Shown here piece by piece: positions 1-64,000 of a stretch of 64,000 nucleotides of DNA. Under the pieces are notes generated by a model. The model searched no databases and was not told where the DNA came from. It was given only the letters and a program-made list of their open reading frames with translations. Source of the stretch: Pirellulales bacterium (GTDB lineage Bacteria; Planctomycetota; Planctomycetia; Pirellulales; UBA1268); the NCBI GenBank assembly GCA_018401745.1, contig JAGYJY010000005.1, forward strand, positions 186,001 through 250,000, given 5' to 3'. A program made the translations under genes and the position numbers. Each line of letters begins with the position of its first letter. The first letter of the stretch is position 1.

Positions 1-852
1 GTCGTTAAGGGCCCGCATGATCTCCTCAAAGTCAACGCCACCACGGCCCGGCGAGCGGAAATCCCAGCCGCGTCGTGGATCACCAAAGTTGAGGTGGCTC
101 GCCAGGATGCCCTGCTTCCCCTTGAGGGTGACCATCGCATCCTTGATATGCACGTGGTAGATGCGGTCGTGGAAAGTGCGAATGAACTCCACCGAGTCGA
201 CGCCCTGCCAGTGCAGATGGCTGGGGTCGAAGTTGAAGCCAAACTCCTCGCGGCGTCCGAGAGCCTCAAGGGCCCGGGCGGCAGTGATCGTGTCGAAGGC
301 GATCTCCGTGGGATGCACTTCGAGGCCAAACCGCACACCACACTCGGCAAACACATCGAGGATCGGGTTCCAACGCTCAGCAAACAGGTCAAACCCTGCC
401 TGGATCATCGACTCCGGCACCGGAGGAAAGGAGTAGAGCAGATGCCAGATCGAGGAGCCGGTGAAGCCGTTGACCACCGATACGCCGAGCTTCTGCGCGG
501 CCCGAGCGGTGTTTTTCATCTCTTCGGCAGCCCGCTCGTTGACGCCGGCTGGGTCACCATCTCCCCAGACATGCGGCGGCAGGATCGCCTTGTGCCGCTC
601 GTCGATGATGTCGCAAACCGCCTGGCCAACAAGATGGTTGGAAATCGCATAGACGGAGAGGTCGTGCCGCTCAAGCTGGTCTCGCTTCGCAGCGCAGTAG
701 CCACTCTCCTCGAGGGCCTGGGTGACGTTGAAGTGGTCGCCCCAGCAGGCCAGTTCGATGCCATCGTAGCCAAACTCGCGGGTCTTCCTGGCGAGATCCT
801 CGATCGGCATGTCGGCCCACTGGCCAGTAAACAGCGTGACTGGTCGTCCCAT
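1..852 (-). CDS. Sugar phosphate isomerase/epimerase (TIM barrel), 3' end beyond window
   Basis: Reading the minus strand from the ATG at 852 gives 284 uninterrupted codons to the window edge. The translation begins [16 protein letters not shown] and looks like an AP-endonuclease-2/xylose-isomerase-like TIM barrel. Likely metal-site segments are visible: [23 protein letters not shown] and YHVHIKDA. Members of this family isomerise or epimerise free or phosphorylated sugars and are abundant in planctomycetes; the substrate cannot be read here. AAGGG lies 7 nt upstream of the ATG and supports this start. It is transcribed away from the LptF/G gene region and has its own upstream gap of about 140 bp. 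The C-terminus is cut by the window. Confidence 0.85.
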
Positions 853-995
853 GGTGTTTCCCTTCACTCCCCTCGGCTAAAAATCGGATCAGCAACTCGA
901 CGGGCCAACGGCTGCATCTGATCAACGCCGCCTACTGGCCGCTCCCCATCCGGGCGACGCGAGTATATCGGACGGGACCAGCCTGGGGAGGCTCC

Positions 996-2180
996 TCAGT
1001 TGCGAACCACCCGGCGGAGCAGCCAGATACCCCATACCGTCACGAGCAGGTTGCCGATCCAGACCGCGATCGGCGGCAGTTCACCCGCCTTCACCCGGTC
1101 GATGCCAAACATCAGCAGCGGGTAGTAGACCACCAGGATCGGCAGGAAGCAGAGAAAGAAGCTGGTGAGAAAGTCGGAGTTTCGCATGCGGATTGCCATC
1201 GGCGCTCCGACAAAGGCAAAACAGAGGCAGCTGAAGCCATTGGCCCATCGCCGCCAAGGCTCCATCACGATCCGTTGCAGCCGCGACCGCTCACCGCTGA
1301 GCACCTCGCGTTCAAAGGCCACCACCTCCGGCCGCGCCAGGTCCATCCGTCCGGCCAGAATATTGCTGCCAATACGGGCGGCTGCCGCCTGCTCGAGCGT
1401 GTCGATCAAGACGAGCTGATCGGCATGCTCCTGTTCAAAGTCGGCCATGGCGATTTCTGAGGGACTCTTGCGGCCGGTGTCTTCACGACTGACCGCGTCC
1501 ATCGGCAAGACCCGTTCGATGGTGTCGGGGAAGACCGCTGTGACATCGCCCACACGGAGCGTTCCATCGCGGCAGATGATCGAGAGCGTCTCGGCCTCGG
1601 GATCGGCTCGCAGTTCTGCCTCGGCAGCGGAAACGGTCACTGGCGGACTGTTACCGCCCGGTTGAAAGGAGAGCGTTGGCCGAATCAGTGTTCGCCCCTC
1701 AACGCCTTTGACGTTGATCGAAATGTTGTTGCTGCTGTAGCTCCGCTGCTGCCGCAGCCGCCCGTAGACAATCTCTTCAACGCTGCCCACGATCACCCGC
1801 CGGATGCCATCACGTCCCCAGGAAACCGCCACATCGTTGAGCCACACCGAGACAAAGCTCAGCGTGAGGGCAAACGCCAGGGCCGGCCAGATGGCAACCA
1901 GCGGCGTCACACCGGCTGCCTTGAGCGCCGTGATTTCGTTCGTCGCCGACATCCGACCGAAGACGCTGGCCACGGCAAAGAGCATCGTGCCAGGCACTGC
2001 AAACCGCATCGCTTCGGGAAGCACATAGGGCACGAGCATCGCGATCTGAACAAGGCCAAGCCCCTGCTGCTGTGCCTCTTTGACGAGCCCCACGATCAGC
2101 ATAAACAGCGTCAGCGCAGCGAGCGCCACGAGAAACACCTGCATCAGTTCCGCAAGGACGTATCGGGCGACGATCTTCAT
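996..2180 (-). CDS. LptF/LptG (YjgP/YjgQ) family permease
   Basis: A 394-residue inner-membrane permease of the YjgP/YjgQ family, which forms the LptBFG complex that extracts LPS from the inner membrane. There are hydrophobic helices at about residues 9-32, 50-75 and 90-115, a soluble periplasmic region at about 120-290, and three more helices at the C-terminus; this is the LptF/G architecture and usual length. The frame extends to a GTG at 2189, but the ATG at 2180 (MKIVARYVLAELMQVF) matches the family N-terminus and is preferred. The gene follows the PP2C gene with almost no gap, suggesting one transcript. LptF and LptG cannot be told apart from sequence alone. lpxK, kdsC and the LptA-like gene elsewhere in the window fit the pathway. 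Confidence 0.85.
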   Translation of the reverse strand: MKIVARYVLAELMQVFLVALAALTLFMLIVGLVKEAQQQGLGLVQIAMLVPYVLPEAMRFAVPGTMLFAVASVFGRMSATNEITALKAAGVTPLVAIWPALAFALTLSFVSVWLNDVAVSWGRDGIRRVIVGSVEEIVYGRLRQQRSYSSNNISINVKGVEGRTLIRPTLSFQPGGNSPPVTVSAAEAELRADPEAETLSIICRDGTLRVGDVTAVFPDTIERVLPMDAVSREDTGRKSPSEIAMADFEQEHADQLVLIDTLEQAAAARIGSNILAGRMDLARPEVVAFEREVLSGERSRLQRIVMEPWRRWANGFSCLCFAFVGAPMAIRMRNSDFLTSFFLCFLPILVVYYPLLMFGIDRVKAGELPPIAVWIGNLLVTVWGIWLLRRVVRN

Positions 2181-2189
2181 CGGCAACAC

Positions 2190-3563
2190 TCAGGTCGTCT
2201 GGTCGTCGGAGCCCGAACGCCGGGCCTCGTCGAGCGCGGCACGATAGCCTGCGAATCCATCCGCAAGCGCCCCGAGGGCTTCCCGGTAGTGACCATCGGC
2301 CGCATCGCGTCGGCCGCAGTCGAGGCTTGTCCGCAGCGCAGGCCGCTGCTCTGGAGCCACCCGATCAATCGCCTCTTCGAGGCTGGCGGCAATGCCTTCC
2401 ACGAGTGCTGGCGTCGGCGTGCAGTTGTAGGTGCGGTAGGGCCCCTTCCCGAGCCGGCCATCCGGCTTGAGCACGCGAACAGACAGAGATGCTCCCCCCA
2501 TCCGCCCGAGAAAGGCGACCAGCATCGCGATCACCGCTGCGAGGCCGCAGGCCGTTCCCGCGATCTGCAGCAGCCGCTGCCGGAGTTCTGGTTCGGCCGC
2601 CCAGGGATCGGAGAGCCCGAAGAGAACCAGCGAGAGAAAGAAGCTCATCAGCGCCACCGCCAACGGCTTCCAGGGGACCGATTCGCGAACGACCGTCTCC
2701 GCTGGCGCCTCACTGACCTGCCAGGGCGGATCGCCTGGCGACACCGACGACACCTCGCCGCGGCCTGCACGGGCCACCACGACCGTCACATTGTCAGGAG
2801 CGCCACGGCAGAGCGTCAGCCCCACGAGCAGTTCCGTGGCCTCGCGAGCCGAGAGTTGGCCAGCCACGAGTCCGATCTCTTCATCACTCACCTGGCCAGT
2901 CAGGCCATCACTGCAGAGCACGAAAACGTCGCCCTCCTCAATCGGATGCGGCCCCTCCACGTCGACCTTGACGTCGGCGTGCGGCCCCATCGACCGGGTG
3001 ATGATGTTTCGCGGCGCCGCGGCAGCATCTTCTCGAGAGACCTGACTGGAGAGCTCAAGTTCCCAGACCAGTGAATGATCAAAAGTGAGCTGGTCGATCA
3101 CATCTTTGCGAATGCGATAGCAGCGACTGTCGCCAATATGGGCCACAACCGCCCCCCGGGGCAGGATGGCGAGCGCCGTGCAGGTGGTTCCCATGCCATG
3201 GTATTGGGGCTCGGCTTCTCCGCGGGCGTAGATCTCCGCATTGACCCGCTTGAAGCTCTCCCGCAGCGCCAGCGGCGGCGACCGACCGGCCATCCGCTGA
3301 TACTGGGTGGGCACCTCCCGGACCGCGATGCCACTGGCAAGCTCACCGGCGGCATGAGCCCCCATCCCGTCTGCCACCATCAGCAGCCAGCCACGCTGCC
3401 GATACTGCTGCGAACTAACGGGCGGATGCACACACCAGGAGTCTTGGTTGTTGGCACGCCTGCAGCCGACATCACTGAGATCGTGGTGCTGGAGTGTCGT
3501 GCCGCTATCCACGCTCGGGCCCTTGTCCGGCTTGCAACCCAGGCCACGCCCGGGCCTGGCCAC
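2190..3563 (-). CDS. PP2C-family serine/threonine phosphatase with membrane segments
   Basis: The N-terminal 260 or so residues are a PPM/PP2C phosphatase domain: HHDLSDVGCRRANNQDS, the metal-binding MVADGMGAHAAGE, VAHIGDSRCYRI, LCSDGLTGQVSDEE and GAPDNVTVVVAR are all present. Such enzymes remove phosphate from Ser/Thr and usually oppose Hanks-type kinases. Two hydrophobic segments (starting WKPLAVALMSFFLSLVLFG and IAGTACGLAAVIAMLVAFL) anchor it, and a C-terminal region of about 110 residues follows. The start is uncertain. The frame stays open upstream to 3926, but the domain begins near 3500; GTG codons at 3563 (GAGAG about 10 nt upstream) and 3512 are the plausible starts. It lies just upstream of the LptF/G gene on the same strand. 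Confidence 0.82.
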   Translation of the reverse strand: MARPGRGLGCKPDKGPSVDSGTTLQHHDLSDVGCRRANNQDSWCVHPPVSSQQYRQRGWLLMVADGMGAHAAGELASGIAVREVPTQYQRMAGRSPPLALRESFKRVNAEIYARGEAEPQYHGMGTTCTALAILPRGAVVAHIGDSRCYRIRKDVIDQLTFDHSLVWELELSSQVSREDAAAAPRNIITRSMGPHADVKVDVEGPHPIEEGDVFVLCSDGLTGQVSDEEIGLVAGQLSAREATELLVGLTLCRGAPDNVTVVVARAGRGEVSSVSPGDPPWQVSEAPAETVVRESVPWKPLAVALMSFFLSLVLFGLSDPWAAEPELRQRLLQIAGTACGLAAVIAMLVAFLGRMGGASLSVRVLKPDGRLGKGPYRTYNCTPTPALVEGIAASLEEAIDRVAPEQRPALRTSLDCGRRDAADGHYREALGALADGFAGYRAALDEARRSGSDDQTT

Positions 3564-3843
3564 GTTCGCGATGCTCTCGGGTCGTACTGCGGCCCCCCTG
3601 GGCAGGCCGCGAAGACGGTCTGCAGGGAGCCGCCCCTGGGTCTCTCTCACCAGAACAGCGGCGTTTCGCCTCGGCTCTGACCGACTGAGTCTAGCGATGG
3701 CTCGAAGGCCGTGCGATACATCATTCCTGAAGAAATCCCGAGGAAACGGCCCTTCCATCGGTCTGGAAACCAGGGCCGCGGCTCGGTATGGTCTGTCGCC
3801 CCGCAGTCCCCGAGCCCCCTCCACGCACGCGGAGACCTGATCC

Positions 3844-4479
3844 ATGCCGCGAGCCCTCCTCGCGAAATCTGGCCGCACCTCCCGGCAAACTGCCTGGGCT
3901 GCCTGCTGGCTGCTGATCGCATGCACCGCAGCCGGCTGCGTGCAGCGGCGGATGACAATCCGCAGCGAACCTCCCGGCGCCCTGGTCTACGTCGACGACT
4001 ACGAGATCGGCAACACACCCGTCTCCACCGACTTCGTCTACTACGGCACCAGAAAAATCCGCCTCGTCAAAGATGGCTATGAAACGCTCACGGTCCGGCA
4101 GCCCTTTCCGATGCCGTGGTACCAGATCTTTCCGCTCGATTTCGTCACCGAAAACATCTGGCCCAGTGAAATACGTGACGAACGGCACGTCAGCCTCACG
4201 ATGGTGCCGGCATCCTCAACGCCTCCAGAACAGGTCGTGGCCCGTGCCGAGCAGTCGCGTGCCTCGGCTCGGTCACTCCCGGGAGCGGCAACGCCGCCCA
4301 CGGCAGCAACGCTTCCCGCTCCACAGCAGCCGGGGCTGCCGCCTCCGGTGCCTGCCCAGCCAGTTCCACCACCGATGGTGCTCCCGCCGCAGCAGCAGCC
4401 GCTGCCGCCTCCGCCCAGCTTCCCGCCTCCCGGCTACGTGCCGCCCTCGGGCGGCCCCAACCAGCCTGGCGGGTTCTGA
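3844..4479 (+). CDS. PEGA-domain lipoprotein with proline-rich tail
   Basis: A 211-residue predicted lipoprotein. Residues 1-32 form a signal peptide ending in the lipobox TAAGC (Cys32). A PEGA domain follows (MTIRSEPPGALVYVDDYEIG, then a TP...YG.....V..DGYE pattern), a small surface-associated beta fold. The last 60 or so residues are very rich in Pro and Gln (PPPMVLPPQQQPLPPPP) and probably disordered. GGAG lies 9 nt before the ATG. It is transcribed divergently from the PP2C gene; the roughly 280 bp between them must hold both promoters. The specific role is unknown. Confidence 0.8.
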   Translation: MPRALLAKSGRTSRQTAWAACWLLIACTAAGCVQRRMTIRSEPPGALVYVDDYEIGNTPVSTDFVYYGTRKIRLVKDGYETLTVRQPFPMPWYQIFPLDFVTENIWPSEIRDERHVSLTMVPASSTPPEQVVARAEQSRASARSLPGAATPPTAATLPAPQQPGLPPPVPAQPVPPPMVLPPQQQPLPPPPSFPPPGYVPPSGGPNQPGGF

Positions 4480-4506
4480 CAAAAACGGCCGCGCATAAGA
4501 GGGGCC

Positions 4507-5790
4507 ATGAGATCTGCCCACGAGCCATTGACCCGCGCCGACCTCGACCGCACCAAGCTCGAGCGGCTCAATGCCCTGCTTGCAGAGATTCTGCCGGCGA
4601 ACCGCTTCTATGCCGAAAAATGTGGCGATCTCCCACATCCGCTGCAGTCGCTCGAGGACCTGCAGGCCTGGCCGCTGACCACCAAAGAGGAGCTGGTGGC
4701 CGGCGCCGACCGCTCCGGCTGGCCAGCAAACCTGACCTATCCGCTCAACCGCTATCAGCGGTTTCATCAGACCAGCGGCACGCGGGGCAACCCGATGCCG
4801 GTCTTCGACACCGCGGACGACTGGGTTTGGTGGATGGACTGCTGGCGGGCCGTGCTTGCACGAGGTGATGTCGGACCAGGCGACCGGGTGCTCGTGGCCT
4901 CGTCGTTCGGGCCCTACGCCGGCTTTTGGAGCGGCTTTGATGGCGTGATCGCGGCTGGCGCCATGGCGATTCCCTGTGGTGGCATGACATCCCGCGGCAG
5001 GCTCGACCTCGCTCGCCGCACCTCAGCTACCGTGCTGATGGCCACGCCGAGCTACTGCCTGCATCTGGCGGAGACCGGTCGAGAGGCGGGCCTTGACCTC
5101 ACAGCCTTGCCGATCAGGCTGGTGGTGGTGGCGGGCGAGCCTGGGGGCTCAGTGCCCTCGGTCCGCCAGCAGATCGTTGAGGCTTTCGATGCGGTCGTGC
5201 TCGACCATGCAGGGGCCACGGAGGTGGGCCCCTGGGGCGTTGGCGACCGGGAGGGCAGCTATCTTGAGGTGCTCGAGCCCTGGTTTCATGCTGAGTTTCT
5301 GCCGCTCGAGAGCACCGAACGTGCGTCAGAAGCGGAGGCAGGCAGCGGCCTGCGGGAGCTCGTCCTGACAACACTCGGCCGCGGCGGAGCCCCGGTGCTT
5401 CGCTACCGCACGGGAGATCTTGTCCAGCCGCGATGGCCTGAAGATGACGCTGCCGAGGGCCCGCCGCGGGTGCAGCTGATCGGCGGCGTTCTCGGACGTC
5501 GTGACGACATGCTTGTGGTGCGGGGTGTGAATGTGTTTCCTCGCGCAGTGGACGAGATCGTCCGCAGCTTCCCGGAGATCGCTGAGTATCGTGTGGGAGT
5601 TTATCGCCGTGCATCGCTCGATGACCTCACCCTTGAGATCGAGGATCCAAGGAACGAACCCGCACGCGTCGCCGAGGCCCTTAAGCTGAGGCTTGGCCTG
5701 CGGATCGAAGTCTCCTGCGTCCCCGCGGGCAGCCTGCCCCGCTTCGAAGGCAAAGGGCGGCGATTCGTCGACCACCGTGATCTCTCCTGA
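4507..5790 (+). CDS. PaaK-like phenylacetate-CoA ligase family protein
   Basis: A 427-residue adenylate-forming enzyme of the PaaK branch, which activates a carboxylic acid with ATP and transfers it to CoA. The phosphate-binding loop TSGTRGNP is near residue 88, the A5-type motif is GATEVGPWG and the A8-type motif is RYRTGDLV, followed by a C-terminal PaaK domain (VVRGVNVFPRAVDEI). Length is normal for PaaK (about 430). The ATG is preceded by GAGGGG. It starts 28 bp after the PEGA gene and is followed by the DUF971 gene, so the three may share a transcript. No phenylacetate pathway genes are nearby, so the natural acid is unknown. Confidence 0.85.
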   Translation: MRSAHEPLTRADLDRTKLERLNALLAEILPANRFYAEKCGDLPHPLQSLEDLQAWPLTTKEELVAGADRSGWPANLTYPLNRYQRFHQTSGTRGNPMPVFDTADDWVWWMDCWRAVLARGDVGPGDRVLVASSFGPYAGFWSGFDGVIAAGAMAIPCGGMTSRGRLDLARRTSATVLMATPSYCLHLAETGREAGLDLTALPIRLVVVAGEPGGSVPSVRQQIVEAFDAVVLDHAGATEVGPWGVGDREGSYLEVLEPWFHAEFLPLESTERASEAEAGSGLRELVLTTLGRGGAPVLRYRTGDLVQPRWPEDDAAEGPPRVQLIGGVLGRRDDMLVVRGVNVFPRAVDEIVRSFPEIAEYRVGVYRRASLDDLTLEIEDPRNEPARVAEALKLRLGLRIEVSCVPAGSLPRFEGKGRRFVDHRDLS

Positions 5791-5826
5791 CACCCCCTGC
5801 CTGCCAGACACCCCAAGAACCCCGCG

Positions 5827-6168
5827 ATGTCCTCAGAATCAAGCAGCCCCTCGCCAGCCCCAGTGCCCACGGCCCTGCGACGCCTCGACGACGGCAGTAT
5901 CGAAATCAGCTGGAATGACGGCAGCTCGCAGGTGCTGTCGCCGCGGATGCTCCGCAATGCCTGCCCCTGTGCAACCTGCCGCGAGAAGCGATCGGCGGAG
6001 CCACCGCCCAGCCTGCTCACGGTGCTCTCACCAGAAGAAGTGCAGCCGCTTGCTGTCACCGGCATGAAGCCGGTGGGCCACTATGCCTACTCGATCGATT
6101 TTTCCGACGGCCACAGCACAGGCATCTACCTGTTTGACTACCTGCACAGCCTCGGCCGCGATGGCTAA
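5827..6168 (+). CDS. DUF971 domain protein
   Basis: A 113-residue protein made of one DUF971 domain (the gamma-butyrobetaine-hydroxylase N-terminal fold): LRRLDDGSIEISWNDGS, a Cys cluster NACPCATCRE, and the closing GHYAYSIDFSDGHSTGIY. Single-domain members are linked in the literature to Fe-S cluster maturation (ApbC-associated), but nothing here proves that. It follows the PaaK-like gene by 36 bp. The stop TAA at 6166-6168 is followed with no gap by the dispersed repeat element at 6169. Confidence 0.85.
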   Translation: MSSESSSPSPAPVPTALRRLDDGSIEISWNDGSSQVLSPRMLRNACPCATCREKRSAEPPPSLLTVLSPEEVQPLAVTGMKPVGHYAYSIDFSDGHSTGIYLFDYLHSLGRDG

Positions 6169-6292
6169 CTGTCCGTGGAAAAAGCTCTCCATGGCCTCTT
6201 TCCACTCGAGCAACACCCGAACACGCCGAGGGTTTTCGGGGTTGCCGATCGCCGCAGCCTGCGGCGGCAGACTCTTTCCACAGTCTGCGAGG
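6169..6292 (+). repeat. Dispersed structured repeat, family 1, copy A
   Basis: Diverged copy of an element also found at 41061-41201 and 59207-59380. It starts CTGTCCGTGGAAAAAG directly after the DUF971 stop codon and ends in CAGTCTGCGAGG. Three consecutive hairpins can be drawn: GTGGAAA/TTTCCAC, CCCGAA/TTCGGG, and CGCAGCC around TGCGGCG. The middle stem differs in sequence from copies B and C but still pairs. It fills the gap between the convergent DUF971 and DUF4340 genes and is a candidate bidirectional terminator. Confidence 0.75.
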
Positions 6293-6315
6293 GCCCCCTT
6301 GCCACCCGCTCTGGC

Positions 6316-8294
6316 TCAGTTGCCCGCTGGAGGCAGCGAAAAGCCGGGCGAGTTGGGCAAACCGCCTAGGCCACCATCTGCTGATGCATCACCGGCTGCG
6401 TCCTCGATCACCTCCTCACGGGAGAGATGGATCTTGGCATACTCCTCGCCTGAGACGATGTAGTACCAGGCTGCGAACCGGCCGTTGAGCTCGCGAACCC
6501 GCTTCTTCGCCCCATCGACTTTCTCGTCGTACTCCTCCTGCTTGCGGCGATTCTCCCGCTCCACCCGGCGACGTTCCTCGCGGGCTGCCTGTGCCTTGGC
6601 CTCAGCCTCGTCAGCGGCCTTGAGAGCCTCGGCGGCCGAAGGCGGCGGAGAGGGAGGGGCCTCGTCACCGGCGTCTTCAGCCACTGAAGGTTGTTCCGCG
6701 GCGGGAGCCTCCTCGGCCGCAGCCGACGCGTCGCCATCCGCCTGCGCCGCAAACCGGAAGGGCCCCGCCCGTCGAGCCGAGGCTTCCGGCTCAGTCGCTT
6801 CCGGCTCAGTCGCTTCCGGCTCAGTCGCTTCCGGCTCAGTCGCTTCAGGCTCAGTCGCTTCAGGCTCAGTCGCTCAGGCTCAGTCGCTGCAGGCTCAGTC
6901 GCTGCAGGCTCAGTCGCTTCAGGCTCAGTCGCTGCAGGCTCGCCTGGCAGCGGATCGAGTGTTGGTTTCTCTAACAGCGACTCGTTGAAGCGGGCCATCA
7001 CGAGCAGATACCGCCCCGGCACCTCGTCGCGATCGCCGCCATCGTCGCCAGCAGATTCATCGCCGCGGCGGACGACGCTCGTGCCCGCCCCAAAGCGGAG
7101 CACATACTCCACACCATCCTTCATGCCGACCACGGTCTCGCCGTCGGTTGAAAGGATCTCGCCCGACGCCAACGGAAGGAAGCCTCGCTGCTGCATCGAC
7201 GCCACCGCCTCATCGTCGTCAAGAAACGACGCTTCAGCTTCGAGGTCTGCAGTCAGCCCTGCGGGCTTGCGTGCCACATCGATGATTTTCAGGTCGCCCA
7301 AGGCGTTGCGGAGGTCGTTGAGTTTGGCCGACGCGAGCTGCTCGCCCTCGGCAAGTTCCGCAATCTGCGGGGCCTCCGATGGCTTCTCCGGATCAAACAC
7401 TTCCAGAGACGCAAGCGACCACTCCGCCCCCTGGTCGTCGTACGCAAGACGAATGCGGCTCTTCCGCTGCTGCTCCACCATCATTCGACCGTTCGCCTGC
7501 ACGGCCGCGAGGCCGTAATCGTCAAGCAGCACCGTGCGGACGTCCCACGGCGACAGTTTGAGCAGGTCTTTTTCAATCCAGTCGTCGAACCGCGTGGTGA
7601 ACTTCGAGGTATCGATCTCCACGCGATACACAGGGTCCTGACCAGCCTTCCGCACAAAACGCAGAATTCGCGTTCCGCCAGCAGCACCGGCCGGCTGCCG
7701 ATCTTCCTTGCCGACCACGAGCCGCGCCAACGTCGCCCCGGCCTCGTCACGGATCTCGACGAGCTTTCCTACACCGGTCATACCCGCCTCGATCTTCTGC
7801 GGATCCGGCTCGATCACTCCGAAGGTCTCATGATCGGCAGGCGACGTGCTGACAACGTCGAGCGCCTTCATGTCGATCAGCTCCGTGGCGGCAGCGGCCA
7901 GGTGCTCACGGGCATCGGCTGGATAGTTGTCGTGCGCTGGCAGGACCCACACACCACCCGTCTTGACCACCTTGAACGGCGAGAGTTCCGCCAGGTCTTC
8001 GTTGTAGGAGACGATCTCAAGGCTGCCCGCTTGGGCCACATCCTCAAGCTTGGGGAAGAGCACCTCCTGCATCTCGGCCGTCACCTGCCGCGCCTGGAAG
8101 CGAGGCTGCACAGCCCAGCCGACAATCAGCAGCCCAAAGCCCACAGCCAGATAGATCAGCGTGGTCTTCGCGGCGGAACCCTGCCCGCCGCGCTCGCCCG
8201 CCATCCCACTGTTGTCTATCGCCATCTCTGCCGTCCTCATCCGTAGTGCCGAACCAAGAGACTCATCCCTGCTGCCAGAGGCACCAGCAGCCAC
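6316..8294 (-). CDS. DUF4340 protein of the Gld-like ABC system (frameshifted)
   Basis: Two frames together make a 659-residue protein if one missing base is restored. The N-terminal frame (8294 to about 6880) has one transmembrane helix (TLIYLAVGFGLLIVGWAV) and a DUF4340 domain, a soluble periplasmic region that in other bacteria is encoded next to GldG-like transporters, as here. It then runs into 15-bp repeats encoding TEPEA-type units (about 6781-6940). One unit (6871-6884) has 14 instead of 15 bases. After it the correct frame is the other one, giving AEASARRAGPFRFAAQ, a charged coiled-coil-like stretch (EEALKAADEAEAKAQAA-type) and stop at 6316. The start is a GTG 12 bp after the upstream gene's stop. 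Either a sequencing error or a length-variable repeat explains the break. Confidence 0.75.
6781..6955 (-). repeat. 15-bp tandem repeats inside the DUF4340 gene
   Basis: About eleven units of a 15-bp motif (plus strand GCTTCCGGCTCAGTC or close variants) encode Thr-Glu-Pro-Glu-Ala repeats on the minus strand. Variants at the third to fifth bases (TCC, TCA, GCA) change mainly the codon or one residue. The unit at 6871-6884 is one base short and shifts the frame of the host gene. Confidence 0.85.
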
Positions 8295-8305
8295 TCACAC
8301 GCAGC

Positions 8306-11087
8306 TCACCGCAGCCGCGACTTCGAAACGCCTTCCCGCTCGCGAGCCCGCCGCCGGAAGAACACAAAGAACGCCACGACAAGCGGTGGAATCGGCGGCA
8401 GGAGCACCGCCAGCCACTTCTGCCGATCCTGTTCACGACGCACCGCTGCCCCGAGTCGCCGTTCCACGGCATCCACCTCGGCATCACGCTTCCTCCGCAT
8501 GCCCTCGATCTTCGTCTCGAGCCTCCGCTGGGAAAGTCGCTGCTGGCTAGCAAGCTGCTGCATGGCCGCGACCAGCTCCTGCGAGTCGGCGGTGCCGCTG
8601 CTTTCCATGTCGCGCACCTTCTCCTCGAAGCTGCCGACATCCTCACGCATCTTGGCGTTGGCTTCCCGTTCGGCCTCATCAAACTCGGCGATAAACTTCT
8701 GCCGCTCTTCATCAGCCTGAGCTCGCGCGTCGTCGACGGCAGCCTCGATGCGTTCGAGGGTTCGGTGCACGGGCTTCCGCTTGCGGATCTCGATAAAGCG
8801 GCCGTCGCCGGCAAGTTCATCGAGGATGTTCAGCACAAACGTGACGTTGTCGAAATCGAGCGCGAAAAACTCGTCGGGCCGGTCGCGGAGCCCGAAGATG
8901 CGGCCATCGAGGAGATCGATGTCGGTGACAACAATCGCCTGAATCGGCTTGGCCTTGTCGTCGCCTTCTGCCGATGCCTCCTCTGCCTGCGGCTGGGCCG
9001 CAGCAGCCGCCTGCCCTTCCCGCTGCACGCTCGCTGCGAGCACCATGGCTTCCTGCCCCGGCTGCTCAAAGGCTTGCAGCATGCGAGAGTCGCCCCGGTT
9101 GCCCAGAATCGCCGCGACGTCGATCGTGCCGCTTCGCGTTCCTGTCCGAGCCAGTGGCGAGAAGCTCACGTTCGCCTTCTCTTTGGTGCGGAGACCGCCC
9201 GGAAAGGGAAAGAGCATCTCCTGCAGCCCGGAGGTCACTGCCGATTCCTGATTGAGTGCGGAGACACCGCCTCCCAGCGACTCCAGTGCTTGGTCGACGA
9301 AGACAAACTGGCTGGGAAGCTCGAGCTTGGGATGCGGGTTGTAGTCTTGCCAGACGACAACAGGGCTCGGCCCCGCACCACCAAAGCTGGGCTGCCCGCC
9401 CGAAGTGATCAGTTCCACGCCGAGCGTATTCCAGAGCAGCTCGAGATCGCCCTTCGGCTGCCCCTGCTGCTGCTGAAACATCGCCATCGGACCGCTCGGG
9501 CTGCGCCGCGGCTGGCTCGTGCCCGGCACGCCAACCATCAGCACTGGCAGGGGATCCTCGAAGATCGCCACCGGCTGGCCAGCCTTCACGGCCGTCACGA
9601 AGTTTTCCATTTCGGCCGGCCCGAGCGATGAGGGCTGCACAGCCAGCATCACGTCGTACTGCTCTACGATCGGCGACGAGGGGTCGACCTGCACCACCTC
9701 ATACTGTTTCTCCAGTTCGTCGACGAGCGGCTGCCGCGGCGTCTGCGAGCCGGTCATCATGTCAAAGCCACCAAACAGCTCCGCGTCGGTGGTCACCACC
9801 CCAAGTCGCTTGCGGGTCTGCTCGTTGGCGGTGCAGACCGAACGGATGAGTTCATATTCAACCGGGGTGCCACGATCGAAGAACGGCACAACCACCTTCT
9901 CGAGTCCGCTGGTAAACGCACAGCCGAGAAAAACCTCCTCCTCCCGGTAGGCACCGCGAACCCGGGCGAGCACCGAAACCGGCTCGATGCCAAACTGCTG
10001 CCTGGCCAGCGCCGCCGCTTCGGTCTTGGGATCGGTCGAGATCACTTCGACCTTCACCTTGCCTCCGCCGAGCCGTTGAAACTGCCTGAGCATGTTCAGC
10101 AGGGTCAACCGTGTCTGCGTGTAGTCTTCGGGGACCACCGGGCTCACATAGGCCGTGATCTCCACGGGCCTCTCGGGGTCAAGCTCGGCCAGCAGCCGCC
10201 GCGTGTCCGCAGCGAGCGAACTGATCTGCCCTTCCGAGAGATCCGCCCGCACATCGACCGACCGCACAAGCAAGACCACTCCAAAGCTCGCCGCGATCAG
10301 GGCGACGGTGCGGAGAGCGAAGTGCCCGCCCATCTGGGCACCGTCTTTGCGGCCGGTCCAGTGTCGCCTGCCGATCAGCACCATCGCCACGTACAGGCAG
10401 ACGATCACAATGCCCAAGAAGTAACTCACTGATGAGAGGCTCAGGATGCCCCTCCCAAAGTCGTTGAACTGCTCAGCCATGCTCCACGACCGCACTGTTT
10501 CCGCCCACGACGGGCTCATCACGGTGCCCGCTTGATCTGCCACCACCAGCGGAGCGTTGAGCAGCAGGCCGAGCACAAATCCGACGGTCAGGTTGGCTGG
10601 TGAGAAAACTTGCCACCATGCCGATCGCCAGCATCGCCAGGCCGACAAACCAGTAGCCCAGGTAGTTGGTGAAGAAGAGACCGGCGTCGGGCGTGCCCCA
10701 GCGAAGCAGAATGATCAGGTTGCAGACCATCGAAAACATCAACGCCACGGTAAAGATGCCGACCGCTGCGAGATACTTGCCAAACACCACCTCCTGGTCG
10801 GTGGCGGGGATCGTCAGCAGCAGTTCGTCGGTGCCCTGCCGCCGCTCCTCCGCCCACACGCTCATCGTGATCGCGGGAATGAAGACGAGCATGATGTAGG
10901 GCAGGTAGCGATTGAGCTGGTCGAGGTTGGCCAGGTTGGAGTTGAAAAACTCCGGCGGCCAGAAAGCTGCCAGCGACCCCAAGAGGACAAACACGCAGAT
11001 GAAGACGTAGCCAGTGGGGTTGGAGAAGTAGGCCACGAAATTCCGCTTAAACACGGCGTCGAGCACATGCCACTTCATCGCCATCAT
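8306..11087 (-). CDS. Fused GldF-GldG-like ABC transporter permease/auxiliary protein (frameshifted)
   Basis: With one extra base removed this is a 926-residue fusion. The first part (11087 to about 10600) is an ABC-2 type permease: FKRNFVAYFSNPTGYVF, EERRQGTDELLLTIPATD and several helices, ending GMVASFLTS. The frame then shifts; the other frame continues ANLTVGFVLGLLLNAPLVVAD and further helices, followed by a GldG-like periplasmic domain (VRADLSEGQISSLAADTRRLL, then an ABC_transp_aux region), a coiled-coil-like charged stretch at about residues 790-880 and a final helix. GldF/GldG homologues work with the ATPase encoded upstream and the DUF4340 protein downstream. In Bacteroidetes such proteins support gliding and secretion; in planctomycetes the cargo is unknown. 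The break at about 10600 lies inside the permease domain, not at a domain border. Confidence 0.8.
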
Positions 11088-11155
11088 TCCCTTCGAGTGC
11101 GTAGCAACGGTGAGGGCCCGGAATACCGGCTACCCAGGTTTCCCACAGTGTCGGC

Positions 11156-11872
11156 CTAGGCCGCCGAGCCACGGGTCAGTTCATAAAAACGATCGTCAAG
11201 CGAGCCGCCGCCGGCAAGAAGATCCTGCGGCTTACCGTCAAACACCAGTCGCCCTTCGGCCACCATGATCACCCGATCGGCCAGGGCGTCGACCTCCTGA
11301 AGAATGTGCGTCGAAAGCAGGATCGTCTTCTTTTCGCCCAGCCTGCGGATATTCCCACGAACCTCACGGATCTGGTTGGGATCGAGGCCACTCGTCGGCT
11401 CATCGAGAATCAGCACGTCGGGCTCGTGGAGCAGCACCTGTGCCATCCCGACCCGCTGTCGGTAGCCCTTGGAGAGTTTGTCGATCGCCTTGCCAATCAC
11501 GCTGCCGAGTTCGCATTGTCGAATCACTGCCTCAATCCGCTCTTTCTTGTAGTTGCCGGAGAGGCCGCGAGCATCCGCAAAGAACTCAAGCAGACTTCGT
11601 GGTGTCATGTCGGGATAGAGCGGGCCGTTCTCCGGCAGGTAGCCGAGACGCTTGGCGCCGGCAATGCGATCGGTGGCCATGTCGAAGCCTGCGATGCGAG
11701 CCGTGCCGGCAGACGCAGCCAGGTAGCCGGTGAGCATCTTCATCGTGGTGCTCTTTCCCGCGCCATTGGGCCCCAGAAAGGCCACCACCTGCCCCCGCGG
11801 CACGCGGAACGTCATGTCTTTGACAGCAATGAACGTGCCGTAGTACTTCGTGAGACCATTCGCCTCGATCAT
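11156..11872 (-). CDS. ABC transporter ATP-binding protein, GldA-like
   Basis: A 238-residue ABC ATPase starting at the ATG at 11872 (MIEANGLTKYYGTFIAV). It has a complete Walker A (GPNGAGKST), signature (LSKGYRQRVGMAQ), Walker B ([13 protein letters not shown]) and H-loop (LLSTHILQEVDAL). It belongs to the CcmA/GldA-type group that energises ABC-2 permeases. The permease starts 68 bp downstream and the DUF4340 gene follows, a three-gene operon. The reading frame stays open upstream to 12082, but that part looks like non-coding translation. Confidence 0.88.
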   Translation of the reverse strand: MIEANGLTKYYGTFIAVKDMTFRVPRGQVVAFLGPNGAGKSTTMKMLTGYLAASAGTARIAGFDMATDRIAGAKRLGYLPENGPLYPDMTPRSLLEFFADARGLSGNYKKERIEAVIRQCELGSVIGKAIDKLSKGYRQRVGMAQVLLHEPDVLILDEPTSGLDPNQIREVRGNIRRLGEKKTILLSTHILQEVDALADRVIMVAEGRLVFDGKPQDLLAGGGSLDDRFYELTRGSAA

Positions 11873-12175
11873 CCAGTCGACACCGGAGGTGAAGCCGTCG
11901 GCTCTGTGGCAGTTTCCGCTTTGTGCATCACGCGTCCTCGTGAACCGGCTCCCCAAACTCGTGCACCCACAGCGATACCCCACCGCGGATCCGGCGGGAG
12001 ACGCACCCAGCAAGAATGCCGTCCAGACTTTCCCTGGAGGCCCGCCACCGTCGATCCCCGCAGGAATCCGCAGCCCCGGCAAGGGGCCGCGTGGAATGCC
12101 TCACTAACTTAGGACCGCAGCCACCGGGCTGTCCAGTCCCCAACAGCCAGAGAGCGGGCCGTGTCGAGCCGACGG
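11873..12175. other. Intergenic region upstream of the Gld-like operon
   Basis: About 300 bp between the ATPase start and the nadB stop, both on the minus strand. It should hold the nadB transcript end and the promoter of the Gld-like operon. I see no convincing ORF, tRNA, terminator hairpin with a T-tract, or copy of the dispersed repeats here. Confidence 0.5.
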
Positions 12176-13873
<1,698 letters not shown>

Positions 13874-13877
<4 letters not shown>

Positions 13878-16800
13878 TGCGTGGAGAGTCCTTGGGTGTA
13901 GGCACGCACCCGCTCGAGATACTCACTCGGCGGCCGGCTGCGGGTGCCCTCCGCCTCGCCATCGCGGCCTTGGCGGGTGGCCCTGCGACGGGTTTGCATT
14001 CCCTCGGGCCGCAGGCCCAGGCTTCGCACCGCTCGATCAAACTCGACGCGGTCGGCAGGATTCTCGCTCCGCTGCAGCCGCTGCATCGCATCCCAGCGAT
14101 CCAGAAAGGCCCTGGCCTGTTCTTCGCTCCAGCCGAGCTGCTCCAGAAGGTCTTGATCCCCCGCATCGAGGCTGTCGCGGAGATGGTCTATCGCCAGATC
14201 GGTGGCGTTGCGGGCGTGCTCAAGATCGGCATTGCCCCACTCAAGTTCAGACGGCGTGGCTTCAAGATCCCCGCCTTCCCGCTCCCCTTCACCGTCCGAC
14301 CACGCCCCCTGCCCAGCCATGCCGCGGGTGTCGCCTGAGTCACCGAGGTCGCCTGCCTCCCCCTGCTGCTGATTGCCTCCACCAGCTGCACTCCCCTGCC
14401 GACCCTCGCCCTGCTGACCTTCGCCCTGCTGACCTTCGCCTTGCTGACCTTCGCCTTGCTGACCTTCGCCCTGCTGACCTTCGCCTTGCTGACCTTCGCC
14501 TTGCTGACCTTCGCCTTGCTGACCTTCGCCTTGCTGACCTTCGCCTTGCTGACCTTCGCCTTGCTGACCTTCGCCCTGCTGACCTTCGCCCTGCTGACCT
14601 TCGCCTTGCTGACCTTCGCCTTGCTGACCTTCGCCTTGCTGACCTTCGCCCTGCTGACCTTCGCCTTGCTGACCTTCGCCCTGCTGACCTTCGCCTTGCT
14701 GACCTTCGCCTTGCTGACCTTCGCCTTGCTGACCTTCGCCTTGCTGACCTTCGCCTTGCTGACCTTCGCCTTGCTGACCTTCGCCTTGCTGACCTTCGCC
14801 TTGCTGACCTTCGCCTTGCTGACCTTCGCCTTGCTGACCTTCGCCTTGCTGACCTTCGCCTTGCTGACCTTCGCCTTGCTGACCTTCGCCTTGCTGACCT
14901 TCGCCTTGCTGACCTTCGCCTTGCTGACCTTCGCCTTGCTGACCTTCGCCTTGCTGACCTTCGCCTTGCTGACCTTCGCCTTGCTGACCTTCGCCTTGCT
15001 GACCTTCGCCTTGCTGACCTTCGCCCTGGCCCTGTTCTTCCGCCTGGCGGCGATGCTCGAGGATCCGCTCCATGGCTTCGCCATCTTCAGTGCCGTTGCT
15101 GGCGATGGGCTCTCCGGCCTGTTCACCCGACGCCCCGTCGCGGCCCTCTTCGGCAGCCTGGTCTTGCTGACTCCCTTCGCCAGCCTCGCCGCTTGTGCCA
15201 CGGCCTCGCTGAGGCCCAGGCTCGGTCTCCGGGCCGCCCTGCTGGCCGTCCTGGGCGCCCTGTTCCGCGGCCGAGGGCTGCGACTGTGAGCCTTCGCCGG
15301 AGTCGCCCTGCTGCCCCTGCCCCGACTCTGACGACTGGCCACCGCTCGACTGCTGACCCTGCGATCCGGACTCTTCTCCGCCGGGCTCCTGCTCTTGAGC
15401 GGTCCCCTGGTCAGCTCCGCCGTCTTGCTGGCCGTCTTGCTGGCCGCTGTTCTCCCCAGCCTGCTCACCGGGCTGATCCTCGCCTTGCTGCCCATCGTGG
15501 GGCTGTTCGCCGCCATTCTGCGGCTGCCGGCCGTCCTCCGACTCGCCTTCCGAAGGTTCTTGCTCCTGATCACCCGGCTGCCTCTCCTGAGCAGCCTGCG
15601 GCGGTGGCACAGGCTGCGGCGGTGCCTGGGCATCGATGACGAACTGCGGCCAGGGCTCATCATCCCTGTGCGAAACCCCGCGATTCGGCTTCGGTTCGCG
15701 GTTGTCTTCCACAACGGCCCGATACTCGATGCGGTGCCCGGAGGCCGCCCCGACGTCGGCTGGCGTCAGCATCAGCGTCGCCGACAAGGGCCCGACATGC
15801 TCGACCTCAGGCTGCCAGGCCAAGCCGTCAGCAACAGGCTGATCCCCAGCAAAAACGCGATACTCAAGGCCGACCCTGCGAATCGCAAAGTCGGGATCCC
15901 GTGCGGCCGCCTGAACTCCCACTGGTGCGTCCGGCGGCACCTTCACGGTCTGCTCCACCGGCTTCACGATCCGCACCTCCGGTGGCAGGTCGGCTGTCAC
16001 CTCAATCCGATGCCTGACTTCTTCGGTGAGAATCTCGTCGGAGTCGGCCGACGCCAGCTGCTGCAGGAGCTGATAGCTGTCAAACCAGGGACCGGACCGC
16101 GTCTCATTGAGCCGCAGCGGAAAACTTGCCCTGGCGGTCGCCAAGTCGTGCGGGGGAATCGTGAACTCCCAATCCTGCCTGCCGTCGCATCCAAAATCGA
16201 TCCAGGCCCGTGCAAGCGGCAGGCTCGCCTCCGCAATCAACGTCACCCGCGTTCCCTCAAGCGCTCTGAGATCCCCCTGCCACTGCACGGTCTCCGGGGG
16301 CCGCCGCGTGTAGTCTGGAAACTCATAACGCACCTCACGAACCAGCAACGATGGCACGTCCACCAGCACCACCCGCACCGGCTCAGTCTGCCCATCACCA
16401 GCGAGGATCGCGCACTCGGCAGATCGATCCATGCCGCGGTCGCCACCGGGCAGCACCACCTCGTAGACCTCGCGACGTCCAACGGGCTCGTCACCAGCCG
16501 CAGCAGCAGCGATGTCTTCCTCCGGGCCGGCATCGCCTGCCCGCCGCACCATTGGCAACATCCAGGCCGAGGCCACGTCTGGTCGGCCTGAGTCAGCCAG
16601 CGGCACCACCCGGACCTGCGGCTGCTCCCCGCGACGGCGACCGCGAATCGTGGTGCTGACGATGAGCTGACGGCCACGATGCAGCGTGACCTCTCCACGC
16701 TGAACGCTCAGTGAATGACGCATGCCGTCTGCCGCACGGCCCTCCCGCGGTGGCATTCTCCAGGCAAACTCGGCCGGCTCGATGCGGACCCTGGTCGGCG

Positions 16801-17449
16801 GCATGATCCGGGTCCACGGCGCGGCCAAACGGGCCGCCGAGACAAAAAGGTTTTTCGGTGAGATCAGCTGATACAGGCAGGCCAGCACCACCAGGGCTGC
16901 CAACGCATACACCAGCATCAGCAGCTGTGACCGATCGGCAACGATGTCGCCGGGCTGCCGCGCGAGGCCGCGAGCAGTCCGCCGCCGCAGCGAATGCACA
17001 ACCGTTTCAGGGATGCCCTCGGGATGCTCTCGCAAGAGCACGGTGTTGACGAGGTCGTTGTGCAGATCGGGATGGCCCTGTTCGAGGGTCCGCGCGGCAT
17101 ACACCAGATTGATGCGGTAGCGAAGCAGCGGGAGCAGCCATCGCACAACCGCCCCGCCAAGCCCAGCGATCGCCATCAACAGCCAGGCCACCCGCGTCCA
17201 CATCGGCAATCCACCAGCCACAACCCAGTGCTCAGCGAGCACGCCGAGAAACATCCAGGCCAACAGGCCGACGGCAGTTCCGGCGAGAAAGGTGCTCCAG
17301 GCAACGCTGCGGTGGTCGGCCGCGGCTGCGTGCAGCCGCTTGGCGAGATACTGCTCCGACCTGGAGGCCCCCTCATCGCTCGCACGCCACTGAGGCACCG
17401 ACAGCGGGGCATCAGAGAGTTCGGGTTTTGTTTCGGCTGCTGTCGCCAC
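13874..17449 (-). CDS. Large membrane protein with Gln/Gly/Glu-rich repeat domain
   Basis: A 1191-residue protein. The N-terminus has three hydrophobic segments (VGLLAWMFLGVLAEHWVVAG, WTRVAWLLMAIAGLGGAVV, LLMLVYALAALVVLACLYQL), followed by about 450 residues of folded, beta-rich-looking sequence. A long disordered segment rich in Q, G, E and S comes next and includes 41 perfect GEGQQ repeats. The C-terminal 130 residues are an alpha-helical domain (NATDLAIDHLRDSLDAGDQD). A three-helix N-terminus plus a Gln-rich tail resembles DUF4175-type proteins, but that is only an architectural likeness. I prefer the GTG at 17449 (VATAAETKPELS) because GGAGG sits 8 nt upstream; an ATG at 17464 is the alternative. 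Its stop overlaps the nadB start. Function unknown. Confidence 0.75.
14411..15025 (-). repeat. 41-copy 15-bp tandem repeat (GEGQQ)
   Basis: 615 bp, exactly 41 units of the 15-mer TTGCTGACCTTCGCC or CTGCTGACCTTCGCC (plus strand). On the coding strand this is GGC GAA GGT CAG CAA or CAG. The only difference between units is the last base, which is synonymous. The 21 units nearest the protein N-terminus (14711-15025) are all CAA; the 20 others include seven CAG units (14411, 14426, 14471, 14576, 14591, 14651, 14681). Degenerate units flank both ends. Confidence 0.97.
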
Positions 17450-17693
17450 TAGGCATTCCTCCATGCCGCCACCGCGTGACCGGGGCGGAGGCTCTGGCCA
17501 GCACACAACATCACCAACACCATGGCATCCGCCGCGGGTGGGGCGTGACAGACCGTAAAAAACCCCTTCATGACAGTATATCGGCGGTTCCCCTCTGAGA
17601 CCTCCTGCGAAGCACATTGACGCACGAACCCGCAGGGCCGTAGCGTTTTCAGTTTCCACCTTGAGCGGACGTTGTCGCCTGCACTGCTGCCCC

Positions 17694-18788
17694 ATGCCAC
17701 GTCTCCCCGATGCCGCTACGTTCCGAGCCCTCGTGGACGGTTCTCAACAAGGACTGCCTGCAGCACTGCTGCGAGGACTCTTGGCAGGCTGTGCGGTTCC
17801 CTATGGGGCAGCCGTCGCGGCCCGCAACATGCTCTACGATCTGGGGTGGCTGCCGATCGCCACGGCCGACATCCCGGTGATCTGCGTCGGCAACCTGACG
17901 CTGGGAGGCACCGGCAAAACACCGCTGGTTGCCTGGGTGGCACGGCAGCTCGGCCAGCTGGGTGAGAAGCCCGCGATTGTCAGCCGCGGCTACGCGGCCG
18001 CTCGCGAAAGCACCAGCGACGAAGCCGCCGAGCTCCGCATGCTGCTGCCGGGCGTGCCGCATGTCGCCAACCGGGTTCGGGCAGCCGGCGTTGCCGAAGC
18101 AGCCCTCCGCCACGCGGCCACGGTGGCGGTCCTTGACGATGGCTTTCAGCACCGGCGGCTGGCTCGCTCGCTCGACATCGTCGCTGTGGATGCCACCGAT
18201 CCCTATGGCTGCGGCCGCCTCTTTCCCCGCGGGCTTCTCCGCGAGCCGCTCCACGGGCTTGCCAGAGCTGGCGGCATCGTGCTCACGCGAGCGCTGTCGG
18301 TCGATGCCGCACGGCGGTCGGCCATCAAGAATGAACTGATGCGATTCGCGGGCACACGGCCGCTCGTGTGGGCGGAGGCCGTGCATGGCCCACGCTGCCT
18401 GCGATCGGCTGACGGCAGCCTGCGTCCTCTCACCGACCTCGCGGGCCGGCGGGTGGCAATCGTCTCAGGGATCGGCAATCCAGCAGCCTTTCGCCGCACC
18501 GTGGAAGCCGGCGGGGCCATTGTCGACAACGAGCTGATCTACCCTGACCATCATCGCTATGCCTCAGGCGACCTTGCCGAGATCGGCCGCGCGGCCCACA
18601 GCACCGACATGGAACTGATCGTGACCACGGTCAAAGATCTCGTCAAAATCCAGACCAACGACCTGGCGGGCGTTCCCGTTGTCGCCCTCGAAATCGCACT
18701 CGACATCCTCACTGGCGAGGACAACCTGCACCGGCTCATCGGCAGCGTGGTCGGAGCCCCCGCCGTCGGCTGCCTGGGGGATGCCTGA
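17694..18788 (+). CDS. lpxK: Tetraacyldisaccharide 4'-kinase
   Basis: LpxK phosphorylates the 4' position of the lipid A precursor at the inner membrane. The 364-residue product has the Walker A region GNLTLGGTGKTPLVAWVA, the downstream IVSRGYAA, the DDGFQHRRL signature, and the LIYPDHHRYASGDL and VTTVKDLVKI blocks typical of the family; length is normal. The ATG at 17694 (MPRLPDAATFRAL) fits the family better than the upstream in-frame codon. It is divergent from the large Gln-rich protein and followed 31 bp later by a glycosyltransferase, probably in one operon. Confidence 0.92.
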   Translation: MPRLPDAATFRALVDGSQQGLPAALLRGLLAGCAVPYGAAVAARNMLYDLGWLPIATADIPVICVGNLTLGGTGKTPLVAWVARQLGQLGEKPAIVSRGYAAARESTSDEAAELRMLLPGVPHVANRVRAAGVAEAALRHAATVAVLDDGFQHRRLARSLDIVAVDATDPYGCGRLFPRGLLREPLHGLARAGGIVLTRALSVDAARRSAIKNELMRFAGTRPLVWAEAVHGPRCLRSADGSLRPLTDLAGRRVAIVSGIGNPAAFRRTVEAGGAIVDNELIYPDHHRYASGDLAEIGRAAHSTDMELIVTTVKDLVKIQTNDLAGVPVVALEIALDILTGEDNLHRLIGSVVGAPAVGCLGDA

Positions 18789-18819
18789 CGCGGCACCGCC
18801 AGGCCAGGAACACAACGAC

Positions 18820-20022
18820 ATGCCCACGCACGCAGCAGTTCCCGAGATTTCCCTGATCGTCAACACCTACATGAAGCCGCGGCATCTCGGGCTGGTGCTC
18901 GATTCGATTGAGCAGCAGGAGGGCGTCGTAGGAGGCTTTGAGGTGGTGGTCTCCGACGACGGCTCCACCGACGAAACCGCCGAACTCGTCGCCCGGCGGG
19001 CAGCGAACGCCTCCTTTCGGATCGCCTTCACGTCGCGGCCACACGATGGCTTTCGCCTCGCCCGCGTGCGGAATGACGGCGCTCGCCTGGCCCACGGCAA
19101 GCGGCTGCTGTTTCTCGACGGCGATTGCATGCTGCCCCGCAATCACGTGGCCGTTCACCTCGCCCGCTGTCGGGAAGGCGTGGCCACCGGTGGCGACTGC
19201 GGCCGCCTCGATGAGCTCCAGAGCCGCTCGGTCGATCCCACCACGCTCGACGCCAACGCCGTCCACCAGCTGCTTCCCGCCAAGGAGCGAGCCGCCCTGA
19301 AGCGGAGGCTGCGCAAGTGGCGGTGGTATTCGCTGATCGGCCACCCCACCAAGCCGCGGCTGGTGGGCAACAACATCTGCATTCACCGGCGTGACTTTGA
19401 CGTGGTCAACGGGTTTGACGAACGGTTCGTTGGCTGGGGGCAGGAAGACGACGACATCACGCTTCGGCTGAGGGCTGTCGGCGTCCGCCTTGAAACGGTG
19501 CTCGACCGCACCTGCTCACTGCATGTCTGGCACCCCACCGACCCCACCGCCACGGCCCGCTGGCGAGACGGCACCAACGTCCGCTACTTCCTCCGCCGCG
19601 GACGGCTTGCCTGCTGCCGTCAGGGCATGACCAGACGATCGCTCCACGACCTCCGCTGGCGGCTCCCCGCTGGCCTTGAGACGACTGCAACCGGCCGGGG
19701 CGTCGCCCTGCTCTTTGACAAACGGCACATGCGAGACGCCGTTCACCGCGACACACCACATCGCACCACGATCGCGGCTGCCCCCGAGATCGATCTTGTG
19801 GTCTGGCCAGGCAGCGGGCGTTTTGCCCGCCGCACACAAAAAGCCGGCAGGACATCGCCCGACTGTCGTGTCTTGCTGGTCGAGGGAAACGAGGCCCCAC
19901 CGCACCGGCTTCGCTCGGCCGCCGACGTGGTCCTTGATGCTCCACCGATATCGACAGAAAACACTCCAGCCGGCCGCTCCAGCCTAGGGGAACTTGCGGC
20001 CCTTCTGGAGACTGTCGGTTAA
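18820..20022 (+). CDS. Glycosyltransferase family 2 with GT7-type C-terminal segment
   Basis: A 400-residue GT-A glycosyltransferase. N-terminal nucleotide-sugar site: ISLIVNTYMKPRHLGLVLDS, SDDGSTDETAELVA and the metal-binding FLDGDC. The segment NGFDERFVGWGQEDDDITLR matches the galactosyltransferase C-terminal (GT7C) motif often fused to GT2 domains. The last 130 residues contain a further segment (EIDLVVWPGSGRFARR) that I do not recognise. Being downstream of lpxK suggests a role in lipid A or LPS core assembly; this is inference from context. The upstream in-frame ATG at 18781 would overlap lpxK; 18820 gives MPTHAAVPEISLIVN. Confidence 0.82.
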   Translation: MPTHAAVPEISLIVNTYMKPRHLGLVLDSIEQQEGVVGGFEVVVSDDGSTDETAELVARRAANASFRIAFTSRPHDGFRLARVRNDGARLAHGKRLLFLDGDCMLPRNHVAVHLARCREGVATGGDCGRLDELQSRSVDPTTLDANAVHQLLPAKERAALKRRLRKWRWYSLIGHPTKPRLVGNNICIHRRDFDVVNGFDERFVGWGQEDDDITLRLRAVGVRLETVLDRTCSLHVWHPTDPTATARWRDGTNVRYFLRRGRLACCRQGMTRRSLHDLRWRLPAGLETTATGRGVALLFDKRHMRDAVHRDTPHRTTIAAAPEIDLVVWPGSGRFARRTQKAGRTSPDCRVLLVEGNEAPPHRLRSAADVVLDAPPISTENTPAGRSSLGELAALLETVG

Positions 20023-20060
20023 GGCCGCTGCAGCAGGAGGATCAACCTGAGCGAAGACGA

Positions 20061-20225
20061 CTACTTCTTCTTCTCAACGTGCACGGTGTGCCGTCGCAGC
20101 CGAGGGCTGTACTTCTTCAGGCGAAGCTTCTCTCCGCCCGTCTTCCGGCGGATCGTGTAGTTGTAGTCGCCAGTTTCCTCGCACACGAGGTGCACGACTT
20201 CGAGCTTTTTCTTTCCCTTGGCCAT
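20061..20225 (-). CDS. rpmG: 50S ribosomal protein L33
   Basis: A 54-residue reading frame on the minus strand from ATG 20225 to TAG 20061: MAKGKKKLEVVHLVCEETGD, then YNYTIRRKTGGEKLRLKKYS and a basic tail ending HTVHVEKKK. This is bL33, a large-subunit ribosomal protein. Only one Cys is present, so the two CxxC zinc knuckles are missing and it is a zinc-independent (C-minus) form. It stands alone, convergent with the GT2 gene 38 bp away. Confidence 0.92.
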   Translation of the reverse strand: MAKGKKKLEVVHLVCEETGDYNYTIRRKTGGEKLRLKKYSPRLRRHTVHVEKKK

Positions 20226-20477
20226 GAGGCGGATCACACCGTTGAGAGGTTCGAGCTGGTTATGAATGCGGCCTTGAAGACTACCTCAAGGCTCTCCCCT
20301 CCGCCAGATGCCCTTTCGCGGCAACGCGGAAGGCAGTGCTGGCACCCCAGATTGGGTGGTAGCGGCGTCACAACCCATGAGTGGTACGATTCAGTGTGGG
20401 GCGAGGGGGCGACCGAAGGCAATCCACGCGGGAACCGCTCGCCGGGGCATCTCCTGCGGGCTTAGATCGAGCAAGCG

Positions 20478-22273
20478 ATGGCAAGCGACATCTCGACAAA
20501 CCCAACTGACCGTCCGACAGAGCCCGAAAAGCGTGGTAGCCGTCCTACGGCCCCGGTGCGGGGAAAGGATGACATGCTGCCAAAGCCGCTGCAGCAGCGG
20601 CCCCTGAGTGCTCGAGCAGCTGCCGCTTCGCCGTCCTTCGAGAAAAGCGCATCTCACCAAGGCAGGGCCACGCCGGTGCCCCCGCTCCCCGTCGCCAGGG
20701 AGGAAGCCGACCGGTCTGCTGAGGCAGCTCGCGGCGGCAGCCCACCAGCAGCCCCTGGAGTTCCCCCGCTGTTTCCATCAGAGGATTCCGCTGATATTGA
20801 AACCGCGGCCTCAGGCTCGTCTCAACCCGCGACGAGCGTGCCGGCGTTTGCCATGAGCATGCTCTTGCATGTCGTGGTTCTGCTGGCACTTGCGTTGATT
20901 GTCAGCGAGCCGCCGCAGCTTGAGCCGCTACGGCTGATCACCTCTCCGCCCTCGGAACGAATCGAAGAGTTTGTCGAGGAGTTTGAGGCGGTGCCGACGG
21001 ACTCTCCCGATGTCGACATTCCCGACATCGAAGAAGCGATCCTCGTCCCCGACGCGGTGACGGAGATGACCGAGGTCAACGTGGAGAGCCTCGCCGACGA
21101 TCTCGACGCACCGCCCCTCGACGTCGAACTGACTGACTTCAGCCTCGATGCGGCCCCGAGCAGTGACTTTCTTCAGCACATCGGTGCCATTGGCGGAGAA
21201 GCAGGAGGGCTCGGTGGACGACGCGCGGGTGAGCGGGAGCGGCTTGTCGAGGCCGGTGGCGGCAGCAAACAGAGCGAGCAGGCAGTCGAGTCGGGGCTGA
21301 AGTGGATTCTCGCTCATCAGCTGCCCGACGGCGGCTGGACCTTCGACTTGACCAGGTGCCCGAGCTGCCAAGGCCAGTGTTCTCACAGCGGCACCGACGG
21401 TCGGGCCGACCGCAGTGCGGCGACCGCCATGGCGCTGCTCCCGTTTCTCGGCCGCGGCTACACGCATCGCGAGGGCCCATATCAACTGCAGGTGGAAGCG
21501 GGGCTGAACTACTTGGCCACCGTGACGGTGCAGGGCAAGGGAAAGGCCTACCCGCAAGGCGGAACGCTCTACACGCAAGGGCTCGTGGGGATTGTGCTTT
21601 CCGAAGCCTACGCGATGACACAGGACCCGCGGCTGGCAGGACCGGCCCAGCTGGCGCTGAACTTCATCATGGAGTCGCAGGATCCGGTCGGAGGCGGCTG
21701 GCGGTACAGCCCGCGGCAGCCCGGCGACACGTCCGTCGTGGGCTGGCAGCTGATGGCGCTCAAGAGCGGCTACATGGCCAACCTGCAGGTGTCGCCACTG
21801 ACGGTCAAGAAGGCGGAAGTCTTCCTCGACTCGGTGCAATCTGAGGACGGGGCGACCTACGGCTACACCGATCCTGGCAACGGCCCTGGCACCTCTGCCG
21901 TGGGCCTGCTGTGCCGGATGTACCTTGGCTGGAAAAAGATCACCCCAGCCTGCAGCGTGGCGTCGAGATCCTGGGCAACCGCGGTCCCACCGCCAACCTC
22001 TACTACGACTACTACGCGACGCAGGTAATGCACCACTTCGAGGGTGATGCCTGGGTGCAGTGGAACGCAAAGATGCGCGACCGGCTGATCAACTCCCAGG
22101 CGACGGCAGGACATGAAGCCGGCAGCTGGTATGAGGGCTTCGACACGGGCCATGGCCCTGAGGTGGCAGGTCGCCTCTACATCACCTCCCTGGCCACGAT
22201 GATCCTCGAGGTCTACTACCGGCATCTGCCGATCTACGGCCAGGCAAGCGTGACGACCGAGTTTGAGGAGTAG
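20478..22273 (+). CDS. Membrane-anchored prenyltransferase/squalene-cyclase-like repeat protein (frameshifted)
   Basis: Restoring one base gives 598 residues. Residues 1-120 are Pro/Ser-rich and probably cytoplasmic; a helix at about 121-142 (FAMSMLLHVVVLLALALIV) anchors it; an acidic linker follows; the rest is an alpha/alpha-barrel of the squalene-cyclase/prenyltransferase-repeat type (AVESGLKWILAHQLPDGGW, MESQDPVGGGWRYSPRQPGD, LDSVQSEDGATYGYT). No DxDD catalytic motif of a cyclase is visible, so it may bind rather than convert its ligand. A Cys cluster CPSCQGQC lies near the barrel start. The frame breaks at the A5 run at 21933-21937 (TGG AAA AAG ATC); the other frame continues DHPSLQRGVEILGNRGPTAN. 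A paralogue follows directly downstream. Confidence 0.8.
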
Positions 22274-22506
22274 CGCGGCCGCGGAGCCGCGCAATCGCGC
22301 TGACCGTCACGACTGCTCGGTGTGATCGAGCCGAGCGGTCCGAACGCCGATAGACCCTGGGGCGTGAGCCTTCCGGTATGCCCGAGGAGCCAGTGGCAGG
22401 GCGACGCGACGGGCTGCTAGCCTTGTGGCTATCGGCAGAGTTTCCCCAGGCCCCTCAGCCCCCCAGGGGTATCCAGGGCCGCCGGCCCGCCCCAGCGAGA
22501 TTCGTG

Positions 22507-24138
22507 ATGCCCGCCCACGACCGCATATCGAGCGATCGGCCGCCGTCTGCCCAGGGCGGTGAGGAAGGCGACCCCGGCCCCGTCAGGGTTGGCGAGCGGC
22601 TTGAGCAGGTTGTCCGCAGCACACCGATCCGCTCAGGCTACGTGAGCCTTGTGGGCCACCTTGTGCTGGCGATCCTGCTGGCGGTGTTTGCCATCCGGCC
22701 CGAGCCACCCAATCGGCTACGGCCGCTCGTGCTCGGTTTTTCCGGCGACACCCCGCGGCCCGAGGTCGTCTTTGAGGCTGCCGTAGCCATCGACACCGTT
22801 GGCAGCGACGAACCGGCTGTGCAGCCTTCACCGGACGATCTCGCCGAGGCTGGTGACCGCGTCACGCAACCGGCTCAGGAGCAGCCCGAGGCAGCCGCAC
22901 CGGATGCCTCGCCCGAACTGACCCTGGAGCCGGTCGAAACGGTAGCTGCGGATGCGGCCCACCTTTCGCTGCCAGCGGAGGCCAGTGCTGGCACCCCCAT
23001 CACCAGCGTGTCGACGTCGACACCTCTCAGACGTCCGCAGAAGCCGCCGCGGCCACGCAGCGGTGGTGTCAGCGGAGGAGTCACGGGCGTGCCCTTTGCC
23101 AATCGCAGTGCCGGGTCCAAGCGGGAGGCGGTGCGGCAGCACGGTGGCACCGCAGCCAGCGAGCAGGCGGTGGCTCGTGGACTCGAGTGGCTTGCTTCGC
23201 ATCAGGGGCCCGACGGAAGCTGGCGGTGCGACCTGGCCAACTCGCGATGCCGTGGCGGCTGCCGCAACCCTGGCTCGATCAGTGGCTCCATCGGCCCCAC
23301 CGCCCTGGCCTTGCTGCCCTTTCTCGGCGCTGGCAGCACGCACCTCGATGGCCCCCACCAGGCCGCGGTCTCCCGGGGACTTTACTATCTGGCCACAAAC
23401 ATCCGCCCCGGGCCCCGCGGCGGTGACCTCTGCGAAGGCTCGATGTATGCCCATGGCATCGCCGTTCTTGCCATGGCCGAGGCCTACGGCATGACCAACG
23501 ATGACTTCCTCGAGCCGCTCCTCAAAGAAACCGTGCGGTTCACCGAAACCAGCCAGGACCTGCACGGCGGGGGCTGGCGATACCTTCCAGGCCAGGCTGG
23601 CGACACAACGGTTTCTGGCTGGCAGGTTGTCTCGCTCAAGAGCGCTGCCATGGCGGGCATTCCGATCCGCTCACCCACGCTCGATGGCGTGCGTCGTTTC
23701 CTCGACAGCGTGCAAACCCAAGGCGGAGCCGCCTACGGCTACCGCACCCCAGCTGCCAAGCCCTCCACCTCGGCCGTCGGCCTGCTCGCCCGCATGTACA
23801 CCGGCTGGACGACCGACGAAGAGCCACTGTGGCGTGGCATGACGCAGCTGGCTGCTCGCGGCCCCGACCCAAACGCCATCTACGAGAACTTCTACCTCGC
23901 CCAGGTTCTGATGCAGGCCGACCACCCCGTCTGGCCCCGCTGGAACGCTGCCAATCGGGACCAGATCATCCGACAACAGGCTGTTCATGGCCACGAGACA
24001 GGCAGCTGGTTTTTTGCCGACCCCGACTCCGCCCCGGGTGGCCGGCTCGCCCACACAGCGCTCGCGATCCTGACCCTTGAGGTCTACTATCGCCTGCTGC
24101 CCATCTACGGGGAAGAGGCCGTCGATGGCGGCTTCTGA
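22507..24138 (+). CDS. Membrane-anchored prenyltransferase/squalene-cyclase-like repeat protein (paralogue)
   Basis: A 543-residue paralogue of the preceding gene with the same plan: a short N-terminus, one helix (YVSLVGHLVLAILLAVFAI), an acidic/Pro-rich linker of about 150 residues, then an alpha/alpha-barrel (AVARGLEWLASHQGPDGSW, SQDLHGGGWRYLPGQAGDTT, RRFLDSVQTQGGAAYGY, HGHETGSWFFADPD). It shares the CxxxC pair (CRGGC) and the LALLPFLGAGSTHLDGPH block. No cyclase DxDD motif is seen. The frame is open back to an ATG at 22378, but that stretch reads like non-coding DNA, so 22507 (MPAHDRISSDRP) is preferred. This copy is intact, which helps to show that its neighbour's break is a single-base event. 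Confidence 0.8.
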   Translation: MPAHDRISSDRPPSAQGGEEGDPGPVRVGERLEQVVRSTPIRSGYVSLVGHLVLAILLAVFAIRPEPPNRLRPLVLGFSGDTPRPEVVFEAAVAIDTVGSDEPAVQPSPDDLAEAGDRVTQPAQEQPEAAAPDASPELTLEPVETVAADAAHLSLPAEASAGTPITSVSTSTPLRRPQKPPRPRSGGVSGGVTGVPFANRSAGSKREAVRQHGGTAASEQAVARGLEWLASHQGPDGSWRCDLANSRCRGGCRNPGSISGSIGPTALALLPFLGAGSTHLDGPHQAAVSRGLYYLATNIRPGPRGGDLCEGSMYAHGIAVLAMAEAYGMTNDDFLEPLLKETVRFTETSQDLHGGGWRYLPGQAGDTTVSGWQVVSLKSAAMAGIPIRSPTLDGVRRFLDSVQTQGGAAYGYRTPAAKPSTSAVGLLARMYTGWTTDEEPLWRGMTQLAARGPDPNAIYENFYLAQVLMQADHPVWPRWNAANRDQIIRQQAVHGHETGSWFFADPDSAPGGRLAHTALAILTLEVYYRLLPIYGEEAVDGGF

Positions 24139-24244
24139 GCGGCCAGCGGCCTACAGTATGTGGTGGAAGAGTCGTGATGGCCGCGGGCAGCAGCCGCAGG
24201 CTCCGCTTTGCTGATCGTCTCCGTTGGAAACACCCAAACAACCC

Positions 24245-24742
24245 ATGAGTCTTCGCACGTTCTCCTGGCTGGCTGTGGTGATTGGTGTGGCCGTGGCAGC
24301 GGTCGGCTGGTTTGGGATCGCGGGCACGCTCGCCCTGCTGGTCGTTCTCGCCTGCGTGGCCGCACATGTCGCTGGCAATGCGATTGGCACGAGCATCCGT
24401 GATGCGACCGACCGCGACATGCCCGCTCGTTCGGCTGACAACATCGTGGTGCCAGCACGCCGGCCACTGACACTCCTTGAGAGGGGAGAGAGCCTGGGGC
24501 GGTTGGTGCCAGTTTCCGCAGGCGTCGGCAGTCTGGCCGGCGGCCTGATCGGCACGTCATGCCTGGTTGTCTTTGTGGGCAGTTCCGTCCCCGGAGCCAT
24601 GCTCGGAGGCGTTTCTTCGGCTGTGATCGGCGGCATCGCCGGATTCCTGACCGCGAGCTTCATCGAGGTTGTCTGCTCCGCCTTTCGTGAGGCCCAGCAG
24701 GCCGAGCCGCGGCCCGTCTCCCGGCACCCACTCAACGGGTGA
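24245..24742 (+). CDS. Small membrane protein of unknown function
   Basis: A 165-residue protein with two hydrophobic segments near the N-terminus (FSWLAVVIGVAVAAVGWFGI and ALLVVLACVAAHVAGNAIG) and two near the C-terminus (VSAGVGSLAGGLIGTSCLVV and GAMLGGVSSAVIGGIAGFL), the latter glycine-rich. The 45-residue loop between them is charged (RDATDRDMPARSADNIVV). I do not recognise a family. The ATG at 24245 gives MSLRTFSWLAVV; an upstream TTG at 24224 is less likely. It lies 106 bp after the second barrel protein. Confidence 0.65.
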   Translation: MSLRTFSWLAVVIGVAVAAVGWFGIAGTLALLVVLACVAAHVAGNAIGTSIRDATDRDMPARSADNIVVPARRPLTLLERGESLGRLVPVSAGVGSLAGGLIGTSCLVVFVGSSVPGAMLGGVSSAVIGGIAGFLTASFIEVVCSAFREAQQAEPRPVSRHPLNG

Positions 24743-24912
24743 GCCCGCGTGCGTCGGCCGGGCTGAAATGGGTCGCTTCCATGGCGATCAAAGAGTTGGT
24801 ACCCTCGCCTGAGAGACTTTTTTTGGCGGTTCTGTAGCCAGATCGACCGAGAACCGAACGACTGGTATCGGGCGATTGGTGCAAAGCCGTTTTTCTGGAG
24901 ACATGGATTGCC

Positions 24913-25011
24913 ATGGCAAAGCCACATCGCGGCCTGAAGAAGGCCAACCACGGTGCCCGCCCCGCAAATAGTAAGGCACGCAAGCGGAAGCGGCGGCACG
25001 TCAAGACCTGA
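24913..25011 (+). CDS. Very small basic protein (32 residues)
   Basis: An ORF of 33 codons from ATG 24913 to TGA 25009-25011, translating to MAKPHRGLKKANHGARPAN followed by SKARKRKRRHVKT. Thirteen of 32 residues are Lys or Arg and there is no hydrophobic core, so it resembles a small RNA- or ribosome-binding protein rather than random coding. GGAG is present upstream but about 12 nt from the ATG. A second ATG at 24903 is out of frame. It precedes the FabZ-like gene by 106 bp. I cannot assign it to a ribosomal protein family. Confidence 0.6.
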   Translation: MAKPHRGLKKANHGARPANSKARKRKRRHVKT

Positions 25012-25117
25012 GACGCCTTCTGCCGATGACGGAAGGGGTGGCATTTCTGCCGCTCCTTCCGCACCGCGATTTGGTTTGCGGGTATCAGGCCATTGTTTTC
25101 TGAGTGGAGCGGGTTTC

Positions 25118-25654
25118 GTGCCTCCTCGAGACTTCATCATTCATCCGAGCGAGTACGACCTCGAAGCCGTCCTTGCCGATATCGAAGAGATTCGCCGCTG
25201 GAACATGCAGCGATTCGAGATGGAGCAGCTCACGGCCATCGTGCACGAGGATGTGCCCAGGGGGCTCTGCGTCGGCTACAAGGATGTGGGCAGTGATGAG
25301 TTTTGGGCTCGCGGTCACTTTCCCTCGATGCCGCTGATGCCTGGAGTGTTGATGTGCGAAGCCGCCGCCCAGCTCTCGAGTTATTTTGCCTCAAAATACA
25401 ACCTGCTTGAGGCTGAGGTGATCGGCTTCGGTGGGCTGGAAGATGTCCGGTTTCGCGAGCCTGTTGTGCCTGGTGATCGCTTGGTGATCGCAGTCGAGCG
25501 GATCCGAGTTCGGCCCAAAGCGATGATTGTCTGCCGCTTCCAAGGTCTCGTTCGCGATTCGATCGTGGTGGACGGGGTGATTAAGGGCGTTCCGCTTCCG
25601 GTCGAGAGCCTGCCTGCCACAATCGATCGGCAGGCGAAGAGCAGCCCGTCCTGA
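25118..25654 (+). CDS. FabZ-like 3-hydroxyacyl-ACP dehydratase (hotdog fold)
   Basis: A 178-residue single hotdog-fold protein. The FabZ-type active-site region HFPSMPLMPGVLMCEAAAQ is clear, with the His and Glu expected for dehydration of 3-hydroxyacyl-ACP in fatty-acid synthesis. FREPVVPGDRLVIAVE is the second conserved block. It is longer than typical FabZ (about 145) through an N-terminal extension. A GTG start at 25118 (VPPRDFIIHPSEYDL) has GGAG 8 nt upstream and is preferred to the longer open frame. trmB starts 7 bp after its stop, so the two are probably co-transcribed. Confidence 0.85.
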   Translation: MPPRDFIIHPSEYDLEAVLADIEEIRRWNMQRFEMEQLTAIVHEDVPRGLCVGYKDVGSDEFWARGHFPSMPLMPGVLMCEAAAQLSSYFASKYNLLEAEVIGFGGLEDVRFREPVVPGDRLVIAVERIRVRPKAMIVCRFQGLVRDSIVVDGVIKGVPLPVESLPATIDRQAKSSPS

Positions 25655-25661
25655 GAACGCC

Positions 25662-26441
25662 ATGCCCGGTCGTGGTCCCAAGAAACGCGGACGTGGTGGG
25701 GATCCCGCTGAGCACCTGCGTCTGCTGACCGAACTCCTCCCGGCTGAAGCGGCCGCAGACGACGACGCCTGGCTTCCCGCTCCTCTCGATCCAGCCGTGT
25801 TCTTTCCCGAGCCGGCCCCGATCGAGCTGGAGGTGGGCTGCGGCAAGGGCCTGTTTCTCGCCTCGGCGGCAGCAGCCCAGCCGGAGCGAAACTATCTCGG
25901 CGTTGAGCTTGCCCCTGGGTATGCGAAACTCACCGCTGCTCGCTGCGCCGCTCGCAGCCTCCCCAATGCCCAGGTCATCTCCGGAGACGCCACCCTGCTG
26001 ATTCGCAGCCTGCTGGCCGACCACTGCGTGCAGGCAGTGCATGTCTACTTTCCTGATCCCTGGTGGAAGGCTCGCCATCGCAAGCGGCGGGTGCTCTGCG
26101 AGCCCTTCTTTCAGCAGGCGGCGCGAATTCTCGCCCCAGACGGCACGGTGCATGCCTGGACAGATGTTGAAGAGTATTTTCTGGAGGCGATGGAGGCGGC
26201 AGCAGCCACAGGGCTCTTTCAGCCACCGCGAAGCGTTCCCGAGCCGGTCGCCCAGAACGACTTCGACTACCGCACCCACTTCGAGCGGCGGACACGTCTG
26301 GCCGACAAACCGGTCTGGCGGGCCGAACTCGACCGCAGTGACCGCAGCCCACCGAATCGCCAACCGATCACACCCTACGAACGCATCCGCCTGCGAACAG
26401 CCGCCACCAAGACCGACGAATCCAGCAGACCTACGAAATGA
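25662..26441 (+). CDS. trmB: tRNA (guanine-N7-)-methyltransferase
   Basis: A 259-residue Rossmann-fold methyltransferase that makes m7G46 in tRNA. The SAM-binding [14 protein letters not shown], the acidic GVELAP motif, and the family signature [19 protein letters not shown] are present. An N-terminal basic stretch ([11 protein letters not shown]) may help tRNA binding. The 3' end overlaps the convergent purF stop by 11 bp. Confidence 0.93.
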
Positions 26442-28012
26442 TCGCCGGCGGCGACTCGTAGGTACGACCAGTCTCGGCATCCAGGCTTCTGCCGTAGGCG
26501 ATCTCGTAGAGCCGCTCACCCGCCGGGGTCGGATAGGAGCCGCTGATGCATGCCTGGCAGAGCCAGGAGGAATCCAGATCGATCGACCGGGCCACCGAGT
26601 CGATCGGCAGATACCGTAGCGTGTCGGCCCCAAGCACCTCGGCCATCTTCCGCTGCGACTCCTCAGTGAGCTGCCCGTCCTCGAGAAACTTCGGGGCAAA
26701 CAGCTCGTGGATCGTCGACATGTCGATGCCGTAGAAGCAGGGGGCGATGATCGGCGGACAGGCGATGCGGACATGGATCTCACGGGCCCAGCCGAGCGAC
26801 CGCATCCGCCCCAGCAGCACCTTCATGGTTGTGCTGCGGACGATGGAGTCCTCCACAAGGATCACCCGCTTGCCCTCCAGCACCTCCCGCAGTGGGGTGT
26901 ATTTCGATTCAGCCTTCTGGCGACGGCTGGAGGCACCGTCGATGAAGGTGCGGCCTGTGTAGCGGTTGCGAATCAACCCTTCGACCGACGGGATCGAAAG
27001 CCGGTAGGCCATCGCATCTGCCGCTGCCTTGCTGGTGTCGGGCACGGGCACAACGACAGTCTCTGAATCGATCGGAATCGTTTCCAGACGGGCGAGCTCC
27101 TCGCCAAGCCGTTTGCGGGTGAGGTAGACGCTCCGCTCGTCCATGCTGCTCGCCACGTTGGCGAAGTAGATCCACTCAAAAAAGCAGTGCGCCCGCTGTG
27201 TCGTCTCGGAGAACCGCTCGAACCGCACGCGATCTCCATCCACCAGCATCGCCGTTCCTGGTTCGAGCGACCGAATCGATTCCGGCGGGAAGCCGAGGTT
27301 GAGCAGGGCCACGCTCTCGCTGGCCGCCGCGATCAACGGACCGTCTTGGGCGATCTCCATCGGACGAATGCCCAGCGGATCACGGGCCACCAGCAGGCGA
27401 CCGCAGGCATCGAGCATCGTCAGATTCCAGGCACCGTCGAGGCGACCGGAGATGCTCCGGAGCACATCGATCAGATCGGGATTGCCTATCTCCGGAGAGG
27501 GCCATCCCCAGGATGTGCATCAGCACCTCTGTGTCGTTATCACGAACGAGATGGTTGTCGCTGCCGGCGAGCACCTCCTCCCGCAGGGCCGCATAGTTGG
27601 CGAGCTGCCCGTTGAAGCCAAAGGAAAACCATTTGTGCTTCTGGATGTGCGGCCGCTCGAGCGGCTGGGCGTAGCCGCGGTCTTCAGCGCCGCAGGTGGC
27701 ATAGCGGACATGACCGATGGCGGCCGGGCCGACATGCTGCTCCATCAGGCTTTCATACTTGCCTCGATGGCTCATGCGAAACACTTCGCTGACGCTACCG
27801 AGCTCCTTGTAGGTGGCCAAGAGCTGGTTTCGCTCTGGGTTCCAGACGGTCATGCCGGCCGAGAGCTGGCCGCGATTCTGGATGTCGAGCAGCATGCGAG
27901 GCACAAGCCTGGAAACCTCGCCAGCCCCCTGGGATGGCACCAGAGAGCTCGTCGTGGCCCCGGGAAGGTGACAGATCGCCACCAAGCCACATTCGTGATA
28001 AAGATCGCTCAT
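26431..28012 (-). CDS. purF: Amidophosphoribosyltransferase (frameshifted)
   Basis: PurF makes 5-phosphoribosylamine from PRPP and glutamine, the first step of purine synthesis. Removing one base gives 526 residues. From ATG 28012 the product reads [13 protein letters not shown]: a 7-residue propeptide, then Cys8 as the N-terminal nucleophile. [17 protein letters not shown] and GFNGQLANY are the glutaminase blocks. The second frame carries the PRPP loop [14 protein letters not shown] and Cys residues ([15 protein letters not shown]) as in Fe-S-containing Bacillus-type PurF. The break is at about 27487: coding GGA GAT AGG CAA TCC, with [18 protein letters not shown] expected. Intact active sites on both sides suggest an extra base in the sequence. 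Confidence 0.9.
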
Positions 28013-28239
28013 TGCTGGCAGACAGGGACATTCGGGGCGTCGTGGCGACCGACTCGGGCCGAGACGGCACCGGGCAGCTGCCAAACTCGCAGAGCCGACG
28101 AAGTCTACACCTGCTTTGGGCAAAACGCCATCAGACAGCGTTGATCGGCAGTCGCAGTGGGCGGAGTGCCGTCGCAGGCAGTAGGATAGCTGCCAGTGGC
28201 GGAGGGGTTTCCGCCTAACGCCGCCTGCTTCCCCCACCG

Positions 28240-29460
28240 ATGCCCGCTGCTGTCCGAGAGCCCGTCCTCCACCGAACCAGAACCGTTGTCGTGAAGGTTG
28301 GCACTCGCGTGCTCACGCGCAGCGATGGTCTCCTTGACCAGCAGCGGATCGCATCTCTGAGCCGTCAGATCGACAGCGTCCTGGCGACAGGCCGCCAGCT
28401 CGTGCTCGTTTCCTCCGGCGCCGTCGCGGCGGGGATGGGGCGGCTCGGCCTGACACGGCGGCCGCGAGAACTGCCTGACCTGCAGGCGGTCGCGGCGATT
28501 GGGCAGAGTTTGCTCGTGGAATCCTATGAGCGGGCCTTACGGGAGCACCGCCGCCACGCCGCGCAGGTCTTGCTCGTTGCCGACGACCTGCACGACCGTC
28601 GCCGCTACCTCAACATTCGCAACACGCTGCGAAAAATCCTCGACCACCAGGCGGTGCCGATCGTCAATGAGAACGACACCGTGAGCGTCGAGGAGCTGCG
28701 GACGAGTTTCGGCGACAACGACCACCTCGCCGCCCAGGTCGCCACGCTGCTTTCGGCCGAACTGCTGGTGCTCCTCTCTGACGTGGCTGGGCTTTACGAC
28801 AGGCCGCCAGAGATGCCGGGCGCCCGGCTGATTCCGCATGTCAAGCGAATCGACAGCAGTGTTGAAGCCCTCGCTCACGACCGCCTCGGCGGCCTCTCGA
28901 AAGGCGGCATGGCCAGCAAGATTGCCGCTGCCAGGATGGTGACAGAAGCCGGCGGCGACTGCGTGATTGCCTCCGGCCGCAGTGACGACGTGCTGCCTCG
29001 CATCTTTGCGGGGGAAGACGTGGGCACGCTCTTCACCACCAGGGGCGAGGCGATGCCGGCCCGCAAGCGGTGGCTGGGCTGGTCGGCTGACTGCAGGGGA
29101 AGCCTGATGGTGGATGCAGGAGCGAGGGATGCGATTGTCAGCCGTGGCTCAAGCCTGCTGGCGGCCGGCATCCAAGCTGTTGAGGGCTTCTTCACCTGCG
29201 GTGATCTCGTCAGCCTGGCGACATTCGATCCAGACACGACCACAGCCCAGGCCCCGTTTGCCCGTGGCCTGGTGAACTACACCGCTGCTGAGGTCCGTCA
29301 GATTGCCGGACTCAAAACCGAGCAGATCGGCGAGGTTCTCGGTACGTTTCCCTACGAGGAAGTGATCCACCGCGACAATCTTTCGGTGATTCGCCGCGGC
29401 TCCACGCAGCCGGCCGCCACGACGGCGACCGTCCCCAGCCCTCCCAACGCTCCCACCTGA
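28240..29460 (+). CDS. proB: Glutamate 5-kinase
   Basis: ProB phosphorylates glutamate in the first step of proline synthesis. The 406-residue product has the amino-acid-kinase N-terminus [26 protein letters not shown], the catalytic region [12 protein letters not shown]...[12 protein letters not shown], and [20 protein letters not shown]-terminal PUA domain ([20 protein letters not shown]) is present, as in the long form of the enzyme. It is divergent from purF across about 230 bp and is followed 16 bp later by a CBS-domain transporter. Confidence 0.93.
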
Positions 29461-29476
29461 GAATCTGTCTGCTGCG

Positions 29477-30778
29477 ATGTTTCCCGAACTCTTCATCATC
29501 CTGGCCCTGATCCTCGCCAATGGGTTCTTCTCGGGCGCTGAAATGGCGATCGTGGCGAGCCGTCGTGGCCGGCTTCGCCAGCTGGCCGATGCAGGAGACG
29601 CCTCAGCCGCCAAGGCCTTGGAGCTCGCCTCCTCACCAGACCGCTTTCTCCCGACCGTCCAGATCGGCATCACGCTCGTGGGCACGCTTGCCGCGGCCTA
29701 CGGTGGTGATCGGGTGGTCAGCAAGCTGGCGGAGGCCATCCGTGCCTCCGCTCCCGCCCAGATTGCAGCCATGGCCGACACGATCGCCCTCACGGCGTTT
29801 GTGGGGCTGCTCTCCTACTTCACGCTGGTCGTGGGCGAACTCGTTCCCAAGCGGCTCGCGCTGCGAAGCGCCGAGCCGGTGGCCCGCATCGTGGCTCCGG
29901 TGATGATGGCCGTGGCGACCATCGCCAAGCCTCTGGTCTGGCTGATGGGGGTTTCCACATGGGCCGTGCTGTTCCTGCTGCGAGCGCATCGACAGCAGGG
30001 GCCGAGCGTGTCGGTGGACGACATTGAGCACCTCCTGGAAACCGGCCGGGCTGAGGGCGTGCTCGAAGCGGTTGAGCAGGCCGTGGCTATCGAAGCCCTG
30101 CGGCTTGGTGAGCGGACGGTTCGCGACATCATGCGGCCCCGCATCGACATCGATGCCCTCGATATCGCCACACCGTCGGAACAGGTGCTCGGAGCGATCG
30201 CCATGGCCGGCTACTCACGGCTGCCGGTCTACGATGGGTCGCTCGACCAGATTCTCGGCTACCTTTCGATCAAGGATGTGCTCCGCCAAAACTGGATGGG
30301 CTGGCCCATCGAACTGCCCAAACTGCTGCACCGACCGCTGTTTGTGCCCGAATCCATGACGCTCGACCGGCTGCTCGAGCTGTTCCAGAAGCAACGCAAT
30401 CAGCTGGCAATCGTGCTCGACGAATACGGTGGCACCGAGGGTCTCGTCACCCTCGAGGATATCCTCGAAGAGCTTGTCGGTGAGATTCGCGACGAACACC
30501 AGGCCGAGGCCTCGCAGGCTCTCGTAGAGCGAGAGGATGGGTCTTGGCTCGTTGATGGCGGCCTATCGATCGACGACTTCGGCGAACGCGTCGGCATCAA
30601 GACCGACGGCGAATCCCGCGACTACTCGACGATCGCCGGTCTGGTCCTCTCCCTGCTCGAGCGGATTCCTTCCGTCGGCGACACCACCAGCTGGCGAGGG
30701 TTCTCCATCGAGGTTGTCGACATGGACGGCCGCCGCATCGACCGCCTCCTCATCCACCGCACGCCGAAAGAGCAATGA
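29477..30778 (+). CDS. CNNM/CorC-type hemolysin family membrane protein
   Basis: A 433-residue protein with an N-terminal DUF21 (CNNM) membrane domain (LALILANGFFSGAEMAIVAS and three further helices), two CBS domains (MRPRIDIDALDIATPSEQVL and the region around FVPESMTLDRLLELF), and a CorC_HlyC C-terminal domain. VLDEYGGTEGLVTLEDILEE is diagnostic. Such proteins are divalent-cation (Mg/Co) exporters or regulators; the older name hemolysin is misleading. Start ATG at 29477 is well placed 16 bp after proB. Confidence 0.9.
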   Translation: MFPELFIILALILANGFFSGAEMAIVASRRGRLRQLADAGDASAAKALELASSPDRFLPTVQIGITLVGTLAAAYGGDRVVSKLAEAIRASAPAQIAAMADTIALTAFVGLLSYFTLVVGELVPKRLALRSAEPVARIVAPVMMAVATIAKPLVWLMGVSTWAVLFLLRAHRQQGPSVSVDDIEHLLETGRAEGVLEAVEQAVAIEALRLGERTVRDIMRPRIDIDALDIATPSEQVLGAIAMAGYSRLPVYDGSLDQILGYLSIKDVLRQNWMGWPIELPKLLHRPLFVPESMTLDRLLELFQKQRNQLAIVLDEYGGTEGLVTLEDILEELVGEIRDEHQAEASQALVEREDGSWLVDGGLSIDDFGERVGIKTDGESRDYSTIAGLVLSLLERIPSVGDTTSWRGFSIEVVDMDGRRIDRLLIHRTPKEQ

Positions 30779-30788
30779 CCTCAAGCGA

Positions 30789-30811
30789 GGGGTGAGCCCC
30801 GGGCTCACCCC
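30789..30811. terminator. Palindrome between convergent genes (repeat family 2)
   Basis: A 23-bp perfect inverted repeat with 11-bp arms GGGGTGAGCCC and GGGCTCACCCC around one C, flanked by AAGCGA and GAGCG. It sits in the 75-bp gap between the converging CNNM gene and the ABC-associated membrane gene. Without a T-tract it is not a classical intrinsic terminator, but a strong hairpin is certain. Related sequence recurs at 47204-47400. Confidence 0.65.
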
Positions 30812-30853
30812 GAGCGGCCACAACCGCAAAGGCTCATCCACGAGAGGCTAGAC

Positions 30854-32405
30854 TCATCCGCGAGAAGCACCGTCAAGCATGTCCTGCAGCACGAACGGGC
30901 TAGGGAACGGCTCATCGAGCTGGTCGAGCACCTGTCGGTAGCGGTCGACCACCTCCTTGATGTCATCTGCCGTGAGCTGATCCTCTCGCAAGATTTCGAA
31001 CGCATCCAGCACCCGCCGCCATGCTGCAAACGCTTCCTCGAAGGCTTCCTTGGCGGGCTGCAGACGAGCATTCTCGAAGTCGCGTTCAGCCCGCCAGGTT
31101 GCTTCCCGGGCGGCCAGGAGGTCTTCAGTGATGCCTGCCTCGCAGGAAGCCCGCCAGAAGTCGAAGTTCACGATGTCGCGGTAGCGACGAATGATCTGGG
31201 CCGTTTCGAAGGCTTCTTGATAGTCGCGGGCGAGTCGCACCGCCTTTTCGCGTTGCTCGGCTGGTGCCTCGCGGGCCACCATTGGCCATGTGACGGTTGT
31301 CTTCTGCGCGGCCTCGTAGGCCAGCCGCTGCTGCTCGTCGGATCGCTCCATCATTGGGCGCGTCGAGAGCGGCCTGCTCTTCAGCCGGCAGCGCAGCCCG
31401 CAGCCGCTCCCCGAGCTCGGCATAACGACCGGGGAGCAGCTCTTCGAGTTCGTCAGCCAGTCGCTCGGACTGCTGCCGCATCTCCTCTTCGAGCCCCAGC
31501 CGGATCGGCAGATCCCAGGTGGTGGGAATATCACGGACCGAATACCGTCGCATCTCGTCTCCGGCCAGCGTCCAGGCGTTGCGGCCCTGCTCACCAAACA
31601 CTCCCTCGTCTTCAAGGGCACGGGAGTAGTTGATGGCCGTCATCATCGGCTCGCTGTGGAAGATCAGCGGCGTGGTCTTCAGCGGAGCACCGGAGTCGAC
31701 CAGCTCCTGACCTGAGATGTACTTTTCACGGCCAACGAGCCAGTTGTCGCGTTCGGGCAGCGTGCGGCCAGGGCGATCCCGTTCGTGGAAGTCGTCGTCT
31801 TGCTTGAAGAGCCGCCGATACTGCAGCTTCTCGTCTGCCTTGCCGATCTTCTGCCCGATGAACCAGCCCATCCTGCCGAGAAGCCGGGCCTCACGGGTGT
31901 TGAGAAAGATCCCGTCTCGCAGAAATTCGATCCCCTTGATCACCCAGGCGTAACGATCGTGGTAGTCATCGAACTCAACGGAGATGTTGTAGGAGAGGTT
32001 GTGGGCCTGGAAGTCCCACACCGAGTAGAAGTTGGGCTGCAGCTTGGTCATCTGCTCAAGCGTGGCCGACAGATTGGTCCAGTCTTCCACTTTCTTGTAG
32101 TAGTTGGCCCGATCCCAGAGCAGTGTCACTGCGACATTCTTCAGGCCGAGTGTGGCCAGCCGCATCGTTTCGCTGGTGGGGTCGATCTCGCCGAGGTTGG
32201 CCTGCGAGAGACCCTCCTCTGCTCGCATCTGCGCGAGAAGTCCACCTGGGCTGCTGGAGTCTGCCGGCTGGCTGAGCACCGACAGCGGGATCAGCAGCAC
32301 GCCGATCGCCACGAGCATCAGCAGGGTGACAGGCCGTAGCCCAAGCCAACGGCCCTCTCGATCCAGAGCCACAGGACCGGTTGCTCCACTGGGTTCATTG
32401 GTCAT
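30854..32405 (-). CDS. ABC-operon membrane-anchored protein, unknown function (frameshifted)
   Basis: Removing one base gives 516 residues: one N-terminal helix (PVTLLMLVAIGVLLIPLSVL) followed by a long soluble, largely helical region. The first frame is good to about 31360 (ELLPGRYAELGERLRAALPA); the second resumes at MMERSDEQQRLAYEAAQKTT and ends at 30854. The break is at CCC AAT GAT GGA, one extra base near 31354. It is third in an operon after an ABC ATPase and its permease, and its ATG overlaps the permease stop as ATGA. I do not recognise a named domain; the tight coupling implies it serves this transporter. Confidence 0.7.
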
Positions 32406-34226
32406 GACGACGCCACCTCTCTCGACCTGAGGAAGAAAGCACCCAACACGAACATCACGAGCACATAGCCGGCGGTCTGCACAGCCTGCTGAGCCACAAG
32501 GTCGGCAGGAATGTCAAACCCGCTAGCCACAAAGTTGCTGGTATCGAGGTTGGAGAGCGACGGGAACAGGCCGGCCCCCAGCCGCATGGGGGCCAGCAGA
32601 AACGTATCGATCGTCTTCATGGCCGCAACGACCGGTGTCTGCTCGAGATCCACCGTGATGCTCATCTGCGTGGCAATTCGGTAGAGCGACTCAATCGGTC
32701 CGCCACCAGGGGCGATGGTTGCATCGCCGGTGATCTGGCTGGCGAAGAGCCGCTCTACAAACTCCCGGAACTGCCCGATCAGGATCACCATCAAGGAGGC
32801 GAGCAGAGCGATGGGGCCAGCCAGGAACGTACTCAGGCCCACGCCCATTGCCGTCACCACCAGCATCGTCAGCCAGATGCCGAAGCAGCACTTGGCGTAG
32901 TTGAAGGCGAACGACCCCGACCCAGCCCGCAGGTAGAAGTCCGCCTGAGCAACACCGTAATACTGGGCTGGCTCCAGACACTGGAGCACGATCTCCACCT
33001 GGCCATCTGCCACGAGCGATTCATAGAGATCGATCTGCCGGGTGCCACCATCGGTTGTCGTCGTGTTGACCGTGGTGGGGATCAGGAGCGAGTCGATCGT
33101 GAACTCCTTGGCAGTGAAATAAAACGGGTCGCTCTGCATCAGCGTCTGGGGATTTCTCACCCGCACGCTGCCTGCGATCCCCTTCTCGATCTCTCCCTTG
33201 TAGGTCCGAAACACACGCACCAGCATCTCCAGCGGCAACCCATCGGGAAACTGCTCTTCGGTGATGCCGGAGAATGTCCAGACGGCCGCCGCGAGCGTGC
33301 CACCCTCGATGTATTGCCGGTAGCTCCACTCGGCCCCGACGTTGATGCCCTTGACGCTCGGCTTGCCCTCGCGATCGAGAAAACGGAGCATGCCACGCAG
33401 CGGCCGGCGGGCCTCCAGCATCCCCTCAGGGCTGCCAATCATCAGTCTGATTTCCGCCGTCCGTCAGTGCGACGGCATGACGGTGGCCTTGCTCGAAATC
33501 GGTGAACCCCACGCCATCGGCATCGAGGGAAAAGCGGTGGCGGTGACCGCGGTCGAGGCTGGTGCGGCCTTCGTAGCCCGTGAGCACGCCGTCGTCGCTG
33601 CGGATTTCCACGATGTCGGCGATCTCAGCCACATGGCCGTGATCGACACTTCGCACCACAAACGCCCAGCCAGCGATACCCATCACCGCCAGAATGGCCG
33701 TGCCCACAGCCGCGAAGCCGATCATCCGACCTGCAACGATCTCCGCCGGCCGCACAGGCTTGGTGGTCACGGTCTGAATCGACTTGGCTTTGATGTCGGC
33801 CGGCAGGCTGAAGACCGCAAGCACCAGCACCACCAGCGATGCGAGCAGATTTGTCGCACCCAGAATAAAGCCGAGATAGAGCCGCCCAGGGTTGACGCTC
33901 TCGGGATCGAGAAACCATCCCGCGAAAAGCACGATGCCACCGAACAGAGCCAGCACCACCAGCACGTTGCGGCGGAGCGATTCCTGCATGGCAAGCCGCG
34001 CGAGGGCCCACACGCGGCGGGGAGAAACGGACAGCAGATCTCCGAGCCCGGACAGGGTGCCTCGATAGACACGGTCGCCCGCTGTCAGCGGGCCATAGAG
34101 CACCGACTGCACCAGCCATGTCACTGCTGCGGCAGCCACTGCAAGCAGCGATGCTGCGAAGAAAAACCACAGGATCGCCGGGCCGATCCATGTGGCAAAT
34201 GCCGGGATCTCCTGTTCAAGCACCAT
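32402..34226 (-). CDS. ABC transporter permease (frameshifted)
   Basis: Removing one base gives a 607-residue ABC-2 type permease. N-terminal frame: helix [20 protein letters not shown], then [40 protein letters not shown] and the coupling-type motif [20 protein letters not shown]-terminal frame: a large soluble loop ([38 protein letters not shown]) and at least three helices at the end. The break near 33436 is in the loop: CAG ACT GAT GAT TGG against G ATG ATT GGC AGC CCT. The start overlaps the ATPase stop by 11 bp and the stop overlaps the next start. Substrate unknown. Confidence 0.78.
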
Positions 34227-35193
34227 GGCTGGGCGACCTGCTCTCCGAGTTCTGGGTGTCTGATGCAGCCACGGCCTGCGGCTGGGCTCGCCTGCCGGGC
34301 CGAGCCTGCGTGTCCCTCACGATCTCCAAGAACAGATCCTCGAGGGTCGTGTTGGGGTTGCCGATCTCCACTTCTGCCGCCTGCTCGGCGGCGAGAATGC
34401 CGCGGATCTGCTCCACGGCCTGCGACGAGACGCCACGGGCTCGGATCTGCGTAATATCGGTGACCCGCAGCAGGTCGCCCACCCGACCAAGCTCCTTGAG
34501 TTCGCCCTGATGCAAAACGGCGATACGGTCGCAGACATCCTCCACGTCGGCCAGCAGGTGGGAGCAGAGCACCACCGTCTTGCCCCGCTCTTTGAGGTCG
34601 ATGATCAGGTCCTTCATCTCCCGCGTGCCGATCGGGTCGAGGCCGCTGGTCGGTTCGTCGAGGAGCACAAGCTCGGGATCGTTGATCAGCGCCTGGGCAA
34701 CGCCGATTCGCCGCGTCATGCCCTTGGAATACTCCTTGAGTTGCCGCTTGCGATCGCGAGTCAGCCCCACCATCTCGATCAGGGCGGCGGTTCGCTTCTT
34801 CCGCTCCTGCGGCGACATGTTGAACAGCCGCCCATAGAAGTCGAGCGTTTCCTCAGCATCAAGAAACTTGTAGAGATACGACTCTTCGGGCAGATAGCCG
34901 ATCCGCTCGTTCTTCGAGACGTCGGTCGCGTCGCGGCCGAACATCAGGGCCTGACCGGTGGTTGGGAAGATCAGCCCGAGGAGCAGTTTCAGCGTTGTGG
35001 TCTTGCCAGAGCCGTTGGGACCAAGCAGGCCAAAGATCTCTCCCCGTCGGACCTCGAGATCGAGTGACTTGAGGGCTGCCTTTTTGCTCCGCCCCCAGAA
35101 ATCTCGATACGTCTTGGAGAGGTTGCGGGTTTCGATCACAACATCGCCCGCACCGCTGGCCGGAGACCGGCCAGGCGAGACAGCCTCACTCAT
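34216..35193 (-). CDS. ABC transporter ATP-binding protein
   Basis: A 325-residue ATPase starting at ATG 35193. Motifs: Walker A ([15 protein letters not shown]), Q-loop region, signature ([15 protein letters not shown]), Walker B ([14 protein letters not shown]) and switch His ([12 protein letters not shown]). A C-terminal extension of about 90 residues is typical of exporters of the CcmA/NatA group. It is the first gene of the operon ATPase-permease-anchored protein, with all three overlapping. The 384-bp region upstream should hold the promoter. Confidence 0.9.
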
Positions 35194-35577
35194 CGACTCC
35201 ACTCCCTCTCGTGTCACGGATGGCGGCCGAGAACCACTCAGCCGGCTACACACTCCGCGAAACCGTCGGTCCCCACAACTGTTTTGTACCACCCGGAAGC
35301 CGGCTGTGTAGCACTGCGGCCGGTTTTCCAGTTTTGCAAATCGTAGGGCCCTCTTCCACCGAGGGGCGTCTGGTCCGCGTGAGATGCCAAAACAACCTCA
35401 CGCGGCTCAGGCTTGTCGGGTTCGACCACGAAAGTGGCCGTTTCACCGATTCTCCCAGCCTGGGTGGCGGAGAACGAACGTCGTCTCTCCAGCCGCAGAG
35501 TCGGTCTGGGAGGCCAAACTGGAAGGTTCGCTCCACCCGCGGGCAGGGAGGCTGTTTTGCTCAACCCTGAGAGCTGG
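35194..35577. other. Intergenic region upstream of the second ABC operon
   Basis: 384 bp without a convincing gene. Two inverted repeats are visible: CCGCGTGAG at 35375-35383 with CTCACGCGG at 35397-35405 (13-nt loop), and GCTACACA at 35245-35252 with TGTGTAGC at 35305-35312, each next to the palindrome AGCCGGCT. They could be operator sites or transcript structures in the leader of the ABC operon; nothing decides between these. Confidence 0.5.
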
Positions 35578-36473
35578 TCACCCCTGCGAACCGGTCGAGG
35601 TGCTTGTTGAGCCTGAAGACGAGTGGCCCACCAGCTCTTCGACGCGTGCCACAACACGAGAAGCGGCGGCGAGCTCGACCGGCGAGAAGAACCGCTCGTC
35701 AGCTCCGACCAGATGGTCGATCGTTTCCGCGGCCAACTGCTGCCACGAGAGACCGTTGGCAATGTGCCAGGTGGCTGCCTGAGCAACCTTCTGCGGCAGT
35801 TCGCCGCGGCCGAGGCTCTCGAGAACAAGCGCCACCCGCGGATCGCTGGTGAAGCTCTCCACCCGCTGCATGCGGTAGGTCATGCGTGGATTTGGCTCGT
35901 CTTTGGCGTATTCGAGGCAGACCGTCTGAATGCGGGCCACGCGGGTCCGCTCCGGGGGGATCGAGAAGGCCCCGCCACCCATGCCCATGTTCACCACCAC
36001 CCATGCCGCCCATACCCATGCCGTTCATGCCCTGGTTGCCGAAGCCACCACCGCCACCGGTCGCCTGCATGCCACCGCCACCGATGCCTCCGGCACCAAA
36101 GCCGCCCATACCGCCACCGCCCATGCCGCCACCACCCATGCCGCCCATACCGCCCATGCCGCCCATGCCCATCTGAGCAAGCACGAGGAACGCCCACAAA
36201 GGCCTCCGGCAGTCGCAGGGTCACAGGCCTCGGCGAGATGTTCTTGACAACGACCTGCGCCGACCGCGAGTCGTTGGGGATGTATTTCACTTCGACGAGC
36301 TTTTCAGCTTCAGCTTCCAGCACATCAGGGGCAGCCGCAGCTGCGGGGCCCGAAGCCAGTCGCTTTTCAGCTCGGGCGATACCGCCAACCACCGGCAGCA
36401 ACAGAGCTGCACCACATCCGCTGGCCAGCAACTGCCGCCGCGGAAGGTCCCGTCGCACACCGTTTGACGCCAT
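35578..36473 (-). CDS. Planctomycete-type exported protein with Met/Gly-rich linker (two frameshifts)
   Basis: Removing two bases gives 297 residues. The N-terminus (MASNGVRRDLPRRQLLASG, then a hydrophobic stretch ending GIARA) resembles a twin-arginine signal. A domain follows with VEVKYIPNDSRSAQVVVKN and TLRLPEAFVGVP, then a second frame with VLAQMGMGG and about 50 residues of Gly/Met repeats, then a third frame with GAFSIPPERTRVARIQ, VCLEYAKDEPNPRMTYRMQ and KVAQAATWHIANGLSWQQLA. I recall this overall architecture as a conserved planctomycete family of unknown function. Breaks are near 36190 (GTT CCT CGT GCT) and 35992 (GGT GAA CAT GGG). Not in an obvious operon; rpsI ends 273 bp upstream. 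Confidence 0.75.
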
Positions 36474-36746
36474 GTCAGAGTTCTCCTCCAGCTCGGCAGG
36501 AATGCCGTGGTCTCTCGAAAGCGGTTCTCGATGCCTTCGAGTATCGCTTCGGCTGATCAGTCGAAGCAAACATAGACCACAAAACAGAATGCCGCCTGTG
36601 CCGATCTTAAGAATTGATCGGCCTACTGGCTGGAAGGATCACCGCGGTTGTAGGGGCCGCAACGGCCCACACCGGACACGGTCGACGCGGAACCTCGCCC
36701 AGATCCTTCGCCGTTGTGTCCTTGGGGGCACTGCCGCTTGGAGACA

Positions 36747-37151
36747 CTACCGCTTGGAGAACTGGGTGCCGCGACGTGCGCCGCGAAGACCGTATTTCTT
36801 ACGTTCCTTCATTCGGCCGTCACGGGTGAGCATGCCCTCGGCACGCAGGGTTTCTGCGGTCTCGCCATTGAGGGCTTTAATCGCCCGGGCAACACCAAGC
36901 CTGCACGCTCCGGCCTGACCGGCGGAACCGCCACCGGCCACGCGAATCCTGATATCAACATCGGCCACATGGCCAACGTGGGCCAGCACGCCCGACACCT
37001 GAACTCGGTCTTTGATGGCGGGAAAGTACTCGTCGATCGGCCGACCATTGATCACGATCTGCCCCGTGCCGCTCTTGACACGAACACGAGCCACCGCCGT
37101 CTTGCGTCGTCCGGTTGCGGTTACTTCGCCTGATGCTGTCGCCGTCGCCAT
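36747..37151 (-). CDS. rpsI: 30S ribosomal protein S9
   Basis: uS9, 134 residues. TGRRKTAVARVRVKSGTG and GGGSAGQAGACRLGVARA are conserved, and the C-terminus ends LRGARRGTQFSKR, the basic tail that reaches the P-site tRNA. It follows rplM with a gap of 90 bp, the usual L13-S9 pair. The in-frame ATG at 37151 is the only sensible start. Confidence 0.96.
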   Translation of the reverse strand: MATATASGEVTATGRRKTAVARVRVKSGTGQIVINGRPIDEYFPAIKDRVQVSGVLAHVGHVADVDIRIRVAGGGSAGQAGACRLGVARAIKALNGETAETLRAEGMLTRDGRMKERKKYGLRGARRGTQFSKR

Positions 37152-37241
37152 CGTCGTCTACCCTCGTTCGATGCCGCGAAAATTTCCCGGCAGATGTGAT
37201 CTCACGTTTGAAAAACAGAACTCCCCAGAACTCACGAATTC

Positions 37242-37679
37242 CTAGAAATCGCGAGTCTGCGGCTGCTGCGAGCTGTGCGGATGGTCCGGCCCGACATACA
37301 CCTTGAGCTTTTGCAGCATCACCCGGCCGAGCTTGTTTTTCGGCAGCATGCGGCGAACCGCCTCCTGCAGAATCAACTCAGGGCGGCGCTTGAGCCGATC
37401 ACCCGCCGTTTCGGTATTCAGACCGTTGTACCCGGTATACCACGTGTACACCTTCTGCTCCCACTTCGCGCCGCCAAACTCCACCTTATCGGCGTTGACC
37501 ACGATCACGTAGTCGCCGGTGTCGACGTGCGGGGTGTAGGTTGGGCGATGTTTGCCCATCAGCACCATGGCCAACTCGCTGGCAAGCCGCCCTACCCGCT
37601 TGCCCGCAGCGTCCACGACCCACCACTGCTGATGCACTTCGCCGGGCTTGGCCATGTAGGTCTTGGCAGTGGAAATCAT
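37242..37679 (-). CDS. rplM: 50S ribosomal protein L13
   Basis: uL13, 145 residues: WWVVDAAGKRVGRLASELA, VLMGKHRPTYTPHVDTGDYV and AVRRMLPKNKLGRVMLQKLK are all family blocks. It is the first gene of the rplM-rpsI pair; the 260 bp upstream, shared with divergent pntAA, should carry its promoter and leader. Confidence 0.96.
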   Translation of the reverse strand: MISTAKTYMAKPGEVHQQWWVVDAAGKRVGRLASELAMVLMGKHRPTYTPHVDTGDYVIVVNADKVEFGGAKWEQKVYTWYTGYNGLNTETAGDRLKRRPELILQEAVRRMLPKNKLGRVMLQKLKVYVGPDHPHSSQQPQTRDF

Positions 37680-37939
37680 CGCGTCTGCTGCTCGTTTTGC
37701 TGGTTCGTGTGTGCGGCTAAAATCTGAGAGCCCCGGAGCGTAACAGGCTCAAGCGACTGCCACAAGTCTCCCATGCGGACGACCAAAAAACCAGAGACGC
37801 CGGGTTTCTGAGCCGCAGACCGGCCGGCGAGACTCGAGCCCAGTTGTCCTTGCACGGCCTGACAGCGACACTCTGGGCTCGCGGCTCAACGACGCTGCCG
37901 CCGCAGCGGCCTCCACCTCCCCAAGCCACACAACCGCCC

Positions 37940-39122
37940 ATGAAAGTTGCCGTCGCCAAGGAGAGTTACCCAGAGGAGCGCCGCGTGGCCCTCGTGCCGG
38001 CGGCCATCAAGCCGCTGGTTAAGAAGGGGGTGGAGGTTCTCATCGAGACGGGGGCAGGCGTCGCGGCCGGCTTTTCCGACGACGCCTACCGCGAGGCTGG
38101 GGCCGACGATCGGCACGCGGGACGATGCCTTTGCCGCCGACTGCCTGCTGGCGGTCCGCACCTGCGGCGCTGGTGGTGAGGGCTGGGCAAGCGACTGCTG
38201 CCGCCTCCGGGAGGGTCAGATCCTGATCGGCTCTGCCGACCCGCTCTCCCACCCGTCGGCCTGCCTCGAGGCGGCCGATCGTGGTGTGACGCTCTTCGCG
38301 TTGGAACTCGTCCCCCGTATCACACGGGCCCAGAGCATGGACGTGCTCTCCAGCATGGCCAACATCGCCGGCTACCGGGCGGTGCTCCTGGCTGCGACGT
38401 CGCTGCCACGAGTGGTGCCGATGATGACCACAGCCGCCGGCACGATCACCGCCGCGAAGGTGCTGATCCTCGGCGGCGGTGTCGCCGGCCTGCAGGCAAT
38501 CGCCACCGCCAAGCGACTCGGCGGACAGGTGCAGGCCTACGACGTGCGGCCCGCCGTCAAGGAGCAGGTGCAGAGCCTGGGAGCCAAGTTTGTCGAGCTC
38601 AATCTCGACACCGGCAGCAGCGAGACCGCCGGCGGCTACGCCAAGGCGATGGGCGAAGAGTTTTACGTGCAGCAGCGGGAGCAGCTCGGGCGGATCATCG
38701 CCGAGTGCGACATCGTGGTGTCGACTGCCGCGATCCCTGGCCGGGCCGCGCCGATCCTGGTCACGCACGACGCCGTGTCCAAGATGCGAGCTGGGAGCGT
38801 GATCGTCGACCTTGCTGCTGAACGGGGAGGCAACTGCGAGGCGACCGTCCCGGGAGAAACCGTCGTGGTGGGCGGCGTGACGATCATGGGCCCCACCAAC
38901 CTGGCCAGCGACGTGCCTTTCCACACGAGCCAGCTCTATGCCCGCAACATCTCCACCTACCTGCTGCACCTGCTCGCTCTGGGGCTGCCAGAGCTCTCGC
39001 TTGATGACGAGATCTGCAGCGACACGCTCGTGGCCCGCGGGGGGCAGGTGGTGAACACCCGCGTTCGCGAGGCCGCCGGCCTGCCGCCCCTGGCCGCCCC
39101 TGCTCCTGACGCTGCCAGCTAG
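37940..39122 (+). CDS. pntAA: NAD(P) transhydrogenase subunit alpha, part 1 (frameshifted)
   Basis: The NAD(H)-binding domain I of proton-translocating transhydrogenase, which uses the proton gradient to reduce NADP with NADH. Removing one base gives 393 residues. First frame: MKVAVAKESYPEERRVALVP, ETGAGVAAGFSDDAY. Second frame: QSMDVLSSMANIAGYRAVL, the Rossmann loop LILGGGVAGLQAIATAKRLG, IVVSTAAIPGRAAPILVT and MGPTNLASDVPFHTSQLYA. The break is at about 38105: GCC GAC GAT CGG where GCC (G)ACG ATC GGC is expected. pntAB and pntB follow, so all three subunits of the split form are present. Confidence 0.92.
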
Positions 39123-39187
39123 CCCTCGGCAGCATCGGTCTCAACACCCGCACAGCCCAGCATCCCTCCGCCCCGGAAAGCTTTCTC

Positions 39188-39553
39188 ATGCCCACCATGC
39201 TGATGCCCACCATGCTGACCAGCCTTCTTGCCGAAACCGCGGCTCTCCCTGCTGTCGGCGAAGATGCCTTCTCCGGCTTTGTGCGGCTGCTGACCGTGTT
39301 TCTGCTTGCGATGTGGGTGGGCTTTGAGGTCATCACCAAGGTGCCGCAGCGGCTCCACACGCCGCTGACGAGCGGTTCCAACGCCATCTCTGGCGTGACG
39401 GCAGTCGGCGCCCTGGTCGTCACCGCCAGCCTCGCCTCCACGGCTGGCACGGTGCTCGGCTTCCTGGCGACGACCTTTGCCATGGTCAACGTGGTCGGCG
39501 GCTTCGTGGTCACCGCCCGCATGCTGCAGATGTTCAACCCGAAAAAGAAGTGA
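39188..39553 (+). CDS. pntAB: NAD(P) transhydrogenase subunit alpha, part 2
   Basis: A 121-residue membrane subunit with helices at FVRLLTVFLLAMWVGFEVI, ISGVTAVGALVVTASLAS and VLGFLATTFAMVNVVGGFVV, and the typical VPQRLHTPLTSGSNAISGV and TARMLQMFNPKKK segments. It lies between pntAA (65 bp upstream) and pntB (52 bp downstream). Three in-frame Met codons open the gene (MPTMLMPTML), so the exact start is not fixed. Confidence 0.93.
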   Translation: MPTMLMPTMLTSLLAETAALPAVGEDAFSGFVRLLTVFLLAMWVGFEVITKVPQRLHTPLTSGSNAISGVTAVGALVVTASLASTAGTVLGFLATTFAMVNVVGGFVVTARMLQMFNPKKK

Positions 39554-39605
39554 CGCCTCCGACACTCCCCGGCGAAGACGCCACATCCCTCGCACGAAAG
39601 CTCCC

Positions 39606-41060
39606 ATGACGAGCCACGCCTGGATCAACCTCGCCTACCTCGCCGCCTCGATGCTCTTCATCGTGGCGTTCAAACTGATGAGTGGGCCGCGAACCGCGGG
39701 TCGCGGCAACGCGATCGGCGCGGCCGGCATGGCCATCGCCATCCTCGCTGCCTGCTTCGACCCGAAGGTCACCGGAGCCGTGGCCGCCAACGGAGCCTGG
39801 CCGCTCATCCTGATCGGGGCGGCGGCCACGATCGGCGGCAGCATCGGGGCCACAATGGCCCTGCGGTATCCGATGACGGGGATGCCGCAGATGGTAGCTC
39901 TGCTCAACGGCTTCGGTGGCGCCGCCTCCGCTTTGGTGGCGGGTGCTGAGCTGGCAAGCACCGTCGCGGCAGCAGGTGGAGAGTCGGCTTCGGCGGCCGC
40001 CCAGGCGAGCCTTGCGCCCTGGTCGCAGTTTGGCATCGCCACGGCGTTGACCGGCCTGATCGGTGGCCTGACGCTGTTTGGCAGCCTGATGGCCTTCGGC
40101 AAGCTCGAGGAGCTCAAGCAGTTTAAGAAGGCCTGGACCGACCCCAAGCGACACTGGATCAACGCTGGCCTCGCGATCGCCATGGTCGCCCTGCTGGTTG
40201 CGGTCTGCATGGCGCCCGAGCGGCAGTTTTTCTTTTGGCTGCTCGTCGCCGTCGGCTGCACCCTCGGCTGTACGCTGACGCTCCCGATCGGCGGAGCCGA
40301 CATGCCGGTCGTGATCTGCCTGCTCAACAGCTACTCCGGCCTCGCCGCAGCAGCCGCTGGCTTCGTGATCGACAACTCGGTGCTCGTGATCGCCGGCAGC
40401 CTCGTGGGGGCCAGCGGCCTGATCCTCACTGCCATCATGTGCGAGGCGATGAATCGCTCGCTGGTGGGCGTGCTCTTTGGCGGCCTCGGCACCGTAGCGA
40501 TCGCCGACGGTGATGATGTCTATGCCGGCAAGATCAAGAGCGCCGCCGCTGAAGAAATCGCCATGATCCTCGAGGGAGCGGATCGCGTGGTGATCGTGCC
40601 GGGCTATGGGCTGGCCGTCGCCCAGGCCCAGCATGCTGTCCGCGAGCTCTCCGATGTGCTCGAAGCCCGTGGCTGTGAGGTGGAGTTTGCCATCCATCCG
40701 GTGGCTGGCCGCATGCCCGGCCACATGAACGTGCTCCTGGCCGAAGCCGATGTGGCCTACGAGAAGCTCCGCGAGATGGACGACATCAATCCGACCTTCG
40801 CCGAGACCGACGTGGCGATCGTGATCGGGGCCAACGACGTGGTGAACCCCGCGGCCCGCACCGATCCCTCGAGCCCGATCGCTGGCATGCCGATTCTGGA
40901 TGTCGACAAGGCCCGCACGGTGGTCGTGGTCAAACGGTCGCTCTCGCCCGGCTTCGCCGGCATCCCAAATCCGCTCTTCGCTGCTGACAACACGCTGATG
41001 TATTTCGCCGACGGGAAGAAGGCGATCCTCGACCTGACCGCAGCGATCCAGACCGGCTGA
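39606..41060 (+). CDS. pntB: NAD(P) transhydrogenase subunit beta
   Basis: 484 residues from ATG 39606. The N-terminal 270 residues are membrane helices (AYPMTGMPQMVALLNGFGG-like block, LPIGGADMPVVICLLNSYSG); the C-terminal NADP-binding domain III has VVIVPGYGLAVAQAQHAVRE, HPVAGRMPGHMNVLLAEA, VAIVIGANDVVNPAAR and KRSLSPGFAGIPNPLF. With pntAA and pntAB it forms the full transhydrogenase. Its stop at 41060 is next to repeat copy B, which separates it from convergent hemW. Confidence 0.95.
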   Translation: MTSHAWINLAYLAASMLFIVAFKLMSGPRTAGRGNAIGAAGMAIAILAACFDPKVTGAVAANGAWPLILIGAAATIGGSIGATMALRYPMTGMPQMVALLNGFGGAASALVAGAELASTVAAAGGESASAAAQASLAPWSQFGIATALTGLIGGLTLFGSLMAFGKLEELKQFKKAWTDPKRHWINAGLAIAMVALLVAVCMAPERQFFFWLLVAVGCTLGCTLTLPIGGADMPVVICLLNSYSGLAAAAAGFVIDNSVLVIAGSLVGASGLILTAIMCEAMNRSLVGVLFGGLGTVAIADGDDVYAGKIKSAAAEEIAMILEGADRVVIVPGYGLAVAQAQHAVRELSDVLEARGCEVEFAIHPVAGRMPGHMNVLLAEADVAYEKLREMDDINPTFAETDVAIVIGANDVVNPAARTDPSSPIAGMPILDVDKARTVVVVKRSLSPGFAGIPNPLFAADNTLMYFADGKKAILDLTAAIQTG

Positions 41061-41201
41061 GCCACGGCAGGCGGACAGCGAGCCGACTGTGCAAGACGTC
41101 TGCCGCCGCAGGATGCGGCGACCGGCGACCCCCAAAAACCTCGGCTTTTTGGGGCGTCGCTTGAGTGGAAAAAGGCTACGGACGGCTTTTTCCACGGACA
41201 G
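41061..41201 (-). repeat. Dispersed structured repeat, family 1, copy B
   Basis: A 141-bp copy that fills the whole gap between pntB and hemW. Read on the minus strand it begins CTGTCCGTGGAAAAAGCC at the base after the hemW TAA. It contains a 51-bp module (41151-41201) and a 72-bp module (41079-41150) that match copy C closely, plus a degraded remnant of a second 51-bp module (41061-41078). Hairpins: GTGGAAAAAG/CTTTTTCCAC, CCCCAAAAA/TTTTTGGGG and CGCCGCA/TGCGGCG. Likely a two-way terminator or transcription barrier. Confidence 0.85.
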
Positions 41202-42332
41202 TTAGAGCACATCGCCCCAGAGGCTGTCGGACACCAGCAGCCCCTCGCGGGAGAGCTCGAGCCGGCCGTTGTGCTCGGTTGCGAGGCCTGCGGCGATCCA
41301 ACGGTCGATCGCCTCGGCTGCCAGCTGCCGCGGCGTGAAGCCGCAGGCGGCCTGGAAGTCGGCAGCGAGAACCCCGTCTCGTCGCCGCAGCCCCACCACG
41401 AGCCGTTCACGAGCCGCCTCCTCCGCCGACATCGCGTCGACATCACCGGCAGGGTCTTCGGTGGCCAGCAACCGTTTGATCCAGGTGGTGGAGCTGCGGT
41501 GATTGGTCACCCGCGTGCGGCCATCAAAGCGAGCCGCCCCGGGGCCAAAGGCCTCCCACGGCCGAACATCCCAGTAGGCTTCGTTGTGGCGGCAGCGATG
41601 CCCAGGCCGGGCAAAGTTTGACACTTCGTAGTGCTCGTAGCCGGCGGCGGTGAGCCGTTCGATCGCCGCCTCAAACATCGCCCGTTCCAGCGACTCGTCC
41701 ACCGGCAGCAGCAGCCCCCGTTGCCGCTGCGACTCAAAGGCGGTGCCCTTCTCCCAGGTCAGGCAGTAGACCGAGACATGCTCAGGCCCCAGAGCGATCG
41801 CAGCATCGAGATCCTGCTCCACCGCCGCGAGGGTCTGCCCCGGAGCGGCCGTCATCACATCGAGGCTCACCGCAAAGCCTGCCCCGGCGAGCACCGCCGC
41901 TGCCCGCCGCACGTCTTCTGGCGTGTGGTCGCGGTCGAGCGAGCGAAGCGTCGCCGCATCGAGCGACTGGCTGCCGAGGCTCACGCGGGTCACACCACAG
42001 TCGGTGGCCGCCGCAAGCAGCTGCGGCGTCACATCCAGCGGGTTGGCTTCGAGGGTCACTTCGGCAGCGGCAGCCAGCAACAGCCGTTCTCGCAGCATCG
42101 CAAACAGCCGCTGCAGCCGGTCTGGCCCGAGGTGAGAGGGCGTGCCGCCGCCGAGGTAGAGGGTGTCGATCTCGAGCGGCTCCTCAACCCTCCCCAGCTC
42201 GAGGCGGAGGGCCTCGAAATAGCGGTCGATCAGGTCATCGCGGCCCGCCACGAGCGTGAAATCGCAGTAGCCACAGCGGTGGCGACAGAAGGGCACATGC
42301 ACATAGACCGACCGCGGCAGGCTCACAGCCAC
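41202..42332 (-). CDS. hemW: HemW-like radical SAM protein
   Basis: A 376-residue radical SAM protein. YVHVPFCRHRCGYCDF holds the CxxxCxxC cluster motif; LYLGGGTPSHLG, SLGSQSLDAATLRSLDRDH and YEVSNFARPGHRCRHNEAYW are diagnostic of the HemW/HemN-like group. HemW is considered a heme chaperone rather than coproporphyrinogen oxidase. A GTG start overlaps the upstream MBL gene by 10 bp. The stop codon abuts repeat copy B. Confidence 0.88.
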   Translation of the reverse strand: MAVSLPRSVYVHVPFCRHRCGYCDFTLVAGRDDLIDRYFEALRLELGRVEEPLEIDTLYLGGGTPSHLGPDRLQRLFAMLRERLLLAAAAEVTLEANPLDVTPQLLAAATDCGVTRVSLGSQSLDAATLRSLDRDHTPEDVRRAAAVLAGAGFAVSLDVMTAAPGQTLAAVEQDLDAAIALGPEHVSVYCLTWEKGTAFESQRQRGLLLPVDESLERAMFEAAIERLTAAGYEHYEVSNFARPGHRCRHNEAYWDVRPWEAFGPGAARFDGRTRVTNHRSSTTWIKRLLATEDPAGDVDAMSAEEAARERLVVGLRRRDGVLAADFQAACGFTPRQLAAEAIDRWIAAGLATEHNGRLELSREGLLVSDSLWGDVL

Positions 42333-43162
42333 ACCCGCAGCCGTCCGTCGAGCATGTCGGGAAGCCGCTTGGACACGATGCGGTGGATCCGCTCATCGGT
42401 GTAGCGGGTGGAGTAGTGGGTGGCCACGATCAACTCGTTATGGAAGCGTTCCTTTCGCTCGATGATGTCGTCGAGATGGATGTGGCCATACTTGTGGATC
42501 TTGTCGCGGCGGTGGCTGCGGGCCACGAAGGTCATCTCTGTGATCAGGATCATCGCCTCATACATCGCCGGGCAGCGGTCGAGGCCCTCCGGCGAACTGT
42601 CGCCGAGGTAGGCCACCAGCGGAGCGCGAATCTCATGGGTCACGTCGACGCCCGAGAGCCGCAGGTCGCGGATCTTGTCGCCCGGCAGCCCCTGAAACTC
42701 ATGCTTCAGCTTGCGGCGGCGATCCCAGACGACGTAGCCGACGCTCGGGATTGTGTGGGTGGTCGACGAGACCGTGACGACATGCTCACGAGAGAGTTCG
42801 ATCTCATCGCCAGGCCGGGCGGGCAGCAGACGGCAGGGAAGCCGGCCTCGGTCGAGCCGGGAGACCGCCCGCAGCAGCCGGCCCACCGGCTCAATCGCCA
42901 CCTCGGGCAGGTAGATGTCGGGCGGATCCATTTTCATCATCCGCCGCCGGGCCACATACACCGGCAGGGCCGCAATGTGGTCGAGGTGGGTGTGGGAGAT
43001 GAACCAGGTGCTGGTGGCCATGAACCCCCAGGGCTGGCCACCGAGATCAAAACCGATCTTCAGCTCGGGAATCCGCCAGTAGCTCTGCACGGCCGCCCGC
43101 GAGTAGCCCTCCACCGTGAGGCCCTTGTGGGTCAGCGTGCGGAGCGGTGCGTTGTCGATCAT
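42323..43162 (-). CDS. Metallo-beta-lactamase-fold hydrolase, RNase Z-like
   Basis: A 279-residue MBL-fold protein. The metal motif SHTHLDHIAALPVYVARR (HxHxDH), the loop YLGDSSPEG and a late THYSTRYTDE are present, with a histidine-rich HKYGHIHLDDI segment. This resembles the tRNase Z branch, but the length and the middle region differ from classical RNase Z, so the substrate is uncertain. The start overlaps the scpA stop (ATGA) and the stop overlaps hemW: a coupled scpA-MBL-hemW operon. Confidence 0.8.
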   Translation of the reverse strand: MIDNAPLRTLTHKGLTVEGYSRAAVQSYWRIPELKIGFDLGGQPWGFMATSTWFISHTHLDHIAALPVYVARRRMMKMDPPDIYLPEVAIEPVGRLLRAVSRLDRGRLPCRLLPARPGDEIELSREHVVTVSSTTHTIPSVGYVVWDRRRKLKHEFQGLPGDKIRDLRLSGVDVTHEIRAPLVAYLGDSSPEGLDRCPAMYEAMILITEMTFVARSHRRDKIHKYGHIHLDDIIERKERFHNELIVATHYSTRYTDERIHRIVSKRLPDMLDGRLRVWL

Positions 43163-44010
43163 GGGGTTCCTTCAGGAGGCGGCTCGTGCAGCCCAGGCCC
43201 TGGCCGGCCGTCTGGCTCCAGCGGAGCGAGCCAGAGCTCGTCAAAGAGCTGCTCCTGCCGGGTGGTCACGCGGCCTCGCCGAACAAGCTCAAGCACAGCC
43301 AGAAAGATACCCACCACCCGCATGCGGGGCATCTCATCTTCAAACAGCTCGGAAAAGGCGAGGTGGTCACGTTCGGCCAGCAGGCCTTCAATCCGCTCCA
43401 TGTGCACCTCGATCGGCGTGTCATCGTGAACGATCTGCCGAGGGGCGCGGGCCTGCCGCTTCTTCATCACCCGGCTCATCGCCGCCACCAGGTCCCAGAC
43501 CTGAGCTTCGGCAAAGGCCACCTCCCGCGGCGGGCTGGGGCCAGGATCGTCGCTGGTGTCGAGCCGGGGAAAACGCTGCTCCTGCCGGCGGGCCCGGTCT
43601 TCAAGCATCACTGCCGCGTCGCGATACTGCTTGTATTCCAGGAGCCGGCGAACGAGGTCTTCCCGCACCTCTTCCACAGGTGCTTCCGTTTCTTCTGGCC
43701 TGGGCACGAGGGCTCTGGCCTTGATCTCGAGCAGGACGCTGGCGAGTTCGACAAACTCCCCAACCTGCTCGATCGCGAGCACTTCGAGCACGTCGATGTA
43801 GCCGAGGAAGTCTTCCGCGATGCTCGCAATCGGAACTTCGGTGATCTCCACCTCATGCCGCTTCACGAGGTAGAGCAGCAGGTCGAGGGGACCGGCAAAG
43901 ACGTCGAGGGCGACCTTGAACTCCACGTGCCTCTGAGCTTCCGTGCGGGAGGTGGGCTGGAAAGCCTCATTTGCGGCAACAGCACCCGCGGTGTCAATCG
44001 CGACCAGCAC
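43159..44010 (-). CDS. scpA: Segregation and condensation protein A
   Basis: ScpA is the kleisin subunit that joins SMC and ScpB in chromosome condensation. The product has the conserved start VEFKVALDVFAGPLDLLLYLV, the helices ELASVLLEIKARALVPR, and a C-terminal winged-helix part (FLAVLELVRRGRVTTRQE). The open frame begins at a GTG at 44010 (283 residues), but a GTG at 43926 giving VEFKVALDVF is the family-typical start and has AGAGG close upstream. scpB is not in this window. Confidence 0.88.
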   Translation of the reverse strand: MLVAIDTAGAVAANEAFQPTSRTEAQRHVEFKVALDVFAGPLDLLLYLVKRHEVEITEVPIASIAEDFLGYIDVLEVLAIEQVGEFVELASVLLEIKARALVPRPEETEAPVEEVREDLVRRLLEYKQYRDAAVMLEDRARRQEQRFPRLDTSDDPGPSPPREVAFAEAQVWDLVAAMSRVMKKRQARAPRQIVHDDTPIEVHMERIEGLLAERDHLAFSELFEDEMPRMRVVGIFLAVLELVRRGRVTTRQEQLFDELWLAPLEPDGRPGPGLHEPPPEGTP

Positions 44011-44022
44011 GCGGCGGCAGCC

Positions 44023-44796
44023 TCAGGCGATCCGCCGGGAGTCGCGTTCGAGCCGCTCGGCGACAAACCGAATCGCCGCAGCGGCCGCAGCCTCCAGCCA
44101 CGCCGCGGCATCGACAGGGCCGGCCAGCTCCGCTTCGTGGAAGATGCCCAGGGCGATCAGTTTGCTGTGCAGCCGGTCAGCACCATCGCTGGAGAGCAGG
44201 TCGCCGGCATGGGCCCAGAAGGCCTGGTGCCGCGGCCAGTTGAGCGGGTGTACATACAAGATCGCGGTCTGCTGGCGGGCCACCTCGACGTCGCCATAGA
44301 GCTCCCAGAGGGTCTCGCTGCCGGGCTCACCGCTCTCCATCGTGCGGTGGAAGTCGATCGTGGGCAGGACCGCAGCGGCCACCGGAAACGCCGCCGGATG
44401 TCGGTAGGAGAGCCGCAGGGCACCCTGGCCGCCGCTCCCCTGCCCGACCGTCGCGATCGCTGCAGCCGGCAGGCCAAACCGCTCCCGCAGCCCGTCGGTC
44501 AGCGGGCCGCGAATGAAGGCCTCGGGCGAGAGCCGTGCGTCAAAGCCGCCGACCACGCGGTCGAGCCACCAGCTCGTGCCGCCGGCGAGCGAGACCACCG
44601 GCAGGGGCGAGCTCTCGATCGCCTGCCTCCAGGCGGGCAGCTGCGACGGGGCCCGGTCGTCGCGATCCCGAAGGTGCAGGATGGCTCCTGGAGGTCGCCC
44701 CGGATCCGGCGGAGGCAGAAACGCCTCGAGCACGTGGCCGTCGATCTCGCAGCTGGTCCAGGCGGCGGAGGTCGGCGATTCGGTCGGGTTTGGCAT
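44023..44796 (-). CDS. Esterase-like alpha/beta hydrolase with altered nucleophile motif
   Basis: A 257-residue protein similar in layout to the esterase-D/S-formylglutathione-hydrolase group. The nucleophile elbow region reads VGQGSGGQGALRLSYRHPAA. In esterase D the motif is GHSMGGHGAL with Ser as nucleophile; here that position is Gly and a Ser is one residue later. Either the elbow has moved or the enzyme is inactive. An ATG at 44796 (MPNPTESPTSAAW) is preferred to the longer open frame. It is divergent from hpt and 12 bp from the scpA start. Confidence 0.6.
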   Translation of the reverse strand: MPNPTESPTSAAWTSCEIDGHVLEAFLPPPDPGRPPGAILHLRDRDDRAPSQLPAWRQAIESSPLPVVSLAGGTSWWLDRVVGGFDARLSPEAFIRGPLTDGLRERFGLPAAAIATVGQGSGGQGALRLSYRHPAAFPVAAAVLPTIDFHRTMESGEPGSETLWELYGDVEVARQQTAILYVHPLNWPRHQAFWAHAGDLLSSDGADRLHSKLIALGIFHEAELAGPVDAAAWLEAAAAAAIRFVAERLERDSRRIA

Positions 44797-44906
44797 CGGC
44801 ACGCGGCAGGAGGGAGGGGCCGGGGTGGGGCCTTTCAACGATCTAGCATAGGCTTGTGGGCCGCATCCGCTCGGAGCGGATTCCTGCATTCCCGCACGGC
44901 ACTCTC

Positions 44907-45491
44907 ATGCAGATCGTTCTCAGCCAAGAAGAGCTTTCCGAGGGCATCTCCCGACTGGCCCGCTGCATCCGGGACGACCTCGGGCGGCAGCCGGTGACGG
45001 TCGTGGGGGTGCTCACCGGCAGCATCGTGCTGGTGGCCGACCTGATCCGCAGCCTCGATGGCCCGGTGCGGGTGGGCATGGTCTGGGCCAGTAGCTACCG
45101 CGGCACCGCCACGAGCCCCGGCCGGCTCGACCTGCGGCTCGACCTGCTGCCCGACCTCACCGGTCAACATGTGCTCGTGGTGGACGACATCTTCGATACC
45201 GGCCGCACCCTTGAAGGCCTGCTTGCCGAACTGCACAAACGCGGGGCGGCCTCGGTGCGGTCGCTGGTGCTGCTGAAGAAGACCGGCCGGGCAGAGGTGG
45301 CGATTGAGCCGGACTACGTGGGCTTTGAGATTCCCGACCGCTTCGTCATCGGCTATGGGCTCGACTTCGACGGCGGCTGGCGGCACCTGCCGTATCTGGC
45401 CGCTCTCGATCCCGACGAGATCGAAGCCGCCCGCTGCGGGCACGACCTCAGCGGCAGCGTCGACGCAGGCAGGACCGCCGAAACGCCATGA
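44907..45491 (+). CDS. hpt: Hypoxanthine phosphoribosyltransferase
   Basis: A 194-residue purine salvage enzyme that converts hypoxanthine (or guanine) and PRPP to the nucleotide. The PRPP-binding motif VLVVDDIFDTGRTLEGLL is complete, with VVGVLTGSIVLVADLIRSL near the N-terminus and VGFEIPDRFVIGYGLDFDG near the end. The stop overlaps the start of the downstream glycosyltransferase (ATGA), so the two are translated together. Confidence 0.92.
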   Translation: MQIVLSQEELSEGISRLARCIRDDLGRQPVTVVGVLTGSIVLVADLIRSLDGPVRVGMVWASSYRGTATSPGRLDLRLDLLPDLTGQHVLVVDDIFDTGRTLEGLLAELHKRGAASVRSLVLLKKTGRAEVAIEPDYVGFEIPDRFVIGYGLDFDGGWRHLPYLAALDPDEIEAARCGHDLSGSVDAGRTAETP

Positions 45492-46594
45492 GCCGTCGCA
45501 TCCTTCTTGTCGCTCGCGGCCTCGATCCGGTCGGCACCGGCCGCGAGCTGCTCCAGGCTGCCCGTGGCTTGCACGAGGCCGGCGACGAGGTGCACCTCGC
45601 GGTGTCCACCCAGCCCGGGAGCGTGGCCACCGCGGCAGCAGCAGCAGGCGTGATCGTGCATCCGCTCAGCCACCGGCCCGAGCCCTCGGGAGCGAGCATC
45701 GCCGGAGTGGCCCGCACGGTGGCGGTGCTGCGACCACAGCTGGTGGCCTCATGGGGCTGGTCGGCAGCGGTGGTGGCGGGAGCCGCCCTGCGCGTTGCGA
45801 GCCTGCGACACCGACCGCAATGGCTCGCCTCCCTCGCCGGGCCGAGGCTCCCGGCGACGGCAGCGGAGCGATGGATCACCAGCCGGCTGCTCGCCAGCTG
45901 TGACCTTGTGCTTGCATCGAGTGAGGCAACGGCCGATGCCTGTCAGCGGCTCGGTGTGGCCCCCTGGAAGGTCCGCCTGTCTTCAGCTGGCATCGGCGCG
46001 GCGGCTGCCCCAGCCCGGAGCCGCGAGGAGGTGGCCGAACTGCTCGGCCTGCCGCTGGACACCACCTGGACCCTCTGCGTCGCGCCCTTGGTGGCCCGCA
46101 GCCGGCTTGCCCGGCTCGTGTGGGCTGCCGACCAGCTCGACGTGGTGCACCAGGGACTGACACACGTGCTCGTCGGCCACGGGCGGCTCGGTCCGCAGCT
46201 GGCTCGGCGGGCCCGCGCGCAAGAAGCCGCCCGCCGCATCCGGATGCTGCCAGCCTGCGCGATCATCCATGACCTGCTGGCCTATGTGCGGCTCGTCTGG
46301 CAGACCGGCGAGGTCGCCCACGGCGGCGTGCTGATCGATGCCCTGGCAGCGGGCGTGCCAGCCGTCGCCGTCAGCGGAGACGCTGCCCGCATGATCATCG
46401 CCGATGGCGTCACCGGCAGCATCGTGCCGGCCGACCCACCAAGCGAACTCCCCCGCCGCGGCCTCCCCCTCATCGAAGACGATGCCCTGCACGCCCGCTT
46501 CGCCACCGCCTCACAAGCCCGCGCCCGCGACTTCTTCCCACTCGACGCCGCCCTGCAGCGACAAAAGGCCGCCCTCCACGACCTTCTCGACTAG
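45488..46594 (+). CDS. Glycosyltransferase family 4-like (GT-B)
   Basis: A 368-residue GT-B enzyme. The N-terminal domain has LDPVGTGRELLQAARGLHEA (a glycine-rich acceptor loop) and the C-terminal domain has WQTGEVAHGGVLIDALAAG and PAVAVSGDAARMIIADGVTG, the GT4 donor-site pattern. Identity of the sugar and acceptor is unknown. Coupled to hpt by a 4-bp overlap, which is an odd pairing. It is followed by the 0.8-kb repeat field. Confidence 0.78.
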   Translation: MSRRILLVARGLDPVGTGRELLQAARGLHEAGDEVHLAVSTQPGSVATAAAAAGVIVHPLSHRPEPSGASIAGVARTVAVLRPQLVASWGWSAAVVAGAALRVASLRHRPQWLASLAGPRLPATAAERWITSRLLASCDLVLASSEATADACQRLGVAPWKVRLSSAGIGAAAAPARSREEVAELLGLPLDTTWTLCVAPLVARSRLARLVWAADQLDVVHQGLTHVLVGHGRLGPQLARRARAQEAARRIRMLPACAIIHDLLAYVRLVWQTGEVAHGGVLIDALAAGVPAVAVSGDAARMIIADGVTGSIVPADPPSELPRRGLPLIEDDALHARFATASQARARDFFPLDAALQRQKAALHDLLD

Positions 46595-47390
46595 GGGGAG
46601 ACCGCGCGCGGGTGGTCCGGCTCGGCAGGCGGCAAAAGTCTCGTCGCTGGCCAGGATAGGCCTTTAGGCTCCTCGAGCGTTCGCCGACCCGCCGAGCCTC
46701 CACTTTTCTGTCAATGAGCGAAGGTTGAGGAGACCGCGCGCGGGTGGTCCGGCTCGGCAGGCGGCAAAAGTCGCGTCGCTGGGCCAGGATAGGCCAAACG
46801 CTCCTCGAGCGTTCGCCGACCCGCCGAGCCTCCCCTTTCTGTCAATGAGCGAAGGGTGAGGAGACCGCGCGGGTGGTCCGAGGACGGGACGGGTCCTGGC
46901 CGCGAAGCGGCCTCGCCGGGCGAGTGCTCGGCCAGACCGCCCGCTGCGCCCCACCCCGCTCAGCCCGTCGCCTCCCTGGCCGCAGGCCGACGCCGAAGGC
47001 GGCGGACAGGCCGGCCTTTAAAAACGTAAGCGGGTCCGGAGGGAACGGGACGGGTCCTCGGGCCGCGAAGCGGCCTCGCCGCAGGCGAGGTGCCTTCGGC
47101 ACCCGAAGACCCGTCCCGCTTGCGCGCCCCACCCCGCTCAGCCCCGTCGCCTCCCCCGGCCGCAGACCGACGCCGAAGGCGGCGGACAGGCCGGCCTTTA
47201 ACCGTAAGCGAAGGGTGAGCCCGGGGCTGACCCGCCGGCGTATAGGAGCGAGCGACGCCCGGAGGGCCAAAGCGAAGCGGATATCCGAGCGAGCGAGGGC
47301 CTGGAGGGCCCGCAGCGAGCGCTCGGCGAATCGGCCCGGGCTCACCCCGAGCGACTCACCTGAACGCTCGGCTCATCGGCCCTGAGCGGC
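46595..47390. repeat. 0.8-kb non-coding field of direct repeats and palindromes
   Basis: Between the converging GT4 and fhcA genes. Section 1: a unit of about 130 bp starting GGAGACCGCGCG and ending GCGAAGGTTGA or GCGAAGGGTGA, at 46597-46729 and 46730-46859, then a truncated third start at 46860. Section 2: a longer unit at about 46884-47042 and 47046-47225, sharing ACGGGACGGGTCCT, CCACCCCGCTCAGCC, and GACGCCGAAGGCGGCGGACA followed by GGCCGGCCTTTAA. Section 3 (47204-47390): several GGGTGAGCC / GGCTCACCC arms of the same kind as the palindrome at 30789. ORFs here are very short or low complexity; I see no gene. Confidence 0.8.
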
Positions 47391-47400
47391 TCACCCCGAG
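47204..47400. repeat. Repeat family 2 cluster next to fhcA
   Basis: AAGCGAAGGGTGAGCCCGGG at about 47206-47225 and two copies of GGCTCACCCCGAGCG at about 47350 and 47390 belong to the same family as the palindrome at 30789-30811. The last copy includes the fhcA stop codon: the coding strand CGC TCG GGG TGA is repeat sequence, so the final Arg-Ser-Gly and the stop of fhcA come from the repeat. Confidence 0.7.
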
Positions 47401-48890
47401 CGTGCGGCCAGCACACCTCCGGGCACCGAGCAACGCAGCTGCCCATCTTCGGCGACCAGCACGCCCGCCTTGTAGACGCGGGCGGGCATCGCAAACATCC
47501 GTGAGAGGTCGGCGTCCGGCCGGTAGACGGCGATGTCGGCATCGGCCCCGACGCCGAGATGGCCCTTCTGCGGCAGGCCAGCGAGCCTCGCTGGTGCGGC
47601 GCGGGTGATGATGGCCAGTTCGTTGAGCGTGTACTCGCGGGTGAACCCGGCGAGCGGGCTGTTGCGACGGACAGCGGGATGGATCCGCTCGAAGGCCTCG
47701 CGACGGAAGGCCTCATCGCCGAGCAGACGCATCAGCGTCGGGTAGGCGGTGAAATGGGCGCCGTTGGGATGGTCGGTGGAGAGGGCGATTCGCCAGGGAT
47801 CGTTGACGCTGAGAAACCATTCGAGGCCAACTGCCCACTGCCAGGCATGCACAAGGCTCTTTTCCCGGTAGGTGACCGGCAGGATGCCGCAGCCTCCTTC
47901 GAGGAAGCCGTCGTGGGCCGACCAGGGGACGCCGGTGACCGCGGCGAGATGCTCGGCGGCCAGCGCGTCGCCAGTCATCGCCATGGTCGAACCGAAGAGC
48001 ACCTGGCCGACGTCGAGGGAGAGCTCGGGGTGATCGTTGAACCAGGCGGCGAGCGGTTCCACACCGGAACCGAAGGTCGTCTCGTCGGCGTCCCCGCCGG
48101 TGTAGCTGTGAAACTGGATGTGGGCGAGATGCGCGGGGAGGCCATCGAAGGCCTGCATCGTCGATAGCGTGGTCCGCCAGTTGCCCGGCAGGCCAAGGTT
48201 GATGGTGTGGACGTGCAGGCGGTGAGGAAGCTTCAGATCAGCGACTGCCTGGGCGAGCCGGGAGAGCATCTCGCGGCCGGTGAGGGAGAGGCCGGGCAGG
48301 GGCTCCTCGAGGTCGCGGTGGTCGCCGCGGCGGCCAGCTTTCCAGAAGCGGTTGCCGCCTGGGTTGGCCACCTTCACGGCCCACGCTCGTGAGGCCTGCA
48401 CGCGATCGGCGATGAGACGGGCAACTTCGTCGGCGGAACCGGCCGCGAGCGACCGCACCACCTCGTCATCGTCGGCAGCGAGGAGGAAGATGCCTTTGTC
48501 GAGCACGGGCAGCTCCGCAAGCTCCAGGTGGGCTAGCGGGGCGGCGGCTGTGGCGATGGCGGCATCGAAAACGGTGGTGTAGCCGAGGGCGGCGTAGAGT
48601 CGGCCGGTGGCGTGGATCGTGGGCACTGCATCGGGGCAGCCGTCGGCAGCAGGCCGCTGCATGCGGCGGCCGACGGCCACCTTCGGGCCGGCCACGTGGG
48701 AATGGAGATCGATGCCCCCAGGCATCACCACCAGGCCATCGAGGTCCACCTCGCGGTCGGCCTTGGGCTGCGGCTCAACGATGCGGCCGTCACGAATCCA
48801 GAGGTCGCCCGTAGCACCATCCACACCGTTGGCGGGATCGTGGAGGCGGCCGCGACGCAGCACAAGCGTTTCTGCGGTTGAATCGCTCAT
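47391..48890 (-). CDS. fhcA: Formylmethanofuran dehydrogenase subunit A (amidohydrolase)
   Basis: A 499-residue metal-dependent amidohydrolase of the FwdA/FhcA type. In methylotrophs and planctomycetes the Fhc complex hydrolyses formyl-methanofuran-like carrier to formate in the tetrahydromethanopterin C1 pathway. Features: VVMPGGIDLHSHVAGPKVAVG (HxH metal site), ALGYTTVFDAA, HVHTINLGLPGNWRTTL, HIQFHSYTGG and STDHPNGAHFTAYPTLM. The start overlaps the fhcB stop (ATGA). The C-terminus ends inside a repeat. Subunits C and D are not in this window. Confidence 0.9.
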   Translation of the reverse strand: MSDSTAETLVLRRGRLHDPANGVDGATGDLWIRDGRIVEPQPKADREVDLDGLVVMPGGIDLHSHVAGPKVAVGRRMQRPAADGCPDAVPTIHATGRLYAALGYTTVFDAAIATAAAPLAHLELAELPVLDKGIFLLAADDDEVVRSLAAGSADEVARLIADRVQASRAWAVKVANPGGNRFWKAGRRGDHRDLEEPLPGLSLTGREMLSRLAQAVADLKLPHRLHVHTINLGLPGNWRTTLSTMQAFDGLPAHLAHIQFHSYTGGDADETTFGSGVEPLAAWFNDHPELSLDVGQVLFGSTMAMTGDALAAEHLAAVTGVPWSAHDGFLEGGCGILPVTYREKSLVHAWQWAVGLEWFLSVNDPWRIALSTDHPNGAHFTAYPTLMRLLGDEAFRREAFERIHPAVRRNSPLAGFTREYTLNELAIITRAAPARLAGLPQKGHLGVGADADIAVYRPDADLSRMFAMPARVYKAGVLVAEDGQLRCSVPGGVLAARSG

Positions 48891-50200
48891 CGCAGTTCCT
48901 CATCGGAGAGGTGCCCACGGATTGCCTCGATCACTGCCGCGGCTGCGGGCCTCGCTGTGGGCCGCACCGCGTGCAGCGCGACCAAGCGGCCGTCATCGCG
49001 AAGCAGCTGGCCGTTGCTGGCAACCGCCGTGGGAGCGGTGTCGATCCAGATCTGGAGCCCGCGGGTGGATGGAGCGGCGCCGCCCAGGGCAACCACCAGT
49101 CCGTCAAAGCCGGCAAGCGCAGCGGTCACAGCCGCCGGTGGCTCGCCCACCACCACAACGCCGTCGACGTCACGGCGGTCGATCAGGCGACAGGCATCCG
49201 CCTCCGCAGGGGCAAGCAGGCCACCATCCCGGTTGGCGAGAGCAACCGCACCAGCGGCCCCAAACCGCCAGGTGCAGACAGCCGCCGCCGTTGCCGGCCC
49301 TGCCCCCCGCGGCGATGCGGCAAGCGGGATCTCAAAGGCCGGCTTGGTGTGGGCAAGGGCGGTGACCAGCCGACTGACCGCCGCAGCAGCCAGGCCCGTG
49401 GCGTCCTCGGCCCCACTGCTCGTGACCACACCGACGCAGGCTGCAGCTCGGCAGGCCGCCGCTATCTCGGCAACCGCGGCCCCAAGCCCGTGGCTGCTCG
49501 GTGGCAGCTCGCAGGTGGACTGGGCAGCCCGGCCGGGAGCCTGCGTTGCCAGCATCAGCTGCAGGCTGACAGCAGCCTCGGCACCCTGAGACTGGGGAAT
49601 CGCCACGCTGGTCCAGCCGCGGGCCGCCGCCTCAGCGACCGCACCGCCAATCACAAACACACGCCGACGGCCGGTGGCCGGAGCAGGCTCGAGAAAGCGT
49701 TCGATGAACCGCGGATGGGTCTGCGACGGATCGGTGTGCCAGAGCAGCACGCAGTCGGCCCGGTCGCGGAGCTCTTCAAAGTCGGCTGTCACCCGGCCGA
49801 GTCTGGCGGCCAGAGGTCCGCTGGAGATGGCCGACTCGGCAGCTCCCGCGTCGAAAGCAGCTCCCAGCTGCTCGGCCAGGCTGGCTGCAGCCGCGACCGT
49901 CTCCAGCGTGGCGTCTTGGCAGCCGGTCACGAGCACCCGCCGGCAGGAGGCAAGCCGCGTGGCGGCCTGGAGAATCGCCTCAGCAGCGTCGACCGGCTCT
50001 TCATCAACAACGGCCGCAGCCGCCGGCTGGCGGGCGGAGGCCTGCACGAGCCAGGCCTCTCCGACCGCACAGGCGTGTTCAAAGAAAGGCTGCGGACCGG
50101 CGGCGTCAGTGCCCTCGGCCCGCAGCACGATGTCGTCGCAGACAAGCGGGCAGCCCGTGCAGACCACCCGCTCGCCGCCCTCCGCTGCCACGCCGCTCAC
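48887..50200 (-). CDS. fhcB: Formylmethanofuran dehydrogenase subunit B
   Basis: A 437-residue homologue of the molybdopterin-type FwdB/FhcB subunit. The N-terminal VVCTGCPLVCDDIVLRAEG matches the family start; later blocks include LLWHTDPSQTHPRFIERFL and AAAVCTWRFGAAGAVALANR. In the bacterial hydrolase complex this subunit is thought not to need the metal cofactor. The GTG start overlaps the stop of the upstream DUF1080 gene by 4 bp, and the stop overlaps fhcA, so all three appear to be translated together. Confidence 0.87.
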   Translation of the reverse strand: MSGVAAEGGERVVCTGCPLVCDDIVLRAEGTDAAGPQPFFEHACAVGEAWLVQASARQPAAAAVVDEEPVDAAEAILQAATRLASCRRVLVTGCQDATLETVAAAASLAEQLGAAFDAGAAESAISSGPLAARLGRVTADFEELRDRADCVLLWHTDPSQTHPRFIERFLEPAPATGRRRVFVIGGAVAEAAARGWTSVAIPQSQGAEAAVSLQLMLATQAPGRAAQSTCELPPSSHGLGAAVAEIAAACRAAACVGVVTSSGAEDATGLAAAAVSRLVTALAHTKPAFEIPLAASPRGAGPATAAAVCTWRFGAAGAVALANRDGGLLAPAEADACRLIDRRDVDGVVVVGEPPAAVTAALAGFDGLVVALGGAAPSTRGLQIWIDTAPTAVASNGQLLRDDGRLVALHAVRPTARPAAAAVIEAIRGHLSDEELR

Positions 50201-51261
50201 GACTTTGGCAGGATCCAGACGTTGCGATAGCGAACCGGATTGCCGTGGTCCTGCAGGAACAGCGGCCCAGCCTCGCCCTCGCCGTTGGTGCCGCCGGGCG
50301 TGCCTTCGGGGATCTCGACGTCGTCGTGGATCACCACGCCGTTGTGCCGCACCGTCATGCGAGCCATCGCGACTTTCTTGCCGTCCTCAAATCGAGGCGC
50401 GGTGAAGTCGATGTCGTAGGTCTGCCAGGTGAGCGGCGGCAGGCACATGTTGACCGCGGGCGCGGCTGCCTTGTAGATACCACCACACTCATTGTCGAGA
50501 CCTTCAAGCCCGAAGCTGTCGAGCATCTGCACCTCGTAGCAGCCCTGCACGTAGGCGCCGCTGTTGCCGCGAGCCTGGCCACGATCCTGCGGCTGATACG
50601 GCAGGCGAAACTCGATGTGCAGCGTGGCATCACCGAAGGTGGCCTTCGACCGGACGCCCTGCATCAGCAGGCCGTCGTCGGTCATGCGGCCTCCCTCAAC
50701 GCCGTCGAGGCTCGTGCCATCAAAGACCACGACGGCCCCCTCCGGGGCCTTCTTACCGAGCGTGGGGCTCTTCCGCTCCACCTTGGGCAGCCGGGCAATC
50801 TCGCTGTCGCCGTTGAGCACGATCAGGGCTCCGTCGCGAATCTCACCACGGCGAGTCGCGCCCTCGGCATCCACGCCCTCGATCTTCACGATCGCGCTGT
50901 CGCCTTCACCCGCCCGCACGCCCTTGCCGGTAAACGCCTGCGACATGTCGGCTCCTGCTCCGGGGAGCCCGCCGGGATAGCCGAGAGCCTTGAAACGACC
51001 CTCGCCTTCTGCGATCAGTTGCAGACCGAAGGGAATCCGCTGGCCGTCGATCTCGATTTCACCGGCATACTCGCCCTGCAGCGGGTAGTCAGTGTCGGTG
51101 GCTGCAGGATCATCGTACGCCGGCTTGCCACTCTCGGCACCACGGCAGGAGGCCGTCAGCATTGCCACGCAGCCGAAGGCCAGCAGGACCGCAACAGGCC
51201 CTGCCGTTCGTCCGCTCGTCATCCCACACGCCCGCGTCGTCGTCATCCAGAAGTTCGCCAT
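50197..51261 (-). CDS. DUF1080 (3-keto-disaccharide hydrolase) lipoprotein
   Basis: A 354-residue exported protein. The signal segment (GPVAVLLAFGCVAMLTASC) ends in a lipobox TASC. The first half is a domain starting YPLQGEYAGEIEIDGQRIP; the C-terminal half is the DUF1080 beta-sandwich (VVFDGTSLDGVEGG, GDATLHIEFRLPYQPQDRGQ, NSGAYVQGCYEVQMLDSFG, PLTWQTYDIDFTAPRF, GPLFLQDHGNPVRYRNVWI). DUF1080 proteins are abundant in planctomycetes and act on carbohydrates. The ATG at 51261 has GGGAG 5 nt upstream and is preferred to the one at 51282. It overlaps fhcB, an unexpected operon partner. Confidence 0.88.
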   Translation of the reverse strand: MANFWMTTTRACGMTSGRTAGPVAVLLAFGCVAMLTASCRGAESGKPAYDDPAATDTDYPLQGEYAGEIEIDGQRIPFGLQLIAEGEGRFKALGYPGGLPGAGADMSQAFTGKGVRAGEGDSAIVKIEGVDAEGATRRGEIRDGALIVLNGDSEIARLPKVERKSPTLGKKAPEGAVVVFDGTSLDGVEGGRMTDDGLLMQGVRSKATFGDATLHIEFRLPYQPQDRGQARGNSGAYVQGCYEVQMLDSFGLEGLDNECGGIYKAAAPAVNMCLPPLTWQTYDIDFTAPRFEDGKKVAMARMTVRHNGVVIHDDVEIPEGTPGGTNGEGEAGPLFLQDHGNPVRYRNVWILPKS

Positions 51262-51349
51262 GGCATCTCCCTTGAAAAACATCCCTGGCCCTGCTCGGCC
51301 ACACGCTTGATCGAGTGTCGGTTGAAGTGGAGGCCCACCGCCCGCAGGC

Positions 51350-52387
51350 TTAGGCCGCCTGTTCGGGCTTGGCGAAGATCAGCCGCCCACCCGACCGCTG
51401 CAATGTGCTCGTGACGGTCACATGAATCGTTCGGCCAACCTTCTCGCGAGCCCCCTCCACAACCACCATCGTACCGTCTTCGAGGTAGCCCACACCCTGC
51501 CCAGGCTCCTCGCCCGCTTTCACGACCCGCACTTCAAAGGCTTCCCCGGGCACAAATACCGGCTTGAGCGACACGGCGACGTCGTTGATATTCACGCTCG
51601 GCACACTGCCAACCGCCGCCATCTTCACCAGCGCCGGGTCGTTGGTGATCACCCGCCCCCCGAGTCGGCGGGCGAGGGACAACACCCTCGAGTCTTCGGT
51701 CGCGTCGTCGCCACTCTGGTCACTGACCGAGAGCACCTCGATATCGATGCCGGGGCTCGACCGCATCCGGTCGAGCACGTCGAGGCCGCGACGGGCCCGC
51801 AGCCGCCGCGAGCGATCGTGAGCGTCGGCGGCCACGCGGAGCTCATCCACCACAAACGCTGGCACCACGAAGCGGCTCTCAAAAATGCCCGACGCAGCAA
51901 GATCGGCAATGCGGCCGTCGATGATCACCGACGTGTCGAGGACATTGGGCCGCAGCCCTTTCACATCCCTGGCAAACTCCACGTAGGGAATCAGAAAGCG
52001 AAACTCGTCCTGCGTCTGCAGGAGCAAGCTCGTGCAGATGTAACACATCACGGCGCCGATCACCGGCGGCATCCAGGTGTTCAGCGGTGCCGTCGGGCTC
52101 GTGGGCAGCATGGGGCCCATGGCCAGCAGCGTGGCGTAGGTGAGAAACACGCCCACGATCACCCCAAAGTAGACCGCGGTGATCACCGTCAGGTTTTTCT
52201 GGCGGACCAGGGCATCGCCGGCGATCACGAAGAGCGGCACCGCCAGCCCACCGCCAAGCACCGCCCACGGCACCCATGGGGGCGATGCCTTCACGAACTC
52301 GCTGTTGATGATTAGGGCGGCAATACCGACCAAAACCATCACAAAAACGGCCCGCAGGATAATCAGGGCCAGCGGCGTGCGATTCAT
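51350..52387 (-). CDS. PIN/TRAM-domain membrane protein (YacL-like)
   Basis: A 345-residue protein: four N-terminal helices (ILRAVFVMVLVGIAALII, VPWAVLGGGLAVPLFVIA, LTVITAVYFGVIVGVFLTY, WMPPVIGAVMCYICTSLLL), a PIN nuclease domain (VLDTSVIIDGRIADLAASG, the acidic GDDATEDSRVLSLA, VITNDPALVKMAA) and a C-terminal TRAM domain (GEEPGQGVGYLEDGTMVVVE). This is the YacL architecture of a membrane-tethered RNase-like protein. Start at ATG 52387 (MNRTPLALII). Confidence 0.9.
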   Translation of the reverse strand: MNRTPLALIILRAVFVMVLVGIAALIINSEFVKASPPWVPWAVLGGGLAVPLFVIAGDALVRQKNLTVITAVYFGVIVGVFLTYATLLAMGPMLPTSPTAPLNTWMPPVIGAVMCYICTSLLLQTQDEFRFLIPYVEFARDVKGLRPNVLDTSVIIDGRIADLAASGIFESRFVVPAFVVDELRVAADAHDRSRRLRARRGLDVLDRMRSSPGIDIEVLSVSDQSGDDATEDSRVLSLARRLGGRVITNDPALVKMAAVGSVPSVNINDVAVSLKPVFVPGEAFEVRVVKAGEEPGQGVGYLEDGTMVVVEGAREKVGRTIHVTVTSTLQRSGGRLIFAKPEQAA

Positions 52388-52481
52388 AGAGGTGGGTCGT
52401 CTGCGGAGTTTCCTGGATGCTGTGCGGACCGAGTGTAGCACCACACCCTGCCCCCCGCGAGCGGCAGACGTTCAGACAGGA

Positions 52482-53579
52482 TTAGCCGCAGCGGCGGGCG
52501 TGTTCTCGCTCCAGAAAGCGGTCTGTCATGCCCGCGATGTAGTCGGCCACCGTTCGCCTCACGCCGTGATGGCGAGCTCTCACCAGAAACCCTGCCGGCA
52601 TCGCATCGGGGCGTTCCACAAGCCAGGCAAACAGCTGCGAAAGCCGCTCCTGAGCCGGCTCGCGGACCGCCATCACAGCCTCGCTGCGGTAGACCCGTTC
52701 AAAGAGAAAACGCTCAAGTTCCCGCTTCCCCCGAGCGGTCGTCTCGGCGTGGGTCACGAGCGTGCTGGCCGAGAGCACATCGGCGGTCGAGCGAATCGAT
52801 TGCTCCTCAAGGTGCCGCCTCGTCCGCTCAATCAGCTCCACCACCTGCACGTTGACCAGTTCGTGGAGCACCGCCCGCCGCAGCTGATCGGCCTGCAGGT
52901 CGCCGAACCGCTCGAGAACCCGCTCTGACGCCGCCTTCACCAGCGGCAGTTCGAGCAGATTGGCCAGCTGCACCAGGCCAAGCTCGATCGCATCGTCGGC
53001 ATCGTGGGTGTCGTAGGCGATCGAGTCAGCCGCATCGACCACCTGCGCCTCAAGCAGCCGGCCATGCTCATTGGCTTTGTCGCAGCGGCTCATCTGGGCT
53101 CCGAGCACCTCTCGCGAGAGGTTCAGCCCAGGAAAGTCCGGATAGCGGTTTTCCAGGAGTTCCATGATGCGGAGGGCCTGGGCGTTGTGGCTGAAGCCGC
53201 CTTCGTCGGCGAGCAGCGCGTCGAGCGTGTCTTCGCCGGCATGCCCCAGCGGCGGATGGCCGATGTCATGGCCCATCGCAAGCGCTTCCACGAGGTCCTC
53301 GTTGAGAGCCAGGGCTCGGGCCATCGTGCGGGCGATGCTCGTGACCTCGAGGGTGTGGGTCAGCCGGCTGCGGTGGTAGTCGCCGTGGTAGCCGGTAAAG
53401 ACCTGTGTCTTGTGGGCCAGCCGCCGAAAGGCCGCCGCATGCACGATCCGGTCGCGGTCGCGTTGGTACGGGCTGCGATGGAGATGCGGCGGCTCAGGAT
53501 GCACCCGGCCTGCCGAATCGGCGGCATGCATCGCCCAGGGGGCAAGCAGCGTCTCTTCGCGCTTGTGCCAGTCAAGCAT
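52482..53579 (-). CDS. dgt: Deoxyguanosinetriphosphate triphosphohydrolase-like HD protein
   Basis: A 365-residue HD-domain dNTP triphosphohydrolase. The metal-binding histidines and aspartate are in RSRLTHTLEVTSIARTMA and ALAMGHDIGHPPLGHAGED; DRDRIVHAAAFRRLAHKTQV and VVDAADSIAYDTHDADDAI are further family blocks. Such enzymes lower dNTP pools. The start overlaps the HIT gene stop by 8 bp, forming a HIT-dgt pair. Confidence 0.9.
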   Translation of the reverse strand: MLDWHKREETLLAPWAMHAADSAGRVHPEPPHLHRSPYQRDRDRIVHAAAFRRLAHKTQVFTGYHGDYHRSRLTHTLEVTSIARTMARALALNEDLVEALAMGHDIGHPPLGHAGEDTLDALLADEGGFSHNAQALRIMELLENRYPDFPGLNLSREVLGAQMSRCDKANEHGRLLEAQVVDAADSIAYDTHDADDAIELGLVQLANLLELPLVKAASERVLERFGDLQADQLRRAVLHELVNVQVVELIERTRRHLEEQSIRSTADVLSASTLVTHAETTARGKRELERFLFERVYRSEAVMAVREPAQERLSQLFAWLVERPDAMPAGFLVRARHHGVRRTVADYIAGMTDRFLEREHARRCG

Positions 53580-54123
53580 CGGACGACCTCCCTCGCTGTG
53601 CTTCGTCGTGCAGCTGCTCCCAGAGGCTCTCCAGGGCCTGTGGAATCACGCTGGTGCCGGCCACCGCTGGCATGAAGTTCACGTCGCCATCCCAGCGGGG
53701 CAGGAGATGCCAGTGGAGATGGCCGGGCACGCCCGCCCCAGCCACCCTGCCGAGATTCAGCCCGATGTTGAAACCCTGGCAGGCGAGCGAGCTGCGGGTC
53801 AGCCCGCACCACCTGGCCAGGCACTGCTGCAGGTCGAGGAGCTGCTCACTGCTGAGGTCCTCGAGCGTTGCCTGATGATCGAGCGGGGCGATCAGCAGGT
53901 GGCCGCTGGCGTAGGGAAAGCGGTTGACCATGACCAGGCTCACATCGGTTCGCTCCAGCACGCCGAGAACGTGCTCATGGCCCTCTGCCGCAGCAGCCCG
54001 ACAGAGGAAGCAGCCCGTGTCTGCTCCCGGTCGCCAACGCTCGGGCTCCACCGCCTGTTGCTTCGGAGCGTCACCCTTGACGTAGGCCAGCCGCCAGGGC
54101 GCCCAGAGCGTGTCGTGTGTCAT
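53572..54123 (-). CDS. HIT-family hydrolase
   Basis: A 183-residue histidine-triad protein. The HIT motif HLHWHLLPRW is complete, preceded by VMVNRFPYASGHLLIAPLDH and NIGLNLGRVAGAGVPGH. A short Cys pair (CFLC) near residue 38 is typical of the zinc-containing subfamily close to AP4A phosphorylases. It is translated just ahead of dgt. Confidence 0.9.
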   Translation of the reverse strand: MTHDTLWAPWRLAYVKGDAPKQQAVEPERWRPGADTGCFLCRAAAAEGHEHVLGVLERTDVSLVMVNRFPYASGHLLIAPLDHQATLEDLSSEQLLDLQQCLARWCGLTRSSLACQGFNIGLNLGRVAGAGVPGHLHWHLLPRWDGDVNFMPAVAGTSVIPQALESLWEQLHDEAQRGRSSDA

Positions 54124-54246
54124 GCGTGTGAATGCCGAGGAAGGCCGGCGTGGGCAGCCGTTGAAAACGACAACCGCCGTTGCGCAATCGTCGCCCGGCG
54201 TCCAGCGTTCCGTCCAGTCGAGTGCGGCATCCGCGGCCCGCCACGG

Positions 54247-57200
54247 TCAGCGGGCCGGTGGCTGAAACCCGGCGGCGGAGGCATTGATCTGGTCGAGGTC
54301 GAGGTAGCGGGCGTCTTGAATGTCGACGCGGTTGAGCCCTCTCCAGTAGAAGATCTTGCCGGCCGACGCCGTTGAGGTAGGCGCGCCCACGCGTTCCTGG
54401 CGATAGAGCTGGGCGTCGCTGCGGCCGTCTCCCTCAAACACGATCAGGTCTTTCGATTCGCTCCAGCTTAGCCGTGAGCTGCGGCCAGTGAAGGTGTCGC
54501 CCTCCACCAGGATGTTGCCGGTGGCATACATCTCCATGCTGCCCCGTCGCATCCCCGGCAGCGGCGGCGTCTGCCCCACGCCGAGCAGATCGCTCGAGAT
54601 CCGCACCGCCCGTGGCTGCAGGCCACGGGCATCGCGGGGGTCGAGGGTGTCGTCCCAGGAGGCAACCGGCCCGAAGATCGCCTCCACCCGCTGCTGAAAC
54701 TCAAGCACCCGCCGGCCAAGGTTTCCGGAGAGGCCCTTTTGAAAGTCGACTGCGAGGTAGGTCAGCTCATCGGGCTTTGCCTGCGGAGGCGGCGAGGGCT
54801 GCCCGGGTCCGGCGAGCCCAGAGGGCGTCTCAAAGCCAGGTGCCTGGCCAAGCCGCACGTTCTCCAGCCGGCCCGGTCCGTTGCCGAGCACATTGCCAGT
54901 GGTGCGGTCGATCAGCAGGTCACGGACGTAGAGCCGCTCCACCGATCGTGAGCCGTCGGTCGTGCCGCTCACATTGTGGATCTTCACACCGCTGCCGCAG
55001 GCGATGCGGGCCACGTCGGCCTGTCCGCGGCTGCCGCCGGCAGCCATCTGCGAGAAGTCGAAGGGCCGATCGAGCACCACGTCGAGCGAGCCAGCCTCAA
55101 GCCGACCCTCGCCGCTGGAAGTGACGACTCGATCGATGAAGCGGGCCGTGAGGCCGTCGAAGTCCATGCGGCCCTGCCAGGTCACGTCGAGCGGCTCAGC
55201 CGGCCCGTTGGCTGCTGGCGAGGCAACCGCTGGCGTGCTGCCCGTGGCTACGGCCTCAAGCCCCAGCCCACCACCAGCCACCGGCAGCCGCATCCGCCCT
55301 GCTCCGTCGACGGTCATCCGGTTGCGTCCGCGGTCGACTTCAACCAGCGGGCCCTCAAGTTCCATCCCACGGCCGCTGATCTTCGCCGGGCGGCCGGCAA
55401 CGGTCGCCCTAGCATCAAAGCCCGTGGGCCGAACCACCTGCAGCTGATCCCCCTCGATCACCAGCTGCGGCTCGCTCTGGCCGGCAAGCGGCTCCTCGAT
55501 CAGCCGCACGGAGTCTTCCAGCGAAATCTCGGCGACCACAGGCCCCTCTGGCTTCATATCGACCAGGCCCCGCATCAGCGCGCCCGAGGCGACGATGCGG
55601 CCACGATCCGCCGCCTCGGGAGCCTCCACGGCTGGAGCCTCGGGTGGAGGCGGCGGTGGAACAGCCGACGGTGGCGGCGGTGGGGTGGCTGCAGCGGTCG
55701 CGGCCGGTGCTGCTGGCCGCGGAGCCACCACAGGCTTGGGATGCCGAAACCAGATCTCCAGCCGATCGCTGCGGGCAGCCAGCTGCGGCGCGTCAGTCTC
55801 CACGATCCCGCGGGCGAGCATTCGCGTGGGCTTCACACCAGCGAGGCTCACGCCGCCGGCCACGGCCCGTGCAGGCCGCGTCTCGGCGGCCGCCTGATCG
55901 ATCTCGAGCCAGAGGTGCATCTCTGACGCAGCCAGCCGGCCTTGGCTCTCAAAGCTCGCCTGGGCATCGCCAGCCACCGAGGCCACATGGCCATCGCCAT
56001 CCGGCCGCACCCGCAGCCATTTCTTCCAGGCCAGCCGCACCGGCCCGTGCTCCGGCGTGGCTCGCGACTCAAGCCATCCCGGCCCAACGGCCATCAGCGC
56101 GCCTGGTGAGCCAGGAGGGCCGGGCACGTAGTCGACCGAGCGAGCCTCGAGCTCGGCATCCGGGCTCAGCAGCATCACCGGCTGCTCACCGTCGAGCAGG
56201 ATCCGCTTGGTGGCAATCTCATAGCCGAGCCGCTCCGCCCGAGCTTCCAGCCCGCCTTCGCTGCTCCGCGCGACCACCGGGCTGCCCCGCGCCTCAAGTT
56301 CCACCGGCCTGAGGCTGCCGGTGTCGGGGCCGTCGGCATCAGCCGCGGCTGCCTCATCGGCCAGCAGGATTGAGAGCCTGTCGGCCACCAGCTGCTCGAT
56401 GCCCCCGTCGGGCAGCGTTCGCGACACATCGACATGATCGGTGAGCGTGATCAAACGGCTCACCACGCCAAAGTCAAGGCTGCCGCGGCAACGCACCAGC
56501 ACGGGCGGCGTGGGGCCGTCGGCCTCCGCGGTTGCCTCGCTGCCAGGCAGGAAGCCACCGGCCATCCCCTCCAGGAGAATCTGCACGTCCCGCTCGAGTC
56601 GCATCGACTCCACGCCGTTGATCGCCGGTCCGCGGTCGCTGCTCTCACCAGGCTTCGATAGCAGCCGCGCCACGAACCCCCGGCCACTGCCGCGGCTGCG
56701 ACCGTAGCGAAACTGCACCGCCTCGATCGTCTGCAGCCGGTTCTCGGCCAGCTCAAGATCGCGGGTGTTGATCTCAATCTCATCTTCACCACCGGGCGTC
56801 GTGGCCGTTCCGCGAACGCTCACCTCACCGCGGAGATTGCCCCCAATCAGCTTGCTGAGACGGCCCTGGGCTGGGTCGATCGGCTCCTCAAACTCGAGCA
56901 CCGCCCCCTGCGGTGCTCGCATCACCACCGTGCGGCCCTTGGGCTGACCATCCGGCGACGGCTCTGGCAGCATCACGAGCGTGCAGGGCACGAGGTTCAT
57001 CCGGCCATCGGGCAGGGTGTGATACTCCTTAAACAGCAGCCGCATGCTGTTGCTCTCAAGCACCGTGGGATCGTCGCGTTCCCAGGAGCCCTCTGGAAAG
57101 ATGTCGCCCAGGCTCGCCAGTCGGCTCGCCGCCCGCGCCCGAATCGCTGCAGCTTCCTCTGCCGTCGGCTCGAGCACCGCCTGCTCATCGGCCGACCGTT

Positions 57201-57291
57201 CGATCAAGGGGACCATTGTCAGCCGGTAGAAGCCGGTGGCCGCCAGGGCGATCAGGAACACACGGAGCGTTCGTCCGAGCCTGTGTTCCAT
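54247..57291 (-). CDS. Large LptC/LptA-like envelope protein
   Basis: A 1014-residue protein with one N-terminal helix (LRVFLIALAATGFYRLTMVP) and many beta-rich segments. The C-terminal part has an OstA/LptA-like stretch (MYATGNILVEGDTFTGRSS, SWSESKDLIVFEGDGRSDA), and the repeating pattern of ...ARGIVETDAPQL / ...VAEISLEDSVRLI elsewhere suggests repeated LptA-type folds. A Pro-rich linker (ATPPPPPSAVPPPPPPEAP) splits it. Upstream kdsC and the kdsD-like gene make an LPS-transport role likely. It is far larger than E. coli LptA or LptC, so it may combine both. Assignment is by pattern and context. Confidence 0.6.
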   Translation of the reverse strand: MEHRLGRTLRVFLIALAATGFYRLTMVPLIERSADEQAVLEPTAEEAAAIRARAASRLASLGDIFPEGSWERDDPTVLESNSMRLLFKEYHTLPDGRMNLVPCTLVMLPEPSPDGQPKGRTVVMRAPQGAVLEFEEPIDPAQGRLSKLIGGNLRGEVSVRGTATTPGGEDEIEINTRDLELAENRLQTIEAVQFRYGRSRGSGRGFVARLLSKPGESSDRGPAINGVESMRLERDVQILLEGMAGGFLPGSEATAEADGPTPPVLVRCRGSLDFGVVSRLITLTDHVDVSRTLPDGGIEQLVADRLSILLADEAAAADADGPDTGSLRPVELEARGSPVVARSSEGGLEARAERLGYEIATKRILLDGEQPVMLLSPDAELEARSVDYVPGPPGSPGALMAVGPGWLESRATPEHGPVRLAWKKWLRVRPDGDGHVASVAGDAQASFESQGRLAASEMHLWLEIDQAAAETRPARAVAGGVSLAGVKPTRMLARGIVETDAPQLAARSDRLEIWFRHPKPVVAPRPAAPAATAAATPPPPPSAVPPPPPPEAPAVEAPEAADRGRIVASGALMRGLVDMKPEGPVVAEISLEDSVRLIEEPLAGQSEPQLVIEGDQLQVVRPTGFDARATVAGRPAKISGRGMELEGPLVEVDRGRNRMTVDGAGRMRLPVAGGGLGLEAVATGSTPAVASPAANGPAEPLDVTWQGRMDFDGLTARFIDRVVTSSGEGRLEAGSLDVVLDRPFDFSQMAAGGSRGQADVARIACGSGVKIHNVSGTTDGSRSVERLYVRDLLIDRTTGNVLGNGPGRLENVRLGQAPGFETPSGLAGPGQPSPPPQAKPDELTYLAVDFQKGLSGNLGRRVLEFQQRVEAIFGPVASWDDTLDPRDARGLQPRAVRISSDLLGVGQTPPLPGMRRGSMEMYATGNILVEGDTFTGRSSRLSWSESKDLIVFEGDGRSDAQLYRQERVGAPTSTASAGKIFYWRGLNRVDIQDARYLDLDQINASAAGFQPPAR

Positions 57292-57339
57292 GGTGGCCGT
57301 TCCTGCCTGCCTCGAGGATGCGATTCGCTCAACGACGCC

Positions 57340-57915
57340 CTACGACGCCTGGCCCGAGTGGTAGCGGCGGACGGCAGCCTCCCAGACACCGCGGGCTTCG
57401 AGGATCCGCTCGATCACCTCACGGACTGCCCCGCGGCCGCCGCCAGCGATCGTCACGATGTCGGCCGCCTCGCGGAGTTCGCGACAGGCGTCCGCCACCG
57501 CAACTCCCACACCGCAGGCCACGACACAGGCGAGATCCGGCAGGTCATCGCCAAGAAACGCCGCCTCATTCCAGCCGAGGCCATGCTCAGCAAGGATCGC
57601 CTCAACCGCTGCCCGCTTGTCGCTCACGCCCTGCCGGACAATGCCGATGCCCAGCTCGCCGGCCCGCACGGCAACCACATGGCTCGACCGTCCTGTGACA
57701 ATCCCTGTCAGCCCGCCACTCTTTGCCCAGAGTTTGATACCGAGGCCGTCGCGGATATGAAACGCTTTCTGCTCAATGCCGTTGTTGTCCCAGGTGACCA
57801 TGCCGTCGGTGAGCACACCGTCGACATCAAGCAGCAGGAGGCGAATCACACGCAGGCGGTCTTCCAGATCAGCTGCCTCGGGCGGCTCGTTCATCGCGGC
57901 GGGCTCTTGGGGCAT
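57340..57915 (-). CDS. kdsC: 3-deoxy-D-manno-octulosonate 8-phosphate phosphatase (HAD)
   Basis: A 191-residue HAD phosphatase that removes phosphate from Kdo-8-P on the way to LPS. LLLLDVDGVLTDGMV is the nucleophile motif, GIVTGRSSHVVAVRA motif II, and AAFLGDDLPDLACV motif IV with the KdsC-specific pattern. Normal length, no cap domain. It lies between the kdsD-like gene upstream and the LptA-like gene downstream, all on the minus strand. Confidence 0.9.
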   Translation of the reverse strand: MPQEPAAMNEPPEAADLEDRLRVIRLLLLDVDGVLTDGMVTWDNNGIEQKAFHIRDGLGIKLWAKSGGLTGIVTGRSSHVVAVRAGELGIGIVRQGVSDKRAAVEAILAEHGLGWNEAAFLGDDLPDLACVVACGVGVAVADACRELREAADIVTIAGGGRGAVREVIERILEARGVWEAAVRRYHSGQAS

Positions 57916-57957
57916 CGTGGGCAGTTCTGTCAGCCGACGTTCGGCAGGTAGGTGATC

Positions 57958-59040
57958 TCAGGCAGCGCGACGAGGGGCTGCGGGAGCCAGGCTTTCCGGC
58001 AGCAGCTCCGGCGGCACGAGCCCCACAAGGTCCACGATGTCGAGCAGGCCGGCCAGCCGGCCAGCGGCATCGATCACGGGCAGTTCACTCAGCCGATGCT
58101 GCTCAAGCAGGGCCACCGCATCAGCAAGTCGCAGCCCCGCTGGGACCGTCCGCGGCCGGTGGGTCATCACCATCTCGATCGGAGCATCGAGGGCAGCGTC
58201 GTTGCGGCGTTCGAAGAGCCGGGCAAGGTCGCTGTCGGTGAAGATGCCCGCCAGGCTGCCCGCATCATCGAGAATCATCACCGCGCCGGTGCGTCGGGCT
58301 GGCAGCGTGCGGCCAAACACCTCTCGCACGGTCTCATGCGGCCGGGCGGTGCGGCAGGCTGCCAAGGGCTGCATCACCTCATCCACCGTGGCCAGCGTGC
58401 GGCCCAGGCTGCCACCGGGATGCCGCCGGGCAAAGTCGTCATGGGTGAAGGCCCGCAGTTCGCAGGCCACCAGGGCCAGGGCATCGCCCAGGCCGAGCAT
58501 CACGGCTGTGCTCGTGCTCGGAGCAAGACCGAGCCGGCAGGCCTCCTGCAGCCGGCCGCTCGACACCACCACGCGAGCAGCGCGGCCAAGCGTGCTCTCA
58601 GGGTTTCCGGTGATGGCCACGATCGGCACATCGCGGGCGGCCACATGCGGCAGCAGGCGGGTGATCTCCTCGCTTTCCCCTGAGTGCGAGAGAGCAAGCA
58701 TCAGGTCGTCGCCGCGGAGGACACCAAGGTCGCCGTGCAACGCCTCGGCAGGATGCAGAAAGTGGGCAGGCGAGCCCGTCGAGGCAAGCGTGGCGGTGAT
58801 CTTGCGGGCCACAAGCCCGGCCTTGCCAATGCCAGTGACCACGACGCAGCCGGAGCAGGTGTGAATCAACCGCACCGCCTCGCAGAAGCTGCTGCTGAGA
58901 CTCTCGGCAGCAGCCAGCACCGCCCGCCCTTCGGCCTCGAGCACGGCACGGCCACGCTCCAGCACAGCCTGATCGCCGACGTCCTGCTCCACCCAGCTTC
59001 TCACTCGCGTTTGCCCGTGCTCGTGCATCGGCCCATCCAT
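57958..59040 (-). CDS. kdsD: KpsF/GutQ-type arabinose-5-phosphate isomerase
   Basis: A 360-residue SIS-CBS protein that supplies arabinose-5-phosphate for Kdo. SIS domain: VVVTGIGKAGLVARKITATL, FLHPAEALHGDLGVLRGDD and LALSHSGESEEITRLLPH; DDFARRHPGGSLGR is the family signature. Two CBS domains follow (VMQPLAACRTARPHETVREV; VMTHRPRTVPAGLRLADAV). The ATG at 59040 (MDGPMHEHGQ) is used; the open frame further upstream runs through the repeat at 59207 and is not coding. kdsC follows 42 bp later. Confidence 0.9.
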   Translation of the reverse strand: MDGPMHEHGQTRVRSWVEQDVGDQAVLERGRAVLEAEGRAVLAAAESLSSSFCEAVRLIHTCSGCVVVTGIGKAGLVARKITATLASTGSPAHFLHPAEALHGDLGVLRGDDLMLALSHSGESEEITRLLPHVAARDVPIVAITGNPESTLGRAARVVVSSGRLQEACRLGLAPSTSTAVMLGLGDALALVACELRAFTHDDFARRHPGGSLGRTLATVDEVMQPLAACRTARPHETVREVFGRTLPARRTGAVMILDDAGSLAGIFTDSDLARLFERRNDAALDAPIEMVMTHRPRTVPAGLRLADAVALLEQHRLSELPVIDAAGRLAGLLDIVDLVGLVPPELLPESLAPAAPRRAA

Positions 59041-59206
59041 CGGTGTGATCCGCTTCCGCTCTCCATGCGCAGCATGCCCCGCAGCCCGACCACGGGACGG
59101 GGGACGATAGGCCGTCCAGGAAGGCCATGCAACGCGAGTTTGCCACTCGCTGCCGACAGAAAAGCCTGCCAGGGCCTGTTCCACATCGGGGCACGCTCCC
59201 AGCATT

Positions 59207-59380
59207 GGGGCGTCGCTTGAGTGGAAAAAGGCCACGGATGGCTTTTTCCACGGACAGCCAGCAGACTGTGGAACATGTCTGCCGCCGCAGGATGCGGTGA
59301 CCGGCGACCCCCAAAAACCTCGGCTTTTTGGGGCGTCGCTTGAGTGGAAAAAGGCCATGGATGGCTTTTTCCACGGACAG
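59207..59380 (-). repeat. Dispersed structured repeat, family 1, copy C (duplicated module)
   Basis: 174 bp organised as a 51-bp module (59207-59257), a 72-bp middle (59258-59329) and a second 51-bp module (59330-59380). The two 51-bp modules differ at one base. Read on the minus strand the element starts at the base after the TAG of the acyl-CoA synthetase gene. Each 51-bp module holds the GTGGAAAAAG/CTTTTTCCAC hairpin; the middle holds the GC-rich hairpin and most of the CCCCAAAAA/TTTTTGGGG hairpin. Confidence 0.9.
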
Positions 59381-62056
59381 CTAGGCGTCGAGCGACGCCT
59401 CGATCTGCTTTCGGAGGCTGACGTAGTCGGTCTTGCCGGTGCCCAGCACGGGAATCGCGTCGAGGCGACGGACCTCATCGAGCCGCATCACCCCTCGCAG
59501 CCCGTCGGCAAGCAGCATCTCAGCCGCCTCGCGGAGCGAGAGCTCAAACGTGGTGAAGAGCACCACCTGGCGGCCATCAGGGGTCTCGATGCCCTCCACG
59601 GCCACCCGCGGTCCGTTCTCGTCGGCGGGATACCGCCTCTGAAAGGGAGCCTCCAGGGCAGGCAGCGAGATCATCTCTCCGCCCGCCTTGAGAAACCGTT
59701 TCAGCCGGCCACGAAAATGGAGGTAGCCATCGCTGTCGGCCGCCACGAGATCGCCGGTGCGATACCAGGACTTCCCGTCAAACTCGACAAACGGGCTGGG
59801 GCCGTCGTAGCGGTGGTAGCCGTCGAAGATCGATGGCCCGCGGACCAGCAGCATGCCCGTCTCGCCCTCGGCCACCGGCCCGCCCGTCTCGTGATGCACG
59901 ATGCAGGCCTCCACATGCCGCACCGGCAGGCCGATCGTGCCGTGCTTGATCTTCGCCAGCCGGTTGGCCGCGACTACCGGCGAGCACTCGGTGATCCCGT
60001 AGCCCTCGAGGATCGCCGCATGAACTGCCTTTTCCTGGCAGGTGGCATAGACCGCCTCCGGGCAGGCCTCGGCACCGGTGATGATCTTTCGCAGGCTGCG
60101 CAGCTCATCCCCACTCGACGCGGCCATGATGTAGCTGAGAAACGTCGGCGTGGTGAACACCATCGTTGGCCGGAAGTCGCGGATCACCTGCACGAGCCCG
60201 CGGGCATCGGTCGGGTCGGCATGCCGCACGCAGCGGATGCCGGTCAGCGCCGGCAGCAGCACGTTGCCGGTGAGGCCAAAAGAGTGAAACGGCGGCAGGA
60301 AGCCGAGCAGGGTGTCGTCGGCATCGGGCTGAAGCACATCGATGCCGTCGAGGATGTTGGTCAGCAGATTGCGGTGCGTCAGCGGAACCGTCTTGGGCGC
60401 GCTCTCCGAGCCCGACGTGAAGAGATACACGGCAGGATCGCTCTCCTCCTGGCAGGGCATTCTCCGCAGCAGCCGCTGCGGTGACAGCCGAGCCACGAGC
60501 ATTGTGCCGATGCCCTCGGCCTTGCTGATCCCACTGCGGAGGTCTTCCAGGAAGAGATACTCGCCGCCGGCCACCTCGATCCCCAGCCGGTCGACGAGCC
60601 GCTTGGAGGTGATGATCGTTTGGGTTTCGGTCGACTCGATCGCGTGGGCGAGGTTGGCCGGGCCAGTCGTCCAGTTGAGCATCACGGGAATCTTGCCGGC
60701 CAGATGCAGGGCAAAAAACACGATGTCGGCGGCCACACTCGCCGGCATCATCACGCCCACATGCTCCTCGGGCAGTTTGGCAAACCGGCGGGCCATCAAG
60801 ACAGCGCCGACGAGCATCCGCCGGTAGCTGACCGCCCCGGAGAGGCCATCCGCCGCGGCTACCTGATCCGGCCGCTCCAGGGCCCGCCGCACAAAAGCCT
60901 CCGCCACCGTGGAGGCGAGCAGCCAGCGGCGCGGCTCCGCCCGGGGCTGCTCCTGCGATGGGGCAAACCAGCTCTTCGAGACATCCAGCGGTGCGAGCCC
61001 GCCGTCGCCGTCGGAGAGCTTGCCATCAGCAAGCGCCCAGAGTTCACCGAGTGTGCTGACCACCGTGCTGCTGCGGAAGCCAAACTGCTGCTCGATCCGC
61101 AGGGCGAGCTCCATCCGGTCGAGGCTGTCGAGGCCGAGGGCCTCGAGGGTCGTGTCGACGGCGTTCTCGCTGCCGCTGAGATCCCGCTTGAGAAACGATG
61201 CGACGAGTTCGTTGACCTGCCTGATCGTCTTGGGGCTGAGGCTCGCGGCATCGATACGGGGCGTGGTGGCGGGGCGGTAGTGGCCTTCACTCGGACCGAA
61301 AAACGGGTTGTAGCGAACGAAGACTGGCTCCTGGCCACCGTCGGCGTCGTACCAGTTTTCCAGAAAGCGGTTGAAGGCCTCGCGGGATTGCAGCGGCAGG
61401 TTCTCCCGCGAGATCACCTCGGCATGAAGATGCACCCTCCGCTTGGGCAGAAAGAAGATCAGCCCCGCCAGCACCCAGGCTGCCGCTCGCAGCACCGCAG
61501 GCACGAGATCGGGCGGCCTGCCCTCCGCCGCGCAGCTAAAGAGGCTGCCCCAGAGGCCTCGCGTGCGGATCAAGACTATCTGCAGGTCGGGGCAGCGGCT
61601 GACAAGCTCGTGCACGAAGCGGGCCGAACCGACCACCTCCAGGTTGCCCCGCTGCAGCCTGCCCGAAGGATAGATCAGAAAGCTCTCGCCAGCCTGCACC
61701 CGCTCGACCACGCCGTCGATCAGCTGTGCAGTCCGCGAGGCCGCCTGCTGGCTGGCGGACGAGAGGTCAGGCACCTCGAAGGCCCGCACCAGCTTCATCA
61801 GCGGCAGCAGCGGCGGCACGCGATAGGTGCCGGAAAACACCAGCGGCCGCAGTGGCTGCCGCAGGCCCCTCTGCAACAGCCCCGCCGCCGTGTGCGACAT
61901 CACGGTCGGCGGGTCGACATAGGCCGGATGATTCGGCAGCACGAGCACCGGCCCAGAAAGCCGCTCGAGCTGCTCAACTCCATCGGTCGTTATCCGATAC
62001 CGCAGCCGAAGCAGCAGCCGAACAAAGACCCAGAAGATCCGACGGAGTGCATTCAC
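59381..62056 (-). CDS. Acyltransferase-ACP-acyl-CoA/ACP synthetase fusion (Aas-like)
   Basis: An 891-residue three-domain protein. Residues about 1-230: PlsC-type acyltransferase (LVLPNHPAYVDPPTV, a NHxxxxD-like motif; FLIYPSGRLQRG). Residues about 290-360: an acyl carrier domain with the phosphopantetheine serine in LGLDSLDRMELALRIEQQFG. Residues about 380-891: AMP-forming ligase with YLFTSGSESAPKTVPLTHRN, EGYGITECSP and WYRTGDLVAADSDGYLHFRG. E. coli Aas joins acyltransferase and ligase for lysophospholipid repair; the built-in ACP is an extra part and could hand the acyl chain between sites. The start is a GTG (VNALRRIFWV). The TAG stop abuts repeat copy C. Confidence 0.85.
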   Translation of the reverse strand: MNALRRIFWVFVRLLLRLRYRITTDGVEQLERLSGPVLVLPNHPAYVDPPTVMSHTAAGLLQRGLRQPLRPLVFSGTYRVPPLLPLMKLVRAFEVPDLSSASQQAASRTAQLIDGVVERVQAGESFLIYPSGRLQRGNLEVVGSARFVHELVSRCPDLQIVLIRTRGLWGSLFSCAAEGRPPDLVPAVLRAAAWVLAGLIFFLPKRRVHLHAEVISRENLPLQSREAFNRFLENWYDADGGQEPVFVRYNPFFGPSEGHYRPATTPRIDAASLSPKTIRQVNELVASFLKRDLSGSENAVDTTLEALGLDSLDRMELALRIEQQFGFRSSTVVSTLGELWALADGKLSDGDGGLAPLDVSKSWFAPSQEQPRAEPRRWLLASTVAEAFVRRALERPDQVAAADGLSGAVSYRRMLVGAVLMARRFAKLPEEHVGVMMPASVAADIVFFALHLAGKIPVMLNWTTGPANLAHAIESTETQTIITSKRLVDRLGIEVAGGEYLFLEDLRSGISKAEGIGTMLVARLSPQRLLRRMPCQEESDPAVYLFTSGSESAPKTVPLTHRNLLTNILDGIDVLQPDADDTLLGFLPPFHSFGLTGNVLLPALTGIRCVRHADPTDARGLVQVIRDFRPTMVFTTPTFLSYIMAASSGDELRSLRKIITGAEACPEAVYATCQEKAVHAAILEGYGITECSPVVAANRLAKIKHGTIGLPVRHVEACIVHHETGGPVAEGETGMLLVRGPSIFDGYHRYDGPSPFVEFDGKSWYRTGDLVAADSDGYLHFRGRLKRFLKAGGEMISLPALEAPFQRRYPADENGPRVAVEGIETPDGRQVVLFTTFELSLREAAEMLLADGLRGVMRLDEVRRLDAIPVLGTGKTDYVSLRKQIEASLDA

Positions 62057-62111
62057 ATCGCTGCCATCATGCGGCTGACGTCTTCAACGCTTGAAAACCC
62101 GAACGCCTCGC

Positions 62112-63158
62112 TCAACGGCCCGACGCGTATCGAGCGGCCATCTCTGCCAACGAAACCACCGGCACCTTGCGGGCGTTGCCCGCCTGGCCGAACTGCACCA
62201 TCCGCTCGGCACAGACCTTCTGCATCGCCTCACGGGCGGGCTTGAGGTAGTCGCGGGGGTCAAACTTCTCGGGATGCTGGGCCAGCACCTTGCGGATCGC
62301 GCCGGTGATCGCCATGCGGTTGTCGGTGTCGACGTTGATCTTGCGGACACCATGCTGGATGCCCCGCTGGATCTCCTCGACCGGCACGCCCCAGGTCTGC
62401 GGCATCTTGCCGCCAAACTCATTGATAATGTCCTGCAGTTCCTGCGGGACGCTCGACGAGCCGTGCATCACGAGGTGGCAGTTGGGGAGCCGCTTGTGGA
62501 TCTCCTCGATCCGCCCCATCGCGAGCACCTCGCCGTCGGGCTTGCGGGTGAACTTGTAGGCCCCGTGGCTCGTGCCGATGGCCACCGCGAGGGCGTCAAC
62601 ACCCGTCGCCGCCACAAATCGCTCAGCCTCGTCAGGATCGGTCAGCAGCTGGTCGTGCGACAGCGTGCCCGTCGCGCCGTGGCCGTCTTCCGCCTCGCCT
62701 GTGCCGCTTTCCAGCGAGCCGAGGCAGCCCAGCTCACCCTCCACCGACACACCCTGGGCGTGGGCGCTGTCGACCACCTGCTTGGTGACGCGAACGTTGT
62801 AGTCAAAGTCGGCCGGTGTCTTGCCATCTTCCTGCAGCGAGCCGTCCATCATCACGCTGGTGAAGCCGTTGTCGATCGCGCTCTGGCAGGTTTCTGGCGA
62901 GTTGCCGTGGTCCTGGTGCATGGCAATCGGGATCCACGGATAGAGTTCGGCAGCCGCCAGCATCAAGTGACGCAGGTAGGCGTCTTGGCTGAACTTGCGG
63001 GCTCCCCGAGAAGCCTGCACGATCACCGGGCTCTCGGTTTCCTTGGCAGCCTCCATGATCGCCTGGATCTGCTCCATGTCGTTCACGTTGAAGGCTGCAA
63101 TGCCGTAGCCGTTTTCAGCGGCGTGATCGAGCAGGGTTCGCATCGGGACCAGGGGCAT
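62112..63158 (-). CDS. fba: Fructose-bisphosphate aldolase, class II
   Basis: A 348-residue zinc-dependent aldolase of glycolysis and gluconeogenesis. [19 protein letters not shown], the metal site [56 protein letters not shown] and [20 protein letters not shown] are all present. The frame opens at ATG 63167, but the GGAG there touches that ATG directly; the next ATG at 63158 has it 9 nt upstream and gives [19 protein letters not shown], the usual family start. Confidence 0.94.
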
Positions 63159-63364
63159 GGATTTCATCTCCGGAGATGGGCTTCAAACTGGACGCTGACG
63201 ATTTCCGCCTGTGTGCGTTTTCGAGCGGAAGCATACGCTTTTCCGGGTGGCTGGGAAACCGCACGGCTGCCATCCTGACCACGACGGAGCGAGAGGCGAA
63301 CCGTATGCTCACAGGCACCTCGCACACCACATGCCTCGCAGGACCCTCAGGGGGGCCGGCTGAC

Positions 63365-63790
63365 ATGGACCTCAAGCCCACCACAGAGCCGATCAAGAGT
63401 TTTTTCTACGTCGTGGGCGGCTGGCTCTGCCTCGGGCTGGCGGTGGTCGGGGCGGTGCTGCCACTGCTGCCGACGACCCCATTTTTGCTGCTGGCGAGCT
63501 ACTGCTTCTACAAGGGTTCACCGCGGCTGCATGCCTGGCTGCACCGCTCGAAGTCGTTTGGCCCGACCCTCGACGACTGGCACCACTACCGCGGCATCCG
63601 CAAGACGCTGAAGTATCGGGCTGTGGCGATGGTGGCGGCGGTGGTGACGGTCAGTTTCGTGCTCAGCAGCCTGCCCGACTGGCTGCGGCTGGCGCTGGTG
63701 GTGCTCGTGAGCATCGGCCTCGTGGTGATCTGGCGGATTCCCACCCTGCCCGATGACGCCCCCAAGGCCCCACGAATGTCCGCCGGCTAG
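63365..63790 (+). CDS. DUF454 (YbaN) family membrane protein
   Basis: A 141-residue inner-membrane protein with four hydrophobic segments: FFYVVGGWLCLGLAVVGAVL, LLPTTPFLLLASYCFYKG, VAMVAAVVTVSFVLSSLP and LALVVLVSIGLVVIWRIP. The GWLCLGLAVVGAVLPLLPTT and FGPTLDDWHHYRGIRKTLKY blocks match DUF454. Function unknown. It is divergent from fba; the roughly 200 bp between them hold both promoters. Confidence 0.85.
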   Translation: MDLKPTTEPIKSFFYVVGGWLCLGLAVVGAVLPLLPTTPFLLLASYCFYKGSPRLHAWLHRSKSFGPTLDDWHHYRGIRKTLKYRAVAMVAAVVTVSFVLSSLPDWLRLALVVLVSIGLVVIWRIPTLPDDAPKAPRMSAG

Positions 63791-63927
63791 GCGGGGCTAC
63801 CATCCACCGCGGTCACAGCAGGCCACCGTGGCGAATCGCTGCGGCGGATCGTAGGCTGTGGGCCGTGTTTGCAGGCGATGGCACTGCCAAGCACGGCATC
63901 CGAGCACCGCTTCTTCGGGAGACCTCC

Positions 63928-64000
63928 ATGACTGCTGCCGCCCTCCGTTCCCACCTCTCACACTTCGCTGGAACGCCCAACGCCTCGCGGCTGGCAGCAG
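63928..64000 (+). CDS. Start of an unidentified gene (cut by window end)
   Basis: An ATG at 63928 with GGGAG 6 nt upstream opens a frame (MTAAALRSHLSHFAGTPNAS) that runs to the window end. Too little is visible to name a product; the good ribosome-binding site is the main support. Confidence 0.5.
   Translation, partial: MTAAALRSHLSHFAGTPNASRLAA

What the first reader, a model, noticed from the sequence alone, without database searches (positions are those of the whole stretch)
6169..59380. A structured repeat that starts at the base right after the stop codon in all three copies
Copies at 6169-6292, 41061-41201 and 59207-59380 begin CTGTCCGTGG with zero spacing from the stop codon of the gene they follow: TAA of the DUF971 gene, TAA of hemW, TAG of the acyltransferase-ligase gene. 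The host genes are unrelated, so the position is not inherited from gene duplication. The shared junction is CTA(A/G)CTGTCC. One model is a mobile or MITE-like element that inserts at CTA/TAR stop sites or brings its own stop codon; another is a 3'-UTR regulatory element. I do not know this element from any described family.
Basis: seen in the sequence. Interest (0 to 1): 0.78.

Follow-up and report, generated by a model that had tools for sequence, protein, structure and literature searches.

The report
Tiny transposon seated on stop codons
The repeat is a roughly 119-base transposon without genes, found in freshwater planctomycete bacteria; it duplicates the four letters it lands on, usually CTAG, which are rare except where genes end in the stop codon TAG, so about half of its copies sit flush against a stop codon and leave the gene intact.

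Summary
The repeat is a miniature transposon (MITE) of one planctomycete family: 54 main-family matches in this MAG; hits in 60 of 72 genomes of its family and 0 of 44 from other families of the search. It inserts at CTAG-like tetranucleotides and duplicates them. Outer bases of the left and right tetranucleotides are correlated over 133 copies, and 13 of 18 related elements from an order-wide search have identical flanking 4-mers. A likely parent is an IS1182-like DDE insertion sequence found in relatives (complete copies of 1485 and 1491 bp, CTAG on both sides, one end 16/18 like the MITE end), but not in the 4 genomes of this genus. A stop codon abuts an end in 67 of 133 copies. Relatives lacking the element stop at the same codon in 8 of 14 comparisons and within 4 codons in 13, so the stop belongs to the gene. 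CTAG scarcity explains much, yet stop seats exceed available safe CTAG sites (31/54 against 16/71), and the left end faces the stop more often than the right (46 against 17). Both excesses stay unexplained; a terminator test gave no support.

The parts
6169..6287 (+). MITE copy 1, CTGTCC...CAGTCTG
   Evidence: CM match G000:C4:192165-192291 includes the flanking 4-mers
6165..6168 (+). left target 4-mer CTAA; its last three bases are the stop codon of the DUF971-like gene
6288..6291 (+). right target 4-mer, now CGAG (diverged from the left copy)
5827..6168 (+). host gene, GBBH-like_N (PF06155), 113 aa
41083..41201 (-). MITE copy 2
   Evidence: G000:C4:227079-227205
41202..41205 (-). left target 4-mer CTAA holding the TAA stop of the hemW-like gene
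41079..41082 (-). right target 4-mer, CTCG
41202..42332 (-). host gene, Radical_SAM + HemN_C (hemW-like), 376 aa
59262..59380 (-). MITE copy 3
   Evidence: G000:C4:245258-245384
59381..59384 (-). left target 4-mer CTAG holding the TAG stop of the acyltransferase-ligase gene
59258..59261 (-). right target 4-mer CTGG, shared with the start of the partial copy
59205..59257 (-). partial tandem copy, left half only
59381..62056 (-). host gene, Acyltransferase + PP-binding + AMP-binding, 891 aa
59340..59374 (-). hairpin 1 of copy 3 (GTGGAAAAAGCC...GGCCTTTTTCCAC), terminator-like

Best explanation
The repeat is a non-autonomous DNA transposon (MITE) of about 119 bp with imperfect terminal inverted repeats (CTGTCCGTGGAAAAAG / CAGACTGTGGAACAAG, 12 of 16 alike) and four internal hairpins. 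It is most likely moved by an IS1182-like DDE transposase, which joins it into a CTAG-like tetranucleotide (YTAR, mostly CTAG) and duplicates that tetranucleotide (inferred from shared ends and shared target; transposition itself is not shown). In this GC-rich genome CTAG is about ten times rarer than base composition predicts, and a good part of the CTAG sites that can take an insertion without changing a protein are the last four bases of genes ending ...C-TAG. Insertion there leaves a complete stop codon in the left or the right copy of the duplicated target, so the protein is unchanged and the element starts at the base after the stop. Shown: the target duplication, the insertion polymorphism, unchanged stop positions, and a parent-like IS in relatives. 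Inferred: the transposase that moved these copies. Not explained: the further 2.5-fold excess at stops and the bias for the left end to face the stop.
For: Correlation between flanks over 133 independent copies: left base -1 with right base +2, 95 identical against 72.4 expected, z 5.2; left -4 with right -1, 114 against 108.9, z 3.1. 13 of 18 related elements picked from the loci of an order-wide pattern search have identical 4-mers on both sides, among them CTAA/CTAA, TTAG/TTAG, ATAA/ATAA and GTAG/GTAG. Comparison with G001 (same genus; about 93% identical in one compared 3-kb locus): at least 11 insertions shared and others absent; by my reading 5 of 9 element-free junctions show a single tetranucleotide. 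Stop position unchanged: G001 5 of 6 element-free junctions, the sixth one codon away; more distant G020 3 of 8 exact. Complete IS1182-like elements L317 (1485 bp) and L325 (1491 bp, intact 453-aa transposase) both lie between CTAG and CTAG, and the L325 left end matches the MITE right end at 16 of 18. CTAG 156 observed against 1498 expected in 464 kb. Left-junction stops over 133 copies: 36 TAG, 10 TAA, 5 TGA; own genome 18 TAG, 6 TAA, 0 TGA, while its called genes use 257 TGA, 74 TAG, 53 TAA.
Against: The middle two bases of the duplicated 4-mer show no left-right correlation (75 identical against 71.5 expected, and 79 against 82.3); I read this as a nearly fixed TA at insertion followed by independent decay. 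The IS transposase was found in 19 of 72 family genomes, many as fragments, and in 0 of 4 genomes of this genus, while PF01609 and PF13546 gave nothing in those four genomes. The other end comparisons reach only 12 to 14 of 18. Four of nine element-free junctions are not clean: two are unclear, and two (C9:32347, C9:73482) look like two tetranucleotides without an element. Stop seats exceed the safe CTAG background (own genome 31/54 against 16/71, p 9e-5; deduplicated 19/31, p 2.5e-4, falling to p 0.07 with the strictest ORF rule), so target scarcity alone is not the whole story.
Confidence: 0.85

Rival explanations
1. REP/REPIN-like element moved by a Y1 (HUH, RAYT) transposase, whose tagged end provides the TAG stop.
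For: Hairpin-rich short repeat with TAG at its ends; [quoted passage not shown] baltica. The own genome has two Y1_Tnp matches.
Against: HUH single-strand transposition makes no target duplication (established knowledge), whereas flanks here are duplicated. Y1_Tnp had no match in the three congeners G001-G003, which carry the repeat. The region of the two own Y1 genes (L145) has no element match at E <= 1e-4. The stop is mostly gene-derived.
Confidence: 0.05
2. Selected 3'-end RNA element: copies are kept at stop codons because hairpin 1 (A-tract, GCC-GGC stem, T-tract) acts as an intrinsic terminator or mRNA-stabilising end.
For: Excess at stops over safe CTAG sites; left end faces the stop more often (46 left-only against 17 right-only, p 3e-4; 33 against 14, p 0.008, where the right end is intact). 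Helix covariation above shuffled and slid controls (0.146 against 0.078 and at most 0.077). Terminator-like calls in copies 3 and 4 (2 found, 0.6 expected).
Against: Hairpin-1 energy and T-run length do not differ between left-at-stop copies and copies away from stops (p 0.27 and 0.82). No terminator-like call in the region of copy 2 (0 found, 0.5 expected; copy 1 was not scanned). Covariation may reflect lineages of active elements rather than host function. No Rfam family matched the window at gathering scores.
Confidence: 0.15
3. The element truncates genes and supplies a new stop.
For: The left flank reads CTAG in most copies, and one own gene (C7:17180) has a longer-looking relative in G020 (my reading).
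Against: In 13 of 14 comparisons the relative without the element stops within 4 codons of the same place.
Confidence: 0.03

Closest known systems
MITEs derived from insertion sequences (general class)
   Same: Short, no ORF, inverted ends, duplicated 4-base target, many copies, internal-deletion derivatives (L040, L053, L054), larger IS with the same ends in relatives.
   Different: Only about 18 terminal bases resemble the IS; the interior is four hairpins. About half of the copies lie exactly at stop codons.
IS1182-like insertion sequence of the same planctomycete family (L317, L325)
   Same: Ends C-A-G-n-C-Y-GTGG-nnn-AAG and CTAG on both sides.
   Different: 1.5 kb with a transposase; 2 of 18 of its ends lie at stops against 71 of 266 MITE ends (p 0.17, not significant).
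IS5 target choice
   Same: PMC5493358 (passages seen): IS5 duplicates Py-T-A-Pu, mostly CTAG, an under-represented tetranucleotide.
   Different: The transposase here scores best on the IS1182 model, not on the IS5 models.
GTAG-tagged REPs (PMC3733652, passages seen)
   Same: Repeat ends supply or adjoin TAG stops of flanking ORFs; planctomycete members reported.
   Different: 20-40 bp, tagged at one end and linked to tyrosine (HUH) transposases; this element has a target duplication and DDE-type relatives.

Membership tests
MITE | no transposase gene, about 50-600 bp | tested here: met
   about 119 bp, far too short for a transposase
MITE | terminal inverted repeats | tested here: met
   imperfect, 12 of 16 between consensus ends (read)
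MITE | target site duplication | tested here: met
   outer bases correlated in 133 copies; 13 of 18 order-wide elements with identical 4-mers; the middle bases show no correlation
MITE | autonomous element with the same ends | tested here: met
   in family relatives only; 0 of 4 genomes of the genus
MITE | movement | tested here: inconclusive
   insertion polymorphism between G000 and G001; no direct transposition test
IS1182 family (proposed mobiliser) | transposase over the NCBIfam IS1182 cut-off | tested here: not met
   best model is IS1182, 193 and 182 bits for two full-length proteins, below the cut-off of 270; hence 'IS1182-like'
IS5 family | transposase over an NCBIfam IS5 cut-off | tested here: not met
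   best IS5 model 101 bits against a cut-off of 140
REP/REPIN with RAYT | repeat flanks a Y1 transposase gene | tested here: not met
   no element match in L145, which holds both own Y1 genes
REP/REPIN with RAYT | no target duplication | tested here: not met
Rfam RNA families | match at gathering score | tested here: not met
   0 matches in the window

The most novel reading that the evidence does not exclude
In this planctomycete family stop codons are the actual niche of the element: copies are either directed to, or retained at, translation ends in a preferred orientation, so that a transposon serves as a ready-made 3' end (bidirectional terminator or mRNA end) delivered at zero distance from the stop codon without changing the protein.
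Probability: 0.2. Interest if true: 0.7.

Novelty: new member of a known kind. Interest (0 to 1): 0.45.

Why it matters
It gives a simple, testable reason why a mobile repeat can adjoin stop codons exactly: a CTAG target that is rare elsewhere, plus a duplication that leaves a whole stop codon. That rule may account for other repeats reported at TAG stops. The further excess at stops and the orientation bias would, if real, point to selection for transposon-borne gene ends.

Tried and rejected
Rfam search of the window gave nothing. The RNAalifold consensus of A1 was poor; I named four local hairpins from the sequence of copy L002 instead, which leans toward that structure. Two conserved-domain searches for DDE transposases, PF01609 and PF13546, gave no match in the four genomes of the genus; the parent-like IS came from loci in other genera. 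A TA duplication (IS630-like) was considered and dropped because bases outside TA correlate. Gene truncation was dropped. Terminator selection was tested and not supported. A viral contigs pattern search found no match. Paper searches; I saw listings, and passages of PMC3733652 and PMC5493358 only; none of the listed titles or abstracts describes this element, but no full text was read, and a claim that it is unpublished would rest only on those searches.

Rows dropped before counting: of 109 and 20 CM matches I left out by hand partial, low-scoring and duplicate-contig matches, which with 43 own copies gave 158; 154 remained after removing identical flanks and 133 after removing copies with similar or too short flanks. 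Gene calls for the background are my own ORF rules, not a gene finder.

Full report
Observation. Three copies of a roughly 119-base repeat lie at 6169-6287 (+), 41083-41201 (-) and 59262-59380 (-), each starting at the base after a stop codon; a left-half tandem copy lies at 59205-59257. The host genes are a GBBH-like_N gene, a hemW-like gene and an acyltransferase/AMP-ligase gene.

Copy number and range. The window belongs to a 2.88-Mb MAG (28 contigs, 74% complete). A covariance model built from 52 copies gives 96 matches at E <= 1 in that genome. Of the 75 with E below 1e-4, 54 are this family and 21 a second, related-looking family. Of 116 relatives searched with one copy, 60 match: 60 of the 72 of the same family and 0 of 44 others. 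An exact pattern found 13 stretches in named genomes, all titled as planctomycete MAGs, four of them labelled Candidatus Kuenenia stuttgartiensis. A similar pattern found none in viral contigs. That the group is a freshwater lineage of Pirellulales is my guess; no call shows it.

Anatomy. The consensus reads CTAG | CTGTCCGTGGAAAAAGCC ATCCAT GGCCTTTTTCCAC ... second hairpin ... CGCCGCATCCTGCGGCG GCAGAC..TTCCACA GTCTG | CTAG. Four local helices hold 89.2% standard pairs over 49 distinct copies; covariation is 0.146 against 0.078 in shuffles and at most 0.077 when slid. The structure was named from one copy, which favours it on the share of pairs. Several own copies lack internal parts but keep both ends (L040, L053, L054), as expected for a mobile element.

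Target duplication. In 154 copies the left flank reads C 139, T 131, A 112, G 112 and the right flank C 139, T 111, A 109, G 106. In 133 independent copies the outermost bases agree between the sides more often than expected (z 5.2 and 3.1); the middle two do not. An order-wide pattern search for a related end (TARCAGTCCGTTGAAAA, one mismatch) rings in 31 of 146 genomes, with the reversed control at 0 or 1 per strand in the rows shown. Of 18 two-ended elements that I picked from its loci (16 short, two of about 1.5 kb), 13 carry identical 4-mers on both sides, including CTAA, TTAG, ATAA and GTAG pairs. This is a 4-base target duplication, mainly CTAG.

Parent-like element. PF01609 and PF13546 find nothing in the four genomes of the genus. 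Three PF01609 loci of other genera of the family had ends like the MITE next to CTAG or TTAG. Their protein matches in 19 of 72 family genomes, often as fragments, and in none of the genus. Two copies are complete: L317, 1485 bp, whose transposase frame contains one stop codon, and L325, 1491 bp, with an intact 453-aa ORF. Both are flanked by CTAG on both sides. The left end of L325 matches the MITE right end at 16 of 18; the other seven end comparisons give 12 to 14. The best NCBIfam model is IS1182, but below its cut-off (193 and 182 bits against 270). Two relatives from other families have transposases 48% identical to it in elements with the related ends.

Empty sites and stops. G001, a congener 93% identical in one compared locus, shares at least 11 insertions and lacks others. 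By my reading of nine element-free junctions, five show a single tetranucleotide, two are unclear, and two look like two tetranucleotides without an element, perhaps excision footprints. Where a gene stop abuts the element, element-free G001 loci stop at the same codon in 5 of 6 cases (the sixth is one codon away). In the more distant G020 it is 3 of 8, with four within 4 codons and one weak homologue without a stop there. The genes end where they always ended.

How special are stops? With one rule (ORF of at least 100 codons, coding-like composition) 67 of 133 copies have a stop exactly at an end, and the left end shows 50 at offset zero against a mean of 0.24 at other offsets. CTAG is about ten times under-represented (156 against 1498 in 464 kb). 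Outside coding interiors, 16 of 71 CTAG sites are stops by the same rule. Own copies exceed this: 19 of 31 after removing copies with relatives in the set (p 2.5e-4), and 31 of 54 without that removal (p 9e-5). With the strictest rule p is 0.07. The parent-like IS has 2 of 18 ends at stops against 71 of 266 MITE ends, p 0.17, so the IS does not settle whether stops are preferred. Left-only stops outnumber right-only stops, 46 to 17 (p 3e-4), and 33 to 14 where the right end is intact (p 0.008). A terminator role could explain this, but hairpin-1 energy and T-run length are no better in stop-seated copies (p 0.27 and 0.82). The pattern scan calls terminators in copies 3 and 4 but not in the region of copy 2 (copy 1 not scanned).

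Verdict. A new MITE family of a known kind, with a clear reason for its zero spacing. Precedents seen in print: IS5 duplicates CTAG-like targets (PMC5493358, passages), and GTAG REPs often provide TAG stops (PMC3733652, passages). What remains open is why stops are over-used beyond CTAG availability and why one end is favoured.

Noticed in passing
own genome, e.g. L128 (G000:C14:50913-51260), 21 of 75 CM matches: A second structured repeat family (CGGACTCGCTTCACGCCTGCGAAGCCATCCTGGCCTTC...), partly in tandem at about 112-bp spacing, recognised weakly by the model of the first family.
   Followed up: no
window 46597-47201: Tandem units of about 132 bp (46597-46871) and two 48-bp repeats 180 bp apart (46974-47021, 47154-47201) whose GCGGACAGGCCGGCCTT core resembles the end of the second repeat family.
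   Followed up: partly
window 14214-15000 and 6755-6971: Long arrays of 15-bp units; the second reads as SGSVA-type repeats in one frame.
   Followed up: no
L178 (G001), orthologue of own G000:C14:41246: At the same stop codon the relative carries a diverged element that begins with a right-end-like sequence (TAG|CAGACAG...), so one stop may have been used twice.
   Followed up: partly
L182 and L179 (G001): Element-free sites that look like two target 4-mers side by side, possible precise excision footprints.
   Followed up: no
loci of the order-wide search (L327-L356): Many short elements (62-169 bp) and IS of about 1.5 kb with TAR|CAGYCCGTTGAAAA ends; pattern matches in 31 of 146 genomes of the order.
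   Followed up: partly
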